Assembly (NCBI GenBank): GCA_964036045.1
Contig: OZ038392.1
Span: 18,280,612-18,344,611 of the forward strand
Origin: Eutreptiella sp. 'Long Island Sound 2002'
Taxonomy: Eukaryota > Euglenozoa > Euglenophyceae > Eutreptiales > Eutreptiaceae
Direction of reading: 5' to 3'
Length of the DNA stretch: 64,000 bases
The notes beneath the pieces were generated by a model. It worked only from the letters and a program-made list of their open reading frames with translations, was not told the origin of the DNA and ran no database searches. The position numbers and the translations under genes are program-made. Positions 1-64,000 of this stretch are shown here, in pieces. How positions within the stretch are numbered: position 1 is the first letter of the stretch; every line of letters begins with the position of its first letter.

Positions 1-747
1 GACGAGATCCTGGAGTGGGTTGGCGAGGAAGTACTCAAGGAGTACCGAAACCTCCACCACACCCGCGGGTTGAGGCCCGGCGACCGCGACGTCAACTACG
101 TTGGCGAGGGACCTGGCGGGGAAGATGCCATGGACCCAGCGGGAGCCGGCAGCGATGAGACTCTCGTCGACGATGACGACGACGATGAGCCCGCCGAAGT
201 GGCCGTTTGCGCCTTCGTGGCCAAGAACCTGAACGCGGGGAGCAAACCGGGAAACTGGAAGCCCCTGCAGCAGGGTTGGAGGAAGCAGGAGAAGAGGGAC
301 CCTCGCCGTATTGGCGACCCTCCGCTGTCCTTTGGGGAGTTCATACGAGCTCACCCTCAGGGCTGTTTCGTGTGTTATGGGAGGAAGCGAGGCTTCAACC
401 ATGACCACCGAACATGCCCCACCCACAAGGCCGACACGGACGCCTACAAGAAGGCGCACGGGTCGAAGAAGCGTGCGCCCGCGGGTATCCGGGAAGCCAA
501 GATGGAGGTGGACAAGGACGAGCTGGCCAAGCTGATGTCGACGGTGGGGACCGAATTGGCCAAGGAGATCCAGGAGATCAAGCGGAACTGGGTCCCCAGA
601 TCGGACAACAAGAACAAGGAGAACAACCAGAATGACCAGAACAAGGACAAGGACAAGAACAAGGGTAAGAAAGGGGGAAGGAAGAAGGGCATCAACGACG
701 TTGAGGCCGAGGAGAACACCCCCTCTTCCACAACCGACGCCCCCTAG
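1..747 (+). CDS. gag: Chromovirus copy A: Gag C-terminal part (partial at window edge)
   Basis: The frame is open from base 1 to the TAG at 745-747, so the true start lies outside the window. It would encode the nucleocapsid-side part of Gag, the structural protein that packages retrotransposon RNA. Visible features are an acidic run of Asp/Glu (about bases 160-200), a zinc-knuckle-like cluster CFVCYGRKRGFNHDHRTC at about 366-420 (C-x2-C-x8-H-x4-C spacing, longer than the classical knuckle), and a Lys/Asn/Asp-rich tail at about 590-700 fitting RNA binding. The neighbour downstream is a retropepsin in the same frame with only the TAG between them, so Pro may be made by readthrough. The call rests on position before pro-pol and on the zinc cluster; Gag sequences themselves are poorly conserved. 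Confidence 0.75.
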   Translation, partial: DEILEWVGEEVLKEYRNLHHTRGLRPGDRDVNYVGEGPGGEDAMDPAGAGSDETLVDDDDDDEPAEVAVCAFVAKNLNAGSKPGNWKPLQQGWRKQEKRDPRRIGDPPLSFGEFIRAHPQGCFVCYGRKRGFNHDHRTCPTHKADTDAYKKAHGSKKRAPAGIREAKMEVDKDELAKLMSTVGTELAKEIQEIKRNWVPRSDNKNKENNQNDQNKDKDKNKGKKGGRKKGINDVEAEENTPSSTTDAP

Positions 748-798
748 CGGAGCCCCTGCAGCCAAGGGCCCCAGCTAGGGCGGTCGCAGGATGGTGAC

Positions 799-1803
799 GT
801 GGGAAGCGCCGAACCATCCCAGTCGGGAGTCGATAAACACAAGGGGACTGCCGCGGGCGGAAGGCCCTGTCCGGCGCCCAGTCGCGGAGGCGGGGTGAGG
901 GCAAGTGAAGGCACGAACCCTTGCACCCGTCCGTCCTTCGCGACCAAGAATGTGTTTGATGTACTACAGGATCTATCCGAGAGTATCGGAGGATCACCCG
1001 GACCGCAGCTGGATGCTGCAGATGGGCAGCCTGAGCCCATTGTCCACGACCTGCACCAGTCGCTTGTTGAGCTTCTGGAACGGCCGGAGATCCTGAGTTT
1101 GCACGCCGTGCGCCGTGTCGGTCGCGAGCGGCAGTTGCATCTTAAGGTCCGTGCCCTATGCGGGGAAGTGGAAAAGGTTTTCGACGTGTTGGTCGACACG
1201 GGAGCTCAAGTCAGCTTGGTCAAGGCTGGCCTGCTTCCGCCAGAGTGTCTTACCGACAGTCGGAAACCTGTCAGGCTGAAGGTGGCGAACGGCCAGTACA
1301 TGGTGGGAGGCACGAAGGAAGCGGCCATTGGGCTGCAGTTCGTGAACCATCGTGAACTGAGCCGCCCAGACCTCGGCAAGGAAATCCTCCTGCACGGTCG
1401 CTTCTACGAGGCCGAGATGGACTGGGACATGATCGTCGGGTACGACTTCATGATGGAGACGGACTCCGGCGTCCTCCCGGCCCAGGCCTCCATGACCCTG
1501 TACCAGGACGACCAGCTCCCGTGGCTTTCGTCACCTGAGCACCATGTGGAATGCCAATGGATCCACCCCGAACGCAATCGGCTCGAAGTGGCCGCGCTGG
1601 ACACTGAGCCAACTGGTCCTGCAAACCAGGAGTACGGCGTAAGGCCGGAAGTGGCGAGCCGAGTTGTCGCGGACTTGGAGCGTCGGATCTGGCCCTGGAT
1701 GCGTTCTCTTCAGGAACCTCCGCCCATCTGCGGGTATGTGAGAAGTACTGGAGCGCCCAGGACTCCGCGTGGAAGAAGCACTGGGGTCCGCATCAGGGAC
1801 TGA
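799..1803 (+). CDS. pro: Chromovirus copy A: retropepsin-type aspartic protease
   Basis: This region encodes the protease that would cleave the Gag and Pol polyproteins. The active-site motif FDVLVDTGAQVSLV is present, with the catalytic Asp encoded at 1195-1197, followed by a long C-terminal extension. No ATG start is obvious; 799 is a GTG. The frame is open without stops from 748, directly after the gag TAG, so expression by TAG readthrough is as likely as separate initiation. The stop TGA (1801-1803) overlaps the ATG of pol (1803-1805) as TGATG, an arrangement typical of termination-reinitiation. The protease assignment is firm. The way it is expressed is inferred. Confidence 0.82.
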   Translation: MGSAEPSQSGVDKHKGTAAGGRPCPAPSRGGGVRASEGTNPCTRPSFATKNVFDVLQDLSESIGGSPGPQLDAADGQPEPIVHDLHQSLVELLERPEILSLHAVRRVGRERQLHLKVRALCGEVEKVFDVLVDTGAQVSLVKAGLLPPECLTDSRKPVRLKVANGQYMVGGTKEAAIGLQFVNHRELSRPDLGKEILLHGRFYEAEMDWDMIVGYDFMMETDSGVLPAQASMTLYQDDQLPWLSSPEHHVECQWIHPERNRLEVAALDTEPTGPANQEYGVRPEVASRVVADLERRIWPWMRSLQEPPPICGYVRSTGAPRTPRGRSTGVRIRD

Positions 1804-4800
1804 TGTGGATCCATTGCCCCCGCTGGGACATTCCAAGAGCGATAGCGAAGATTCGCAAGGACCGCTCCAAGGCAGTGCTGGTTGTTCCTATGGGATGCAC
1901 CGAGGAGGAAAGTACCCGACATTGGGTAGCCTCATTGACCAACATGACCTTAAACAAGGTCGTCCTACCGGCTGGAGAGAGTGTCTATCAGGACGCTAAG
2001 GGACAGCCCATGCCGCCCCAGAGATGGCCAACAGAATTCCACTATGTGGATGGGGGCCTTGATCAGGCCGACACCACGGACTTCGTGTGTGTCAACCGCA
2101 TCATAGCAGAGCCATGGCGGCAATGCTTTGCGGTTCCCCCTGTTGACATCGAAGAATCGGATTCGGAAGACCCCCTCACTGAAGAGGAGTGGGATCTGGT
2201 TCAGGGGTATATGGATCAGCCCTTTCACGACTGGGGAAACCAGCGTGAGGGCAAAGGCCAGGACAAAGCCTGGTGGGAAGTGGACTCAATCGTCTCCGGC
2301 TCCTATGACGGGAATACCTTCGTACAGAGGGTGCTGGATCACATGTCCAGCCAAGACGAGCCGCCTGGCGGTAACCCACCCACCTACGGCGATCTGTTCC
2401 GAGGCAAGACCAGAGATGGCCCTTTGGGCCACCTGGGAAGACCACCTGAGCCGAAAGCGAGCGGAGTAGCTACCCCTCAAGTAAGCTCCGTGGTTCAAGT
2501 GCCCGGAAAAGCCAAGGCGGAGTCCGATGACTGCCCCAAGATCCAGGCGTTGAGGGCCAGGCTGAAGCAGAAGTATGGCGAGACCTTCTTCAGCGGAAAA
2601 CCTGTGTTCCCCCCACCGGTGCGTGGACCGTATGGCGAGGCCAAGATACGACTGAAGCAGGACCCCCGTGTGTACCGGCACCGGGAGTTTGCCCTGAGGG
2701 GCGAGAGGAAAGAGGCCATGGAAAAGATCCTCCGTGACTTCATCCAGAGAGGCTGGCTCGAGCCGTGCCACTCCGAATGGGCCTCTCCGTGCTTCGTCGT
2801 CCCCAAGAAGGTTGCCGGCGAGTGGCGGCTCGTGGTCGACTACCGCGGCCTGAACGCCCAAACGCAGCACGACAGCTATACGCTGCCCCTCATTGAGGAC
2901 ATGCTGCAAAAGCAACACCGGCGGAGGATCTTCACGGTGATTGACCTGAAACATGGTTATCATCAGATGCCTCTCGCCGAGGAGTCCCGTGCCTGCACAG
3001 CCATGAGCACCCCACTTGGACCTCTCCAGTGGAAGGTGATGCCCATGGGCGTTACCAACGGCAATGCAGCTTTTCAGCGGATGCTGGAGAACCTGCTTGA
3101 GCCGGTGCGCGACTGTGCGGACCCCTTCGTGGACGACGTGATCATCGCGTCCGGGGACCCCAGCATGAGCTACGAGGAGCTCCTGGAGGCACATGAGAGG
3201 GACGTCACTCGAGTGCTCGACCTTCTGGTTCGGCACAAACTCACGGGCAGCAGTGACAAGGCCACCATTGCGGTAAGCGAGGTGGTCTTCGCTGGCCACG
3301 TAGTCGGGAACGGGCAGCGAAAGCCCATACCTGGCAAGGTGGCCGCGATTGAGCACTGGGAAAAGCCCAAGACGGTCTCTGAGCTACGGGCGTATCTGGG
3401 GTTCTGCAACTACTACTCGGGGTATATCAAAATGTATGCCGAGTATGCAGCCCCCATGACGACCATGCTCAAGGGCAACCGAGAGGAGACCAAGAAGGGG
3501 TCCAAGAAGGCTCTGGTCTGGACAGCTGTGTCCGACCGTGCCTTTGAGGGGATGAAGCAGGCGCTGCTATCCGCAGTGGGTCTGCACCTCGTGGATCCCG
3601 ACCGAGGGTTCGTCCTGCGCACCGACGCTTCCGACTACGCTATTGGCGCTGTGTTGGAGCAAGTGCTTGACGACGGGAGGCACGTGCCCGTGGCCTTCTG
3701 GAGCCGAGTCCTGGCGGAAGGCCAGAGACGGACGTGGACGCCCCGTGAAAAGGAGGCGTATGCCATCGTCATGGCTCTCAGGAAATGGGCTGGGTACATA
3801 GCCCTCCATCCCGTCACCGTCTGCACCGACCATCAGAGTCTGCAGTCGTGGCACAAGGAGCACGTGGACACCCCCTCAGGTCCCGCCTCCCGACGGGCAA
3901 GATGGCATGAGACCTTGGCCAAGTTCGACCTTACGGTTGTTTATATTCCTGGAAAGGATAACACCGTGGCGGACTGTCTCAGTAGGTGGGCCTATCCCGC
4001 CAGCAAGGGCATGCAGGACATCTCTGCCCATGGCGATGAGGCTGAGACCGCTGAAGCCAAGAGAATCATCGAAATGGAGCGCCTGATGGAGGAAGAGGGT
4101 GCCAAATGCTTCGTCGTCATGGCCGCGGATGCCCCCCTCGCAACGAGGGTGAGCAGAGCGGTCAGAGTGCTCGCCCCTGAGGGGTCTGGGTCCGACAAGC
4201 ACCTCTTCCCGGAGTCTTGCCTCCAGGACGACTGGACCGACGACTACGCCAAGTCTGAGGCCTTTGCGGCCGAGTATAGGGCTGTGACCGACCCTGATGA
4301 CGGGCAGAAGTGGCCAAAGGGGCTGACTGAGGAAGATGGCAAGCTCTACCGGAATGGTAAGCTGCTAGTACCAGAGTCCCGGGTGCTCGAGCTGTGTGAA
4401 GCTTGGCACCACCACATGCTGCACCCAGGGGTCAAGAAGCAAGCTCTTGACATGCAGCGTCGGTTCGAGATCGACCATATCGTTCTCTACACCGCCATCA
4501 AGAAGGTCAGGAAGGGTTGCTCGGTCTGTCAGGCCTGCAATCCCGATAACCGGAACGTCAAGGGGGAACCCCAATGGACCCCGGTTCCTGACCAGCCCAT
4601 GGAGAGCGTGGCCGTGGACGTCTTCTCCATGCCCGAAGTGCACATTGGCAAGGAGACCTTTGACTGTGTGGTTCTCTGTGTGGACCGCCACAGCGGCTAC
4701 GTTGTAGCCGTTCCGGCACGCAAAAAGGGGTTGCTTGCCAGAGAAGTGGCAGTCATGATGATTCGTCATTGGCTGACCGTCTTTGATATCCCCGCACCAT

Positions 4801-5009
4801 TTGCAGTGACCGAGGGCCCCAGTTTACTGGTGGCTGGTTCAAGGCTATGTGTTCCCACATGGGAATACGTCATGCCAAGAGCGTCGCCTATCTCAGCCGG
4901 TCTAACGGCCGTGCTGAAGTGGCTGGACGGCAGCTGTTCGAGAAGCTGCGCAAGATCCACATCACCAATCCACGGCGGAACTGGTTCGAGGAGATGTGGC
5001 CTGCTCTAA
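1803..5009 (+). CDS. pol: Chromovirus copy A: Pol (RT, RNase H, integrase N-terminal part), frame-broken
   Basis: This is a Ty3/gypsy Pol polyprotein. The order is a linker of about 260 residues, then reverse transcriptase with WRLVVDYRGLN, VIDLKHGYHQ and the catalytic FVDD box (first Asp at residue 444), then RNase H with LRTDASDYAIGA and CTDHQSL, then integrase with the HHCC zinc finger (HHHMLHPG through CSVCQAC) and first catalytic Asp in ESVAVDVFS. RT copies the RNA, RNase H removes it and integrase inserts the cDNA. The frame is lost at the C4 run 4817-4820: after TEGP it reads about 60 unrelated residues to a stop at 5009, while the rest of integrase continues in another frame. The second catalytic Asp position appears as Glu (codon 4812-4814) just before the break. 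This copy is therefore probably dead unless the break is an assembly error. Confidence 0.9.
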   Translation: MWIHCPRWDIPRAIAKIRKDRSKAVLVVPMGCTEEESTRHWVASLTNMTLNKVVLPAGESVYQDAKGQPMPPQRWPTEFHYVDGGLDQADTTDFVCVNRIIAEPWRQCFAVPPVDIEESDSEDPLTEEEWDLVQGYMDQPFHDWGNQREGKGQDKAWWEVDSIVSGSYDGNTFVQRVLDHMSSQDEPPGGNPPTYGDLFRGKTRDGPLGHLGRPPEPKASGVATPQVSSVVQVPGKAKAESDDCPKIQALRARLKQKYGETFFSGKPVFPPPVRGPYGEAKIRLKQDPRVYRHREFALRGERKEAMEKILRDFIQRGWLEPCHSEWASPCFVVPKKVAGEWRLVVDYRGLNAQTQHDSYTLPLIEDMLQKQHRRRIFTVIDLKHGYHQMPLAEESRACTAMSTPLGPLQWKVMPMGVTNGNAAFQRMLENLLEPVRDCADPFVDDVIIASGDPSMSYEELLEAHERDVTRVLDLLVRHKLTGSSDKATIAVSEVVFAGHVVGNGQRKPIPGKVAAIEHWEKPKTVSELRAYLGFCNYYSGYIKMYAEYAAPMTTMLKGNREETKKGSKKALVWTAVSDRAFEGMKQALLSAVGLHLVDPDRGFVLRTDASDYAIGAVLEQVLDDGRHVPVAFWSRVLAEGQRRTWTPREKEAYAIVMALRKWAGYIALHPVTVCTDHQSLQSWHKEHVDTPSGPASRRARWHETLAKFDLTVVYIPGKDNTVADCLSRWAYPASKGMQDISAHGDEAETAEAKRIIEMERLMEEEGAKCFVVMAADAPLATRVSRAVRVLAPEGSGSDKHLFPESCLQDDWTDDYAKSEAFAAEYRAVTDPDDGQKWPKGLTEEDGKLYRNGKLLVPESRVLELCEAWHHHMLHPGVKKQALDMQRRFEIDHIVLYTAIKKVRKGCSVCQACNPDNRNVKGEPQWTPVPDQPMESVAVDVFSMPEVHIGKETFDCVVLCVDRHSGYVVAVPARKKGLLAREVAVMMIRHWLTVFDIPAPFAVTEGPSLLVAGSRLCVPTWEYVMPRASPISAGLTAVLKWLDGSCSRSCARSTSPIHGGTGSRRCGLL

Positions 5010-5728
5010 AGGCCCATCATGACACCCCCACTCCGGGCGGTTTGTCCCCTCACCAGATTCTGTTCGGCAGGGACCCGCTGGGTAGGGGACGTCCCTTGTC
5101 TGGTGATAGCATGGCTATGGATGCCAAGGAATTCTTCGCGCGGCAAGAGCAAACGGCGCGGGACATCCGCCAGCAGCTTGAGAAGGAGCATGCTGAGCGT
5201 CAGAAGTCCGCCCCGAGCTCGACAGCGCAGAAGTTCAGGGTGGGAGACCCGGTGTGGGTGATCAGACCCCGCCCCATGGGCACCCACCGCACCAAGACCT
5301 GGTTCACACCCGGCGAGGTGGTCCGCAGGATTGGTGAGGACACCTACCGCATCAAGGTGGGTCACGGACAGTTCCGGGAGCGCCACGAGAGTCAACTCCG
5401 TGTGCGGGAACCCAACCTCCGTGGCCAGCATGTGTCCCTGAGCTATGCCGCACATGAGGCTGGTTCGGATGATGATTTTGCGGAGCAGGACGACTATACA
5501 GTCGAGAAGATCCTGGCTCAGCGTCCGAAAGCCTCGGCACCCGGAGGTCTGGAGTTCAAGGTTCGTTGGCGAGGCTATGGGCCGTCCCACGACACCTGGG
5601 AACCCGTCTCCTCGTTCGTGCCGCGGGTCAATACTCCCTTCATGGGATACATCCGCACGCACAAGACCAAGATCCACGTTTCGGACTTGGCAGCACTCAC
5701 CCGGGCGATTGCAGCCAGGGGTGCCTGA
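4820..5728 (+). pseudogene. pol: Chromovirus copy A: integrase C-terminal half and chromodomain (frame-shifted continuation)
   Basis: From 4820 this frame continues the integrase core with GGWFKAM, then SRSNGRAEVAGRQL, which holds the third catalytic Glu. It proceeds through the GPY/F-like part (FRVGDPVWVIRP, WFTPGEVVRRI) to a C-terminal chromodomain at about 5480-5620 (YTVEKILAQR, FKVRWRGYGPSHDTWEP). Such chromodomains steer chromovirus insertion toward modified chromatin. The aromatic-rich WRGYG and TWEP motifs are intact. The first ATG in this frame is 4847, but it lies within integrase and is not a credible gene start. The stop is TGA at 5726-5728. Copy B carries the equivalent segment at 63362-64000 on the other strand. 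Confidence 0.88.
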
Positions 5729-6444
5729 TCAGCGCCCTGAGCTCTCCCCTGATGTGTTATGAGCGCTTGTGAGGCCGACGAATCGTCCCTTACTTGCTTG
5801 CTCTCTTCCATCTTTCGGTGACAGAGTGGCCATATACCCCCCCCTGCTGAATCCAGAGGAGGATGGCCCCTCTCTTTCAATTCTATTCGTCACTCACCCC
5901 CCTGTTGAATCCTTGGGAAACCAGGTAGGGCGACTGACCTTCATTTTTCTGAGCTCTTGGGGCCTTGAAGCCCATACGACGTTGCGCAACGGATGCCGCT
6001 GTCATCGGCATTGCGATTTTTTTGGTGTGTGGTCTGGTTCCATGGCACTTGCGGAATGCAGACCAGTCGACGTGTTTCTCGAGACTATATATGCCTGGAC
6101 TCAGGCGTTTTCCCGTCCACCCTCCTGCATTGCCTTATCCTGACCGTGGCGTGGTTTGGCGCTCTGTCCAGAGCGTGTTTACACGCCTATTTACCCAGAT
6201 TATTGCTTGTTTTTCTGCCCTCCAGGATATGTGCATCTGTATGTTAAGTGTCATCAGCCCATCGCTGAGGGATGGACTGTTTTTCACCACGAATCGGGAT
6301 ACAGAAGCGCCTTGAGTCGCCGTGTACATGTTCATACAGCCTGGTCCAGCCTGGACCAGTACTTGATTACAGATTCTACTGTTTGAGTGCTCGTGATACC
6401 GTGTTGCCCTATTCGCTGTGATGTGTGGAGATCCTGATGGCGCC

Positions 6445-6459
6445 AGGCGGGAAGCCCAG
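6445..6459. other. Empty (pre-insertion) target site of the giant LINE in copy A
   Basis: This 15-bp stretch is the reverse complement of CTGGGCTTCCCGCCT, the duplication that flanks the giant insertion in copy B. Copy A reads straight through it, with flanks matching both sides of the copy B insertion. It therefore shows what the locus looked like before the LINE inserted. Confidence 0.93.
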
Positions 6460-7713
6460 TTGCCTGACTACACTCCCAGCGGTCCGCCACTGTCAGTCCC
6501 AGTGTGAGCTTACCGATTCGCAGACGCACTTGCATTCGGATGGCGGCCTCCGGTGCTCCTGACCTCGGTCAGTCTGCCTGGGAAACTGGTGGTTTGAGGA
6601 GTCGACGCCTCCGCCCACACTGCATGAGGACTCCCTCATGTATGGCCTTCGTGGCAGTAGGGCGAGGGAAAAGACGGCCTTGATGCCCGATCCCTTAAGG
6701 AGGAGTTCCCTTAAGATCTGGGGTTCTTAAGGAGTTCGACTATGGCACTCTGGACTCGCGTCGTATGGATATGGACATGGTGCGCCCGAGGAAGGACCCG
6801 TGGGGACTCTCCCCAGTCGGCGGGCCTTGGGAAGCTTGGGGTAGCCTGATGGATCTTTGTGGTCGCTCTCGACCTGTGGGACCACCTCGGTCGTCGTGTG
6901 TCGCCTATGTTGGCCGTGTATGCCACTGCCACTGTGGTGGTGACCGTAGCAGCCGGCACCCGGTGCGCCTGGTATGGGTTAACGGGTCCTTTGGATGCCG
7001 AACAATCGCCGCCAGGACCCGGGACTTGATACTTGATACTGTACCTCTTATCACTAACATCTACAGCATCATACCTGTTTTACTATGCGTTGGAATGGGC
7101 AACCTAACCCAGAATCAGCCTGAAGTGAGGATGTGACACCCCCCCTTCAGGGGATGGTCCTGGGTACCCGCTGCCATGCTTGGGTGTTATCGAGCCCCCC
7201 CCAGGGTTTGCTCTAAGGAGGGGGGTGAAGCGGTACCCAGAACCCCATGGCTAGGTTACGGCATACAACCGGTCTCCGGTCCACTAACCCCATGTACGGA
7301 AGGGAACACGCCCGTTGACGCTCCTTTCCGTGCCGTAAAGCCCCGCATCGGCAACCGATGCACCGCCAGCGGAGATTTGTATATCAGAACATCAGGAATC
7401 AACAGGGTTTTATTTTCATATTGTTTCCGTCAAGTTTTATGCTTCCGTTCTGATATTCACTGTTTTGACTGCTGGCGGTTGGATCGCGACTTTACCGTAA
7501 CCGCCAGTTTAACTTTTTATAATGGAAACTTTAACGCAATCCGTCACGAAGGCTCCAAAGCCTTCAGGAAATGCATGGACGCTTCCGCAATTTTCACATC
7601 TTACACTCGCAACCTTAATCCGAATTTTTCAGGATGTCGAAATCGGATTTTCAACTTCGACATCCCCGCACTTGATTTGACCTCTTTCGAGTGGACCTAC
7701 GTGCTTCCCTAGG

Positions 7714-7785
7714 CACGAATCAACTTTCCTTTTATCTTGCCCTCCATTTGACTCAGAGATATGGGCAAAACAAAGTTGATTCGTG
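7714..7785. repeat. Inverted repeat in chromovirus 3' region (14-bp arms)
   Basis: The arms CACGAATCAACTTT (7714-7727) and its reverse complement (7772-7785) are perfect. The same hairpin occurs in copy B near 33420-33492 with a diverged loop, which suggests that the structure is older than the split of the copies. Confidence 0.75.
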
Positions 7786-8025
7786 AGGCCACTTGTAAGG
7801 GTCATATCTCGTGCCGCTTGCGAGTATTGACGATAAGGAAACGTGGGATGTATTCACAATACTCCCGACGTAATTTAGGAAGCATTATATGCCTTGTGTT
7901 TCCACACGTGCGCGCTAGTGTAATGGATCATGGTCAAGAGGGTAGAGTTTGCGTTATAACTCATTGGCCATGATATTGCGTGCGTTAAGATAACTTTCGA
8001 GTGTAGCGCGCAAGTGTTGGTGTTG

Positions 8026-8052
8026 CATAGGAACTCTCCTTGAGTTCCTATG
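8026..8052. repeat. Short hairpin, 11-bp arms
   Basis: CATAGGAACTC (8026-8036) pairs with GAGTTCCTATG (8042-8052) over a 5-nt loop. It is kept in copy B near 33151-33177, with one changed loop base. It could form a stable hairpin in RNA or DNA. Confidence 0.75.
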
Positions 8053-8543
8053 AGCGATTGACACAAAGTAATGCCCTTGGAGGGGCATGACATATCGTGG
8101 TGGGAGCTACCTTTTTGGGCAATATGTGGTATGTGCCATGTGTTGTGTTGCGTGCCCATTTGGCGGGTCCATTACTCCAAGCCAAGCCCGCCAATGGACC
8201 TCATATTGTGCAAGCCCCTTCTCCATACTCCCTACGATCAATTGGAAGCCTAACCTTCGTGAAGGGAAGCTTGTGTGGTGAACCCGAAGCGATGCGTTGG
8301 GAGCAAGGTGTGTATTTTGCAATTTTCCATATTTTCATGTGCCCACTTGGGAAGTAGCGCTCGTAACCTTTCAAGGCGCCCCAAGTGGAGCACATATGTG
8401 GGATCGGAGGTCATTGGTGTCAAGTCATTGTGTTTAGAAGGATTAAGTGATTGCACGATCCAAGCCGAAGATATTATAATATAATTATGCACCTTTCAAG
8501 GCACTTTTGTGTGTGCTTGTGCCAATTTTGCCATTTTTGGCCC

Positions 8544-8601
8544 GTCATGATGTCAAGTGGCGACCGTGTATCTCAACGTTGCGCTCAATTGACATCATGA
8601 C
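8544..8601. repeat. Inverted repeat, 13-bp arms
   Basis: GTCATGATGTCAA (8544-8556) and TTGACATCATGAC (8589-8601) are exact reverse complements around a 32-nt spacer. The same structure is present in copy B near 32608-32665. Confidence 0.75.
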
Positions 8602-10154
8602 CCAAGTATGATATGAGGGTACATACTTCGGTGCCCAACATATCTTGGACCCGGCGAATAACTCCTCTTGAGCTTGGCATACCGTGGCCGCCATGTTGGC
8701 GATTTGGGACCATCCCAAATCATGGGCCCACTTGGCGACCCTGCCATTCCCAAAACCGGAGGAGTTGGGCGACGCCCAAAAGATATGTTGGACACATAGG
8801 ACTTGATACCAATACTATGGCACACTCTGGTCCGAGTCGGGCATGTGCCTCATTTGCCCCAGCCATGAGTGTGCGCATTTTTGGCCATTTTGAGCAATTT
8901 TCCACTTTTGCTGCCCGCCGTGCACTATGTTCTAACCCTCGTGCACGCCGGACGCATGGACCAATGGACCATATATGACATGGGTGTTATGGGTAATGGT
9001 CCCCATGGTCCACACACCACGTGGGCGAAGCGGAGCCACCTTCGTTAAGGCGCTAGCCCAAAGTGAGTGTGGGCAATTTTGCCATTTTGGCATTTGTGGA
9101 CCCAATTGGGATCGTCACCACGCCGAGTGACATGGAGATCTTTGAGAGCCAAGTGCATCGGAGTCTCTGTTGGACTCCCGATGGATCGCGTATGGAATGG
9201 CGGATCTGATCTCCAAGCCGGCGTGGAGATATACTATTGGGAGCGCACCGGATTTTGGCTCATTTCAAGCAGCCAAAATGACCCAATTTTGGGACCCCAA
9301 TTTCCCCCTTCGGTGTGGTCAATTGGCGGCCCCATTTCTCTAAGCCCATAGGGAGCCCGGACCCAAATCCAAGTTGTACACTCAGATATAAGTCCTAGGT
9401 CCTGCCTCCTACCCTGTGAGCCATTGGCCTTACCTTGGCCGGGCGAGCCACGCGTGGGAATGATGCCAATTTTGGTGATTTTTGGCATCATGACCCCACT
9501 TGACGAACACGTGGTGCCCTGATGCCGGGACCTCAGAGGGAACCTGGTTGGGTGAGGGCTTCAGAAAGTTTGTACGCGAAGGGCATAGGGTCAGTTGCCT
9601 CGTCCCTACCTCTGGCGGGTCCGGACGAGAGGTCAATTTTGGGAATTTTGGAGCTAATATCAGTTTGGGCTGAAACAGCCCATTTTCAGCTACCAACTCC
9701 TGAGGGATTATGGCGGGGCCATATCTCTGGCTCAGAGGGGAGTTGGGACCTGCTGCTAAGGGAGCATGGGGAGCTACTGTCGGTTGTCCTTGGAGCCACT
9801 TGGTTCCCAGGAACTCGCCTGTGGCTAGGCGGGACATATCTCCCATTGGCAGGGTTTCAGGGTCCGGACTGAGCAGGGCATGGGTTGTGTTTGAGCCCCC
9901 GCCCCCACCAGCCACTGAGAGGGTCGGACCTGGGATTGGGACATGAGTTGGGATAGAGTGTTATTGTTCTGTAATGCCCTTACCCCAGTCCAGTCTTAAC
10001 CCCATGTGTACATATCCTGATGTGTTGCTGTACATACTTTCGTTCCCTCATTTCAGAGTGGCCAGGATTCTGAAACGCTTTGTCACATGACACGAGCGTA
10101 TTGATGCCCTTGTGAGCGTAGTGCCTTGCCTGCCTGCTCACCTGTGCGTGTCGT

Positions 10155-12740
10155 GGACTCACTTGCTCTTTTCCTGCCCATGTTCGCTGGACACCTACCA
10201 GCCCCCAGTGTGGACACCCTTCAGGCAGCATTTCCACAAACCAAGGTGGGGACATGGTCTTATTTCACAACCTGGATCCGTTCGCAATGGGCAGCGTGGG
10301 ACAACAAACACAAAAAGGGCGTCCATCATCCTCTGGTATGCCGTCTAGGTTGGCTGGGCCCATGCCTCAAATCAGGTGCCCATTTATGACATGAAGCTAG
10401 ATCCAAAGGGGGAGGCCATCCTTCACACTCCCATTAAGCTGGATGATATGACTCGCCTGGTGACAACCATAGCCAAAGACATGTTCATTGATCATCCACT
10501 GGGTGGCGCACACCACGAGATGCCTCGGGACTCACAGCCAATGTGGAAACATATGTTGCTTCACTCCGCAGACTCTGGTGCACCAGATGACCCTTTGACC
10601 ATGGTGATGGATGATGTGTAGTTGTACCCTGACAAACTGGTTGGTCCGGCAGCAGCATCCCTCAGGCAACTGCTATCATGGGCTCACGACTAGCTGGCAG
10701 CTTGGGTGCGGTGAGGATGTCACAGCAGCTTCACTCAGCCCTGCGCCTCATCCTTTCCAGAGTATCACCTTCTCAGGTCTCCTCTCTCCAACGACATAGC
10801 GGCATAGAACGACTAGTGTGTCAGATCTCACCCTCAAAGTGCTAACCTTGCAGAAAAGAGCAAGTTCATATCTGAGCTGAGACCACTCATCCGGGAAGCA
10901 CCACCAAACAAGGATTAGTTTGAAGTGGCCCTCTCACTGCTAATTGAAATCCTAGATCACCCTCTGACAATGGACCATGCTAGGTTGCTGGAGAAGGTAT
11001 CTGACAAGGCCACCATGTGTGTTGCACTTCGCCAGGTGGTTGACAAAGTATCAGACAAAAGGTTCGCACCCTGTCTCACACCATGAACAAATTGCTGACA
11101 CCACAGTCCCCATCATCACCAGGTGATGCCTGCTCAAAAGCTTGCTAGACAATCCCCGGAAGACTGCTGCACCTCCAGTGCCTGCTCCTGAATCTATCCT
11201 ACCCGAAAAAGCCATCTCAGCAGGGGGCTCCAAAGCCCCCAGCAAATCAGGAGTATACTACCTCAGCAATCCCACTATCTGATACCGGTGACGTTGTCCG
11301 CATACATGGTCTCTCAACGGTGCATACAGCAAACAGATATCGCAGGGCCATAATGGACATTTTTGACCATGCCTGCAACATTCAAGAGGTTTCTACCTTC
11401 TTCTCCTCAAGCCACATGTTATTCGCAGCAGGTTCAAGTCTGAACGGGTGTTGGAGTTCGGGTCCAAAGATGGCTTTGTGCTGTGTGCAAGGGCACATGA
11501 TACTCAGGGCAACCATTACCACCCTCTGGGCAAGAGGAAGGCACCGGATCAGGCATGACCACCACCCAGGCAATGTGAACCAGCCAGGTCCATGTCAGCC
11601 CCACAGCCCTGGACATCCATGGCGTCCGGCAATGCATGGGCAACACAAGGAGTGGCGCCCTCTCAGCAGGGCACTTGGCAGACTGGTCAGCGACTGCGCC
11701 TACCCCTACTGATGTACCTGCTGCTCCTGTGCCCCCTCCAGTCCCACCACAGTTGACGCTTGTCTACTATCAAGATGCTGGATCAGGCTCCTCATATGGT
11801 GCCCAACAAGCATTTCCTCAAGGCACCACCTCTCGCCAGTGGGTGTGACACCCAATACTGTCAGTAGGCTACAGAGTAGACCACATTTCACGGTGGGTCC
11901 TATTTGTATGTGCAGGAAGCATGGACCTGCACTCCACAGTGTCAATTTTTGCACAGACGCTGCCCAATGTTGTGCCAGAACCGAATATGCCTTCCATGCC
12001 AGATCATGTTCCTCATGTTGCAGTCTGCTGGATGTGTGGAACATTGCACACAGTGCACAAGCCGTGTCCTGAATGTGGCATGATGGCTAGCCTAAGCATG
12101 CCCCAGCTAGCCTGTCAACCGGCCATAGATATCGTATCCCATTACCCCTACCTGCCCCCCCCCCCCCGTGTGTCACGGTACCTAGGCTGCCTCTCTCCTC
12201 TTGCACTGCAGGGTCTACCGAGCACCTTGCACAGATGGGTGACTATGGTCTCCAAGTCCTTGATGACTAAGCTCAATAGATCCAGTCTTGTTGTCACTCC
12301 ACCAATACATCATGCCAAACTACCGCTAGCCCTGGCCAGTGCCAAAACATCCCGACAGCGTCGTTTACAATCTCTTGAACCTCCTGCCCCCCCCCCCCCT
12401 TCCCTGGTATTGTGTATCCAGTATGTCAGCCTCTGTCACACCGATGCCAAGCCGATGATTGGGCCCCCTATCAAGTGGCCGGGGCAAAACAGGGCTGTGC
12501 AATGCGAGTGCTCTATCCATATGTGTCTAACGCCGATGGCGTGCTGCTAAGAAATGTAGCACAACACTCACAAGTCCAATATGCAATCATTGCCCTAGGG
12601 CAGCTGGTCCGTGTTACGACACCAGCACGCCCACACCCCAATGTTGCTCCTAGCATCAGTATGTGCCTGCGCACCAACAAGGCCTGGTGGGCCAGCTTGG
12701 GTCACAGCTTTAAATGGCTATCACGGACAGACAAGCCGGC
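10155..12740 (+). other. Stretch upstream of decayed LINE endonuclease; no confident gene
   Basis: Only short broken frames occur here. Position just upstream of the endonuclease remnant suggests decayed ORF1/5' sequence of the same LINE, but I see no diagnostic motif. Runs of C occur near 12162 and 12390. Confidence 0.4.
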
Positions 12741-13807
12741 CCTGCTGGTCGCCAGCATGAACTGTGGTGGACCGCGTTAGCAGCTGGATCTTCTGCAGCA
12801 GGGCCTGCTGTACAATGATGCCGATGTCTACCTGCTCTAGGAAATCTAGGAAATGCAGTTGTCACACATACTCATCCTCACAATGAATGTCATTGTGCAC
12901 AGTGCAATCCAAGGCCCGGGAAAGGGCCCATCTATGATGATACACCGTCGCATCCTCGACCCTGTTCAGCCAAGCCAACCCTATGCAGGGAGAACCGAGG
13001 TGTTGCATAATAGCAAATAATGGGTTGCAGTGCTGGGAAGTCATGCAGGGGGGGGGTGTAGCGTTGTGTGTAGCTGTGCATCTTGACCCAGAGACTAATG
13101 CTACAGCGAGGGAACAGCAAATGGAACAGTTGGGGGCCCTTGTCTACAAGGCCAAGCCAACAGCCACCGTGGTGGGGGGTGATTTTAACAACAGGCGCAA
13201 CAACACGAATTGTGTTGCTAGGGTGCTACAAGAAGGGGCGTCGTTGGGCATGTTACATCTTGACTACCCTCTGGGCGAGTACACCAACTATGTGCATAAA
13301 CGGGATGGCGACATGGCTACTGAGATTGTCTATATACTGCACTCTCGCTACCTCAGGGTTGTTCACAAACGGGTCAGTCGAGGGGTTAGTACGCATGCGT
13401 TACTGTGGGTACAGCTTACAAGCCTGCCTGCCACTACAGTCACCACGTACAGCAAACACTACCGGCACAGAGGTACACCAACTGTGACATTGCAAGCCCT
13501 ACCAGCACTCACAGGCCTGTTCTGGTGCTGGCCGAGCAGGCAGGTGAGCCACCCAGATGTCTGGATTCATGCATACTTGATGCTAGCAGACAGCCTGCTT
13601 CCCCCGGCCCTGGTGAGGGGCAGTGCAGTGTCTATGTTTGCCAGGGGTCGATGTGTACTGCGCAAAGGGGTCACACCAGCTGCTTTGGCACACTGGCATC
13701 AGGACATGGGATCCCACATGCTTCTCAAGGGTTTCCAGAGTGAGCAGAGTATCCTGCAGTCTATCAGCCTGACCTCTCATACGCCCAAGGCACCCTTCTT
13801 TTGCTGA
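12741..13807 (+). pseudogene. Decayed LINE: AP-endonuclease remnant
   Basis: A frame ending at 12780 carries KPALLVASMNCGG, which resembles the first strand of an APE-type endonuclease. It is followed by stops. The frame 12983-13807 then contains VVGGDFNNRRNN (the GDFN motif) and THALLW near the place where the SDH motif would sit. APE-type endonucleases nick the target DNA for LINE insertion. Several stops and frame changes are needed to join these pieces, so the gene is dead. Base composition is much less C-rich than in the giant LINE at 34792-62626, and the protein is not close to its endonuclease, so this is a different and older family. Confidence 0.55.
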
Positions 13808-13874
13808 ACCCACTCCTAGACGCTGCCCATAGCTAAAAGCTCACACACATGTCACACAATCAGACTCAGAAGCT

Positions 13875-15396
13875 ATGGCACAAGCAATGTCCCAGCTTGA
13901 GTTTTACCATGCCCACACAAGTGACAATATGAACCTTGTCTTGCTAATGGACCTTGCCCTGCAGCCCAAACAGCATGTGCTCCAGGATGAGCCAAGTTTT
14001 TTTCATCTATTTCAACATCTCAGGCAAGGGTACTCTAGCCCGTTTTCCACTACTCCACATGTGGGCTCATTTGAGCGCACACCAATCCTTACAACCACCA
14101 AGCTCAGGCGGTCGCTTGACAAAAGGGGGCTCGCCAGCATCCTCGGAGGACGACCTGTCAATTCTCATATTACACAATATGGCCCGAAGTGCACTCTGTG
14201 CATCGCTAGTGTATGCTGAGCTGCTCAGTGTTGCCAGGGACATTGTCCAATGTTGTCAACTGTTAGTGTGCAAGGGTTGTCTACCCTTCCTGTTCCAATC
14301 ACACAGACCTATCAAACTCGGTTCTGCATTGAATAGAGTGATTGCTAGCGTAGTCCAGATAGAAGTTGATCACCGGTATGAGAGAGATGGCTCTTGGGCA
14401 GGCTCAATGGTGGCATATAGAAAAGAGATGCCCCCACACACCTTGGCATTCATGATGCGTGCGGCTATGCATACCTCCCTATTGCAGACAGGGGAAGCAC
14501 ATATTCCTGAGGGAGATGAATCAGGTGCGTTTGACCGCTTGTTTAGGGAGGACATGGCACTGTACAGTGCTGCCTGGCCTTCCCGGTGCCTTTCCTTTTG
14601 GATCATGGGCCAAGAATTTCTATGGACGGCAGTAGAACAAGCTCTGGACACCACAGGGGCTTGCGCCACTAGGTCACATGGGCATAGGGTAGGCTTAAGG
14701 ATGAACCTTCTCAGCCACTGGGTATGTTGATGTTGGCAAGCTTCCTACCAGGGCGCTGCACACAAAAGCAGATGGCTGCTAGCTGCAGCCAGGGTCCCCC
14801 TCTTTGAATTTTGTTTCAGTGATGATCGTCACTGGTTGGGACGGACCCAGAGGGAGGCAGCACGAAGAGTCACTCATGCCCATATACCTGCTAGGGATGC
14901 CTGTGCCCCGAGTAATCCTAGCAAAACAGTTTAGACAATTCTGCGTGCATCACCAGGTGGTCATATCAAGAGGGTGCAAGGCGAGGTAAGTGCGCAGGGA
15001 GCCACAACCCAAGCGACCAGAGAGGTTCCGGTTATGGTAGGTATCACCCTAGGGCCAGATACCTGGCCACCCAAACTACTGTTCGCATTCCGTGCAAAGG
15101 CAGCAAAGTTTAAATCATACTTGCACAGGTACACCCTCTCCTACCTGCTGGGAATACGTTCCCTGCAGGCCTATGTGTCTAAATTGGACTATGTGGCAAG
15201 AGGGTCGTCCCTGCCAGGGCTACTTTTGTCGGATCTTCAGCCCAGTGTGAAATCAGTGTGGAGAGTCCTCCTGTGCTTGCCTCAGGACACACCGACAGCA
15301 GCCCTCCGGACCCCCATCACAGCCGCGGGGTGGGGTGCACCAAACCTGGAGGTTTGTGAACAGGTGAACTTTCTGCATGGATATTGTGCTCCCTAG
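13875..15396 (+). pseudogene. Decayed LINE: reverse transcriptase remnant
   Basis: Broken frames at 13875-14219, 13954-14730 and 14974-15396 continue downstream of the endonuclease remnant. The second contains FQSHRPIKLGSALNRV, fitting the RT fingers region where RPI is conserved, and DESGAFDRL, fitting catalytic motif A. I cannot find the YADD-type motif C, so the palm is incomplete or scrambled. The third frame (residues such as YLLGIRSLQAYVSKLDYVARGSSLPG) would fit the thumb or C-terminal region. This is a non-functional fossil. Confidence 0.5.
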
Positions 15397-16886
15397 GCCG
15401 GCAATGCCTTTGTGGGAGAGACTCCGCGTTCATTCTTAAAAGCCACCTAAACGCATCCATCATTTTTTACTCAAGCCCTTCCGTCCTGAATTACTACGCC
15501 TCAAAACTGACTTCAGCCTAGAGTGCCTTCGGTCGGCCCTTCGGGAGCTTACCAGTCACTTGCAAAGTCTCAAGACTTCTACAGAACTAAGAGTGCACCT
15601 CTCTCATTCATCTGCCATGGAGGAGCTCTCCGGTGCATAATCAAACAATGACAGGCCAGACAGGGGGCCCAGGTACCCTGTAAGTCAGCACCCAAACAAA
15701 CAGGGCAAACACGGGTAGATGAAACGGGCTATATGGGGTTTGTTTTCCCGAGCCCCCACAAGTGCTTTCTACCTCCTCTCCCCCCTGTGAGAGGAAAGCA
15801 ACTTAAACGCACAAACCACTGGGGCTTTGGTACCACTGTGCACAACAGTCCATTGTTCTTCTGAATGTTATTTTTGTCTGTAACATGTCTGGTGTCTCCC
15901 AAAAAAGCGCGCCAAAGCGCGTTCTTGGTGGCAAACTGATATTTCAGGGGTGCCATAGTCACTTTGGACAAAAAAGTGAGCCAAGGCGCGTTCTTTGATG
16001 AAAAATGGTTCTGCAACCGCTTGCAGGGCATTTGAGAGTTTCTGGCTGGCATGTTAATTAGGGTGCTACAAACCCACAATACCCGCAACCCAAGAGATCA
16101 AAAACCACAGCAAAAAGGCATAGGCACCATAACTCCACCGAATTTGTACCCATTTGGCAGCACACTCTTTTGAAACTATCCTCATGCCACTCCCCCCTTT
16201 ACCCCCCCATCACAAACGGTGGCTCTGTGTCATGACAGGCAGCACCCCTTTTTTGAAACTATCCTCATGCCCATCCCCCCTTACCCCACCCAGCACAACT
16301 AGTACCATCAGTTGGACCGGAAAATTGAACCATTGCTGCCCGTTTCTTGCAACCTGTTTGCCACTTCTTCACCCCCTATCTGCTGCACCTGACAGCACGT
16401 GACAGCATTCAACATCATCCTGCATTGCAAACACCAATTCATACTGCTTCCTGCACAGGGCACGCACGGAGAAGGGGTGTATGGGTCAACGCTGCACCTG
16501 CACCAGCACAGGGCAGGTCTGTCAGCACATCAGGGTAACCCCCCCCCCATATTTTCGCAAACGCCCCCACTTTGGGACCCCCTTTTGCCAGGGCTCTCTT
16601 GTTCCTCCCCTAGGGTAAGGTCATCCGGGGTAGGGGCAGGGGGGCAGGAGCAGAGCACCCTGTGCCCCTGGAGAAATCCCCCACCTGCCGCTATTTCCCA
16701 GCTTGTCTACTTGCCTTGCCCCCTTTAAATCAAGCCCCGTCTATCTGTCTAGTGCACAGTGCACCTCATGCACCTAGGCGAGAGAAAGGGCAAGACACAC
16801 CTGAAGGCTAGTGAATACTAACGGACCCGGGTCCCTGAAATGGAATCACATCACATCATAGGATGTATAACCACGTTTAAAAAAAA
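15397..16886. other. Intergenic stretch with short palindromic motifs; no gene seen
   Basis: No supported coding sequence. Near 15898 and 15969 are two imperfect palindromes of the type AAAAAAGCGCGCCAAAGCGCG, resembling the inner hairpins of the foldback at 16887-17174. The rest is C-rich, low-information sequence. Confidence 0.5.
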
Positions 16887-17174
16887 GTAAGCAACTTGCA
16901 ACCATGCCAAGACCAAAAAAGAACAATGCTGAAATATGGGTCTGTCAAAAAAAGCGAGCCAAAGCTCGCTTTTTTTCTATTTCCTGTATGATGGTAGTAC
17001 CAACCATGATGATGATGGCATTCCCAACCACCAACAAACGGGTTGGGAACGCCTGTTTGGTACCACCACCATACAGGTTTGTCAAAAAAAGCGAGCTTTG
17101 GCTCGCTTTTTTTGACAAACCCATATTTCAGCATTGTTTTTCTGGTCTTGGCATCGTCACTGTAAGTTGCTTAC
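16887..17174. repeat. 288-bp foldback element with nested hairpins
   Basis: Left arm about 16887-17006 and right arm about 17056-17174 are near-perfect reverse complements. Both begin GTAAGCAACTT from the outside and share ATGCCAAGACCA and ATGCTGAAATATGGGT. Inside each arm is a smaller palindrome, AAAAAAAGCGAGCC and its partner. The central part TTCCCAACC...GGTTGGGAA pairs too, so almost the whole element folds on itself. It could be a MITE-type foldback element or the source of a long hairpin RNA. I see no clear target duplication. Confidence 0.85.
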
Positions 17175-17635
17175 ACATAACCCCCTCACTTTCCCCTGAT
17201 TTTTTTTCATTTCTGGAGACCCACTTCAGGACTGGTTTTTCACCCCCCCCCCCAAATGTGCCCCGGGCGCGGTGCGGCCGTGTGCCAAAGAGGCCGTCTA
17301 AGATGGTGGCATGATTTGATTCTCGTCCTTATCCTTGTCCTGGTTGGGGTGTGGGACCTGGTGAGGGGGCTGAACAGCTTTCTGAACAGCAGCCGGTTGG
17401 GAGGGGGCTGGGGCGAGCCCCCCCCCCCCCCCCGATGGAGGGCGAAGCACGACTTGACCGGGGAATGCTGGCGGTGACGAAAGCTTTGCACTTGGGTGCC
17501 ACTAAGTGCAAAAAGTGTAGTGCAATGCACGAAGCGGGGTCTTTCGCAGGCTGCGAGACACGATTTAAAAAAACGTGTTTGACATTTGAAAATACCGTTT
17601 GTACAGAGAGGTGTTTCCGAACAACATTTCGGAAA
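17175..17635. other. Intergenic stretch with homopolymer runs; no gene seen
   Basis: Contains C runs near 17246 and 17420 and a GC-rich part changing to AT-rich sequence after about 17540. Nothing coding is supported. Confidence 0.5.
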
Positions 17636-18493
17636 TTTACAACGGAATCATTGTAAAATAGTTACAACGGAATCGTTGTAAATGGACATGTGAAAAATAA
17701 AAAGCAATGAAATACACATAATTCCTGGTTCAGATTTTCATTTTTTTTGTTGGTTATAATATAAGAAAATTGTTGTTTGTATGGGTGGAGAAATTGTTCA
17801 AACATAATGAACCAGCCATTTCAAACAGGTGAGTACAGAAAACATATTTCCCGGGTAGAAGAACAGTCATGTTTTTGACATACGTTTCATTTTCTACTAG
17901 TTTACAGCACCCTGAAACGAATATTTCACTGTTTCAAATGCATGAAAAATACAAAAATTTGAACCCGGATTTCATCAGAAATGCCCCATGACATGACCCA
18001 ATTACATACGCTAGATTTACAACGGAATCGTTGTAAAACTGAACCGCATTTTTTTGAAACGGTTTACCATTTGACAGCGTTGCCCAAAAGGCATTGTCAG
18101 CCGATAAAATTCATTCCCAAAACTGAAACAATATGAAAAATGAACCAATGCATATGAAAAAGGAAATTATACATCAAGCATACATCAGGCATACATGTAA
18201 ATGTAACGTGTGCAAGATATGACCCAATGTTACGTATGTACCATATAGAGGTCTCATTGTTAATGGCATACACATTACCATGTGTAACATATGTTATCTC
18301 ATAATTATCAAATCGTGAGGTTTGTGTGTGTTTTATAATGCGTCCTTAACAATGAACGCTTTAGGGTTTAATAATAACACAGAAAACCCTACAACTGTAC
18401 AGTTATGAAGCACAACATTCTAATGTAGTGTAGGTATAGCGGTTGTATATCTGAATGGTGAATACCTTATACAAAAACAAAAAACTCACAAGA

Positions 18494-18514
18494 CCCTAAC
18501 CCTAACCCTAACCC
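18494..18514. repeat. Interstitial telomeric repeat (CCCTAA x3.5), tandem copy 1
   Basis: Three full CCCTAA units plus CCC, matching the TTAGGG-type telomere repeat, sit inside the first 1.42-kb unit. This is not a chromosome end, because sequence continues on both sides. Confidence 0.9.
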
Positions 18515-19909
18515 AAATAAGGCATAATTATGGTAAAACCATGTATCCGAAACATTTGTTTTAGATTGACGCTTGAGGTGTCAGACTGATCCATTTGAGA
18601 AACAACCTATTTATTGGGTGAAAGGTGAATCTACTGTGCTGTATATTTGTGTGCTTTTGGGGGGTCCCACAGGAAAGGGCGGTTTGCTTTTGTGCAAATG
18701 ATTCGTGCACAGTAAGCAGTGTGTTGTACAAACATAAAAGTAGTTTCAACCAAGTGAGCTCAGAATACATGTTCTTGCAAGCAAACAATAACAAACAATG
18801 CAAATTTTACAACGGAATCGTTGTAAATTGAAAACAGTACCGTTCTAAAGCTAAAAACAAAGCATATGCAAACTCCATAAAAAAAGTGCAACGGCCTGCA
18901 AATCAAAAAAACCCAAAAATTGTTGTTGCTACATTAAGACACAACAATGCAGTCATTTCAGATTAATGATTTCACCAATTTGACCAACATTTGTAATGAT
19001 ACATAACAACACGGCTAGGTAAAATACACTCCTGGTCATTGTAGAGAATGCCGTTGTAGAGAATGGAAGTGCAGGAATCACACAATCACAAAAAAAAACG
19101 GCAATGAGGAAACACCTTTCTTTTGGATCACGTTTCTACAACCCTGCACTACCAAGACAAATAGGTTAGCGTAAAACTGGGCACCAGAGCAACACAAAAA
19201 AAATGGAAAAAAAGGGTTTCCAAATGAGAAAAGAGGAAATAGCGACTACAAAAGTGAAAAATTGGCCCCATGCAACACCCCAAATTGGCCCCGATTTACC
19301 ACCCCTAGACCATAGACAAGTTAACAAAGAACAATCAACGTTGGGGTATGTTCTGAAAGATGTCTTAATGATATTTCCAGGGTAAGATTCACAATGGTGG
19401 GACCGTGTTTTCCTGTGATGTTCCACAACCGCCAAATTTATGAACACATGGAAGGAAGCATGTGAGCAGACCCCTAAGGAATGGATTTCTGAGCGTTGCC
19501 CAAAAGGCATTGTCAGCCGATAAAATTCATTCCCAAAACTGAAACAATATGAAAAATGAACCAATGCATATGAAAAAGGAAATTATACATCAAGCATACA
19601 TCAGGCATACATGTAAATGGAACGTGTGCAAGATATGACCCAATGTTACGTATGTACCATATAGAGGTCTCATTGTTAATGGCATACACATTACCATGTG
19701 TAACATATGTTATCTCATAATTATCAAATCGTGAGGTTTGTGTGTGTTTTATAATGCGTCCTTAACAATGAACGCTTTAGGGTTTAATAATAACACAGAA
19801 AACCCTACAACTGTACAGTTATGAAGCACAACATTCTAATGTAGTGTAGGTATAGCGGTTGTATATCTGAATGGTGAATACCTTATACAAAAACAAAAAA
19901 CTCACAAGA

Positions 19910-19930
19910 CCCTAACCCTAACCCTAACCC
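19910..19930. repeat. Interstitial telomeric repeat (CCCTAA x3.5), tandem copy 2
   Basis: Identical tract to the one 1416 bp upstream, at the same place in the second tandem unit. Confidence 0.9.
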
Positions 19931-22041
19931 AAATAAGGCATAATTATGGTAAAACCATGTATCCGAAACATTTGTTTTAGATTGACGCTTGGGGTGTCAG
20001 ACCGATCCATTTGAGAAACAACCTATTTATTGGGTGAAAGGTGAATCTACTGTGCTGTATATTTGTGTGCTTTTGGGGGGTCCAACAGGAAAAGGCGGTT
20101 TGCTTTTGTGCAAATGATTCGTGCACAGTAAGCAGTGTGTTGTACAAACATAAAAGTAGTTTCAAACAAGTGAGCTCAGAATACATGTTCTTGCAAGCAA
20201 ACAATAACAAACAATGCAAATTTTACAACGAAATCGTTGTAAATTGAAAACAGTACCGTTCTAAAGTTAAAAACAAAGCATATGCAAACTCCATGAAAAA
20301 AGTGCAACGGCCTGCAAATCAAAAAAACCCAAAAATTGTTGTTGCTACATTAAGACACAACAATGCAGTCATTTCAGATTAATAATTTTACCAATTTGAC
20401 CAACATTTGTAATGATACATAGCAACACGGCTAGGTAAAATACACTCCTGGTCATTGTAGAGAATGCCGTTGTAGAGAATGGAAGTGCAGGAATCACACA
20501 ATCACAAAAAAAAACGGCAATGAGGAAACACCTTTCTTTTGGATCACGTTTCTACAACCCTGCACTACCAAGACAAATAGGTTAGCGTAAAACTGGGCAC
20601 CAGAGCAACACAAAAAAAAATGGAAAAAAAGGGTTTCCAAATGAGAAAAGAGGAAATAGCGACTACAAAAGTGAAAAATTCGCCCCATGCAACACCCCAA
20701 ATTGGCCCCGATTTACCACCCCTAGACCATAGACAAGTTAACAAAGAACAATCAACGTTGGGGTATGTTGTGAAAGACGTCTTAATGATATTTCCAGGGT
20801 AAGATTCACAATGGTGGGACCGTGTTTTCCTGTGATGTTCCACAACCGCCAAATTTATGAACACATGGAAGGAAGCATGTGAGCAGACCCCTAAGGAATG
20901 GATTTCTGAGCGATGCCCAAAAGGCATTGTCAGCCGATAAAATTCATTCCCAAAAATGAAACAATATGAAAAATGAACCAATGCATATGAAAAAGGAAAT
21001 TATACATCAAGCATACATCAGGCATACATGTAAATGTAACGTGTGCAAGATATGACCCAATGTTACGTATGTACCATATAGAAGTCTCATTGTTAATGGC
21101 ATACACATTACCATGTGTAACATATGTTATCTCATAATTATCAAATCGTGAGTTTTGTGTGTGTTTTATAATGCGTCCTTAACAATGAAAGCTTTAGGGT
21201 TTAATAATAACACAGAAAACCCTACAACTGTACAGTTATGAAGCACAACATTCTAATGTAGTGTAGGTATAGCGGTTGTATATCTGAATGGTGAATACCT
21301 TATACAAAAACAAAAAACTCACAAGAGCGCAAGAAAAACAGCAAATTTGCACATCTGTAGGTATCAACTAACCCACTTGAGTTTCTGAGCAATTAATTGG
21401 AAGCTGCAAGTGCATAGTGTAAAAATTTACAACGATTTCGTTGTAAATTTTGTGTCAAACATATGCAACTATCAGCTGATTGCTGAATAAATTATAGAAC
21501 AATAATATCATACATTATCAAACGAACACCAAGATACTGTGATTTAAATTTATTCACATCCTAAAGCATTCGTTTGCAGTTTATCAATTAATGAACCCAG
21601 AACTTCCAATTGAACACGTTTCACATAAAATTTACAACGGAAGCGTTGTAAATATTTGGACTGGATTTGCATTTTGAGACCGATGTGCAAAAGAAAACAA
21701 GCTTGCAAGTCCAACTGTGACTTAAAAATCTACAATGCCCTGTTGTAGATTTTTTCTTTTGGTTTTGGAGGACCGGAAAGGACAAATAAAAATCCTTATG
21801 GGAAAACATAACTTTTTGAACGTACACCAGTACGCTTCGCAGGGTTATTTCAAACCATGTACAAATTCAGAACTGATGTCAATGGAAACGAGTTTAAAAC
21901 AGATGTGCTCTTTTTTTTACAACGATCCCGTTGTAAATTTTATAACAGAAGCGTTGTAAAATTTATATGGGTGTTTTATGGACCTAGCAATATTTTTCGT
22001 CGTTGTAAATTTAAAAAAGTACAACGAAATTTACAACGACG

Positions 22042-22600
22042 GGTTGGTGTACAGGGGCCCATGGAAAAGAGAACCCTTGTAACTTAGTGGCACCCACGCT
22101 GCAAGCAGTGGCCCCTGTCCCCATGAGTGGGGGTAGTAGAGGCCGAGGTGATTTTCAGGTTATGTGATAGTTTCGTCTTTGGTTAGGCCACTTGAGTGGG
22201 TGTTGGTGTTTTCTGGATTCCTTTCCTAGACAAAACTTGTTGCTTCAGACTTTAACTAACCAGGAGGCGTTGAGAGGGGGGGAGGGGGCGCGGGAAAGAG
22301 GACCTCAAAAACGGTACCAAAAACTTGATCAAAAGTGTGCCGTAGGAAAAGAGAGAAGACGAGGGGGGGGGAGCCGGCCATTGTGAGAGGCCCATGTACA
22401 CGGGCCTCTGCGCCAAAAGTATTTTTGCCGCCTTCACTCCTCAAAAACCCCCCCCACCCCCGACATATACGGGCCGGCTGTCCCGTGGAGCCTGTGCCCC
22501 ATATCTTTCTTACAATTGTCTTTCACATCCACCGGATGTGGCCCCATGCAGTAGTATGGCCGTGGCCCACAACCTGAACCACCTCTCACTTGGACCACAC
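22042..22600. other. Region between the palindrome domain and RRM exon 2; no firm exon
   Basis: Further exons of the RRM gene on the - strand would be expected here, since the second RRM is cut after its RNP1 motif. I see no convincing continuation. G- and C-runs occur near 22280, 22360 and 22450. Confidence 0.4.
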
Positions 22601-22745
22601 CTTGGTTCTTCTCTTTGAACCCCACAAAAGCGCATCGTGGACTTGCAAATTCAACAATCTGCATGTATTCAACCCCGTCAAAAGCTTGCACCAGCTTTGC
22701 GGCCGTCACGGTGTCTGCCAAGTCGGTCAGATACAACATAAAAAC
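22601..22745 (-). CDS. RRM protein gene, second recognised exon
   Basis: Read on the - strand this exon starts after an AG acceptor at 22746-22747 and ends before a GT donor at 22599-22600. It encodes VFMLYLTDLADTVTAAKLVQ and, further on, PRCAFVGFKEK. VFMLYLTDL fits the RNP2 strand and CAFVGF the RNP1 strand of an RNA-recognition motif, and the length between them fits beta1-alpha1-beta2-beta3. It opens in phase 0, the phase in which exon 1 (23508-23735) ends, so the two can be spliced without breaking the frame. The remainder of this RRM (alpha2-beta4) should be in a further exon that I could not place. The product would bind RNA, probably in the nucleus; I do not recognise the specific protein. 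It could also be a partial duplicate. Confidence 0.55.
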
Positions 22746-23507
22746 CTGCGCAATGTGCGCAATAAGCAGCAAGAGAAGGCGTGGGGGAGTAGGGGGGGCG
22801 GGGCGGAGCCCACTAGGACACGAGACGGAGAGCCCGGCAGTTTTATGATGCGGATTCCTGGCGAGTGTAGCTTCCCGAAGGAAGGAAGCAACGGGCAGTT
22901 TGGGAAATCAAGCCACGGGTCGGAGGAAGGCTGGCGCCCACGACCGCGACCAGCAAGACGGATTGGGCATCACATTGCTAGGAACTGAACACCAGGACCA
23001 GAATAATCAACCTTTGCTGCAGCATATCTGAGCGTTTGTAGATAGGTGAGGTAAGTGTGTGCTATTCAAGCGAGCGCTCATGATCCACTTATACTGTGCC
23101 ACATCAGTTCCTTCAAAGCACTTAAAAACATTTATGCTCGCATGGGGTCCATGTGCTTTTTGGGGTTGTTAACCGCCTTACTTTTGTTGTAGGAAGGTAC
23201 AAATAGAGAGCATTTGCGGTGGTGTGTTGAGGCACAATGAGCTGCACAGTACACCACACAGACTACACAGACCGTACACAATGTGCAGAGTGCTGAGAAT
23301 ACCAAGGGTAAGGGTGTTGGCAAAGGGCAATAGCAAAGGTAGTTGGCATGTCCAAAAGCTTTTTGAAAGCCATTTCTTTATGTTCCTACGTATTGCTTCC
23401 CTTTGGACCTTCGCAAATGCTATTGGCACTCCTCTAGCTATGTAAAAAGAAGGGTTTGCACAGTTTATGCAGTTGGCACAAAAGGGGGGGGAGAGAGAGG
23501 AATAAAC
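22746..23507 (-). other. Presumed intron of the RRM gene
   Basis: 762 bp between the two RRM exons, beginning GT (GTTTAT) and ending CAG on the - strand. It contains a pyrimidine-rich stretch and no supported coding sequence. Confidence 0.5.
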
Positions 23508-23735
23508 CTCCGAGAATTGGGCAAGGCTAATGGCCAGCCTCTGCGTCCTATGGATGTGTCCATTCATTTTCAGCGCCTTGATACCTGCCCCCGCACCGAT
23601 GATCTTCACAATACGAAACCTTGGCTTGGAGGGGACAACCTCCAAGCTGTAAATGCGGCCCAGTCCGTCAAATAGACGCTGGAGGGTATTTTCATCGGCA
23701 TCATCAGACAGGTTGGCCACGTATAAGCCAATGAG
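23508..23735 (-). CDS. RRM protein gene, first recognised exon
   Basis: Read on the - strand, the exon begins after AG at 23736-23737 and ends before GT at 23506-23507. It encodes 76 codons: LIGLYVANLSDDADENTLQR, a loop with GRIYSLEVV, then RFRIVKIIGAGAGIKALKMN, then a stretch ending LAISLAQFSE. LYVANL is a classical RNP2 motif, RFRIVKI stands at RNP1, and GIKALKMNG is the alpha2 helix followed by the conserved Asn-Gly turn. It is thus an essentially complete RNA-recognition motif. Together with the exon at 22601-22745 it gives a protein with at least two RRMs, as in many splicing and mRNA-binding factors. Upstream exons would have to lie beyond the satellite, or the gene is truncated by it. 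I see no promoter. Confidence 0.6.
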
Positions 23736-23744
23736 CTAGTTATG

Positions 23745-26700
23745 AGGGAAAATCCGAGAGGATCAAGAGAATAGGCATAATAATCAAAGGAATAGGTGAG
23801 GGTCGGGCTAGGATTGAGCTGGCATCGGGCTGGCATCGAGGTGCGATTGGCTTGGGACCAAGCAGAGCCCCGGCTGGGATCTGGCTGGAATCCGGTTGGA
23901 ATCGGGCTGGTATTGGGTTGGGAACACGATCGGACCAGACTGAGTTTGGGTGGGACACGAGTTAGGATCGAGCTGGTTTAAGAATTGGCCCCCGACCAGA
24001 TCTAATGAGGTGGATGAACCGAGGCGTGCACACTAAAGGGATCCCAGCTCGGTGAACCTTACCCCATACCCCATCCCCCCCGAAAAACAACCGGACCGAC
24101 CAAAACCGCAAAAGTCCAAGTGTAAGGAGCTGTTGGAGCCGGAAAATGGCAGAGTACTTTTTGCCTGTCTCGCCTAGAGGTGTGAGGCAAAATAGGGTGC
24201 CCGATGCCAGCCCGATCCCAGCCTGATGGCAGTCCGATGATCCCAGCCCGAACTCAGCCCGATTGCAGCCCGATCCCAGCCCGATGCCAGCCCAATGCCA
24301 GCCCGATGCCATCGCGATGCCGCCCCAATACCAACGCAATGCCAGACCGATCCGAGCCCGATCCCAAGCCGATCCCAGTCTGACCCCAGCTCGATCTGAA
24401 CCCGATCCCAGCCCGATCCCAGCCGGATCCAAGCCCGATGCTGGCCGGACCCCACCCCAACACTACCCCAATGACGGCTCGATCTGAAACCCGATGCCAG
24501 CCCGATGCAACCCTGATCCTAGCCCGACCAAAGCCAGATCCCAGCCCAATCCCGGCCCGCTGCAAGCCCAATGCTAGCCCGATGCTAGCTCGATGCGAGC
24601 CCAATGCCAGCCCGAGGCCACCCGAATGCCAGCGCGATGCCAATTCGATTCGAACCTGATGCCAACCCTACAGTGTGGTAGCCACGTCCTCTCTGCCTCT
24701 CGGCTGGCCAGACTCAGCTTGGCGCTAACAATCCCTGTCCCTCATTCTCTCAATAGTTCCAAAAATACTTATATCCTGTCATACCCATGAGTGCTTTGCA
24801 GTCTTGTCACCGGGAGACTGACCATTCCGCTAAAATCCTGATGCCACTGGTCCTCCCTTCTCATTCCGTCTAACCCATCTTCATGGCTCTAGCTTGTATC
24901 TATTCATGGCCCAATCACCCGCTAGCTTAAGTCACCTCGTCTTGTCTTGCTTACCTTCAACCGTGTGGTAGTCTTTTTCATGCTTCCCACCTCTTGTCCT
25001 TGTGTTCCCAGCCCAATCTCAGCCCAATCCAGGCCCGACCTAAGTCCGATCCAAGTCCGATCGCAGCGCGATCCAAGCCCAATCCCAGCCCGACCTCGCC
25101 TCAACCCAACCCCGACCCCATCTTGCTGCCAGCCGGATCCCAGCCTGATCCGAGCCCGATCCCGGCCTTATGTCAGCCCGATGCAAGCCGGATCGCAGCC
25201 CGATGCTAGCTGGATGCCCGCCCGATGCCTGCCCGATGCCCGCCCGATGCCGGCGTGATGCCAGCCCAATGCCACCCCAATGCCAGCGGCTGGCATTGGG
25301 GTGGAATCAGGCTACGATTGGCTTGCCGTCGGGCTAGGATCAGGCTGCAAAAGGGCTGGCATCCGGCTGGAATCGGGCTGGCATGGGGCCGGCATTGGGC
25401 TTGGCTCGGGCTGCCATTGCGTTGCCAGCGGCTGGCATTGGGGTGGAATCGGGCTACGATCCGCCTACTGTTGGGCTCGCATCGGACTGGGAACGGGCTG
25501 GCATCCGGCTGGAATCGGGCTGGCATGGGCTATTCCGAGCTTGATGCAAGCCCGATACCAGGCCGATAACAGATCGATAGCAGCCCGATCCTAACACCAC
25601 GCCACCCTGTTGCGGCATCGGGCTGACATCGGGCTGGCATCGGGTTGGCATCCGGCTGGCATTGCGCTGTCCTTGGAATGGCATCGCGCTGGCATTCGGA
25701 TGGTATCGGGCTAGTACTGGGGTGGCATGGGGCTGGCATCAAGCCGGGATCACAGTGGTGTCGGGTTGGCATCATGTTGCCATCTGGCTGGGATCGGTTA
25801 GGCATCGGGCTGGCATTGGGTTGGCATCGGGTTGGCATTGGGCTGGCATTGGGCTGGCATCGGGCCGCAATTGGGCTGGGATCCGGGTGGCATCAGGCTG
25901 GCATCGTGTTTGGATCGGGCTGGTATCGATCTACCATCGGGCTGGCATCGGGCTGGGAGTGCGGTGGCCTCCAGCTGGCATCCGGTTGAGATCGGGCTTG
26001 GATCGGCCTCGCATCGGGCTGGCATTGGGCGGGCACTGTGCTGGCATCGGGCTGGCATAGCGTTGGCATTGGTCTGGCATCGGGCTGGGATTGCACTGGG
26101 ATGGGGCTGGGAACAGGCTAGGATCGGGCTCCGATCAGTCTGGGATCAGGTTGGCGTGCTGTTGGTCGGGTTGCTATCCATCTTTGATTGCCTGGAATCA
26201 GGCTCGCATCAGGCTGGGAGCAAGCTAGCCTCCGGCTGGCATCAGGCTGGAGTCGTGCTGGGATAGGGTTGGCGACGGGCTTGATTCGGTCTTGCATTGA
26301 GCTAGCATCATGATCGGATCCAGCTCGTATCCATCTGCGATCGGCGCGGTATCGGATTCGCATCGGGCTTGGAACGAACTGGCCTCTGCCAATGCAAACC
26401 CGATCCAAGCCTGGTCCCAGCCAGATCCTGGCCCGCTCCAAGTCCGATACCAGCCCGATGTCAGCCCGAGCTGATGGCGCGATGCCACCCCGATGCTAGC
26501 TGGATGGCAGCCCGAGTGCAGCCTGATCCCATCCCGATGCCGCCCCGATGCGAGCCCGATGCCAATCCAATGCCAGCTCGATGCTAACCGGATGCAAGCC
26601 CGATGCCAGCGCGATGGCAGCCCGAGCCAAGCCCAATGCCAGCCCCATGCCAGCCCGATTCCAGCCAGATGCCAGCCCTTTTGCAGCCCGATCCCAGCCC

Positions 26701-29700
26701 GACAGCAAGCCAATCGTAGCCTGATTCCACCCCAATGCCAGCCGCTGGCATTGGGCTGGCATTGGGCTGGCATCACGCCGGCATCGGGCGGGCATCGGGC
26801 TGCGATCTGGCTTGCATTGGGCTGGCTTCGGGCGTGGATCGGGCTGGCATCAGGCTGGGATCGGGCTGGGATCGGGCTGGGATCCGGCAAGCAGCAGCCC
26901 AATTGTAGCCCGAGGGCAGCCGAATGCTGTCCCGATGCCACCCCAATGCCAGCCCCATGCCGACCTGATGCCAGCCCGATGGCAACATGATGCCAGCCCA
27001 ACCTCACCTCAACCCGACGCCGATGCCAACACCATCTTAGGCTGCCATCCCCTTCGGATCGGGCTGGTATCGATCTACGTTCGGGCTGGCATCGGGCTGG
27101 GATCGGGCTTGGATCGGCCTCGCATTGGGCTGGCATCGGGCTGGCACTGTGCTGGCATCGGGCTTGCACAGGGCTGGCATTGGTCTGGCATCGGGCTGGG
27201 ATCGCACTGGGGCCTGGTTGGGAACAGGCTAGGATCGGGCTCCGATCGGCCTAGGATTAGGCTGGCATCCTGTTGGGATCGGGTTGGTATCGATCTTTTT
27301 TCGGACAGGCGCGCATCGGGCTTGGAGCGGGCTAGCCTCCGGCTGGCAGTCCGATGCCAGCCAGAGCCCGCCCCGATGCGAGCCCAATGCCAGCCCGATG
27401 CCAGGCCGATGCCCTGCCGATGGCAACCCAATGCAAGCCCGATGCCAGCCGATGCGAGGCCGATCCCTGATCCAAAACGGATCCTAGCCCGATGCCAGCC
27501 GGAGGCCAGCCCGCTCCCAACCCGATGTGAGCCCGATGACAATCCGATCGTAAATTGATATCAGCCCGACTCAAACACGATGCCGGGCTGATGCAACCGT
27601 GATGCCACCCGGATCCCAACCCGATGCCAACTCAATGGCAGCCCGATGCCAACCCAATGCCACCCCAAGGCCAGCCCAATGCCAACCCAATGCCAGCCCA
27701 ATGCTGACACGATGCCAGCCTGACGGCAACAGGATACCAGCCCGACGCCACCCTGATCCCAGCCTGATGCAAGCCCGATGCCAGCCCAATGCCAACCCGA
27801 TGCCACCGCGATGCCAGCGCGATGCCGGACCAAGGCCAGCCAGATGCCAGCCGGATGCCAACCCGATGCCAGCCTAATGCGAGCCCGATGCAAGCCCGAT
27901 GCCAGCCCGATGCCAGCGCGATGGCAGCCCGAGCCAGGCTCAATGCCAGCCCCGTATCAACCCGATTCCAGGCAAATGCCAGCCCGACACTAGGATGCTC
28001 GTAGCCCGATTCCACCCCAATGCCAGCCAGAGCCCAGTCCGTTCCCAGCCCGAGGCGAGTCCCATACGGCGCCAATCGCAGATCGATACGAGCTCGATCC
28101 CAACACGACACCAGCCCGGTGCCACCCTCAATCAAGCCCGATGTGAGCCCATTCCCAGCCCGATTCAAGCCTGATACCAGCCCACTCCCAGCACGACTCC
28201 AGCCTGCTGTCAGTCGGAGGCCAGCCCGTTCCCAACTTGATGCGAGCCCGAAACTAGGCCAATTGTAGCTCGATTCCACCCCAATGCCAGCCACAGGCCT
28301 GTACGTTCCCAGCCTGATGCGAGTCCCATACCACGCCGATCGCAGATCGATACAAGCTCGATCCCAACACGATGCCAGCTCAATGCGAGACCGAATCAAG
28401 CCCGATGCCAGCCCAATGCAAGGCCGACTCCAGCCTGATGCCAGCCTGTTCCCAGCCCAATGTGAGCCAGATACTAGGCCAACAATAGAATGATTCTAGC
28501 CGGATCGCAACAAGATGCCAACCTGATCCCAAGCCGATAAGAGCCCGATCCTAGACCGATCACAGTGCGATCCTAGCCCGATGCCAGACCAATTCCAGGC
28601 CTATGCTAGCCCGATGCCATCACAATGCCAGCCTGTTGCTAGCGCGATGCGAGGACGATCAAAACCCGATCCCAACCTGATGCTAGCCGGAGGCCAGCGC
28701 GCTCCCAGCCCGATGCGAGCCCGATGCCAGCCCGATCGTAGATCGATGCCATCCCGATCGTAGATCGATACCAGCCCGATCAGAACACAATGCCAGCCTG
28801 ATGCCACCTTGAGCCCAGCCCAATCCCAGCCCTATGCCAGCCTTTGCCTATGTTCCCGCTCACCTTCACGTTCACGCTCTCTCTCCTGGTCAATACATAT
28901 GAGATGGATCAAGAGCGGCTCTTCATTGTCCGACGCATTGATGCAGATCAATTAGCCGAGGGGTGACAAAAGTCCACCCACCCCAATGCCAGCCCAATGC
29001 CGACAGGATCCTGATGGCAACACGATACGAGCCCGACGCCACCCTGATCCCAGCCTGATCCAAGCCCGCTGTCGGCCCAATGCCAGCCCGATGCCACCGC
29101 TATGCCAGCGCAATGCCGGCCAAGGCAAGCCCGATGCTAGCCGTATGCCAACCCGATACCAGCCTGATGCCAGCCTAATGCCAAGCCGATGCCAGCCCGA
29201 TGCTAGGCCGATGCCAACCCGATGCAAGCCCGATGCCAGCCCGATGCCAGCGCGATGGTAGCCCGAGCCAAGCCCAATGGCAGCCCCATACCAGCTCGAT
29301 TCCAGGCCGATGCCAGCCCGACACTAGGACAATCGTAGCGCGATTCCACCCTAATGCCAGCCAGAGGCCAGTCCTTTCCCAGCCCGATGCGAGTCTGATA
29401 CGGCACCGATCGCAAATCAATACGAGCTCGATCCCCACACGGTGCCATCCCCATGCCAGCCCGAATCAAGACCGATGTGAGCCCAATCCCATCCTGACTC
29501 CAGCTTGATGCCAGCCCAGTCCCAGCCCGACTCCAGCCTGCTGTCAGCCAGAGGCCAGCCCGTTCCCAGCCCAATGCGAGCCCGACACTAGGCCGATCGT
29601 AGCTAGATTCCACCCCATGCCAGCCAGCGGCCACTCCGTTCCCAGCCCGATGCGAGCCCGATACTAGACCGATTGTACCTCGATTCCACCCCAATGCCAG

Positions 29701-31010
29701 CCACAGGCCAGTACGTCCCCAGCCACGTGTGAGTCTGATACCACGCTGATTGCAGATCGATACGAACTTGGTCCCAACACCATGCCAGCTCAATGCGAGA
29801 CCGAATCAAGCCCGATGCCAGCCCAATTCCAGCCCGACTCAAGCCTGATGCCAGCCGGAGGCCAGCCTATTCCTAGACCAATCCTAGCACGATAACAGGC
29901 TAACAACAGATCGATACTAGCCGGATCCCAACACGATGCCAAGTTGATCCAAGGCCGATCGGAGCCCGGTACTAGCCCGATCCGAGCCTAGCCCGATGCC
30001 AGACCAATGCCAGCCCTATGCCAGCTCGATGCCAGCACAGTGCTAGCCCGATGCCAGACCAATGCCAGCCATATGCAAGCTCGATGCCAGCACAGTCGTA
30101 GCCTGATGCCAGCCCGATGCTAGCCGGAGGCTAGCGCGCTCCCAGCCCTGCGAGCCCGATGCCAAACCGATTGTAGACCGATACCAACCCGATCCGAACA
30201 CAATGCCAGCCTGATGCCACCCTGATCCCAGCACAATCCCAGCCCGATGCCAGCCCAATGCCAGCCCAATGCCACTCCAATGCCGACCCGATGCTACCCC
30301 GAGGGCAACACGATGCCAGCCCAATGCCACCCTGATCCCAGCCCGATCCGCGCCCGATGCCAGCCCAATGCTAGCCTGATGCCATCCCAATGACAACGAG
30401 ATGGCACCCCAAGGCCAGCCTGATGCCAGCCCGATGCCAGTCCGATGCAAGCACGTATCCCACACAACTCCTAGCCCGATCCCAGATTGATACCAGCCCG
30501 ACGCCTGCAAGATTCCACCCCGATCCCAGCCCGATCCAAGCCCAATCCCGCCCAATGCCAGCACGATGACAGCCCCACTCTAGCCCGATGCCAATCGGAT
30601 CCGAGGCGGATCCCAGCCTAATGCCAATGCAATGCCAACCCAATTCTAGCCCGATGCCAATCCGATCCGAGCCAGCTCCCAGCCCGATTCTAGCCCGACC
30701 CCGACCCGATCCAGTCCGGATCCAGGCCTGATCGCAACCCGACTCCCGGCCTGATTCCAGCGCAATGCGAGCGTGAGCGCAGACAGCCTGATGCCAACCC
30801 GTTCCCCGCCCGATGCTAGCCCAATGCCAGGCCAATGCAAGCCCGAGCCCAGCATTATGTCTCAATCTGAGCCCGATCCCAGCCCGATCCCAGCCTGCCC
30901 CGCCAAATGCCAGCCAGATGCTAGCCATATGCGAGCCGAATATCCCGATCCCAGGGCCATGCAAGCACGATCCCAGCCCGACGCAAGCCTGATTATAGCT
31001 TGGGCTGGGA
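23745..31010. repeat. 11-bp satellite (GCCAGCCCGAT) with repeated orientation switches
   Basis: Degenerate tandem copies of an 11-bp unit fill about 7 kb. Orientation alternates: the ATCGGGCTGGC strand reads forward at about 23750-23980, 25285-25520, 25610-26390, 26740-26890 and 27050-27340; the GCCAGCCCGAT strand reads forward at about 24180-24670, 25010-25285, 25520-25610, 26390-26740, 26890-27050, 27340-28850 and 28980-31000. Each switch makes a large inverted repeat. Because 33 bp (three units) equals 11 codons and the unit rarely forms a stop, long frames with peptides such as ASGWHRAGIGL appear on both strands; they are not called as genes. Confidence 0.92.
24672..25008. other. Unique island inside the satellite
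   Basis: About 340 bp of ordinary, more AT-rich sequence interrupts the satellite. I see no gene, RNA or repeat motif in it. A smaller island lies at about 28850-28978. Confidence 0.6.
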
Positions 31011-31049
31011 GTGACGCGTTCCCGTCGGGGGCCGGCCACGGGACGCTGC

Positions 31050-34000
31050 GGTGACACGCACAGGTGAGCAGGCAGGCAAAGCACTACGCTCACAAGGGCA
31101 TCAATACGCTCGTGTCATGTGACAAAGCGTTTCAGAATCCTTGCCACTCTGAAATGAGGGAACGAAAGTATGTACAGCAACACATCAGGATATGTACACA
31201 TGGGGTTAAGACTGGACTGGGGTAAGGGCATCACAGAACAATAGACACTGAGTCCCAACTCATATCCCAATCCCAGATCCGACCCTTCCAGTGGCTGGTG
31301 GGGGCGGGGGCTCAAACACAACCCATGCCCTGCTCAGTCCGGACCCTGAAACCCTGCCAATGGGGGATGTGTCCCGCCCAGCCACAGGCGATTTCCTGGT
31401 AATCAAGGGGCTCCAAGGCCAACCGACAGTGGCCCCCTATGCTCGCTTAACGGCAGGTCCTAACTCCCCCCTGAGCCAGAGATATGGCCCCGCCATTATC
31501 ACCCAGGAGTTGGTAGCTGAAAAAGGGCTGTTTCAGCCCAAACTGAAATTAACTCAAAAATCCCCAAAATTGACCTCTCGTCCGGACCCGCCAGAGGTAG
31601 GGACGAGGCAACTGACCCTATGCCCTTCGAGTACGAACTCTCTGGAGCCCTCACCCAACCTGGTTCCCTTTGAGATCCCGGCATCAGGGCAACACGGATG
31701 AGTCAAGTGGGGTCATGATGCCGAAATCACCAAAATTGGCGTCATTCCCACGCGTGGCTCGCTCGGCCAAGGTAAGGCCATTGGCTCACAGGGTAGGAGG
31801 CAGGACCTAGGACTCATATCTGAGTGTACAACTTGAATTCCGGTCCGGGCTCCCTGTGGGCAAAGAGAAATGGGGCCGCCAATTGACCACACGGAAGGGG
31901 GAAATTGGGGTCCCAAAGTGGGGTCATTTTGGCTGCTCGAAATGAGCCAAAATTCGGGGTGCTCCCAATAGCATATCTCCACGCCGGCTTAGAGATCAGA
32001 TTTGCCATTCCATACGCGATCCACCAGGAGTCCAACGGAGACTCCCATGCCCTTGGCTTTCATAGATCTCCATGCCACCTGGCGTGGTGACGATCCCAAT
32101 TGGGTCCACAAATGCCAAAATGGCAAAATTGCCCACACTCACTTTGGGCTAGCGCCTCAACGAAGGTTGCTCCGCTTCGCCCACGTGGTGTGTGAACCAT
32201 GGGGACCATTATGCATAACACCCACGTCATATATGGTCCATTGGTCCATGCGTCCGGCGTGCACGAGGGTTAGAACATAGTGCACGGCGGGCAGCAAAAG
32301 TGGAAAATTGCTCAAAATAGCCAAAAATGCGCACACTCATGGTTAGGGCAAATGAGGCACATGCCCGACTTGGACCGAAGTGTGCCATAGGATCGGTATC
32401 AAGTCATGTGTGTCCAACATATCGTTTGGGCGTCGCCCAACTCCTCCGGTATTGGGAATGGCAGGGTCGCCAAGTGAGCCCATGATTTGGGATAGTCCCA
32501 AGCCGCCAACATGGCGGCCACGGTATGCCAAGCTCAAGAGGAGTTATTCGCCGGGTCCAAGATATGTTGGGGACCGAAGTATGTACCCCCAAAACATACT
32601 TGGGTCATGATGTCAATTGAGCGCAACGTTGAGATATACGGTCGCCACTTGACATCATGACGAGCCAAAAACAGCAAAATTGGTACAAAGACACACAAAA
32701 GTGCCTTGAAAGGCGCACAATTATATCATAATATCTTCGGCATGGATCGTGCAATCAACTAATCCCTCTAAACATAATGACTTGACACCAATAACCTTCG
32801 ATTCCACACATGTGCTCCACTTGGGGCGCTTTGAAAGGTTACGAGCGCTACTTCCCAAGTGGGCACATGAAAATATGGAAAATTGCAAAACACACACCTT
32901 GCTCCCAAGGCATCGCTTCGGGATCGCCACACAAGCTTCCCTTCACGAAGGTTAGGCTTGCAATTGATCGTAGGGAGTATGGAGAAGGGGCTTGCACAAT
33001 ATGAGGTCCATTGGTGGGTCCATCGCTCTTAGCCACACCCGCCAAATGGGCACGCAATCCAACACGTGGCACATACCACATATTGCCCAAAAAGGTAGCC
33101 CCCCCCACGATACGTCAGGCCCCTCCAAGGGCATAACTTTGTGTCAATCGCTCATAGGAACTCAAGGAGAGTTCCTATGCAACACCAACACTTGCGCGCT
33201 ACACTCGAAAGTCATCTTAACGCACGCAATATCATGGCCATAGAGTTACAACGCAAACTCTACCCTCTTGACCATGATCCATTACACTAGCGCGCACGTG
33301 TGGAGACGCAAGGGATATAATGCTTCTTAAATTACGTCGGGAGTATTGTGAATACATCCCACGTTTCCTTATTGTCATTCCTCGCAAGCAACACGAGATA
33401 TGACCTTCACAAGTGGCCTCACGAATCAACTTTCCTTTGCCCATATCTTTAAGACAAATGGAGGGCAGGATAAAAGGAAAGTTGATTCGTGCATAGGGAA
33501 GCACGTAGGTCCACTCGAAAGAGGTCAAATCAAGTGCGGGGATGTCGAAGTCGAAAATCCGATTTTGACATCCTGAAAAATTCGGATTAAGGTTGCGAGT
33601 GTAAGATGTGAAAATTGCGGAAGCATCCATGCAGTTCCTGACGACTTTGGAGCCTTCGTGACGGATTGCGTTAAAAATTCCATTAATTACAGTTAAACTG
33701 GCGGTTACGGTAAAGTCGCGATCCAACCGCCAGCAGTCAAAACAGTGAATATCAGAACGGAAGCGTAAAAATTGACGGAAACATTATGAAAATAAGACCC
33801 TGTTGATTCCTGATATTCTGATACACAAATCTCCGCTGGCGGTGCATCGGTTGCCGATGCGGGGCCTTACGGCACGGAACACGCTCCCGTCGGGCTCGCA
33901 CCGGGCGTCAACGGGCGCCTTCCGTACATGGGGTTAGTGGACCGCAGACCGGTCTTCCCTTCCGTACTTGGGGTTAGTGGACCGGAGACCGGTTGTATGC

Positions 34001-34791
34001 CGTAACCTAGCCATGGGGTTCTGGGTACCGCTTCACACCCCTCCTTAGAGTAAACCCTGGGGGGGGCTCGATAACACCCACGCATGGCAGCGGGTACCCA
34101 GGACCATCCCCTGAAGGGGGGGTGGCACGTCCTCACTTCAGGCTGATTCTGGGTTAGGCCGTCATTCCAACTCACAGTAAAATAGGTATGATGCTGTAGG
34201 CGTTAGTAATAAGAGGTATAGTATCAAGTATCAAGTCCCGGGTCCTGGCGGCGATTGTTCGGCATCCAAAGGACCCGTTAACCCATACCAGGCGCACCGG
34301 GTGCCGGCTGCTACGGTCACCACCACACTGGCAGTGGCATACACGGCCAACATAGGCGACACACGACGACCGAGGTGGTCCCACAGGTCGAGAGCGACCA
34401 CAAAGATCCATCAGGCTACCCCAAGCTTCCCAAGGCCCGCCGACTGGGGAGAGTCCCCACGGGTCCTTCCTCGGGCGCACTATGTCCATATCCATACGAC
34501 ACGAGTCCAGAGTGATACAGCCGAACTCCTTAAGGGATCTTAAGGGAGCTCCTCCTTAAGGGATCGGGCATCAAGGCCGTCTTTTCCCTCGCCCTACTGC
34601 CACGAAGGCCATACATGAGGGAGTCCTCATGCAGTGTGGGCGGAGGCGTCGACTCCTCAAACCACCAGTTTCCCAGGCAGACTGACCGAGGTCAGGAGCA
34701 CCGGAGGTGCGTCTGCGAATCGGTAGGCTCACACTGGGACTGACAGTGGCGGACCGCTGGGAGTGTAGTCAGGCAACTGGGCTTCCCGCCT
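31050..34791 (-). mobile_element. Chromovirus copy B, 3' non-coding part distal to the LINE insertion
   Basis: This segment is the inverted, diverged counterpart of about 6445-10154 in copy A, with many small substitutions and indels. The hairpins of copy A are recognisable here. No coding sequence is supported. Its inner end (34791) is the left edge of the giant LINE insertion. Its outer end near 31050 abuts the satellite. Confidence 0.9.
34777..34791. other. Target-site duplication of the giant LINE, left copy
   Basis: CTGGGCTTCCCGCCT, identical to 62627-62641 on the other side of the insertion. The length of 15 bp fits target-primed reverse transcription by APE-type LINEs. Confidence 0.93.
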
Positions 34792-34836
34792 CTTCCTTTG
34801 TCCTTCTCCATGTACCTCCCCACCCACCTTTGAGCC

Positions 34837-35250
34837 CATTAAGACACGCTTACTCTTGGGCGTCGCAAAAAACAAAGAGTCAAAGACATAAAGAATAAGT
34901 AGCATAGCATGAATGCATTAAACGAACACGCCTACTCTTGGGCGTCGCAAAATACAAAGAGTCCGCAAACCAACGGTTAAGTAGCATATGCCGCCATGCA
35001 AGCATTAAGACACGCTTACTCTTGGGCGACGCAAAAAACAAAGACTCCAAGACATGAAGAATAAGTGGCATAGCATGAATGCATTAAACAAACACGCCTA
35101 CTCTTGGGCGTCGCAAAACGCAAAGAGTCCGCAAACCAACGCGTAAATAACATACACCGCCATGCATGCATTAAGACACGCTTACTCTTGGGCGTAGCCA
35201 AAATCAAAGAGTCCAAAACGGGAAGAATAAATCAGACGCCATAGGGAGCA
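34837..35250 (+). repeat. Dimeric 166-bp tandem repeat at the 5' end of the giant LINE
   Basis: Alternating monomers of 79 and 87 bp start at 34837, 34916, 35003, 35082 and 35169. Each begins CATTAA and contains TACTCTTGGGCG followed by a CAAAGA(C/G)TC motif. The two and a half dimers lie right at the 5' end, where LINE promoters sit; tandem 5' monomers carry promoter activity in mouse L1, so a promoter role is inferred here by analogy. Confidence 0.85.
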
Positions 35251-35370
35251 ATGTGTAAAGAAAAATGTTTCCGCAAAAACAAAGAGTCCGCAACGACGCG
35301 GCCATGGTATGGCACACGCGAGCACGCACCCACACCCACACCGCACACACCACGCAACACACCGAGCACG

Positions 35371-37590
35371 CGCACCGGTGAACAGGGGCTGGGAGGCCCA
35401 GGACACCGCACGCGCAACACCGCACACCGGACACCACACACACACCGCAACACACCGCGACACCGGAGAACACGAACCAAGTGTCCCAGGACACCACACA
35501 CACAACACAACACGCACCACACGAGCGCAAAAGGGCCAAACGGCACACGCAACACCACACACAGGGCGTGCACACCGGTGAACAGGAGCCGGGAGGCCCA
35601 GGACACCGTACACACAACACCACACACAGAGCGTGCACACCGGTGAACACGAGCCAAAAGGCCCAGGACACCGCACACGCACCACCACACACAGAGCGTG
35701 CACAGCGGTGAACGGGAGCCGGGAGGCCCAGGACGCCGTACACGCACCACCACACACAAAGCGTGCACACCGGTGAACAGGAGCCGGGAGGCCAGGGACA
35801 CCGCACACGCACACAGAGCGTGCACACCGGTGAACAGGAGCCGGGAGGCCCAGGACACCGTACACGCAACACCACACGCAGGGCGTGCGCACCGGTGAAC
35901 AGGAGCCGGGAGGCCCAGGACACCGTACACACAGCACCACACGCAGAGCGTGCACACCGGTGAACAGGAGCCGGGAGGCCCAGGACACCGTACACGCCAC
36001 ATCACACGCAGAGCGTGCACACCGGTGAACAGGAGCCGGGGGGCCCAGGACACCGTGCACGCAGAGCGTGCACACCGGTGAACAGGAGCCGGGAGGCCCA
36101 GGACACCGTACACGCAACACCACACACAGAGCGTACACACCGGTGAACAGGAGCCAAGAGGCCCAGGACACCGTACGCACAACACCACACGCAGGGCGTG
36201 CGCACCGGTGAACAGGAGCCAGGGAGCCCAGGACACCGTACACGCAACACCACACACAGGGCATGCACACCGGTGAACAGGAGCCGGGAGGGCCAGGACG
36301 CCGTACACGCGACACCACACACAGAGCGTGCACACCGGTGAACAGGAGCCAGGAGGCCCAGGACGCCGTACACGCAACACCACACGCAGAGCGTGCGCAC
36401 CGGTGAACAGGAGCCGGGAGGCCCAGGACACCGTACACACAACACCACACGCAGGGCGTGCGCACCGGTGAACAGGAGCCAGCGAGCCCAGGACACCGTA
36501 CACGCAACACCACACACAGGGTGTGCACACCGGCGAACAGGAGCCGGGAGGCCCAGGACGCCGTACACGCAACACCACACACAGAGCGTGCCCAGCGGTG
36601 AACAGGAGCCGGGAGGCCCAGGACGCCGTACACGCAACGCCACACGCAGAGCGTGCGCACCGGTGAACAGGAGCCGGGGGGCCGAGGACACCGTACACAC
36701 AACACCACGCACAGAGCGTGCACACCGGCCAACAGGAGCCGGGAGGCCCAGGACACCGTACACGCAACACCACACACAGAACGTGCACACCGGTGAACAG
36801 GAGCCGGGAGGCCCAGGACGCCGTACACGCGACACCACACACAGGGCGTGCACACCGGTGAACAGGAGCCGGGAAGCCCAGGACGCCGTACACGCGACAC
36901 CACACGCAGGGCGTGCACACCGCTGAACAGGAGCCGGGAGGCCCAGGACATCGTACACACGACACCACACGCAGGGCCTGCGCACCGGTGAACAGGAGCC
37001 GGGGAGCCCGGGACACCGTACACGCAACACCACACACAGGACGTGCACACCGGTGAACAGGAGCCGGGAGGCCCAGGACGCCGTACACGCAACACCACAC
37101 ACAGAGCGTGCACACCGGTGAACAGGAGCCGGGAGGCCCAGGACGCCGTACACGCAACGCCACACGCAGAGCGTGCGCACCGGTGAACAGAAGGCGGGAG
37201 GCCCAGGACACCGTACACGCAACACCACGCACAGAGCGTGCACACCGGTGAACAGGAGCCGGGAGGCCCAGGACGCCGTACACGCAACGCCACACGCAGA
37301 GCGTGCGCACCGGTGAACAGAAGGCGGGAGGCCCAGGACACCGTACACGCAACACCACACACAGAGCGTGCACACCGGTGAACAGGAGCCGGGAGGCCAA
37401 GGACGCCGTACACGCGACACCACACGCAGGGCGTGCACACCGGTGAACAGGAGCCGGGAGGCCCAGGACGCCGTACACGCGACACCACACGCAGGGCGTG
37501 CACACCGGTGAACAGGAGCCGGGGGGCCCAGGACACCGTACACACGACACCACACACGGAGCGTGCACACCGGTGAACAGGAGCCAAGCG
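35371..37590 (+). repeat. Tandem array of about 65-bp units (CACCGGTGAACAGGAGCC)
   Basis: Roughly thirty-odd diverged copies of a 64-66-bp unit, each with CACCGGTGAACAGGAGCC, GGGAGGCCCAGGACACCG and a CA-rich spacer. Three further copies of the same unit occur near the 3' end of the element (61877-62050). The array is open in several frames on the - strand, giving long Cys/Val-rich ORFs that I regard as artefacts. Confidence 0.92.
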
Positions 37591-38109
37591 GCGCGGCACA
37601 CCACACGAGCAACCCGCCCCCAAAACTAACCCAGCCCACGCCGCCCTGCAGGAAAGAAACACCATGTCAGACCGCCAAGACCAACCGACTGGCCAAGGCC
37701 AACCCAGCGGGTACGAAGAGGGTGGGCAGGCAGGGCAGGCCGGCGAAGAGGGACAGAGGGACAAGGCGGGGAAAACGAGAGGAGGGGTCCGAACCCCCCC
37801 CCCCCAACGTGCACACACCCCACTGCCGCGCACCGGGCCACAGCCGGGCACCAACAGGGCCCGCCATGGAGCCAAACGGGCCCGCCAGAGAGAGGGTGTG
37901 TCCCCGCGCCTGCGCAGCAGCACGCCCGGGCAAGGAGCGCGCGCCACACACAGGCCAAGCAGGGCACACACGCAGCACCGCACGCCAGCACGCACCACGG
38001 CACAAAAACACGACACCACCACGGCAAACACCCACACCCGACGACGAACGAGCCGCCAAGAACAAGTCCAAGCCCCGCAGTCCCCAAAGCGCGACAGCCG
38101 CCGTCCAGA
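37591..38109 (+). other. 5' region of the giant LINE between two tandem arrays
   Basis: GC-rich sequence with a C-run near 37796; no supported gene. It ends with the first, now separated, piece of the 64-bp array that resumes at 43195. Confidence 0.5.
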
Positions 38110-38122
38110 TGGACGTGTGTGC
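38110..38122. other. Target-site duplication of nested element, left copy
   Basis: TGGACGTGTGTGC, identical to 43195-43207. It belongs to the 64-bp repeat unit of the host element, so chance matching within an array must be considered, but the split of one unit into two halves fits an insertion. Confidence 0.72.
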
Positions 38123-38480
38123 TCCATGACTCGGATTGTCGCGCGCGCTGGGCCCTGTCCCAGAACGAAATAAAAAGACGAGTAAAACACGACGAAAAAA
38201 TTTTCTGAATAGCTGAAAATAAAGCTAATTAGCATAAAAAACGCTTAGGCCAAAAAGCGCGCTGCAAAACGCGTAAAAACGCGACAAAATTTTTTTCGAC
38301 GTGAAATAGGTGAATAGTTAACGCCGTAAGCACCGTAACGCTCGTGGGACCCCAACGCCGTCCTTGCCGTCGTCTAACTCACTATAGGCGCAAAGAAAAA
38401 CGCGTCGCGAGCAGCGCGTAAAACTCGAAAATTTTTCATAACACGCCACGACCCCTCACGTCGCGCCCTGCCGCCTTTTT

Positions 38481-40570
38481 CTTCTTATTCTTCATGCACC
38501 TCCCTCCCCACCCTCGTGCCCATCACTCCCCTTGCCCTGCAGCTCAGGCGGCGGCCCTGGGGGAACGCGGTAAACCCTTAGCAATGGACGGCAACACGCT
38601 CCACGACGCCACGCACAAGAACGAGACCGAGAACATCAAGAACGACGGGTACCACGTAAGGCACAGCAGCGAACATGGTCTTGCTGCACGCGAGTGTGTT
38701 GGGTCGTGTATAATTTTATTTTATTTTCAAAAAAAAAAAAAAACAAAAAAAAAAAAAAAAAGAGGTTTGAAAGGCACGGAAAAACGGCAGGGGTTTTTAG
38801 CAAAAGAAGAGAGGACAAAACAAACACCAGCAGCGCAGACAACCGCACAGCACAGCCAACCAGCACAGCACCGCAGGACAGCACGGCACCGCAGGACACG
38901 GCACAGAGCGCAGGACACCACAGGACAACGCACAGCACAGCAAGACACCACGACACACCAGAGCAGCACCACCACACCGCAGAACGCCCAGGGAGACACC
39001 ACAACGCACAGGGACACGCCACACCACGAGGCACCAACAACAGCGCAGACCACACGGGCGCCGCACGACAGGCCGCAGGAGGGCAAAGCAAACACAAACA
39101 GCACCGCAAAACGACATCAGAGCACGACAGCACAGCACCACACGACAGCACAGCGCCACAGCACACGACACAGGGAAGCAGGGCACCACAGCCAGCACAA
39201 CAAGGCACCGCAGCGCACAGAGCGGAGAAGACAGGGAATGCACAGCGCGAGGAAAAGAGCACCACAGCACGCAGACACCACCACCGGGCCAAAAACAGCA
39301 CAGCCAACCAACAGCACAACACAGCACAGCACGACGGCCCACAGGAGGGCAAACCAAGCCCCAACAGCACCGCAACACGACAGCAGAACACAACAGCACA
39401 GCACCACGCGACAGCACAGCACCACAGAACACAACACAGGAAAGCAGGGCACCACAGCAAACCACACCAACCACAGGGAAGCAGACCACACAGCCAGACA
39501 GGGACACCGACACCGAAACACGCCACCAGCAGACAACCACGGGCCACCAGACCCAGCACCGCACCACGGCACACCACAGGAAACAGCACAACACACAGCA
39601 GCGCACCACAGCACCAGGCGCCAGCAACAGCACGCACCACACGAACAGCACAACGCGAGCGCACCAGCACAGCGAAGCACAGCACCGCACAGAACGGAGA
39701 GCACAGGGAACGCACAGCACAGCACCCCGAGACACACACAGCACAAGGCAGAGCGGCGAACAACAGCACGCACCACCACGCCACGACAAAACACACACAG
39801 CACAGAGCACACAGCGCGGGGGGACACCGCAAAACACAGCGCCGCAGAGCACAGGGCCACAGGGGGACGGGCAGCGCCAGAGGGCACGGCGCAACCAAAC
39901 GAGCGCAACACAGCACACGACAGCACAACACCGGGCGACACAACACGCAGCAGCGCGGCGCAGCACCGCACCCAGGCACGCACAGCACAACACGACACAC
40001 AGCACCGAGCGGCAGGAACGAAAACCGCGCGACACAAGGGGGGGGGGGGGGGGGGGGGGGGGGCAGCAACCACGCGGGAGCAGCCATCAGCCAGGCGGAA
40101 AGCACGAAAGAGGGACAAGCGCACGGAGAGCCGAGAAGCGGAAGGCCAACAAAACAAACAACGCAAGCGCCGAGGCCCAGGGCACCCGGGGCCGGAAACC
40201 AGAGAAAGCCGGAGACAACGGGGGCGCACGGAGGAAGAAGAAGAGGGAGAAAAAAAAAAAAAACAAAGGCCACAAGCAGGAGCGACAAAAAGCGCCAGAC
40301 ACAAAGGTGGGGGGGGGGCGGGGGAGCAACCACCAAAGAGCAGCCAACGGCCAAGCGGGAGACACAAACGAGGCGCGAGCCAGGCAGAGGGAGGCCGAGA
40401 AAAACAACCAACGAGGAACGGCAACAGCAGCGAAAGAGAGAGGGGCAACCGCAGCCCGGAGGGGGCCAAGCAAAGCAGAAAGACAAAGCGGCCAAAGGAA
40501 AGGGTGAGGCGCACCAGAACGCGCCCGGGAGGCCGGCCCGCCCGACCCGGCCAAGCAAAGCACGCACACC
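38481..40570 (+). other. CAC/CAG-rich low-complexity body of the nested element
   Basis: Begins with a C/T-rich box (CTTCTTATTCTTCATGCACC) resembling the very first bases of the giant LINE. An A-run at about 38730-38761 and a G-run at about 40040-40063 flank a long stretch made mainly of CACAGCAC-like words. Open frames occur in several phases and both strands, with no domain visible. Confidence 0.55.
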
Positions 40571-42003
40571 ACCGCCGCCAGCGGACCCCAGCCAGGAGTG
40601 GCGGGGACCGCCCACCACCAGCGGCAGCGAAACCCAGCCAGCAGTGGCGGGGAGTAGCACACAGGAACCTCCGCCAGGAGTGGCGAGGAACCCCAACAAC
40701 ACACCACACACCACACCACACACCACACACCACCGCCGCCAGCGGACCCCAGCCAGGAGTGGCGGGGACCGCCCACCACCACCGGCAGCGAAACCCAGCC
40801 AGGAGTGGCGGGGAGTAGCACACAGGGACCTCCGCCAGGAGTGGCGAGGGACCAACCACACCACACACCAACCACAACCCCAACAACACACCACCGCCAC
40901 ACACCACACACCGACGCCGCCAGCGGACCCCAGCCAGGAGTGGCGGGGACCGCCCACCACCACCGGCAGCGAAACCCAGCCAGGAGTGGCGGGGAGTAGC
41001 ACACAGGAACCTCCGCCAGGAGTGGCGAGGGACCAACCACACCACACACCAGCCACAACCCCACCAACACACCACCGCCACACACCACACACCACACACC
41101 ACCGCCGCAAGCGGACCCCAGCCAGGAGTGGCGGGGACCGCCCACCACCACCGGCAGCGAAACCCAGCCAGGAGTGGCGGGGAGTAGCACACAGGAACCT
41201 CCGCCAGGAGTGGCGAGGGACAAACCACACCACACACCAGAACAACCCCACCAACACACCACCGCCACACACCACACACCACACACCACACACCACACAC
41301 CACACACCACCGCCGCAAGCGGACCCCAGCCAGGAGTGGCGGGGACCGCCCACCACCACCGGCAGCGAAACCCAGCCAGGAGTGGCGGGGAGTAGCACAC
41401 AGGAACCTCCGCCAGGAGTGGCGAGGGACCAACCACACCACACACCAGCCACAACCCCACCAACACACCACCGCCACACACCGCACACCACACACCACCG
41501 CCGCAAGCAGACCCCAGCCAGGAGTGGCGGGGACCGCCCACCACCAGCGGCAGCGAAACCCAGCCAGGAGTGGCGGGGAGTAGCACACAGGAACCTCCGC
41601 CAGGAGTGGCGAGGGACCAACCACACCACACACCAGCCACAACCCCACCAACACACCACCGCCACACACCGCACACCACACACCACCGCCGCAAGCAGAC
41701 CCCAGCCAGGAGTGGCGGGGACCGCCCACCACCAGCGGCAGCGAAACCCAGCCAGGAGTGGCGGGGAGTAGCACACAGGAACCTCCGCCAGGAGTGGCGA
41801 GGGACCAACCACACCACACACCAGCCACAACCCCACCAACACACCACCGCCACACACCACCGCCGCCGGCAGACCCCAGCCAGGAGTGGCGGGGACCGCC
41901 CACCACCACCGGCAGCGAAACCCAGCCAGGAGTGGCGGGGAGTAGCACACAGGAACTTCCGCCAGGAGTGGCGAGGGACCAACCACACCACACACCAGCC
42001 ACA
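40571..42003 (+). repeat. Tandem array of about 185-bp units with GCCAGGAGTGGCG boxes
   Basis: Eight units begin near 40583, 40746, 40926, 41113, 41321, 41509, 41697 and 41871 (spacing 160-208 bp; differences lie in the CACCACACA spacer). Each unit carries three GCCAGGAGTGGCG boxes, about 24 in all. The function is unknown; such boxes may bind a protein or help recognition of the RNA. Confidence 0.9.
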
Positions 42004-42730
42004 GAGCAAGCGCCAGCCGAAGAAAGGCAAAGGGAGGAACAGCCAGGCGGCCCCCCCCCCCCCCCAAAAAAAAAAAAGGGGGGGGGGGGCTGGGCGCGCG
42101 AGAACAGCCCACAGCCACCAAACCGCCGCCAACAACACAGAAGGGGGCCAAACCCCCACACACAGAGAGCACCGAAGACAGGACCCCCAAACAGGTACAG
42201 GGGGAACACCCAGCTAAAACCGGCAACACCAAGCCAGGAACAGCGGCCGAGCGGGAAAAGGAGCACCGAAACAAGCAGAAAAAAAAAAAAAAAAACAAAA
42301 GCCAGCAGCCCAGCCCGAAAGAAAGGAGACGGGGGGAGAGACCACAAGGCCCGGGACGGGGACACCCAGCAACCGGAAAAAAAAAAAAAGCGCAAAAAAC
42401 ACAACCCGACAACCCAGCCAAGAAGGGCGGGGCACAGCCGAGACCCGGGCCCAGCACGCACGCCCACACCGCACACCGAAACCGGAAACGGCGGGGGGCA
42501 AGGGAAACGCGCACGAAACCACACAGGTCCCGAAAGCAGGCCGACACCAAAGCCCAACCACGAACACCACAAACAGCCGGCAAAAGAGGGACAACACCAC
42601 AAACCGAGCCCAAACACACCCACCCAAGACCCCAGCCACAACGGGCAGGGGTAAACAAAACCCACCACCAAACGCAACCCGGACCCAACCACAAACGCAA
42701 GCCAACAGTAGGAAACCCAGTGCCCACAGA
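42004..42730 (+). other. A-rich and C-rich part of the nested element; no gene
   Basis: Contains C, A and G homopolymer runs near 42050-42090, 42280 and 42376. No supported coding sequence. Confidence 0.5.
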
Positions 42731-43194
42731 CGGGCACTGAGGCAGCCCGTGCCATGCAGGTGACCCGGCCAAACGAGATCCGGAGCCCGGGGGTAAGGCT
42801 GCATCCTAAGGCCAGCGCTGCTTTGGGACTCGAGGCGGAGCGTGCGACACCCAAGCGCCTCGGAACCCTAGTACCAAGAACATGCATGCATGCCTTGGGA
42901 ACGGGATACGCCAGGAAGTCCGGTGAACCCCTAGGGTTCCGCCCAAAGGAGGGGACGTGCGCAAGCACGGGGGCCCACCCTCCCGGCGAGACAAGCACGT
43001 CACGCTGGCGGCGATCAGCCCTCCCGGTGTAGCCCGGGGCCGCTTTGTTGGGGGCCAAAAGTCAGGTCTAGCGGGATGTAAGCCGCCTCCCCTCTTCACG
43101 CGCGGAGCCTCTTCCTGTTCGTCACAGGGGCGACGCCAAGGGGGAACCATGGGGCGCCTCTCCACGACCGAGTGCACCTACCTACCTACCTACC
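42731..43194 (+). other. 3' end module of nested element with ACCT tail
   Basis: Shares CCGCCCAAAGGAGGGG (about 42940) and the terminal ACCT repeats with the 3' end of the giant LINE (about 62395 and 62611). In LINEs the 3' end is what RT recognises, so the shared part is the likely recognition signal. Confidence 0.6.
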
Positions 43195-43560
43195 TGGACG
43201 TGTGTGCGCCCGGCAGTGAACCCAGCCCCTGCCGGCTACGAACCAGCCGCCGTCCGGATAGACGTGTGTGCGCCCGGCAGTGAACCCAGCCCCTGCCGGC
43301 TACGAAACAGCCGCCGTCCGGATGGACGTGTGTGCGCCCGGCGGTGAACCCACCCCCTGCCGGCTACGAAACAGCCGCCGTCCGGACGGACGTGTGTGCG
43401 CCCGGCAGTGAACCCAGCCCCTGCCGGCCACGAAACAGCCGCCGTCCGGAGGGACGTGTGTGCACCCGGCAGTGAACCCAGCCCCTGCCGGCTACGGAGC
43501 AGTCGCCGTCCGGAGGGACGCGTGAGCACCCGGCGCCACCTGCCGGACGGGCTACCGGAC
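43195..43560 (+). repeat. Tandem array of 64-bp units (GACGTGTGTGCGCCCGGCAG)
   Basis: Units start near 43197, 43261, 43325, 43388, 43453 and 43517. Each has GACGTGTGTGCGCCCGGC, CCCCTGCCGGCTACG and CAGCCGCCGTCCGG. The upstream fragment at 38093-38122 belongs to the same array and was separated by the nested element. Confidence 0.9.
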
Positions 43561-45533
43561 CACCGGGCCCGCGCCACCCGGAGGGGTGAGTGCTCAGTTA
43601 TCGCAGACCACACGCCCAATGGTACCACACCCAACACCACCCGCAAGGACACACCATCACCACCACCAAGCACGCCCACCCGCCACCACACACCCAGGGC
43701 CCGTCATCAGGGCCACCCGCCGACACCACAACCACCAAGCAGTCCAGCCACAACCACCACCACCACCCGCCACCGGCCGCCCACAACATCACCAACAACA
43801 CCCTCCCCCCCGGCAGCACTCGCGACGCCGTCGCCAAGCACACCACCATCCGCCCCGCACCACACCTGCCACACCCCCACACTTCACACCACCCACACCG
43901 GAAACCGCCAACACCACCGTCCCACCCTTACCACCTGCAGCACCGTCACCATCGACGTCGCCAGCGGCACCACCATCACGCCCGACTGCACCGCGCGAAC
44001 GACACGCCCACAACCAGCACCCAACCCCAAACACCCACACCGACACCACCCACGCCGACCAGACCCCACAACACCCACGCAACGCACACACCGGCCACGC
44101 TCCACCAGACAACACAAACCACCACACACACGGGAACAGCGCACCCGACGCCCGCAGACCCCCCGCAACCCGCGCCACGTACACACCAACACGCACACCC
44201 GCACCCGGCCACGCCCACCAAGCGCCCGGCGCACCGACTGCCACACGCACAGGCAACCGCCCAACGCCGGCACCGACTCCACGGGCAGACAGGCAGACAA
44301 ACCACCCCGTCGGCATCACCAACAGCACCATCGCCCAAGCCACCACCTGCGGCACCAACGCCACCATCGCCCGTTGCACCAACGGCAAACCCCCCTCCGG
44401 CCCCCCACCATCCGTGCCCAACGCGTCACCTACGGCACACACCGGCCTCACCGTCACCCAGTGCATCGCCTACGTCACCCTCGCCATCGGCACCACCGAC
44501 GACACCACCGCCCACAGCACCCCCGGCAACACCCTACGTAGGGACAGTACCAGCGGCGCCACCAGCCGGCACACCACCTGCAACACCCACATCAACATGG
44601 CCACCACCCATAACATCACCCACAGCGCCCTCACCATCGACGTCATTGGCAGCACCCTCACCGCCGGCACCACCAGTCGCGCCACCACCCACTGCACCAC
44701 TTACAGCGGCCACCGGAGCCGCAGGCCCCCCCAGCGCCCGCCCCGTCACCTATGACACCAACAACGTCACCAACCCCGTCGCTGCCCGGCGCGTCACCCG
44801 AAGCACCCACGTCAACAACACAGACCCGTTTTGACGCCTACAGCACCCCCCCGTAGGCGTCACCAGCATCACCTCCACCCATTGCATCGCCCACGGTGCC
44901 CCAGCCCAACCCACTGCGCCTTCGGCGCACACATACCCGACACCAACACAAACCAACCACGCCCACACTGCCCACCACCCCATCAGCCCACGCCACGAAC
45001 ACACCCACACGCACGCCCACGCCCGGCCACGCCACCCAGACACTAACCAGGAGCCGCAGCCACCCACGCAAGCGCCACGCCACCACTGCCGCCAACCACC
45101 CGCCGTCAGCCCCCCCCCCGACCGGCGCCCTGGGAACCGGGAGCCGACACCGGCACACGGCCACAACAAAGCACAGCACCCCAGCCACCCCCCCCTAAAA
45201 AAAAAAAAAACAAAACCAAACAAGCCAGCGAAAAGAGAGGAGTAAGGGACAGGCAGAGGAAGGGGCCACGGGGGGAGCAGAGGGCAAACACGCAAGCCCA
45301 CACACGCCCCCCCCCCCCCCAGCCAACCCGACCCCGCATGTCCCGCACCCTCCCAGGAACCGCGAAGCCCAAGACCACCCCCCAGGCACCACCACAACAG
45401 ACCACCATGAGGAGCCGCCGAGGACGACACACGACACACCGCCGCCAAACACACGGTCGACACCGACACAAGCCCCACCCCCACAACCCGCCACACCCAC
45501 CGCTGCGGCGCCCCAACACACAATGGTGCCCCC
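43561..45533 (+). other. C-rich leader of the giant LINE; coding status unclear
   Basis: Made largely of CACCAC-type words, with two or three + strand frames open at once (for example 43396-44541, 43586-44755 and 43590-44834). The frame 43590-44834 has a Pro/Ala/Ser/Thr pattern, but this is what the composition predicts in any phase. I therefore do not call a gene. A-run and C-run tracts occur at 45197-45210 and 45308-45320. Confidence 0.5.
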
Positions 45534-48500
45534 ATGGATGCGGTACACCCCAAAAACCCCCTTCAGCCAGCCGACCAGAGGCCACCACGGGACGCACCAA
45601 GGGGACGCCGCGGAATACCCACCCACAGTGCGGCCCCGACACCCGCTACCCGCCGGCAACCTACCACGGGCCCACCCCACAACCGAGCAAATAGCCCCCC
45701 CCCCACCGTGGAAACGATACACCCCAGCCACACACCGCCACTCACCACCCGCGGGCACCGCACCGGGGCCACAACACGCCCAAGCAGCCGCGACCCACCG
45801 ACCCGCGGACCCCGCAAACGCAATACCCCACACCACCGGGCCCACCCAACGGCAGGCCGACACCCCCAAGCACCACACGACCACACCCCCCTGGTTGCGA
45901 CACTCCAGTCCCGCACACCCCGCCCCAGGGGACCCAGGCCCTACGCCACACCGACCCCGCACAGGCCACGTACTGAAACACACCAGGAGAACGATCAAGA
46001 CACCACGCGGGGCTGCCCATCACAGCCAGAGGACAAACCACAGGCGACAGCCCAGCCCACCAGACCTGGACACGGTGCCCCCCCCCCCCAACGGGAAGGC
46101 CACCACACAGCACAACACCACCATACCGCACCGCACCCCCCTCCCCCACCCGGGGGCACGGGACACCACAGCCCACCAACACAGGAACGAAGCCACGCCC
46201 CGCCGACTCCGCACCCCACCCCACCGGCACCACCCCTGGAAACCCCGCACACCTCGCGCCAGCTCAACACCCACCACCGGCCACAACCCGAACCGCACAC
46301 AGGGGCAACACCACCGGCCAGGACAGCCACCAGCGTGCAGCCACACACCACAGCCACGCCAAACGACGCGCCTCCCCCGGCGCACGACCCCGCACCGGCC
46401 GCCGCACGTGCCCCGAACACCAGCATGACACGCCCACCGTGCCATGAAGCAGCACCCCAGCACGTGAACACGCACGATGACCCCATGGCCCTGGATATCG
46501 ACAGCCTGCTAGAACTGGAACTCCAACACACGGAGGACACGGAGCATCATATGGACCTCACCCTGCCGGAGCTCGAGCCCACAGCAAGCAGCCTCGCGGA
46601 CCCCAACCCGCAAAATGCCCCCCCGCGCCCCCCCCCCCGCGTGAGGGCGCCCTGGACGCACCTGTCTAACGCCCTGCGGCGCCACCAACCCACCCACGAA
46701 GCCAGCAACGGGCCCGCCGAGTACCGGGCGTCACTCGAGCACGACCTGCCCGACGTCACGGGGCCGGGACTCCACGGGTACACCACCGCCCCCCCCCCTC
46801 CAGGCACCCCCACACAAGAATGGGAGGACGAGTACGCCGTCGACGTCACCGACATGACGGCATACATGGAAAGCGTGGAGGACCCGGAGCAAGACACCGT
46901 CCTCAGCCTCCTCGCCTACCACAGCTGGAGATGGGGCCACCAGGTCACCCTCCACAAACCGCAGGACGGGCCCCACCAGTGGTCCCCAGAGCAAACGGCG
47001 AAGTGGGACATCGTCCTCCAACTCACCCCCGAGGGCTTCTACACCCTCACGCACAGCGGATTACCCGACGCCGCACCCAATGCACAGGCGCTGCCGCTGG
47101 CCGAGCCCCAGGAGGACGACGCAGACGCACCCCCACCGGAGGAATGCAATTGGGACCCCCCCACAGCCACCACCGAACGCATGCCGCACCGGCTCACCAA
47201 ACGTCACCTCCCCCACGACTACCATGCCACCAACGACTCGCGGGGACGCCGCACACTGCCCCTGCAGTGGGCATCACCTGAAGGCACCTTCACGTGGGGG
47301 GAAATCCTCCCCGGCGCCGTGGCGCTCACGTACCTGTGGCTCCGGGACGCGGAGACGCACGCGCAGCCCCCCGGCACACACCTCCTCCTCACCCTGGAGG
47401 GAGAGGCCGCCGTCGAAAACGTCCACACAGCGGAAGGAGAGGACTACGTGACGGCGAACGCAGACACCGCAGTATGGCTACACGCTCACGAGCACACCAC
47501 ACCCCCCACCGTAGTACCGGGGTCACACCCCTGGCACGTGGTCATCGTGCGACTGCCCACAGGAGCAGACACAGGAAGCGCCCAACAGGGATGGGCGGAC
47601 AGGTGGGCACACGTGTGCGCCTCCCTGCACGAAGGGCTGCACAGACCCTCCCTCACCAGTCACACCCTCGAGCCGGCCCCCACCACGGCGGAATCCCACA
47701 TCGGGGCGGCCCCCCCCACCGGAGTTTGGGCCTACACGCGCACCCACCACCGCGAGGCAGCGGAAGCCCTCAAGACCGCCATCTCCAACCACCAGGGCCT
47801 CGTGCAGACCCCCCACGATGACACACAAAAGGGCTACACCCTATGGTGGCACCACCCCGCACCAGAAGGGGGCCTGCAACCACCGGCAGACCAGCCTGGC
47901 ATCGGCCCAGACCTCACGGCGATCGCCCGCGCCGTCGCCGCCATGGCCCAGCAAGTTGGGGCGCGACCCCAATGGGCACCGTCCATCATCAAGGAAACGG
48001 CGGCACGCCACAACCCAGCTTTCGCACACTTCCGGGGACGCCCCATTCATCCCACCCTACCGGACCTCGACCTCCCCGCCCACGATGCGTGGGCAGTCCA
48101 CATCCTCGTGCCCCACGATACCGCGCCCAAAACAGGGGACGCGACGGCACGCATCACCAAACAACTCCCCAATACCGCACTCCACTACGACATACCAACG
48201 CCCAACGTCATCGTCACCCACAACACGGGTCGCGACCACTACTACCTCCAGGCCACGCATGAGCGCTCCCCCATCACCGTATACACCTTCACCACCAACC
48301 CTGGCCTCCAGCCACCGCAACACCACCCGCGCCCGGCATGGAAGCATCCCCTACACGTCGCCCCGACCCCACGCAAAAGGCCCACCCACCACGCGCCCCC
48401 TCCCGCCGACAGCACCGCCCTCCACACCGCCCGCAGACGGGCCGCGGCACACCACCAAAGCCACCTGCTCCCACGCATTAACGCTGGACCCGGCACCATC

Positions 48501-50318
48501 ACCGAGGCCACCCACAAAAGCACCTTGAACCTACTGGCTCGCAAGCTACGCCTCAAAATGGCACTGGAGGACACGCTCTGGATATACTATGGCGAAGGCC
48601 GCACGGCACGGGTGGCGGACCTCCGCAACATCATCCCCCGCCACATCCAGCGAGCGGTAGGGCCCTTCACCGTGTACGCGGTACCGCACCCCATAACAGC
48701 CCCATGCACCCACTGCAACCCTCGGTGCGCGCTACCATGCGCAGGCGCTCTGCAGCAACCCCTGCCCACCCCTACCTACAGGGGGGGCATATACCTCGGC
48801 ACGGTACCCGGGGACCCACACCCCTACCTCCTGCCCGCAGCGGACCGCCACCACGCCATACCACTACACCTTGTCGAGCACCTGGCGGTGGGACCATCCC
48901 CCTTCCAGAAGCGCCCCCCCCACACCCCATCCGACGGACGCCCGCCAGATGAGCCGACACACGCCACACCTGGACCCAAACGCGCCATCGCACTCCTCAC
49001 CCTAAAGGCGGAAGCCGCCATCCCCCGAGACCTGGAGGGGGAAAACCACCTCATGGTCGAAGGGCTGACGGAACACGTCCTGATCGCAGCCATGTACGCC
49101 ACGGCGTCCACATCCCGCCTCTGGGAGGACCGCCCCTCCCCACCTCTAGCCCAAGCAGCGCAGGACGCCCCCGACACGGGCCCCACCGCCGAGGACATCC
49201 ACCAAATCCTCAACATGCGAGCACCCCCGAAGACCCACCCTGCAGTCCGCCCCATCCAGCTCGTCAGCTGGGACGCCATGGACGCCCCCCCGACCACCAC
49301 GGAGGTCCACATCCTCAAACACCGGGACACCTGGTGGACGGTGGAATGGGACGACCACGGCAAGGTCAGACGGGCAACAGCACACGCCCCCGACGGCGAA
49401 GTCCCGCCCCGACCACGCGGAGGAGACCGCTTGCGACTCGCCGCACGCATCCCCCACGCCCCAGAGGCAGCCTGGGAAGCGCTGCACTACGCCCTCTACT
49501 GGGCGCAGGGGGCGCCAGAAGGCCCCCTCCCCCCGGAACGCACCCCAGCGTGGACACGCCACGCCACCCGCTACACGGCCCACATGCGCCGCCACGGGGC
49601 AGGCACCGGGCACCGGCTCCTCACCTGGCCCACGGACCCGCCCGACGCCCTGCAGGAGGCCGAGGAAGTGCTTGGCCTCATGACCAAGCAAGTGTTCCAG
49701 CTGACGGACCCCGTCCCCACGTCCAAGCCCGACGTCCCAGCCGCCCGCGAACACCCCGTGTTTGCACCGGGCCACGCACCCGTACAGCGGCCCCAGGGCG
49801 CACCCACCCAACGGGGACAACCCGCTGCCCGGCGCCGCCAAGGTGCGCAGAAGCGCAAGGCCCCCACACAGGCCAAACCCGCGCCAAAGCCAAGGGCCAA
49901 GCCGAAGAGCTGGACCAAAGAGGAAGCCGCTGCCCTGTATCCCGAATACGCCATCAACACCCGGGTGCAGCTGTTCTTCGAGTACCCAACGGCCGCGGGC
50001 CCCTCCAAGTGGATATGGGCCGCGGGGGAGGTCAAGCACCGGTACCTCGTCACCGGGGACCACCAGGGGTTCAAGATTCACGTCAAGTGGGACCCGGCCA
50101 CCCCCAACGACAAGAAGCTGGGGCGCACCATCGAACTCTGGCGAGACCAATCCGTTCGTGAGATGGTCCCCATGCAGCTGTGCACCCCCGACACGGAGCA
50201 CCTCACCGGCACCGAGTACACGGGCGAAGTCCACAATGCATGGGCCCTACCCCAGCCCGAGAAGCGGAACTGCAGGGCACCCGCAGCTCAGGGCGTCATC
50301 GACCTCCTCGACGCCTGA
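45534..50318 (+). CDS. Giant LINE ORF1 protein (1594 aa), unrecognised
   Basis: ATG start; stop TGA at 50316-50318. In LINEs the first protein normally binds the element RNA. This one is about four times the usual length. Residues 1-310 are Pro/His/Thr-rich and disordered-looking. An acidic segment (MALDIDSLLELEL) starts near residue 318. Residues about 400-1400 look globular, with a beta-rich stretch (GTHLLLTLEGEAAVENV, then WHVVIVRLP) of cupin-like appearance but no clear catalytic residues. CTHCNPRCALPC at residues 1058-1069 could bind zinc. A basic Lys/Arg/Pro linker near 1430-1455 precedes a C-terminal domain (VQLFFEYP, WAAGEVKHRYLV, FKIHVKWDP) that could be a small Tudor/SH3-like barrel. 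I recognise no family. The frame stays open past the stop into endonuclease. Confidence 0.82.
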   Translation: MDAVHPKNPLQPADQRPPRDAPRGRRGIPTHSAAPTPATRRQPTTGPPHNRANSPPPTVETIHPSHTPPLTTRGHRTGATTRPSSRDPPTRGPRKRNTPHHRAHPTAGRHPQAPHDHTPLVATLQSRTPRPRGPRPYATPTPHRPRTETHQENDQDTTRGCPSQPEDKPQATAQPTRPGHGAPPPQREGHHTAQHHHTAPHPPPPPGGTGHHSPPTQERSHAPPTPHPTPPAPPLETPHTSRQLNTHHRPQPEPHTGATPPARTATSVQPHTTATPNDAPPPAHDPAPAAARAPNTSMTRPPCHEAAPQHVNTHDDPMALDIDSLLELELQHTEDTEHHMDLTLPELEPTASSLADPNPQNAPPRPPPRVRAPWTHLSNALRRHQPTHEASNGPAEYRASLEHDLPDVTGPGLHGYTTAPPPPGTPTQEWEDEYAVDVTDMTAYMESVEDPEQDTVLSLLAYHSWRWGHQVTLHKPQDGPHQWSPEQTAKWDIVLQLTPEGFYTLTHSGLPDAAPNAQALPLAEPQEDDADAPPPEECNWDPPTATTERMPHRLTKRHLPHDYHATNDSRGRRTLPLQWASPEGTFTWGEILPGAVALTYLWLRDAETHAQPPGTHLLLTLEGEAAVENVHTAEGEDYVTANADTAVWLHAHEHTTPPTVVPGSHPWHVVIVRLPTGADTGSAQQGWADRWAHVCASLHEGLHRPSLTSHTLEPAPTTAESHIGAAPPTGVWAYTRTHHREAAEALKTAISNHQGLVQTPHDDTQKGYTLWWHHPAPEGGLQPPADQPGIGPDLTAIARAVAAMAQQVGARPQWAPSIIKETAARHNPAFAHFRGRPIHPTLPDLDLPAHDAWAVHILVPHDTAPKTGDATARITKQLPNTALHYDIPTPNVIVTHNTGRDHYYLQATHERSPITVYTFTTNPGLQPPQHHPRPAWKHPLHVAPTPRKRPTHHAPPPADSTALHTARRRAAAHHQSHLLPRINAGPGTITEATHKSTLNLLARKLRLKMALEDTLWIYYGEGRTARVADLRNIIPRHIQRAVGPFTVYAVPHPITAPCTHCNPRCALPCAGALQQPLPTPTYRGGIYLGTVPGDPHPYLLPAADRHHAIPLHLVEHLAVGPSPFQKRPPHTPSDGRPPDEPTHATPGPKRAIALLTLKAEAAIPRDLEGENHLMVEGLTEHVLIAAMYATASTSRLWEDRPSPPLAQAAQDAPDTGPTAEDIHQILNMRAPPKTHPAVRPIQLVSWDAMDAPPTTTEVHILKHRDTWWTVEWDDHGKVRRATAHAPDGEVPPRPRGGDRLRLAARIPHAPEAAWEALHYALYWAQGAPEGPLPPERTPAWTRHATRYTAHMRRHGAGTGHRLLTWPTDPPDALQEAEEVLGLMTKQVFQLTDPVPTSKPDVPAAREHPVFAPGHAPVQRPQGAPTQRGQPAARRRQGAQKRKAPTQAKPAPKPRAKPKSWTKEEAAALYPEYAINTRVQLFFEYPTAAGPSKWIWAAGEVKHRYLVTGDHQGFKIHVKWDPATPNDKKLGRTIELWRDQSVREMVPMQLCTPDTEHLTGTEYTGEVHNAWALPQPEKRNCRAPAAQGVIDLLDA

Positions 50319-50349
50319 CGGGGCCGGGGCCGGACACGGCCCGCCCCCC
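50316..50349 (+). promoter_or_regulatory. Candidate stop-codon readthrough signal (UGA-CGG plus hairpin)
   Basis: The ORF1 stop is UGA followed by CGG, the known type II readthrough context of some plant RNA viruses. Directly after it, 50320-50349 can fold: GCCGGG pairs with CCCGGC... arms around a GACA-like loop, with an outer GGGG:CCCC stem separated by a 3x3 internal loop. Downstream the same frame has no stop until 51188. Confidence 0.6.
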
Positions 50350-51044
50350 CTACTACCGGTCCCCAGAAACCGGCGCCTGCAGAAGCCCACGCCCGCATCA
50401 ACATCCTCAACGAGCCCGCGGTCACCTACGACCCCACCAAGGCCGCCACACTGCAAGCCATGCCCGGGCCGCACCCCCAAGGCGCAGACCTCCTCGGGTT
50501 CCTGGAGCAAGCCCTCTGCAGAGCGGACCAACCCGAACCAGCACCGATCCTGGACCCAGAGGGGAACAAATATCACGCCAACTGGGAACGGGGGGTACCC
50601 CTCTACCACAAGACGTCGGTCACGGTACATGCCCACCCCGACCTCGGAGTGGATGGTCGCCTCGGGGCGTACGAGTGCGTGGGGCCCGGATGGCAGCTAA
50701 ACGTGCTACTCACGCACGTCCCGTTCGGGGAGGAGACCAAGGACTTCCTGGACACCCTGAGCCTGGCGTACCGCCGACTCTCCCTCCTGGCACCTACCAT
50801 CATCATAGGCGACCTAAACGCCGCCCCCACCGGCGACGACCGCACCGGCCTACCCACAGCCACCGACACAGCTGTCCGGGACGCCATGCACCAACTGGGC
50901 CTCACGGACCGCACGGCAGGACTCACCGGCACACCCTCCCATTACCCCCACCAAGCCGGCACCCACCCATCCCGCATCGACACGTGCTACGGGGACCCAA
51001 CCACGGTGCGCGTCCACGAAGCAGCCTACGGGGACCTCCCGCCT
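50319..51044 (+). CDS. Giant LINE AP endonuclease domain (same frame as ORF1)
   Basis: Encodes an APE-type endonuclease that would nick target DNA for first-strand priming. From the ORF1 stop the frame is open; the first ATG is only at 50460, after a piece (ARINILNEPAVTYDPTKA) that fits the beginning of the domain. Later motifs are IIIGDLNAAP (50799-50828, the GDxN motif) and SRIDTCYG (50968-50991, the SxID motif). The final GHRPLY motif, equivalent to SDHRP, appears only in the next frame at 51055-51072, so a one-nucleotide shift is needed near 51043-51050 to join with RT. The N-terminal Asn and Glu catalytic positions are not clear, so either the N-terminus is diverged or the copy is damaged. 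Expression is inferred to be by readthrough from ORF1. Confidence 0.78.
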
Positions 51045-54000
51045 AACAGGCACGGGCCACCGGCCCCTCTACATCGACCTCATCATCCCCAACCTACCCC
51101 CACCCGCGGCCACCCTGCCAGACGACACCCTCCCACCCACACTGCAGTTCCCGGCCGAGGACGACCACGGCGCCTGGCACAGGTATAACAGGGCCCTACA
51201 CGCCATCCTACGCCGCCTGGGTGCACCGACACTCACCACCGCCATGCGCCGGGCGGCACAAGCATGCGGCATGGAGCGTGACACCAACCACACGGGAGCA
51301 CCACCAGACCTCACCCTCCAGCAACTCGTCCATGACATCTGGACCACGAAAGGGCAACTCGCCACCCTGCTACGCCCCAGCACACCGGAGGCACGAGACC
51401 GGGACGCCCACCTCCGTGCGCTCCTCACCACCCGCCGCCACCAACTCCAGGAATGGCACGCCCACCGCATAGCGGCAGCAGCCCAGGAACGCGAAAGATA
51501 CGGCAGAAACGACACGCCGCACAAGTCCCTACGGTACGTCAGCCGCATCCTGGAGGACACGGGGCGCCGTACCATCCACGCGGTACGCACCCCCGAAGGA
51601 GGCCTCACCAATGACCCCGACGCCGTCCTCCAGGCAGTCCTGGACAGCTTCCAGGCACAACACGGGGACGCCCTCCCCGAGCTCGACCCCCACACCAGAA
51701 ACACCATCCGCGAGCATGTGCCCAGGGTCTTCAACCGGGAACAGCGTCGCGCCATCGAACACGACCCCTTCAGCATCTCAGAACTGCAACGCGCCCTAGA
51801 CCGCCTGAAGAAGGGGGTCGTGCCCGGCGTCGACAGTTTGCCGGCCGAATCGTACCAACGTCTCACCCTGCCCATCAAACGCCGCCTGGCAGCCCGCCTG
51901 TGGGACATCGTCACAGGTGCCACGCCCATCCCCCCTGAGTGGGCCAACCTGGTCCACCCCCTCTACAAAAAGGGGGACTGGGCGCAGCCGGGGAACTGGC
52001 GGCCCATAGTCTGCGCCACCACCGAGGTCAAGCTGGTGTGGACGCTCATCCTAGGCCGCATCGCGCCAGCAGTCTTCGCCCACGTGCCCGCCAGCATGTG
52101 GGGGGCCATGGCCGGCAGGTCCCCCCACGAGGCCATCTTCCTCCAGGACACCGCACTGGACATGAACCCCTACGAGATGATCATCGCCTCCCTCGATGTC
52201 CAAGGCGCGTTCCCCCACGCCCCACACCGGCTCCTCACGGAGGTATGGGATGCCATGGGCCTCCCATTCCTATCCTTCATGACCGGGTACATCCAGACCC
52301 GACTCTACGCCGTCATCACGGCCGCGGGCCTCACCCCCTGGACCGGCACAGACAGCGGGGTCCCCCAGGGAGGCGCCGAAGGCCCCTTCCTCTACCTCCT
52401 CGTCACCCTGCCACTGGCATTCGAGCTAGCACGGGTATACCCGGGGTACGCCCCATACCCGCTACGGTCCCCCCTCATCAACTTCGCAGATGACAACCTC
52501 CTCACTACGGCCACCCGCCACCGCGACCCTGAGAACGCAGGGCTACCAACGACCACCGAACAAGCGTCCGCCATTCTCCAACTCACCACAACCTACCTGG
52601 ACGCCCACCAGCTCCTAGTGCACCCCCGCAAATCAGTCGGGCTGGCCGACGCCAAGACCCCCACCCCCCACATCCGGAAAGGCGAACCCCTACACCTGGA
52701 AGACACCACAGTCCACCTGGGAGTCACACAGGCCACGCAGCACCACCACATCACACTCCCAAGCAAGCTAGAAGAGCGCCTCGCCCGGCTACCCCAAATT
52801 GCCAGGGGGGACCTCCTGTCTACGCAGGGCCTGGCGTACTTCATGGAAGCAGTGCTCAACGCGGCCATCGGGTACCAAGCCCTGCACCTCCCGCGCCCCC
52901 AAGACGCACTACGCCACGCTCGACAGCAAGTGACGAAGGCATGGGCGCAACACGGAGGCTGGCCCACGTCTTTCCCCAAGGAGGCCATGATGGCCCACTG
53001 GCGCTACTACGGAGACAATACGGGCGCCCTGGTCGACATGGCCTATGCCAAACACGCAGCACACCTCCTACACAGGGTAACACACAACCACCAACCAGAA
53101 GTTCGCGAGGCGGCAGCCATACGCATAAAAGAAGCGCAAATGGCCCGCAACACCTGCCCCCGGTGGATACTGGCACAACACGGCGTCTCCACCCCCGTGG
53201 GCACTGGCATCTGGGCCCAGCTACAACTCCTCCTACCGCACCACACACACGCCATCCTGACAAACCACCACTGCGATCAACAGGGGCCACTCGTGGCCAC
53301 ACACACCGACATCCACCGACGCCCGGCAGGCGAGGCGGACACCCTGCGCCTCGTAGGGGCCACCATCACCATAGTGTATATCACCCCAACACAGATGAAG
53401 ATCATGGCCCAATGCGACGCCCACCACGCCCCGTTCCTTTCCGACCCACAATGGCCAGCACGCCACGTCTTCCAAGCGTACCTCCGCGCATGTGCTACGA
53501 AGGCAGGGCGCGACATGCCGGGGCCCAAGGACATCGACACGGCGTACACAGCCTTTCAGCGCCAGCACCCCCGGCCCCGCCTGAGCGAGCACGAGACCCC
53601 CAACGATGGCGGCACGACGCAGGGGGAGCCCACCCCGTCAGCCGAAGGCTGGACACCACCCACCATCCTGCTACTAGCACCAAACGGCCACAAACATGCT
53701 ACCCGCACCGTCCAGCGACACCATGCCCCCTGGTCCATCCCCAAACACAATGCACCGGAGACCGATGTACCACCAGTCAGACACAGTGACCAGGGCATAC
53801 CATGCACGTGCTGGCACTGCGGCCCAGCAGCCCTCGACACTCCGTGGCCCCTGCTGCACCTCATCTCCACCCACTACCGCACCCCCACCGCCGCCGCCAC
53901 CGCCGACCAGCAGGCATGGCACCCCCCCTGGTTTCACACGGTACCCCCAGACCACCCGGCGCACGTAGCCTGGACCCGAACACCCACGGCGACATGGACG

Positions 54001-55644
54001 TTCACCAACGAGCGGGCAGACCCGGACAGCGTAGCCATGGAGTACGACCGCTGCGACCCACACCGCGCAGGACCTCAGGAGGCACCCATGCGCCCCCTAC
54101 AGCACAAATGCCCCACCCTCCGCGGCGACAAAGACGACAAGGAGCGGCGACAGACCATCACGTGCCAGAAGTTCCACCCCAATACGGGATACCTCTTCCA
54201 CCTGATGTACGCGTATATCACCCAGGGACGCCCAGACAGGGGCCTCCTCCGCCTCACCCCACGAGCCCAGGCCATCATCACCCAGGGAATAGGCGTCTAT
54301 GCAGCGCCACTACTGCAACCCACGCAAATCACTGCCAGAACCACCCAGGGGAACCCCATCTACGTCTATCACCCCACAGCAATCGCCCGCCTGCCCATAC
54401 CCAGCGACACCGACATCATCTACTTCACTGACGCATCCGGCACCCAGCAACGCACCCCCACGGTCGGTTGCGCCTCCGTGCGCATCACCCGGCACGCGGA
54501 CGGCCTCCACGTGGAACACCACACCGGGACCACCATCTTTGGGGCGTCCTCCCACGGCGAACTGCGCACCATGGCAGACGCCGTCACCGCAACACCGCCA
54601 CCCACGACGGTCCGGCCCCGCAACATCTGGGTAGTCGTGGACGCCACGGTCGACATCCACCTCACCAGGCGCCTTGGGGACCTGCCCCTCCACAAAGCAC
54701 TCGAGTCCGGCCTCACCACACAAGCGTTGGGACTATGGATGGCCTTCAAGGGCATGCACCCCCAGGACGCCCTACACATCGTCAAGCAGGAGTCACACCG
54801 CTACGCATACGGCAATGGACGCGCAGACACGCAGGCCAAACACCAGAACACAAACCACACCCCAGGGCTCGAACGCGTGCGACTGGACACCCCACACCAC
54901 AGCCACCTGCAGCACCTGCCCCCGATGCCCCTGGCCACACAGCCCCCCCAATGGATGCCCGAGGACACGCCGTACACGGATCGAGACAAGCAGTACCACT
55001 ACCCCACACCCATCCAGCAACTGGCCACCACACTGGGCCACCCAGCGAACACCGAACTCCTCCGACGCCTCGAAAACTCCGTCCACACCCCCCTCTACTA
55101 CTCCGCCCTGCGCCCGGATAGCCTCCCAGCACACCTACAAAAGCCCCGACTCCAACTCGCCCTCGAACAGCTTCCCCTCCTCACCCGATACCACCGATGG
55201 TATACGCGCCGCTCGATCCACGTCCCCGCAGGACACACCAAATGCATCTGCAGCCACGCGGAAGAAGAAACATGGGACCACTTCAAGGCGTGCCCCCTGT
55301 ACAGAGGACTGGACACCCTCACAGACTGGAACCCAACCCACACCATCGCACAGCACGCCGGATGGCTGGCGCAGTCCCCGGCGACGGAGCAACTCACCAC
55401 CGTCCTCAAGCAGACAGAGGTGCTCGAGGCAGTCCGCAGGGGACTCGTCCCCACTGCCGTCTACACCTTACTACGCACCCACGCGGAGGACCCCCAGGCC
55501 ACGGCGGCGCACATGCAGCGGACGGCCGTTGCCAAGACGGCGGAGCAGCTCACATACCGCACCCACAAATACCTGCAGCATGCGGCAACCCTGCCCCCAA
55601 CAGACCAAGCCCACCTCCTCAAACTCCTGTTCTACCAACCATGA
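51043..55644 (+). CDS. Giant LINE reverse transcriptase, RNase H and C-terminal zinc motif
   Basis: This frame starts with the end of the endonuclease (GHRPLYIDL) and the first ATG is 51244. Residue numbers are from that ATG. RT has NWRPIVCATTEVK (fingers), SLDVQGAFPHAPH (motif A Asp 318), SGVPQGGAEGP, and the catalytic box NFADDN (Asp 416 and 417). RNase H lies at about 1055-1200, with YFTDASG (Asp 1063), HGELRT (Glu 1106), VVVDATVD (Asp 1133) and NGRADTQA (Asp 1195), so all four catalytic positions are present. A C-terminal CICSHAEEETWDHFKAC cluster (Cys 1334 to Cys 1350) is the usual CCHC of LINE ORF2. The enzyme would copy the element RNA onto nicked DNA. The stop TGA at 55642 overlaps an ATG (ATGA, 55641-55644). 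Confidence 0.93.
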   Translation, partial: LTGTGHRPLYIDLIIPNLPPPAATLPDDTLPPTLQFPAEDDHGAWHRYNRALHAILRRLGAPTLTTAMRRAAQACGMERDTNHTGAPPDLTLQQLVHDIWTTKGQLATLLRPSTPEARDRDAHLRALLTTRRHQLQEWHAHRIAAAAQERERYGRNDTPHKSLRYVSRILEDTGRRTIHAVRTPEGGLTNDPDAVLQAVLDSFQAQHGDALPELDPHTRNTIREHVPRVFNREQRRAIEHDPFSISELQRALDRLKKGVVPGVDSLPAESYQRLTLPIKRRLAARLWDIVTGATPIPPEWANLVHPLYKKGDWAQPGNWRPIVCATTEVKLVWTLILGRIAPAVFAHVPASMWGAMAGRSPHEAIFLQDTALDMNPYEMIIASLDVQGAFPHAPHRLLTEVWDAMGLPFLSFMTGYIQTRLYAVITAAGLTPWTGTDSGVPQGGAEGPFLYLLVTLPLAFELARVYPGYAPYPLRSPLINFADDNLLTTATRHRDPENAGLPTTTEQASAILQLTTTYLDAHQLLVHPRKSVGLADAKTPTPHIRKGEPLHLEDTTVHLGVTQATQHHHITLPSKLEERLARLPQIARGDLLSTQGLAYFMEAVLNAAIGYQALHLPRPQDALRHARQQVTKAWAQHGGWPTSFPKEAMMAHWRYYGDNTGALVDMAYAKHAAHLLHRVTHNHQPEVREAAAIRIKEAQMARNTCPRWILAQHGVSTPVGTGIWAQLQLLLPHHTHAILTNHHCDQQGPLVATHTDIHRRPAGEADTLRLVGATITIVYITPTQMKIMAQCDAHHAPFLSDPQWPARHVFQAYLRACATKAGRDMPGPKDIDTAYTAFQRQHPRPRLSEHETPNDGGTTQGEPTPSAEGWTPPTILLLAPNGHKHATRTVQRHHAPWSIPKHNAPETDVPPVRHSDQGIPCTCWHCGPAALDTPWPLLHLISTHYRTPTAAATADQQAWHPPWFHTVPPDHPAHVAWTRTPTATWTFTNERADPDSVAMEYDRCDPHRAGPQEAPMRPLQHKCPTLRGDKDDKERRQTITCQKFHPNTGYLFHLMYAYITQGRPDRGLLRLTPRAQAIITQGIGVYAAPLLQPTQITARTTQGNPIYVYHPTAIARLPIPSDTDIIYFTDASGTQQRTPTVGCASVRITRHADGLHVEHHTGTTIFGASSHGELRTMADAVTATPPPTTVRPRNIWVVVDATVDIHLTRRLGDLPLHKALESGLTTQALGLWMAFKGMHPQDALHIVKQESHRYAYGNGRADTQAKHQNTNHTPGLERVRLDTPHHSHLQHLPPMPLATQPPQWMPEDTPYTDRDKQYHYPTPIQQLATTLGHPANTELLRRLENSVHTPLYYSALRPDSLPAHLQKPRLQLALEQLPLLTRYHRWYTRRSIHVPAGHTKCICSHAEEETWDHFKACPLYRGLDTLTDWNPTHTIAQHAGWLAQSPATEQLTTVLKQTEVLEAVRRGLVPTAVYTLLRTHAEDPQATAAHMQRTAVAKTAEQLTYRTHKYLQHAATLPPTDQAHLLKLLFYQP

Positions 55645-55659
55645 GAACCTACCCCGTGA

Positions 55660-58600
55660 CATACCAACACCGAACCCCCACCACGTCTACACACCGTCCA
55701 CCGAGCACAGCACTGGCACAGCACACACGGGCGCCACAGGCACCGCACACGCTCCGACCAGCATGCGCGCGCCACCAGCCCCCATCCCCCCACGCCGCCG
55801 TCTGTCCACAGGTACCACCAACCACCAGCCACCGCATGTCCCCTCTGCGTTCGCCAGCGGCTACCACAGACAGCCCTGCCCTGCAACCCAGACCACTGGG
55901 TCTGCCTGGGAGCCGCGCACCGCCTCACCCACTGCCCCCACTGCGGGGAACTCAACCCCCGCCACCGCGAACGGCCCGCGGCCCCAGCCGCACCCCCCCC
56001 CGCCAGCCACCCCAGCTTCTTCGGGTACCTCACCGACACCCTCCGGGACCAACTGGGAGGGTACTACGTGGCGGACGCGGCGGACCACGCATGGGCCATA
56101 GCCGTGGCCGCGGGCAACACACCCCTGCCCCCCCACAGCCCACCCCTACGCCACAGCGGAGGCGGCTTGAACGTGGCGGCCCGCCACATCCTCTTCGCCC
56201 TATACCTCCACCACCGAGACCTACACGTCCCAGACCCACAACTCCCGGCCCCCAAAGGAGCAGCCCTGACGCCGGAAGCGTGGGCCGACAGGGCACCAGA
56301 GGAGATAGCAGCCTACCTCCGAACCACGTGCCGCCGGTTCACAAACGCCCTCGGCCGACGGAAGGGAACACCTTACCCCCTCAGCGCACTCCTCTACCCG
56401 GCACACCACCCCCACCCCGCACAACAGACGCCCCCGGAGGGCTGGGCGTCTTTTCGGGACGCCCACCTGGCCGCCCCCGACGAGGCCACGGCCACGCGGA
56501 TGGGCCTCACGGACCAGGAGGCCTACGTCAGAGGCCTCAAGACGAGCCTCCAAGAGGCACACCGCTGGCACGCCCGCTCCCCGTCGCCCCCACGGGGACA
56601 GGGGGGTTCACCCGCCCCCGACACCCAACAGGCCAAGAAGACCAAGACAGGTCAGGGGGCCCGCCAACGCGCCCGCCAGCAGGGCGCGACGCCCCAACCA
56701 AGGCCCTGGTCCAGCCACACCGCACCGCCCCACGCCCAGACCCCCGGGGCACACCAACAACACCACCACCACCAACGCCCACCACCACCACCGTACCGCA
56801 GCACAGAAACCCTGCAGCCCAGTCAGCCACCACCGCCCAAACACGTCCACACCATGCCAGGACCACTGTACGCGCAGAGCCAGGGGACATGGCACCACCA
56901 ACACCACCACCGCGCCCCCGTCCCTCCCAACCCCTACCCCCTAATTCCCCCAAGCTACAGCGACCCCCACCAGCTACATCCCCACCACGCCCCAGCACAA
57001 CCAGGCCCCGCGAACCACCTACCCCACATAGCGCACATCACCGCACCACACCATCACGTGTTCCACCACCACCAGCCCCTGCCACCACACCCACCAACGC
57101 CGGGGTACCACACACAACCGGCACACCCTCCACACCACCACCACGCGGTCCAGCACCACCCGCCGCCCCCGCTACACGGGCCCACGACATACGAGCCACG
57201 GTACACCCCCATGGACCCGCGAGGAGCCGCGCACGCACACCAGCAACACCAGGGCCTAGTAGTAGCGCCCCGGCACCACCAACAGCCCCCCCACCCACAC
57301 CCCATACCAGCGAGCACCATCCACCAGCAGCCACCCATCACATACGGACCACAGCCCCACCCGGGGGCTCATGCGGTCGCCTCCCACCCGCACCCCGGCA
57401 CCGCAACCAGTCAAGAACTGCAAGGGCCACACGGCGCACACACGCAACACCCACACGACCCACAGGGACGCCCGGACCCCCAGCCGGCACAACACCCACC
57501 CCCGCCCCCCCCTCCCCACCACCACCAGCAGCCCCCCCACCCTAACCCCATACCAGCGAGCACCAACCACCAGCAGCCACCCATTACATACGGACCACAG
57601 CCCCACCCGGACGCTCATGCGGCCGCCTCCCACCCACACCCCGGCACCACAACCAGTCAAGAACCGCAAGGGCCACACGGCGCACACACGCAACACCCAC
57701 ACGACCCACAGGGACGCCCAGACCCCCAGCCAGCACAACACCCACCCCCACCCCCCCCACCACCAACAGCGCCACCCCCACACCACCCCCCCCCGCCCCC
57801 CCCCCGAGACCAGGCCACGGACACAACACGCGGCAGCCAGCACCAGCCAATCGACGTCGATACCCCCGCCTACACACGCCACCGCGAATCTCCCCTCCCG
57901 CGACCGCCACAAGAGACCCCATCACCGGACCCCACGCGCGACAACGATGACCACCCCCCCCAACCCACACCACCCCCCCCATCACACCCCGCACCACCAG
58001 TCGCCGCACCGGCCGAACCCTACGCCCTACACAACCCCGCAGCGGTACGGCAGCACCTCCGGGGACTCGGGGAACAGGACGTCGTGCTGTACCTCCGCAC
58101 CTCCGGCACCAGCACCCCCATCCGGGCGGCCACCCTGGTCCAGGCGGCCACCCTGGGGGAAGGCGTCAGAGACTTCCTCTTCGACGCCTTCCTCCACGTC
58201 GCCCGACACGAGCGCCCCCCACGCGCCACCCCAGACGGCGAGAGCCCGCCCCCCACGGGGAACCGGATCTGGGTGCCCCCCATCGACTGGGGGCGACACC
58301 TGGTCGGACACCCCGTGCCGGAGCGGGACAGCACCCAGGGCCGCACCCGCTACCGCGAGCCCAACATGGCCCACCCCCCACCCGACGCCACCCCCGACAG
58401 CACCAAAGAGTGGGAGCGGGAAACATGGGTAGCCCGGATGGCCTCCCTAAGCAACTTCCGGCACCACGTCCCGGGGGACATCCCCACCCCCGACGAGCAG
58501 CAGCCAGCCCCCTCCACGTACATGACCCTCATGTACAATCTGCACTACACCCTCTCCACCACCACCTACGACGCACCCACAGACCTCTGGGTGGTACACG

Positions 58601-59109
58601 GCACCGACTCCCTCCTCCCCGCCGACTACACCCCCCCCCCACACAACCCAGGCCCCGACACGTACGCCAGGGGGGACGACCCGGCCGACCCCCACATCTG
58701 GGGCACGTGGGAACCCGAATCCCTGGACACGCTGCTCTCCATCCGCAGCGGCTGCCAGGGCCTTGGTAGGGCAACGTATTGCCTCGCCAAGTGGACCCAA
58801 CGGACCTGGGGGATCCCCACGGACCGATGGGTGTGGGTGGTCACGCTGCGCCCCCAGCAGAGGGAAGCCCCCCAAAACCGCAGGGGACCCACCCCCCCAC
58901 GCCCCACCACCCCACAACTCTGCCCGTACATGGTGGCAGCCCGCCTCATGACGCTGCTATGGCCGGGCCCCCACACCCCCACCCAAAACTACCCCCACCT
59001 CACAGAGGAGGACATGCCCGGCATCCAGCGATGCTTCTTCCGGACCCTCGACTACCTCCAGCAAACACACCCCCACGTCCTGGAGCAGATATGGCCACCC
59101 CCCGGGTAA
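55660..59109 (+). CDS. Giant LINE ORF3: RING-like cluster, Pro/His repeats, unknown C-terminal domain
   Basis: Open in the RT frame, beginning after two TGA codons (55642, 55657), and ending at TAA 59107-59109. No ATG occurs before 56068 (GTG), so initiation is unclear: by readthrough, by a frame change after the ATGA at 55641, or at a non-ATG codon. A Cys/His cluster at 55837-55944 (CPLC, then C-x3-H-x2-C-x4-H, then CPHC) has RING-like spacing. A conserved-looking segment follows (FFGYLTDTLRDQLGGYYVAD), then a long Pro/His/Gln region with an 82-codon tandem duplication (about 57274-57765), then a globular C-terminal domain from about 58020 (DVVLYLRTSGTSTPIRAATL, DLWVVHGTDSLLP, GLGRATYCLAKWTQRTWGIP). 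I recognise no family. LINEs do not normally carry such a protein downstream of RT. Confidence 0.68.
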   Translation, partial: HTNTEPPPRLHTVHRAQHWHSTHGRHRHRTRSDQHARATSPHPPTPPSVHRYHQPPATACPLCVRQRLPQTALPCNPDHWVCLGAAHRLTHCPHCGELNPRHRERPAAPAAPPPASHPSFFGYLTDTLRDQLGGYYVADAADHAWAIAVAAGNTPLPPHSPPLRHSGGGLNVAARHILFALYLHHRDLHVPDPQLPAPKGAALTPEAWADRAPEEIAAYLRTTCRRFTNALGRRKGTPYPLSALLYPAHHPHPAQQTPPEGWASFRDAHLAAPDEATATRMGLTDQEAYVRGLKTSLQEAHRWHARSPSPPRGQGGSPAPDTQQAKKTKTGQGARQRARQQGATPQPRPWSSHTAPPHAQTPGAHQQHHHHQRPPPPPYRSTETLQPSQPPPPKHVHTMPGPLYAQSQGTWHHQHHHRAPVPPNPYPLIPPSYSDPHQLHPHHAPAQPGPANHLPHIAHITAPHHHVFHHHQPLPPHPPTPGYHTQPAHPPHHHHAVQHHPPPPLHGPTTYEPRYTPMDPRGAAHAHQQHQGLVVAPRHHQQPPHPHPIPASTIHQQPPITYGPQPHPGAHAVASHPHPGTATSQELQGPHGAHTQHPHDPQGRPDPQPAQHPPPPPPPHHHQQPPHPNPIPASTNHQQPPITYGPQPHPDAHAAASHPHPGTTTSQEPQGPHGAHTQHPHDPQGRPDPQPAQHPPPPPPPPTAPPPHHPPPPPPRDQATDTTRGSQHQPIDVDTPAYTRHRESPLPRPPQETPSPDPTRDNDDHPPQPTPPPPSHPAPPVAAPAEPYALHNPAAVRQHLRGLGEQDVVLYLRTSGTSTPIRAATLVQAATLGEGVRDFLFDAFLHVARHERPPRATPDGESPPPTGNRIWVPPIDWGRHLVGHPVPERDSTQGRTRYREPNMAHPPPDATPDSTKEWERETWVARMASLSNFRHHVPGDIPTPDEQQPAPSTYMTLMYNLHYTLSTTTYDAPTDLWVVHGTDSLLPADYTPPPHNPGPDTYARGDDPADPHIWGTWEPESLDTLLSIRSGCQGLGRATYCLAKWTQRTWGIPTDRWVWVVTLRPQQREAPQNRRGPTPPRPTTPQLCPYMVAARLMTLLWPGPHTPTQNYPHLTEEDMPGIQRCFFRTLDYLQQTHPHVLEQIWPPPG

Positions 59110-59688
59110 CCCACGTGCCCGCGCAGCCGAGACAACGCCGCCACGCCAGCACCAGCACGCACGGATCACCAGGGAAAACGCGCGCACACGCCCGATGCCC
59201 GAACCTGCACCCTCGTTCTCGCTACTTACAGGACCCAGCATCATACGCCCGCCCCCGAGGCCCGGGACCCTCCGCCGTCTCCCACAGCCCTCTCCTCCGC
59301 CTCCGACTCCACAACCTCCACCACCACGACCACCTCATCCACCACCACTACCACGTCCTCATCCAGCACTCCACCCCCCAGGCCGCGGGGGACACCTCCC
59401 AAACGGGCCTCCAAACCCGCCCCCATCGCGAGCAGCCCCGCCACCGCCAAAGCCCACGCCCCGGCGAAGCCCACGCCCACGACTCAGCCGAAGCCCAAGA
59501 CCGCCTCCAAATGGCGACCCGCAGCCAAGCCCAAACCCAAGCCCAAACCCGGCGCCACGACGGCAGCGCGAGCCCGGCCCCCCGAGGATGTCCTCTACGA
59601 CATCCGGCCCCAGCCGTTCCAGGCCCGAAGGCAGCAGCGCCCAGCGCGGCGCCCCCCCACCGTCACCGACGCCACCGCCACCACCTTC

Positions 59689-60513
59689 ATGGCGGAGCGC
59701 GCCGCGGCCGAAGCGCGACGCGCCTCGTCCCACCACCTCCCAAAGCCCGCACCCCAGGCCCACGGACCGCTCCAGGGTCCACCAGCAGCGCCCCCGCCCC
59801 CCTACCGGCCCCCGATGACAGCCCACGTGCAACGCATGCCCCACTACCGCCGCCGCCGCGAAACCCCGCCCAACCCCGAGGCGGAGACCGTACGCGCACA
59901 CCCGCGGGTCCACATCCGCGTGCACCCCCACTCCCCACTCACCCCCACGGAACAGGACTACGAGGAATCCCCCAGGCCCGCCACCGCCGCCGGTCCCCAC
60001 GACCCCGTCACACCCACCCACGCCCACTCCTCCGCCCAAGACCGCAGGCCCGCCCAGGAACAGTGGTGGCAGCGCTGGACCCACAAGCAGCTCTGGGAGC
60101 TGCGGAAGTGGGCCCGGGGAGAGCCCTCCCTCGAGGGCCTGGTCCATCGGCCCCGCAAGGGGTCGGTGGAGAACTGCCGCCTCCGGCCGGCGGGGGGGTG
60201 GATGCCGCAGGCCGCATGGGAAGCCATGCTGGCCGATGCGCTCCACCCCCTGGGAGTCCATCCCCGCAACCTCCCCGCGCCCCAGGACGGCCCGTATGTC
60301 CTCAGGCGCCTGCGGGAGACCCTCCAGGAAACGCGGCGAGACGGCATCCGCCTGTGGGACATCACCCAAAGCCCAGCCCCGCACGCACACACCCCCTCAC
60401 CACCCCACAAGCGTCGGCGCACCGACACCGGCGACACCCACAGCACCCCAGGAGCCCTGCGCGCCACACAACACGACGCGCCCGACCCCCCGGCCAGCGG
60501 CGCCGCCATCTAA
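59689..60513 (+). CDS. Giant LINE ORF4: basic protein, unrecognised
   Basis: ATG at 59689, stop TAA at 60511. The frame is the same as ORF3 and is open all the way from its TAA at 59107, and the part before the ATG encodes a plausible Ser/Thr-rich then Lys/Pro-rich stretch (KPKPKPKP, PPEDVLYDIRPQPF). It may therefore be longer or be joined to ORF3 by readthrough. The 274-aa product has an Arg-rich segment (HYRRRRETPP), a Trp-rich helical region (QWWQRWTHKQLWELRKWARG) and a C-terminal KRRRTD that could be a nuclear localisation signal. No family recognised. A role in binding nucleic acid would fit the charge but is a guess. Confidence 0.55.
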   Translation: MAERAAAEARRASSHHLPKPAPQAHGPLQGPPAAPPPPYRPPMTAHVQRMPHYRRRRETPPNPEAETVRAHPRVHIRVHPHSPLTPTEQDYEESPRPATAAGPHDPVTPTHAHSSAQDRRPAQEQWWQRWTHKQLWELRKWARGEPSLEGLVHRPRKGSVENCRLRPAGGWMPQAAWEAMLADALHPLGVHPRNLPAPQDGPYVLRRLRETLQETRRDGIRLWDITQSPAPHAHTPSPPHKRRRTDTGDTHSTPGALRATQHDAPDPPASGAAI

Positions 60514-60715
60514 CCCCGTTACCCAGCACACCAACACCACGGGGCGCCACGCCAGGCCCGGCCCAGAAGTCACCAAACGAACCGGACGCCGAAGGAAGCC
60601 AACGCACACGACAACGAGCACCACTACGCCCAAAAGCGCCGAACCCAGGCCCGATACCGTGGGCTCCTCTCCACCCTCAGCACGACACACACGTCACTGA
60701 CGTCACTCCTCCGCT

Positions 60716-61108
60716 GTGCCCCCTCCCACGCCACCGCCCCGCCCCCCCCCCTCCCGCTGCACGTCCCCACGCCGCCCAGCACCCAGCCCCACACACTGCG
60801 CCACAGCATCGCTCACTTGGCACCTCACAGTAGACCGCCGTCCTGTGGTCCCGCTCCCCCCAGCACCGCTCCCGGGGCCGCACCCGGCCCACGTCGTGTT
60901 CGCCCCCACGTCGCGGGCCGCGGACATCCTCCCGCTCCTTGCCGCCACCCCTCCCGGGCATCGCATACTGCTTGCCGCCAACCCCTCGGTCCTCAGTGAG
61001 GTCCTCATCGGGCACGCCGACGCCCTGCACGTGCCCCCGCTGCTGCCCAACCTGCACGCTGCGTACGCCCCCGGCACGCCCGTCGACCCCTCCGTGTGGG
61101 ACTCCTAG
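60716..61108 (+). CDS. Giant LINE possible small ORF5 (about 130 aa)
   Basis: The frame opens at 60701 and ends at TAG 61106; the only early candidate start is the GTG at 60716. The C-terminal 80 residues (HVVFAPTSRAADILPLLAAT, HRILLAANPSVLSEVL, LLPNLHAAYAPG) alternate hydrophobic strands and helices like a real domain, and codon third positions are mostly C or G as in RT. There is no family match I know. It could be a chance open frame in a T-poor strand. Confidence 0.38.
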   Translation: MPPPTPPPRPPPSRCTSPRRPAPSPTHCATASLTWHLTVDRRPVVPLPPAPLPGPHPAHVVFAPTSRAADILPLLAATPPGHRILLAANPSVLSEVLIGHADALHVPPLLPNLHAAYAPGTPVDPSVWDS

Positions 61109-61199
61109 TGAGGCCACCGGACCACCCCGCACTCGCCTTGGGCGCACGACCCCGTGGACGCCGCTACCCACACGCCCGGCCCCGCGCCACCGCCAAACC

Positions 61200-61567
61200 G
61201 AGCCAGAACTCAAGCACAAATCAAACCCGAGCCACACCCCGAAACCGCTAACCCTTGACTCCTAACCAAACCCGCCGAGGGAACAACGTAACCACAGCCC
61301 ACACCCACAGCCCACACAGCCGCCTAACCAGCCAGCTCCAGAAGCAAAGAGACACCTCACCATACCCACCCTGACCCAAGCCTAACCGAGCCGAAGCCCC
61401 AACACAAATCAAACCCGAGCCACACCCCGAAACCGTCAACCCTTGACTCCAAACCAGGCCCGCAGAGGGAAATACGTGGACACAGCCCACAGCCACAGCC
61501 CACACAGCCGCCTAACCAGCCAGCACCAGAAGCAAAGAGACACCTAAACAAACCCACCCTGACCCAT
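61200..61567 (+). repeat. 188-bp tandem duplication in the 3' region
   Basis: Two copies, about 61200-61387 and 61388-61567, share CACAAATCAAACCCGAGCC, CCACACCCCGAAACCG and CCAGAAGCAAAGAGACACC. They differ by substitutions and short indels. Confidence 0.88.
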
Positions 61568-61720
61568 ACCCGTGTACATCAGGACACGCGAGCCGCACCC
61601 CTGGGGCGCAACCGCCGCCACAGCACCGACGACACACGCCAGAGGACACAACGCTATAGCACCGCCGCACCAGCTGCCCGTGCCTGTGCCTGCAATGTAC
61701 GTGCGCCCCTGTTTACCACT

Positions 61721-61814
61721 TTTTTGTTTTTTCTTTTTCTTTTTTCCAAAAAAAAAAAAAGAAAAAAACAGGTAAAAAAAAAAAAAAAAAAAAACAAGTA
61801 AAAAAAAAAAACGA
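61721..61814 (+). promoter_or_regulatory. T-rich then A-rich tracts (possible RNA hairpin)
   Basis: A T-rich run (about 61721-61747) is followed by long A runs (61748-61814) interrupted by GAAAAAAACAGG and CAAGT. In the RNA these can pair, or a U-rich loop could clamp an A tract. This lies about 0.8 kb from the 3' end. Such a tract could also be the remains of an internal poly(A). Confidence 0.45.
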
Positions 61815-61876
61815 AAATTAGGGGGGGAGGAAGAAGGACACAACCACCCAGGGCACACGCGCACCGCACACAGCTA

Positions 61877-62055
61877 GCACACCGGTGAACAGGAGCTGGG
61901 TGGCCCAGGACACCGCACATGCAACAGAACACACCGAGTGAGCACACCGGTGAACAGGAGCCAGCTGGCCCAGGACACCGCAGACGCACCACAGCAAACC
62001 GCGCGGGCACACCGGTGAACAGGAGCCCAACGGCCCAGGACACTGCACACACGTA
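61877..62055 (+). repeat. Three 3'-region copies of the 5' 65-bp repeat
   Basis: Three units with CACCGGTGAACAGGAGC and GGCCCAGGACACCGCA, at about 61880, 61942 and 62010, match the array at 35371-37590. The same motif family thus lies in both terminal regions of the element. Confidence 0.88.
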
Positions 62056-62626
62056 GGGAGGCCGAGGGACAGGAAAGAACCAATACCCCATGGGTCGGAC
62101 GCACTGGGGCGACCCAGCCGACCCACCGGGCCAGTGGCAGGAGCGGTACTCCAAGGCCACTGGTCCGAGCCCGGCCAGGCTGCATCGGGGACCATGGCAA
62201 ACGTCACCCGGAGCCATGGAAGCAACCGGTGACAGGCGAGCCGGTACACAGTCCAGGAGGGGGTCACCTGCCAAGCAGAGTGGCCCCGCAACTCAAGCCA
62301 CAAGGGTGAGGCGGTCGTACCGTAGACAAGCGGGAGCAATACCCCTTGTGGTGAGAGATACTCCACACGACTGGGCAGCCCCCCAGAGCTGCCGCCCAAA
62401 GGAGGGGGCATGTGGCCCTACCCATGGACACATGTGGGGACACCCTCCCACCTGGGACACATGGACCGGGTGGCCGCGACAATGCCTTCCCAAGCACATG
62501 CGGGAGCGGCTCAAGAGTCACCTGACATAGGGCAGTGGGAGGGACAGGACGTCCCCTTGGTAAGACCTTCTTCCTGCAATGTCAAAGGAGGCATCCCAAG
62601 CTCCCGAAGATACCTACCTACCCTAC
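62056..62626 (+). other. 3' terminal region and ACCT-like tail of the giant LINE
   Basis: No gene. Contains CCGCCCAAAGGAGGGG-like sequence at about 62393 shared with the nested element, and ends TACCTACCTACCCTAC. A short repeat tail instead of poly(A) occurs in several LINE clades. Confidence 0.75.
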
Positions 62627-62641
62627 CTGGGCTTCCCGCCT
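62627..62641. other. Target-site duplication of the giant LINE, right copy
   Basis: CTGGGCTTCCCGCCT, identical to 34777-34791. Sequence resumes with GGCGCCATCAGGATC, matching copy A. Confidence 0.93.
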
Positions 62642-63361
62642 GGCGCCATCAGGATCTCCACACATCACAGCGAATAGGGCAACACGGTATCACGAGCACT
62701 CAAACAGTAAAATCTGTACTCAGGTACTGGTCCAGGCTGGACCAGGCTGTAAGAACATGTACACGGCGACTCAGGGCGCCTTTGTATACGATTCGTGGTG
62801 AAAAACAGTCCATCCTTCAACGATCGGCTGATGACACTTAACATACAGATGCACATATCCTGGAGGGCAGAAAAACAAGCAAAGATCTGGGTAAATAGGC
62901 GTGTAAACACGCTCTGGACAGAGCGCCAAACCACGCCACGGTCAGGATAAGGCAATGCAGGAGGGTGGACAGGAAAACGCCTGAATACAGGCCATATATA
63001 GTCTCGAGACACACGTCGACTGGTCTGGATTCCGCAAGTGCCATGGAACCAGACCACACACCAAAAATTCGCAATGCCGATGACAGCGGCATCCGTTGCG
63101 CAACGTCGTATGGGCTTCAAGGCCCCGAGAGCTCAGAAATATGAAGGTCAGTCGCCCTACCTGGTTTCCCAAGGATTCAGCAGGGGGGGGAGTGACGAAT
63201 GGAAGAAGAGAGGGGCCATCCTCCCCTGGATACAGCAGGGGGGGGTATATGGCCACTCCGATGGCAGGTGACCGAAAGATGAGAGAGAGCAAGCAAATAA
63301 GGGAAGATCCGTCGACCTCACAAGCGCTCATAATGCATCAGGGGAGAGCCCAGGGCGCTGA
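62642..63361 (-). mobile_element. Chromovirus copy B, 3' non-coding part next to pol
   Basis: Inverted counterpart of about 5729-6444 in copy A. No coding sequence. It was joined to 31050-34791 before the LINE inserted. Confidence 0.9.
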
Positions 63362-64000
63362 TCAGGCACCCCTGGCTGCAATCGCCCGGGTGAGTGCTGC
63401 CAAGTCCGAAACATGGATCTTGGTCTTGTGCTTGCGGATGTACTCCATGAAGGGAGTATTGACCCGCGGCACGAACGAGGAGACGGGTTCCCAGGTATCG
63501 TGGGACGGCCCATAGCCTCGCCAACGAACCTTGAACTCCAGACCTCCGGGTGCCGAGGCTTTCGGACGCTGAGCCAGGATCTTCTCGACAGTATAGTCGT
63601 CCTGCTCAGCATGGTCATCATCCGAATCAGCCTCATGTGCGGCATAGCTCAGGGACACATGTTGGCCACGGAGGTCGGGTTCCCGCAAACGGAGTTGACT
63701 CTCGTGGCGCTCCCGGAACTGTCCGTGACCCACCTTGATGCGGTAGGTGTCCTCACCAATCCTGCGGACCACCTCGCCGGGTGCGAACCAGGTCTTGGTG
63801 CGGTGGGTGCCCATGGGGCGGGGTCTGATCACCCACACCGGGTCTCCCACCCTGAACTTCTGCGCTGTCGAGCTCGGGGCGGACTTCTGACGCTCAGCAT
63901 GCTCCTTCTCGAGCTGCTGGCGGATGTCCCGCGCCGTTTGCTCTTGCCGCGCGAAGAACTCCTTGGCATCCATGGCCATGCCATCACCAGACAAGGGAAG
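63362..64000 (-). CDS. pol: Chromovirus copy B: Pol C-terminus with chromodomain (partial)
   Basis: Read on the - strand this frame runs from the window edge to a TGA at 63362-63364. It has the integrase C-terminal region (FRVGDPVWVIRP, WFAPGEVVRRI) and the chromodomain (YTVEKILAQR, FKVRWRGYGPSHDTWEP). It is highly similar to copy A 5090-5728, with a few replacements (for example the acidic linker before the chromodomain). No break is visible in this part. The copies face each other, 3' end to 3' end. Confidence 0.9.
   Translation of the reverse strand, partial: LPLSGDGMAMDAKEFFARQEQTARDIRQQLEKEHAERQKSAPSSTAQKFRVGDPVWVIRPRPMGTHRTKTWFAPGEVVRRIGEDTYRIKVGHGQFRERHESQLRLREPDLRGQHVSLSYAAHEADSDDDHAEQDDYTVEKILAQRPKASAPGGLEFKVRWRGYGPSHDTWEPVSSFVPRVNTPFMEYIRKHKTKIHVSDLAALTRAIAARGA

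What the first reader, a model, noticed from the sequence alone, without database searches (positions are those of the whole stretch)
34792..62626. A 27.8-kb LINE with an exactly mapped insertion and the empty site in the same window
Seen: identical 15-bp CTGGGCTTCCCGCCT on both sides, uninterrupted target in copy A (6445-6459), APE endonuclease, RT with FADD, RNase H, and an ACCT-like tail. Known: LINEs are usually 4-7 kb with one or two ORFs. Even without the nested insertion this one is about 22.75 kb and carries at least two extra proteins. If the whole length moved as one unit it would be among the largest non-LTR retrotransposons and could be a new clade.
Basis: partly seen in the sequence, partly recalled or inferred. 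Interest (0 to 1): 0.95.

Follow-up and report, generated by a model that had tools for sequence, protein, structure and literature searches.

The report
Giant 23-kb LINE retrotransposon family
A jumping gene of the LINE type, about 23,000 letters long and so several times longer than usual LINEs, has copied itself whole, and in shortened pieces, around a large eukaryotic genome.

Summary
The 15-bp duplication flanks 34792-62626 exactly, and a paralogous repeat in the window has the uninterrupted site; a second empty site lies on another contig. Without the nested insertion the element is 22,750 bp. Other copies settle the main doubt: two read in full match end to end (23.8 and 23.1 kb), and three more reach that 5' end (two exactly, one within 11 bp) with the 3' end at the expected distance. 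Others are 5'-truncated but keep the same 3' end, as target-primed reverse transcription predicts. The whole length moved as one unit. The window copy itself lacks about 690 bp at the 5' end. It encodes ORF1 (1,277 aa), an APE-RT ORF2, ORF3 and probably ORF4. A sister family (ORF2 about 50% identical) keeps ORF1-ORF2-ORF3. In both, ORF1 and ORF2 share one frame, split by UGA-CGG-GGC plus a predicted hairpin, and ORF2 residues before the first AUG are conserved: stop-codon readthrough is likely. Not shown: RNase H by profile, LINE clade, host identity. My literature searches listed no LINE of this size.

The parts
34777..34791 (+). target-site duplication, left copy, 15 bp
   Evidence: identical to 62627-62641 and to the empty site 6445-6459
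34792..38122 (+). 5' leader of the giant LINE, left part: 166-bp repeats 34837-35230, 65-bp repeats about 35327-37613; first about 690 bp of the full element missing here
   Evidence: c22 and c6a continue upstream to GTCGCGCGATCG
38123..43195 (+). nested 5.07-kb insertion with no recognised gene, ending (CTAC)n; its last 1.2 kb is 88.7% identical to the 3' UTR of the sister giant LINE
   Evidence: absent from c22, c6a and c6b at this point
43196..46484 (+). rest of the 5' leader (64-bp repeats 43196-43534)
46485..50318 (+). ORF1, 1,277 aa from a putative AUG, ends in UGA; no Pfam match
   Evidence: (relative P0046, 377 member sequences, 97%)
50316..50347 (+). UGA-CGG-GGC junction and predicted hairpin between ORF1 and ORF2
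50319..55644 (+). ORF2: APE-like endonuclease, RT (FADD), RNase H-like motifs, C-terminal Cys/His motif; frame change near 51.0 kb in this copy
   Evidence: relative P0006 is unbroken (1,727 aa, 469 member sequences)
55660..59109 (+). ORF3, up to 1,149 aa: Cys-pair motif (by eye), Pro/His-rich middle, C-terminal part with a weak match in the sister family
59091..61108 (+). probable ORF4, spread over more than one frame in this copy
61109..62626 (+). 3' UTR with T-run/A-run about 61720-61811, three 65-bp repeats 61872-62050, (TACC)n-like tail
   Evidence: same 3' end in 14 of 20 anchor-sampled copies
62627..62641 (+). target-site duplication, right copy
6445..6459 (-). uninterrupted target in the paralogous repeat (copy A)

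Best explanation
This is a near-complete copy of a giant APE-type LINE, about 23 kb, inserted by target-primed reverse transcription into a Ty3/gypsy-like repeat. Shown from sequence: exact insertion with a 15-bp duplication; end-to-end copies elsewhere; 5'-truncated copies with one common (TACC)n 3' end; a sister family with the same ORF1-ORF2-ORF3 order. Inferred: one RNA of about 23 kb is made; ORF1 is translated alone, and a fraction of ribosomes read through its UGA (UGA-CGG plus hairpin) to make an ORF1-ORF2 fusion of about 3,050 aa with endonuclease and RT; ORF3 and ORF4 are made from the same RNA by an unknown route; APE nicks the target and RT starts at the UACC tail. The nested 5.07-kb element was probably moved in trans by the sister family.
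For: Empty and filled site in one window and a second empty site (c19). c22 and c6a, read in full, are colinear with 34789-62628 apart from the nested piece and differences in repeat arrays (c22 also has 538 bp more near 57796): 23,838 and 23,054 bp from GTCGCGCG. Copy1, read in parts only, spans 23,103 bp between the same ends; copy17 starts at the same base, copy15 11 bp inside it. 3' end identical in 5 of 6 full stretches, the sixth (c19) not reached, and in 14 of 20 anchor samples. Truncated c13 has an 11-bp duplication at its break. Seven copies are pairwise 97.1-99.3% identical. Variable sites by codon position: ORF1 third 60 against 46 and 34, ORF2 third 102 against 60 and 62 (the first 600 bp or so of ORF2 were counted in the other frame). 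Sister family: 15,245-bp copy with its own duplication GTATGCTCTTCCA, ORF1 30-44%, ORF2 about 50%, ORF3 24-27% (E 2.5e-6). UGA-CGG junction in 6 of 6 family copies that cover it and in the one sister copy; pre-AUG ORF2 residues score 77 against at most 71 in 1,000 shuffles. RT profile: an entry named RNA-directed DNA polymerase 1.2e-15, L1 ORF2p 2.5e-15, R2 0.004.
Against: Only 2 copies were read completely. Of 12 copies with both junctions read, 5 show no clear duplication (c12, c6b, copy9, copy15, copy17) and in 2 (copy7, copy18) the target is itself repeated. Five of 20 anchor samples had no match at the expected 3' position. ORF3 shows no third-position excess, its protein search found only fragments (12 hits covering 5-33%; possibly swamped by low-complexity words), and both structure predictions failed (pLDDT 27 for ORF1, 41 for ORF3). 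The RNase H domain is not recognised by profile. The readthrough hairpin starts 1 nt after the stop, not about 8 nt, and is not unusual in 85-125-nt folds of family A (z -0.15, -0.42, -1.17). No RNA or protein data.
Confidence: 0.9

Rival explanations
1. Composite: a small outer element carrying 65-bp repeats inserted first, and a large RT-bearing element later landed inside its repeat array, so that the duplication belongs to the small one.
For: The same 65-bp unit occurs near both ends, with T/A runs just before the right-hand repeats.
Against: c22 and c6a have the same order over the whole length at other sites; truncated copies c13 and c12 start inside ORF1 or ORF2 and still run on through the right-hand 65-bp repeats to 62626, so the RT part and the right-hand end move together; between the stretches compared at the supposed inner junctions (37540-37760 and 61740-61900) the only shared exact match of 8 or more bases was the repeat itself.
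Confidence: 0.03
2. Assembly artefact joining several elements.
For: A nearly identical 3' end and flank lies 41.8 kb downstream (346 of 351 bases), while three other points checked there do not match, so the locus is partly duplicated or misjoined; reads are not available.
Against: The same structure recurs on several contigs with different flanks and, in several, own duplications.
Confidence: 0.03
3. ORF2 is expressed by termination-reinitiation or from its own AUG, not by readthrough.
For: Reinitiation is reported for SART1 and proposed for L1 (PMC5972666, passages seen). In-frame AUGs lie 47 and 45 codons after the stop.
Against: The residues between stop and first AUG are conserved between the two families and, by eye, include what looks like the first strand of the endonuclease; the stop context is UGA-CGG, a listed type II readthrough context (PMC3542737, passages).
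Confidence: 0.3
4. Large LTR retrotransposon or Penelope-like Terminon.
For: Size range fits Terminons, up to 40 kb (PMC6431247, passages).
Against: APE domain present; no integrase or protease among Pfam matches of the element's ORFs that were scanned; RT profile matches L1; no long terminal repeats in the self-comparison.
Confidence: 0.01

Closest known systems
LINE-1 (L1) and other APE-type non-LTR retrotransposons
   Same: APE + RT in one ORF downstream of ORF1, variable target duplications, 5' truncation, common 3' end
Terminons (giant Penelope-like elements of rotifers; PMC6431247)
   Same: giant non-LTR-type elements of tens of kb with extra ORFs, mostly 5'-truncated
   Different: different RT lineage; Terminons are described as endonuclease-deficient and telomeric, this one has APE; its place relative to telomeres was not studied
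SART1 / L1 bicistronic translation (PMC5972666)
   Same: two ORFs on one RNA with a special junction; in SART1 a downstream structure
   Different: SART1 uses an overlapping stop-start; here there is no AUG at the junction
Type II viral readthrough signals (PMC3542737)
   Same: UGA-CGG followed by a stem-loop
   Different: stem starts 1 nt after the stop and is short in family A; in a LINE, not an RNA virus

Membership tests
APE-type LINE (non-LTR retrotransposon) | reverse transcriptase | tested here: met
   RVT_1 E=1.6e-15; L1 ORF2p profile match
APE-type LINE (non-LTR retrotransposon) | apurinic-type endonuclease upstream of RT | tested here: met
   Exo_endo_phos E=1.2e-6 in P0006 (no such match for the sister P0021 in that call); IIGD-NAAP, SRID and TGH-PL at the same places in both, though TGH replaces the SDH that I recall as usual
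APE-type LINE (non-LTR retrotransposon) | insertion with variable target duplication and empty site | tested here: met
   clear in 5 of 12 copies (window, c22, c6a, c13, copy1), ambiguous in 2, not seen in 5
APE-type LINE (non-LTR retrotransposon) | 5'-truncated copies with a common 3' end | tested here: met
APE-type LINE (non-LTR retrotransposon) | RNase H domain (in some clades only) | tested here: inconclusive
   motifs conserved in two families; no profile match
a named LINE clade (L1, I, Tad, R1, RTE and others) | position in an RT tree | not tested
   no reference RT set at hand; L1 preferred over R2 by profile only
Penelope-like elements / Terminons | Penelope-type RT, GIY-YIG or no endonuclease | tested here: not met
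   APE present, RT matches L1
Type II stop-codon readthrough signal | UGA-CGG or UGA-CUA | tested here: met
   definition in PMC3542737
Type II stop-codon readthrough signal | extended stem-loop about 8 nt 3' of the stop | tested here: inconclusive
   hairpin predicted in both families with the same stem arms but 1 nt from the stop
Type II stop-codon readthrough signal | measured readthrough | not testable with these tools
   no expression data

The most novel reading that the evidence does not exclude
A previously undescribed lineage of giant LINEs, at least two families in one genome, that reverse-transcribe and integrate RNAs of about 23 kb, express their enzymes as a roughly 3,050-aa ORF1-ORF2 fusion through viral-type UGA-CGG readthrough, carry two further proteins after the RT, and support a 5-kb non-autonomous rider.
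Probability: 0.5. Interest if true: 0.88.

Novelty: new variant of a known kind. Interest (0 to 1): 0.82.

Why it matters
It would push the size at which target-primed reverse transcription makes complete copies to about 23 kb, where RT processivity is usually thought limiting (recalled). It gives natural material for asking what ORF3 and ORF4 add, and whether a LINE can use stop-codon readthrough to set the ratio of ORF1 to enzyme. The passages that I saw of a giant-transposon review (PMC6431247; 12 of 16 places found by four terms) name giant Penelope-like and LTR elements but no giant LINE.

Tried and rejected
Composite-element and assembly readings were tested and rejected above. Structure prediction of ORF1 (pLDDT 27.3) and ORF3 (41.3) gave nothing usable, so no fold search was run. 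The dinoflagellate spliced-leader pattern, recalled, was absent; Rfam at gathering threshold gave no match. Host identity: not found; Euglena gracilis was considered and set aside because its published largest chromosome is 121 Mb (PMC11252322, passages), while here C1 is 201 Mb; this is a weak ground. Genome-wide counts are lower bounds: 1,692 first-look candidates for the RT piece and 635 for the 3' end, 40 of each scored. Of the 39 other RT places listed, I looked at 26 (6 as 30-kb stretches, 20 by anchors) and left 13. Literature: searches (12, 15 of 1,443, 3, 11, 6 and 8 of 12 papers listed) showed me no LINE of this size and no UGA readthrough between LINE ORFs; searches were on Euglena and on readthrough motifs. 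I saw listings, and passages only of PMC6431247, PMC11252322, PMC3542737, PMC5972666 and PMC6696364.
Full report
Observation. The 15-bp sequence flanks 34792-62626 and occurs once more, uninterrupted, at 6445-6459 on the other strand; three one-mismatch relatives lie in the element's own 65-bp repeats. The sequences beside it are two inverted copies of a repeat that is continuous with a Ty3/gypsy-like element (RT, RNase H, chromodomain), and their alignments meet at the insertion. In c19 a copy of the same repeat again has the site empty: 33960-34791 runs into 62627-64000. The insertion is exact in the assembly. Within it, 38123-43195 is a later insertion with a 12-13 bp duplication, absent from c22, c6a and c6b at that point.

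One unit. The genome (2.28 Gb, 2,205 contigs) gave 1,692 first-look candidates for a 1-kb RT piece; all 40 scored are listed at 99-100%. I took six 30-kb stretches. c22 and c6a match the window from 34789 to 62628 without the nested piece, with differences in repeat arrays; c6b starts at 37993, c13 at 49349 and c12 at 51487, and all five end at the same 3' base; c19 starts at 49430 and is interrupted at 57263 by a gypsy-like repeat, its 3' part not seen. For 20 further places I took anchors: the 44.3-kb region was present in 9 of 20, the exact 3' end in 14 of 20, both in 6 of 20; one more ran through the 3' UTR beyond the stretch, and five had no match at the 3' position. Of the 9 with the 44.3-kb region, copy1 and copy17 begin at GTCGCGCG and copy15 11 bp inside it; the first matches of copy9, copy7, copy18 and copy5 lie within the first kilobase, those of copy20 and copy3 further in. 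So of 26 sampled copies four reach the true 5' end and a fifth comes within 11 bp. Lengths: c22 23,838 bp, c6a 23,054 bp, copy1 23,103 bp between its ends, its interior read only in parts.

Ends. c22 and c6a continue about 690 bp upstream of the window's start, so the window copy is slightly truncated. Between duplication and GTCGCGCG there are 12 extra bases in copy1 and 24 in c22; in c6a, 20 to 60, depending on where its duplication ends (15 bp exact within about 50 bp of imperfect match, by eye). The truncated window copy and c13 abut their duplication directly. The extra bases may be untemplated additions made when RT reaches the RNA end, or reflect variable start sites; this is inference from few copies. 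Clear duplications: window, c22 (10 bp), c6a (15 exact), c13 (11), copy1 (9-12). Copy7 and copy18 share their flanks, and both sides carry the same repeated target sequence, so their duplication is ambiguous. None clear in c12, c6b, copy9, copy15 and copy17.

Coding. A codon-frame score trained on the RT shows + strand coding from about 46.4 to 61.1 kb. ORF1 runs from a putative AUG at 46485 for 1,277 aa; a 97% relative stands for 377 member sequences. ORF2 has APE, RT, RNase H-like motifs and a Cys/His motif; its unbroken relative P0006 (1,727 aa) stands for 469. Variable sites among up to seven copies favour third codon positions in ORF1 (60 against 46 and 34) and ORF2 (102 against 60 and 62; its first 600 bp or so counted in the other frame), not clearly in ORF3 (24, 36 and 30 in three segments against 19-26, 25-34 and 26-30), slightly in the ORF4 region (38 against 28 and 24). 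ORF3 rests on codon score, open frame and weak similarity to the sister family; ORF4 is less certain. The leader before ORF1 is about 7.1 kb in c22 (arithmetic).

Sister family. c22 sits, in reverse, inside a copy of a second giant LINE. That copy has its own duplication GTATGCTCTTCCA, is 15,245 bp without c22, is truncated inside ORF1, ends ...ACCTACCGTACCTACCT, and encodes an ORF1 relative (30-44% over parts), ORF2 (P0021, 94.6%; about 50% to the window's; 758 member sequences), and an ORF3 relative (24-27%, E 2.5e-6). Only this one sister copy was seen. The nested element in the window shares 1.2 kb of 3' UTR with it at 88.7%, so it is best read as a non-autonomous rider of that family.

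Junction. In 6 of 6 family copies covering it, and in the sister copy, ORF1 ends in UGA followed by CGG-GGC, and ORF2 continues in the same frame. The 47 and 45 codons before the first AUG are conserved in sequence (score 77; best of 1,000 shuffles 71). A hairpin with identical stem arms and different loops is predicted just after the stop: z -3.3 (40 nt, family A) and -4.1 (50 nt, sister), but in 85-125-nt folds -0.15 to -1.17 for family A and -2.1 and -3.8 for the sister; two stretches upstream of the stop gave -0.08 and -0.26. The short lengths were chosen to fit the hairpin, which favours it. UGA-CGG with a stem-loop is the type II readthrough context of several RNA viruses (PMC3542737, passages). 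I therefore favour readthrough, about 65%, over reinitiation.

Comparison. RT profile: an entry named RNA-directed DNA polymerase 1.2e-15, L1 ORF2p 2.5e-15, R2 0.004. I file it as an APE-type LINE, clade untested. The size, the ORFs after the RT and the in-frame UGA set it apart; the listings of searches showed nothing like it, within an open-licence library only.

Noticed in passing
24199-30988: Arrays of a degenerate 11-bp unit (CAGCCCGATGC), over several kb, partly in opposite orientations.
   Followed up: no
18076-21326: Two overlapping direct copies of 1.8 kb, 98.8% identical, in an AT-rich stretch.
   Followed up: no
L085 (C15:18384858-18385208): The 3' end of the window insertion and its flank recur at 346 of 351 bases 41.8 kb downstream, but the other three points checked (L084, L086, L087) do not match: local duplication or an assembly matter.
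   Followed up: partly
L009:4347-4370; L067: Two copies at full length carry 24 and 12 differing extra bases between target duplication and element; the truncated window copy and c13 carry none.
   Followed up: partly
38123-43195: Nested 5-kb element without recognised genes, in part made of 188-bp and CACACCA-like repeats and A-rich stretches, ending in the sister family's 3' UTR.
   Followed up: partly
L078 and L079 with L040 and L062: Copies on C15 and C16 share the flanks seen and the same 5' break: probably one insertion later duplicated.
   Followed up: no
36867-36881, 37192-37206, 37322-37336: The element's 65-bp repeats contain, on the other strand, 14 of the 15 bases of the target sequence.
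   Followed up: no
34792-62626: Strong strand bias: the + strand is T-poor (AT skew up to 0.95 in the nested part), so long open frames arise in several frames by composition alone.
   Followed up: yes
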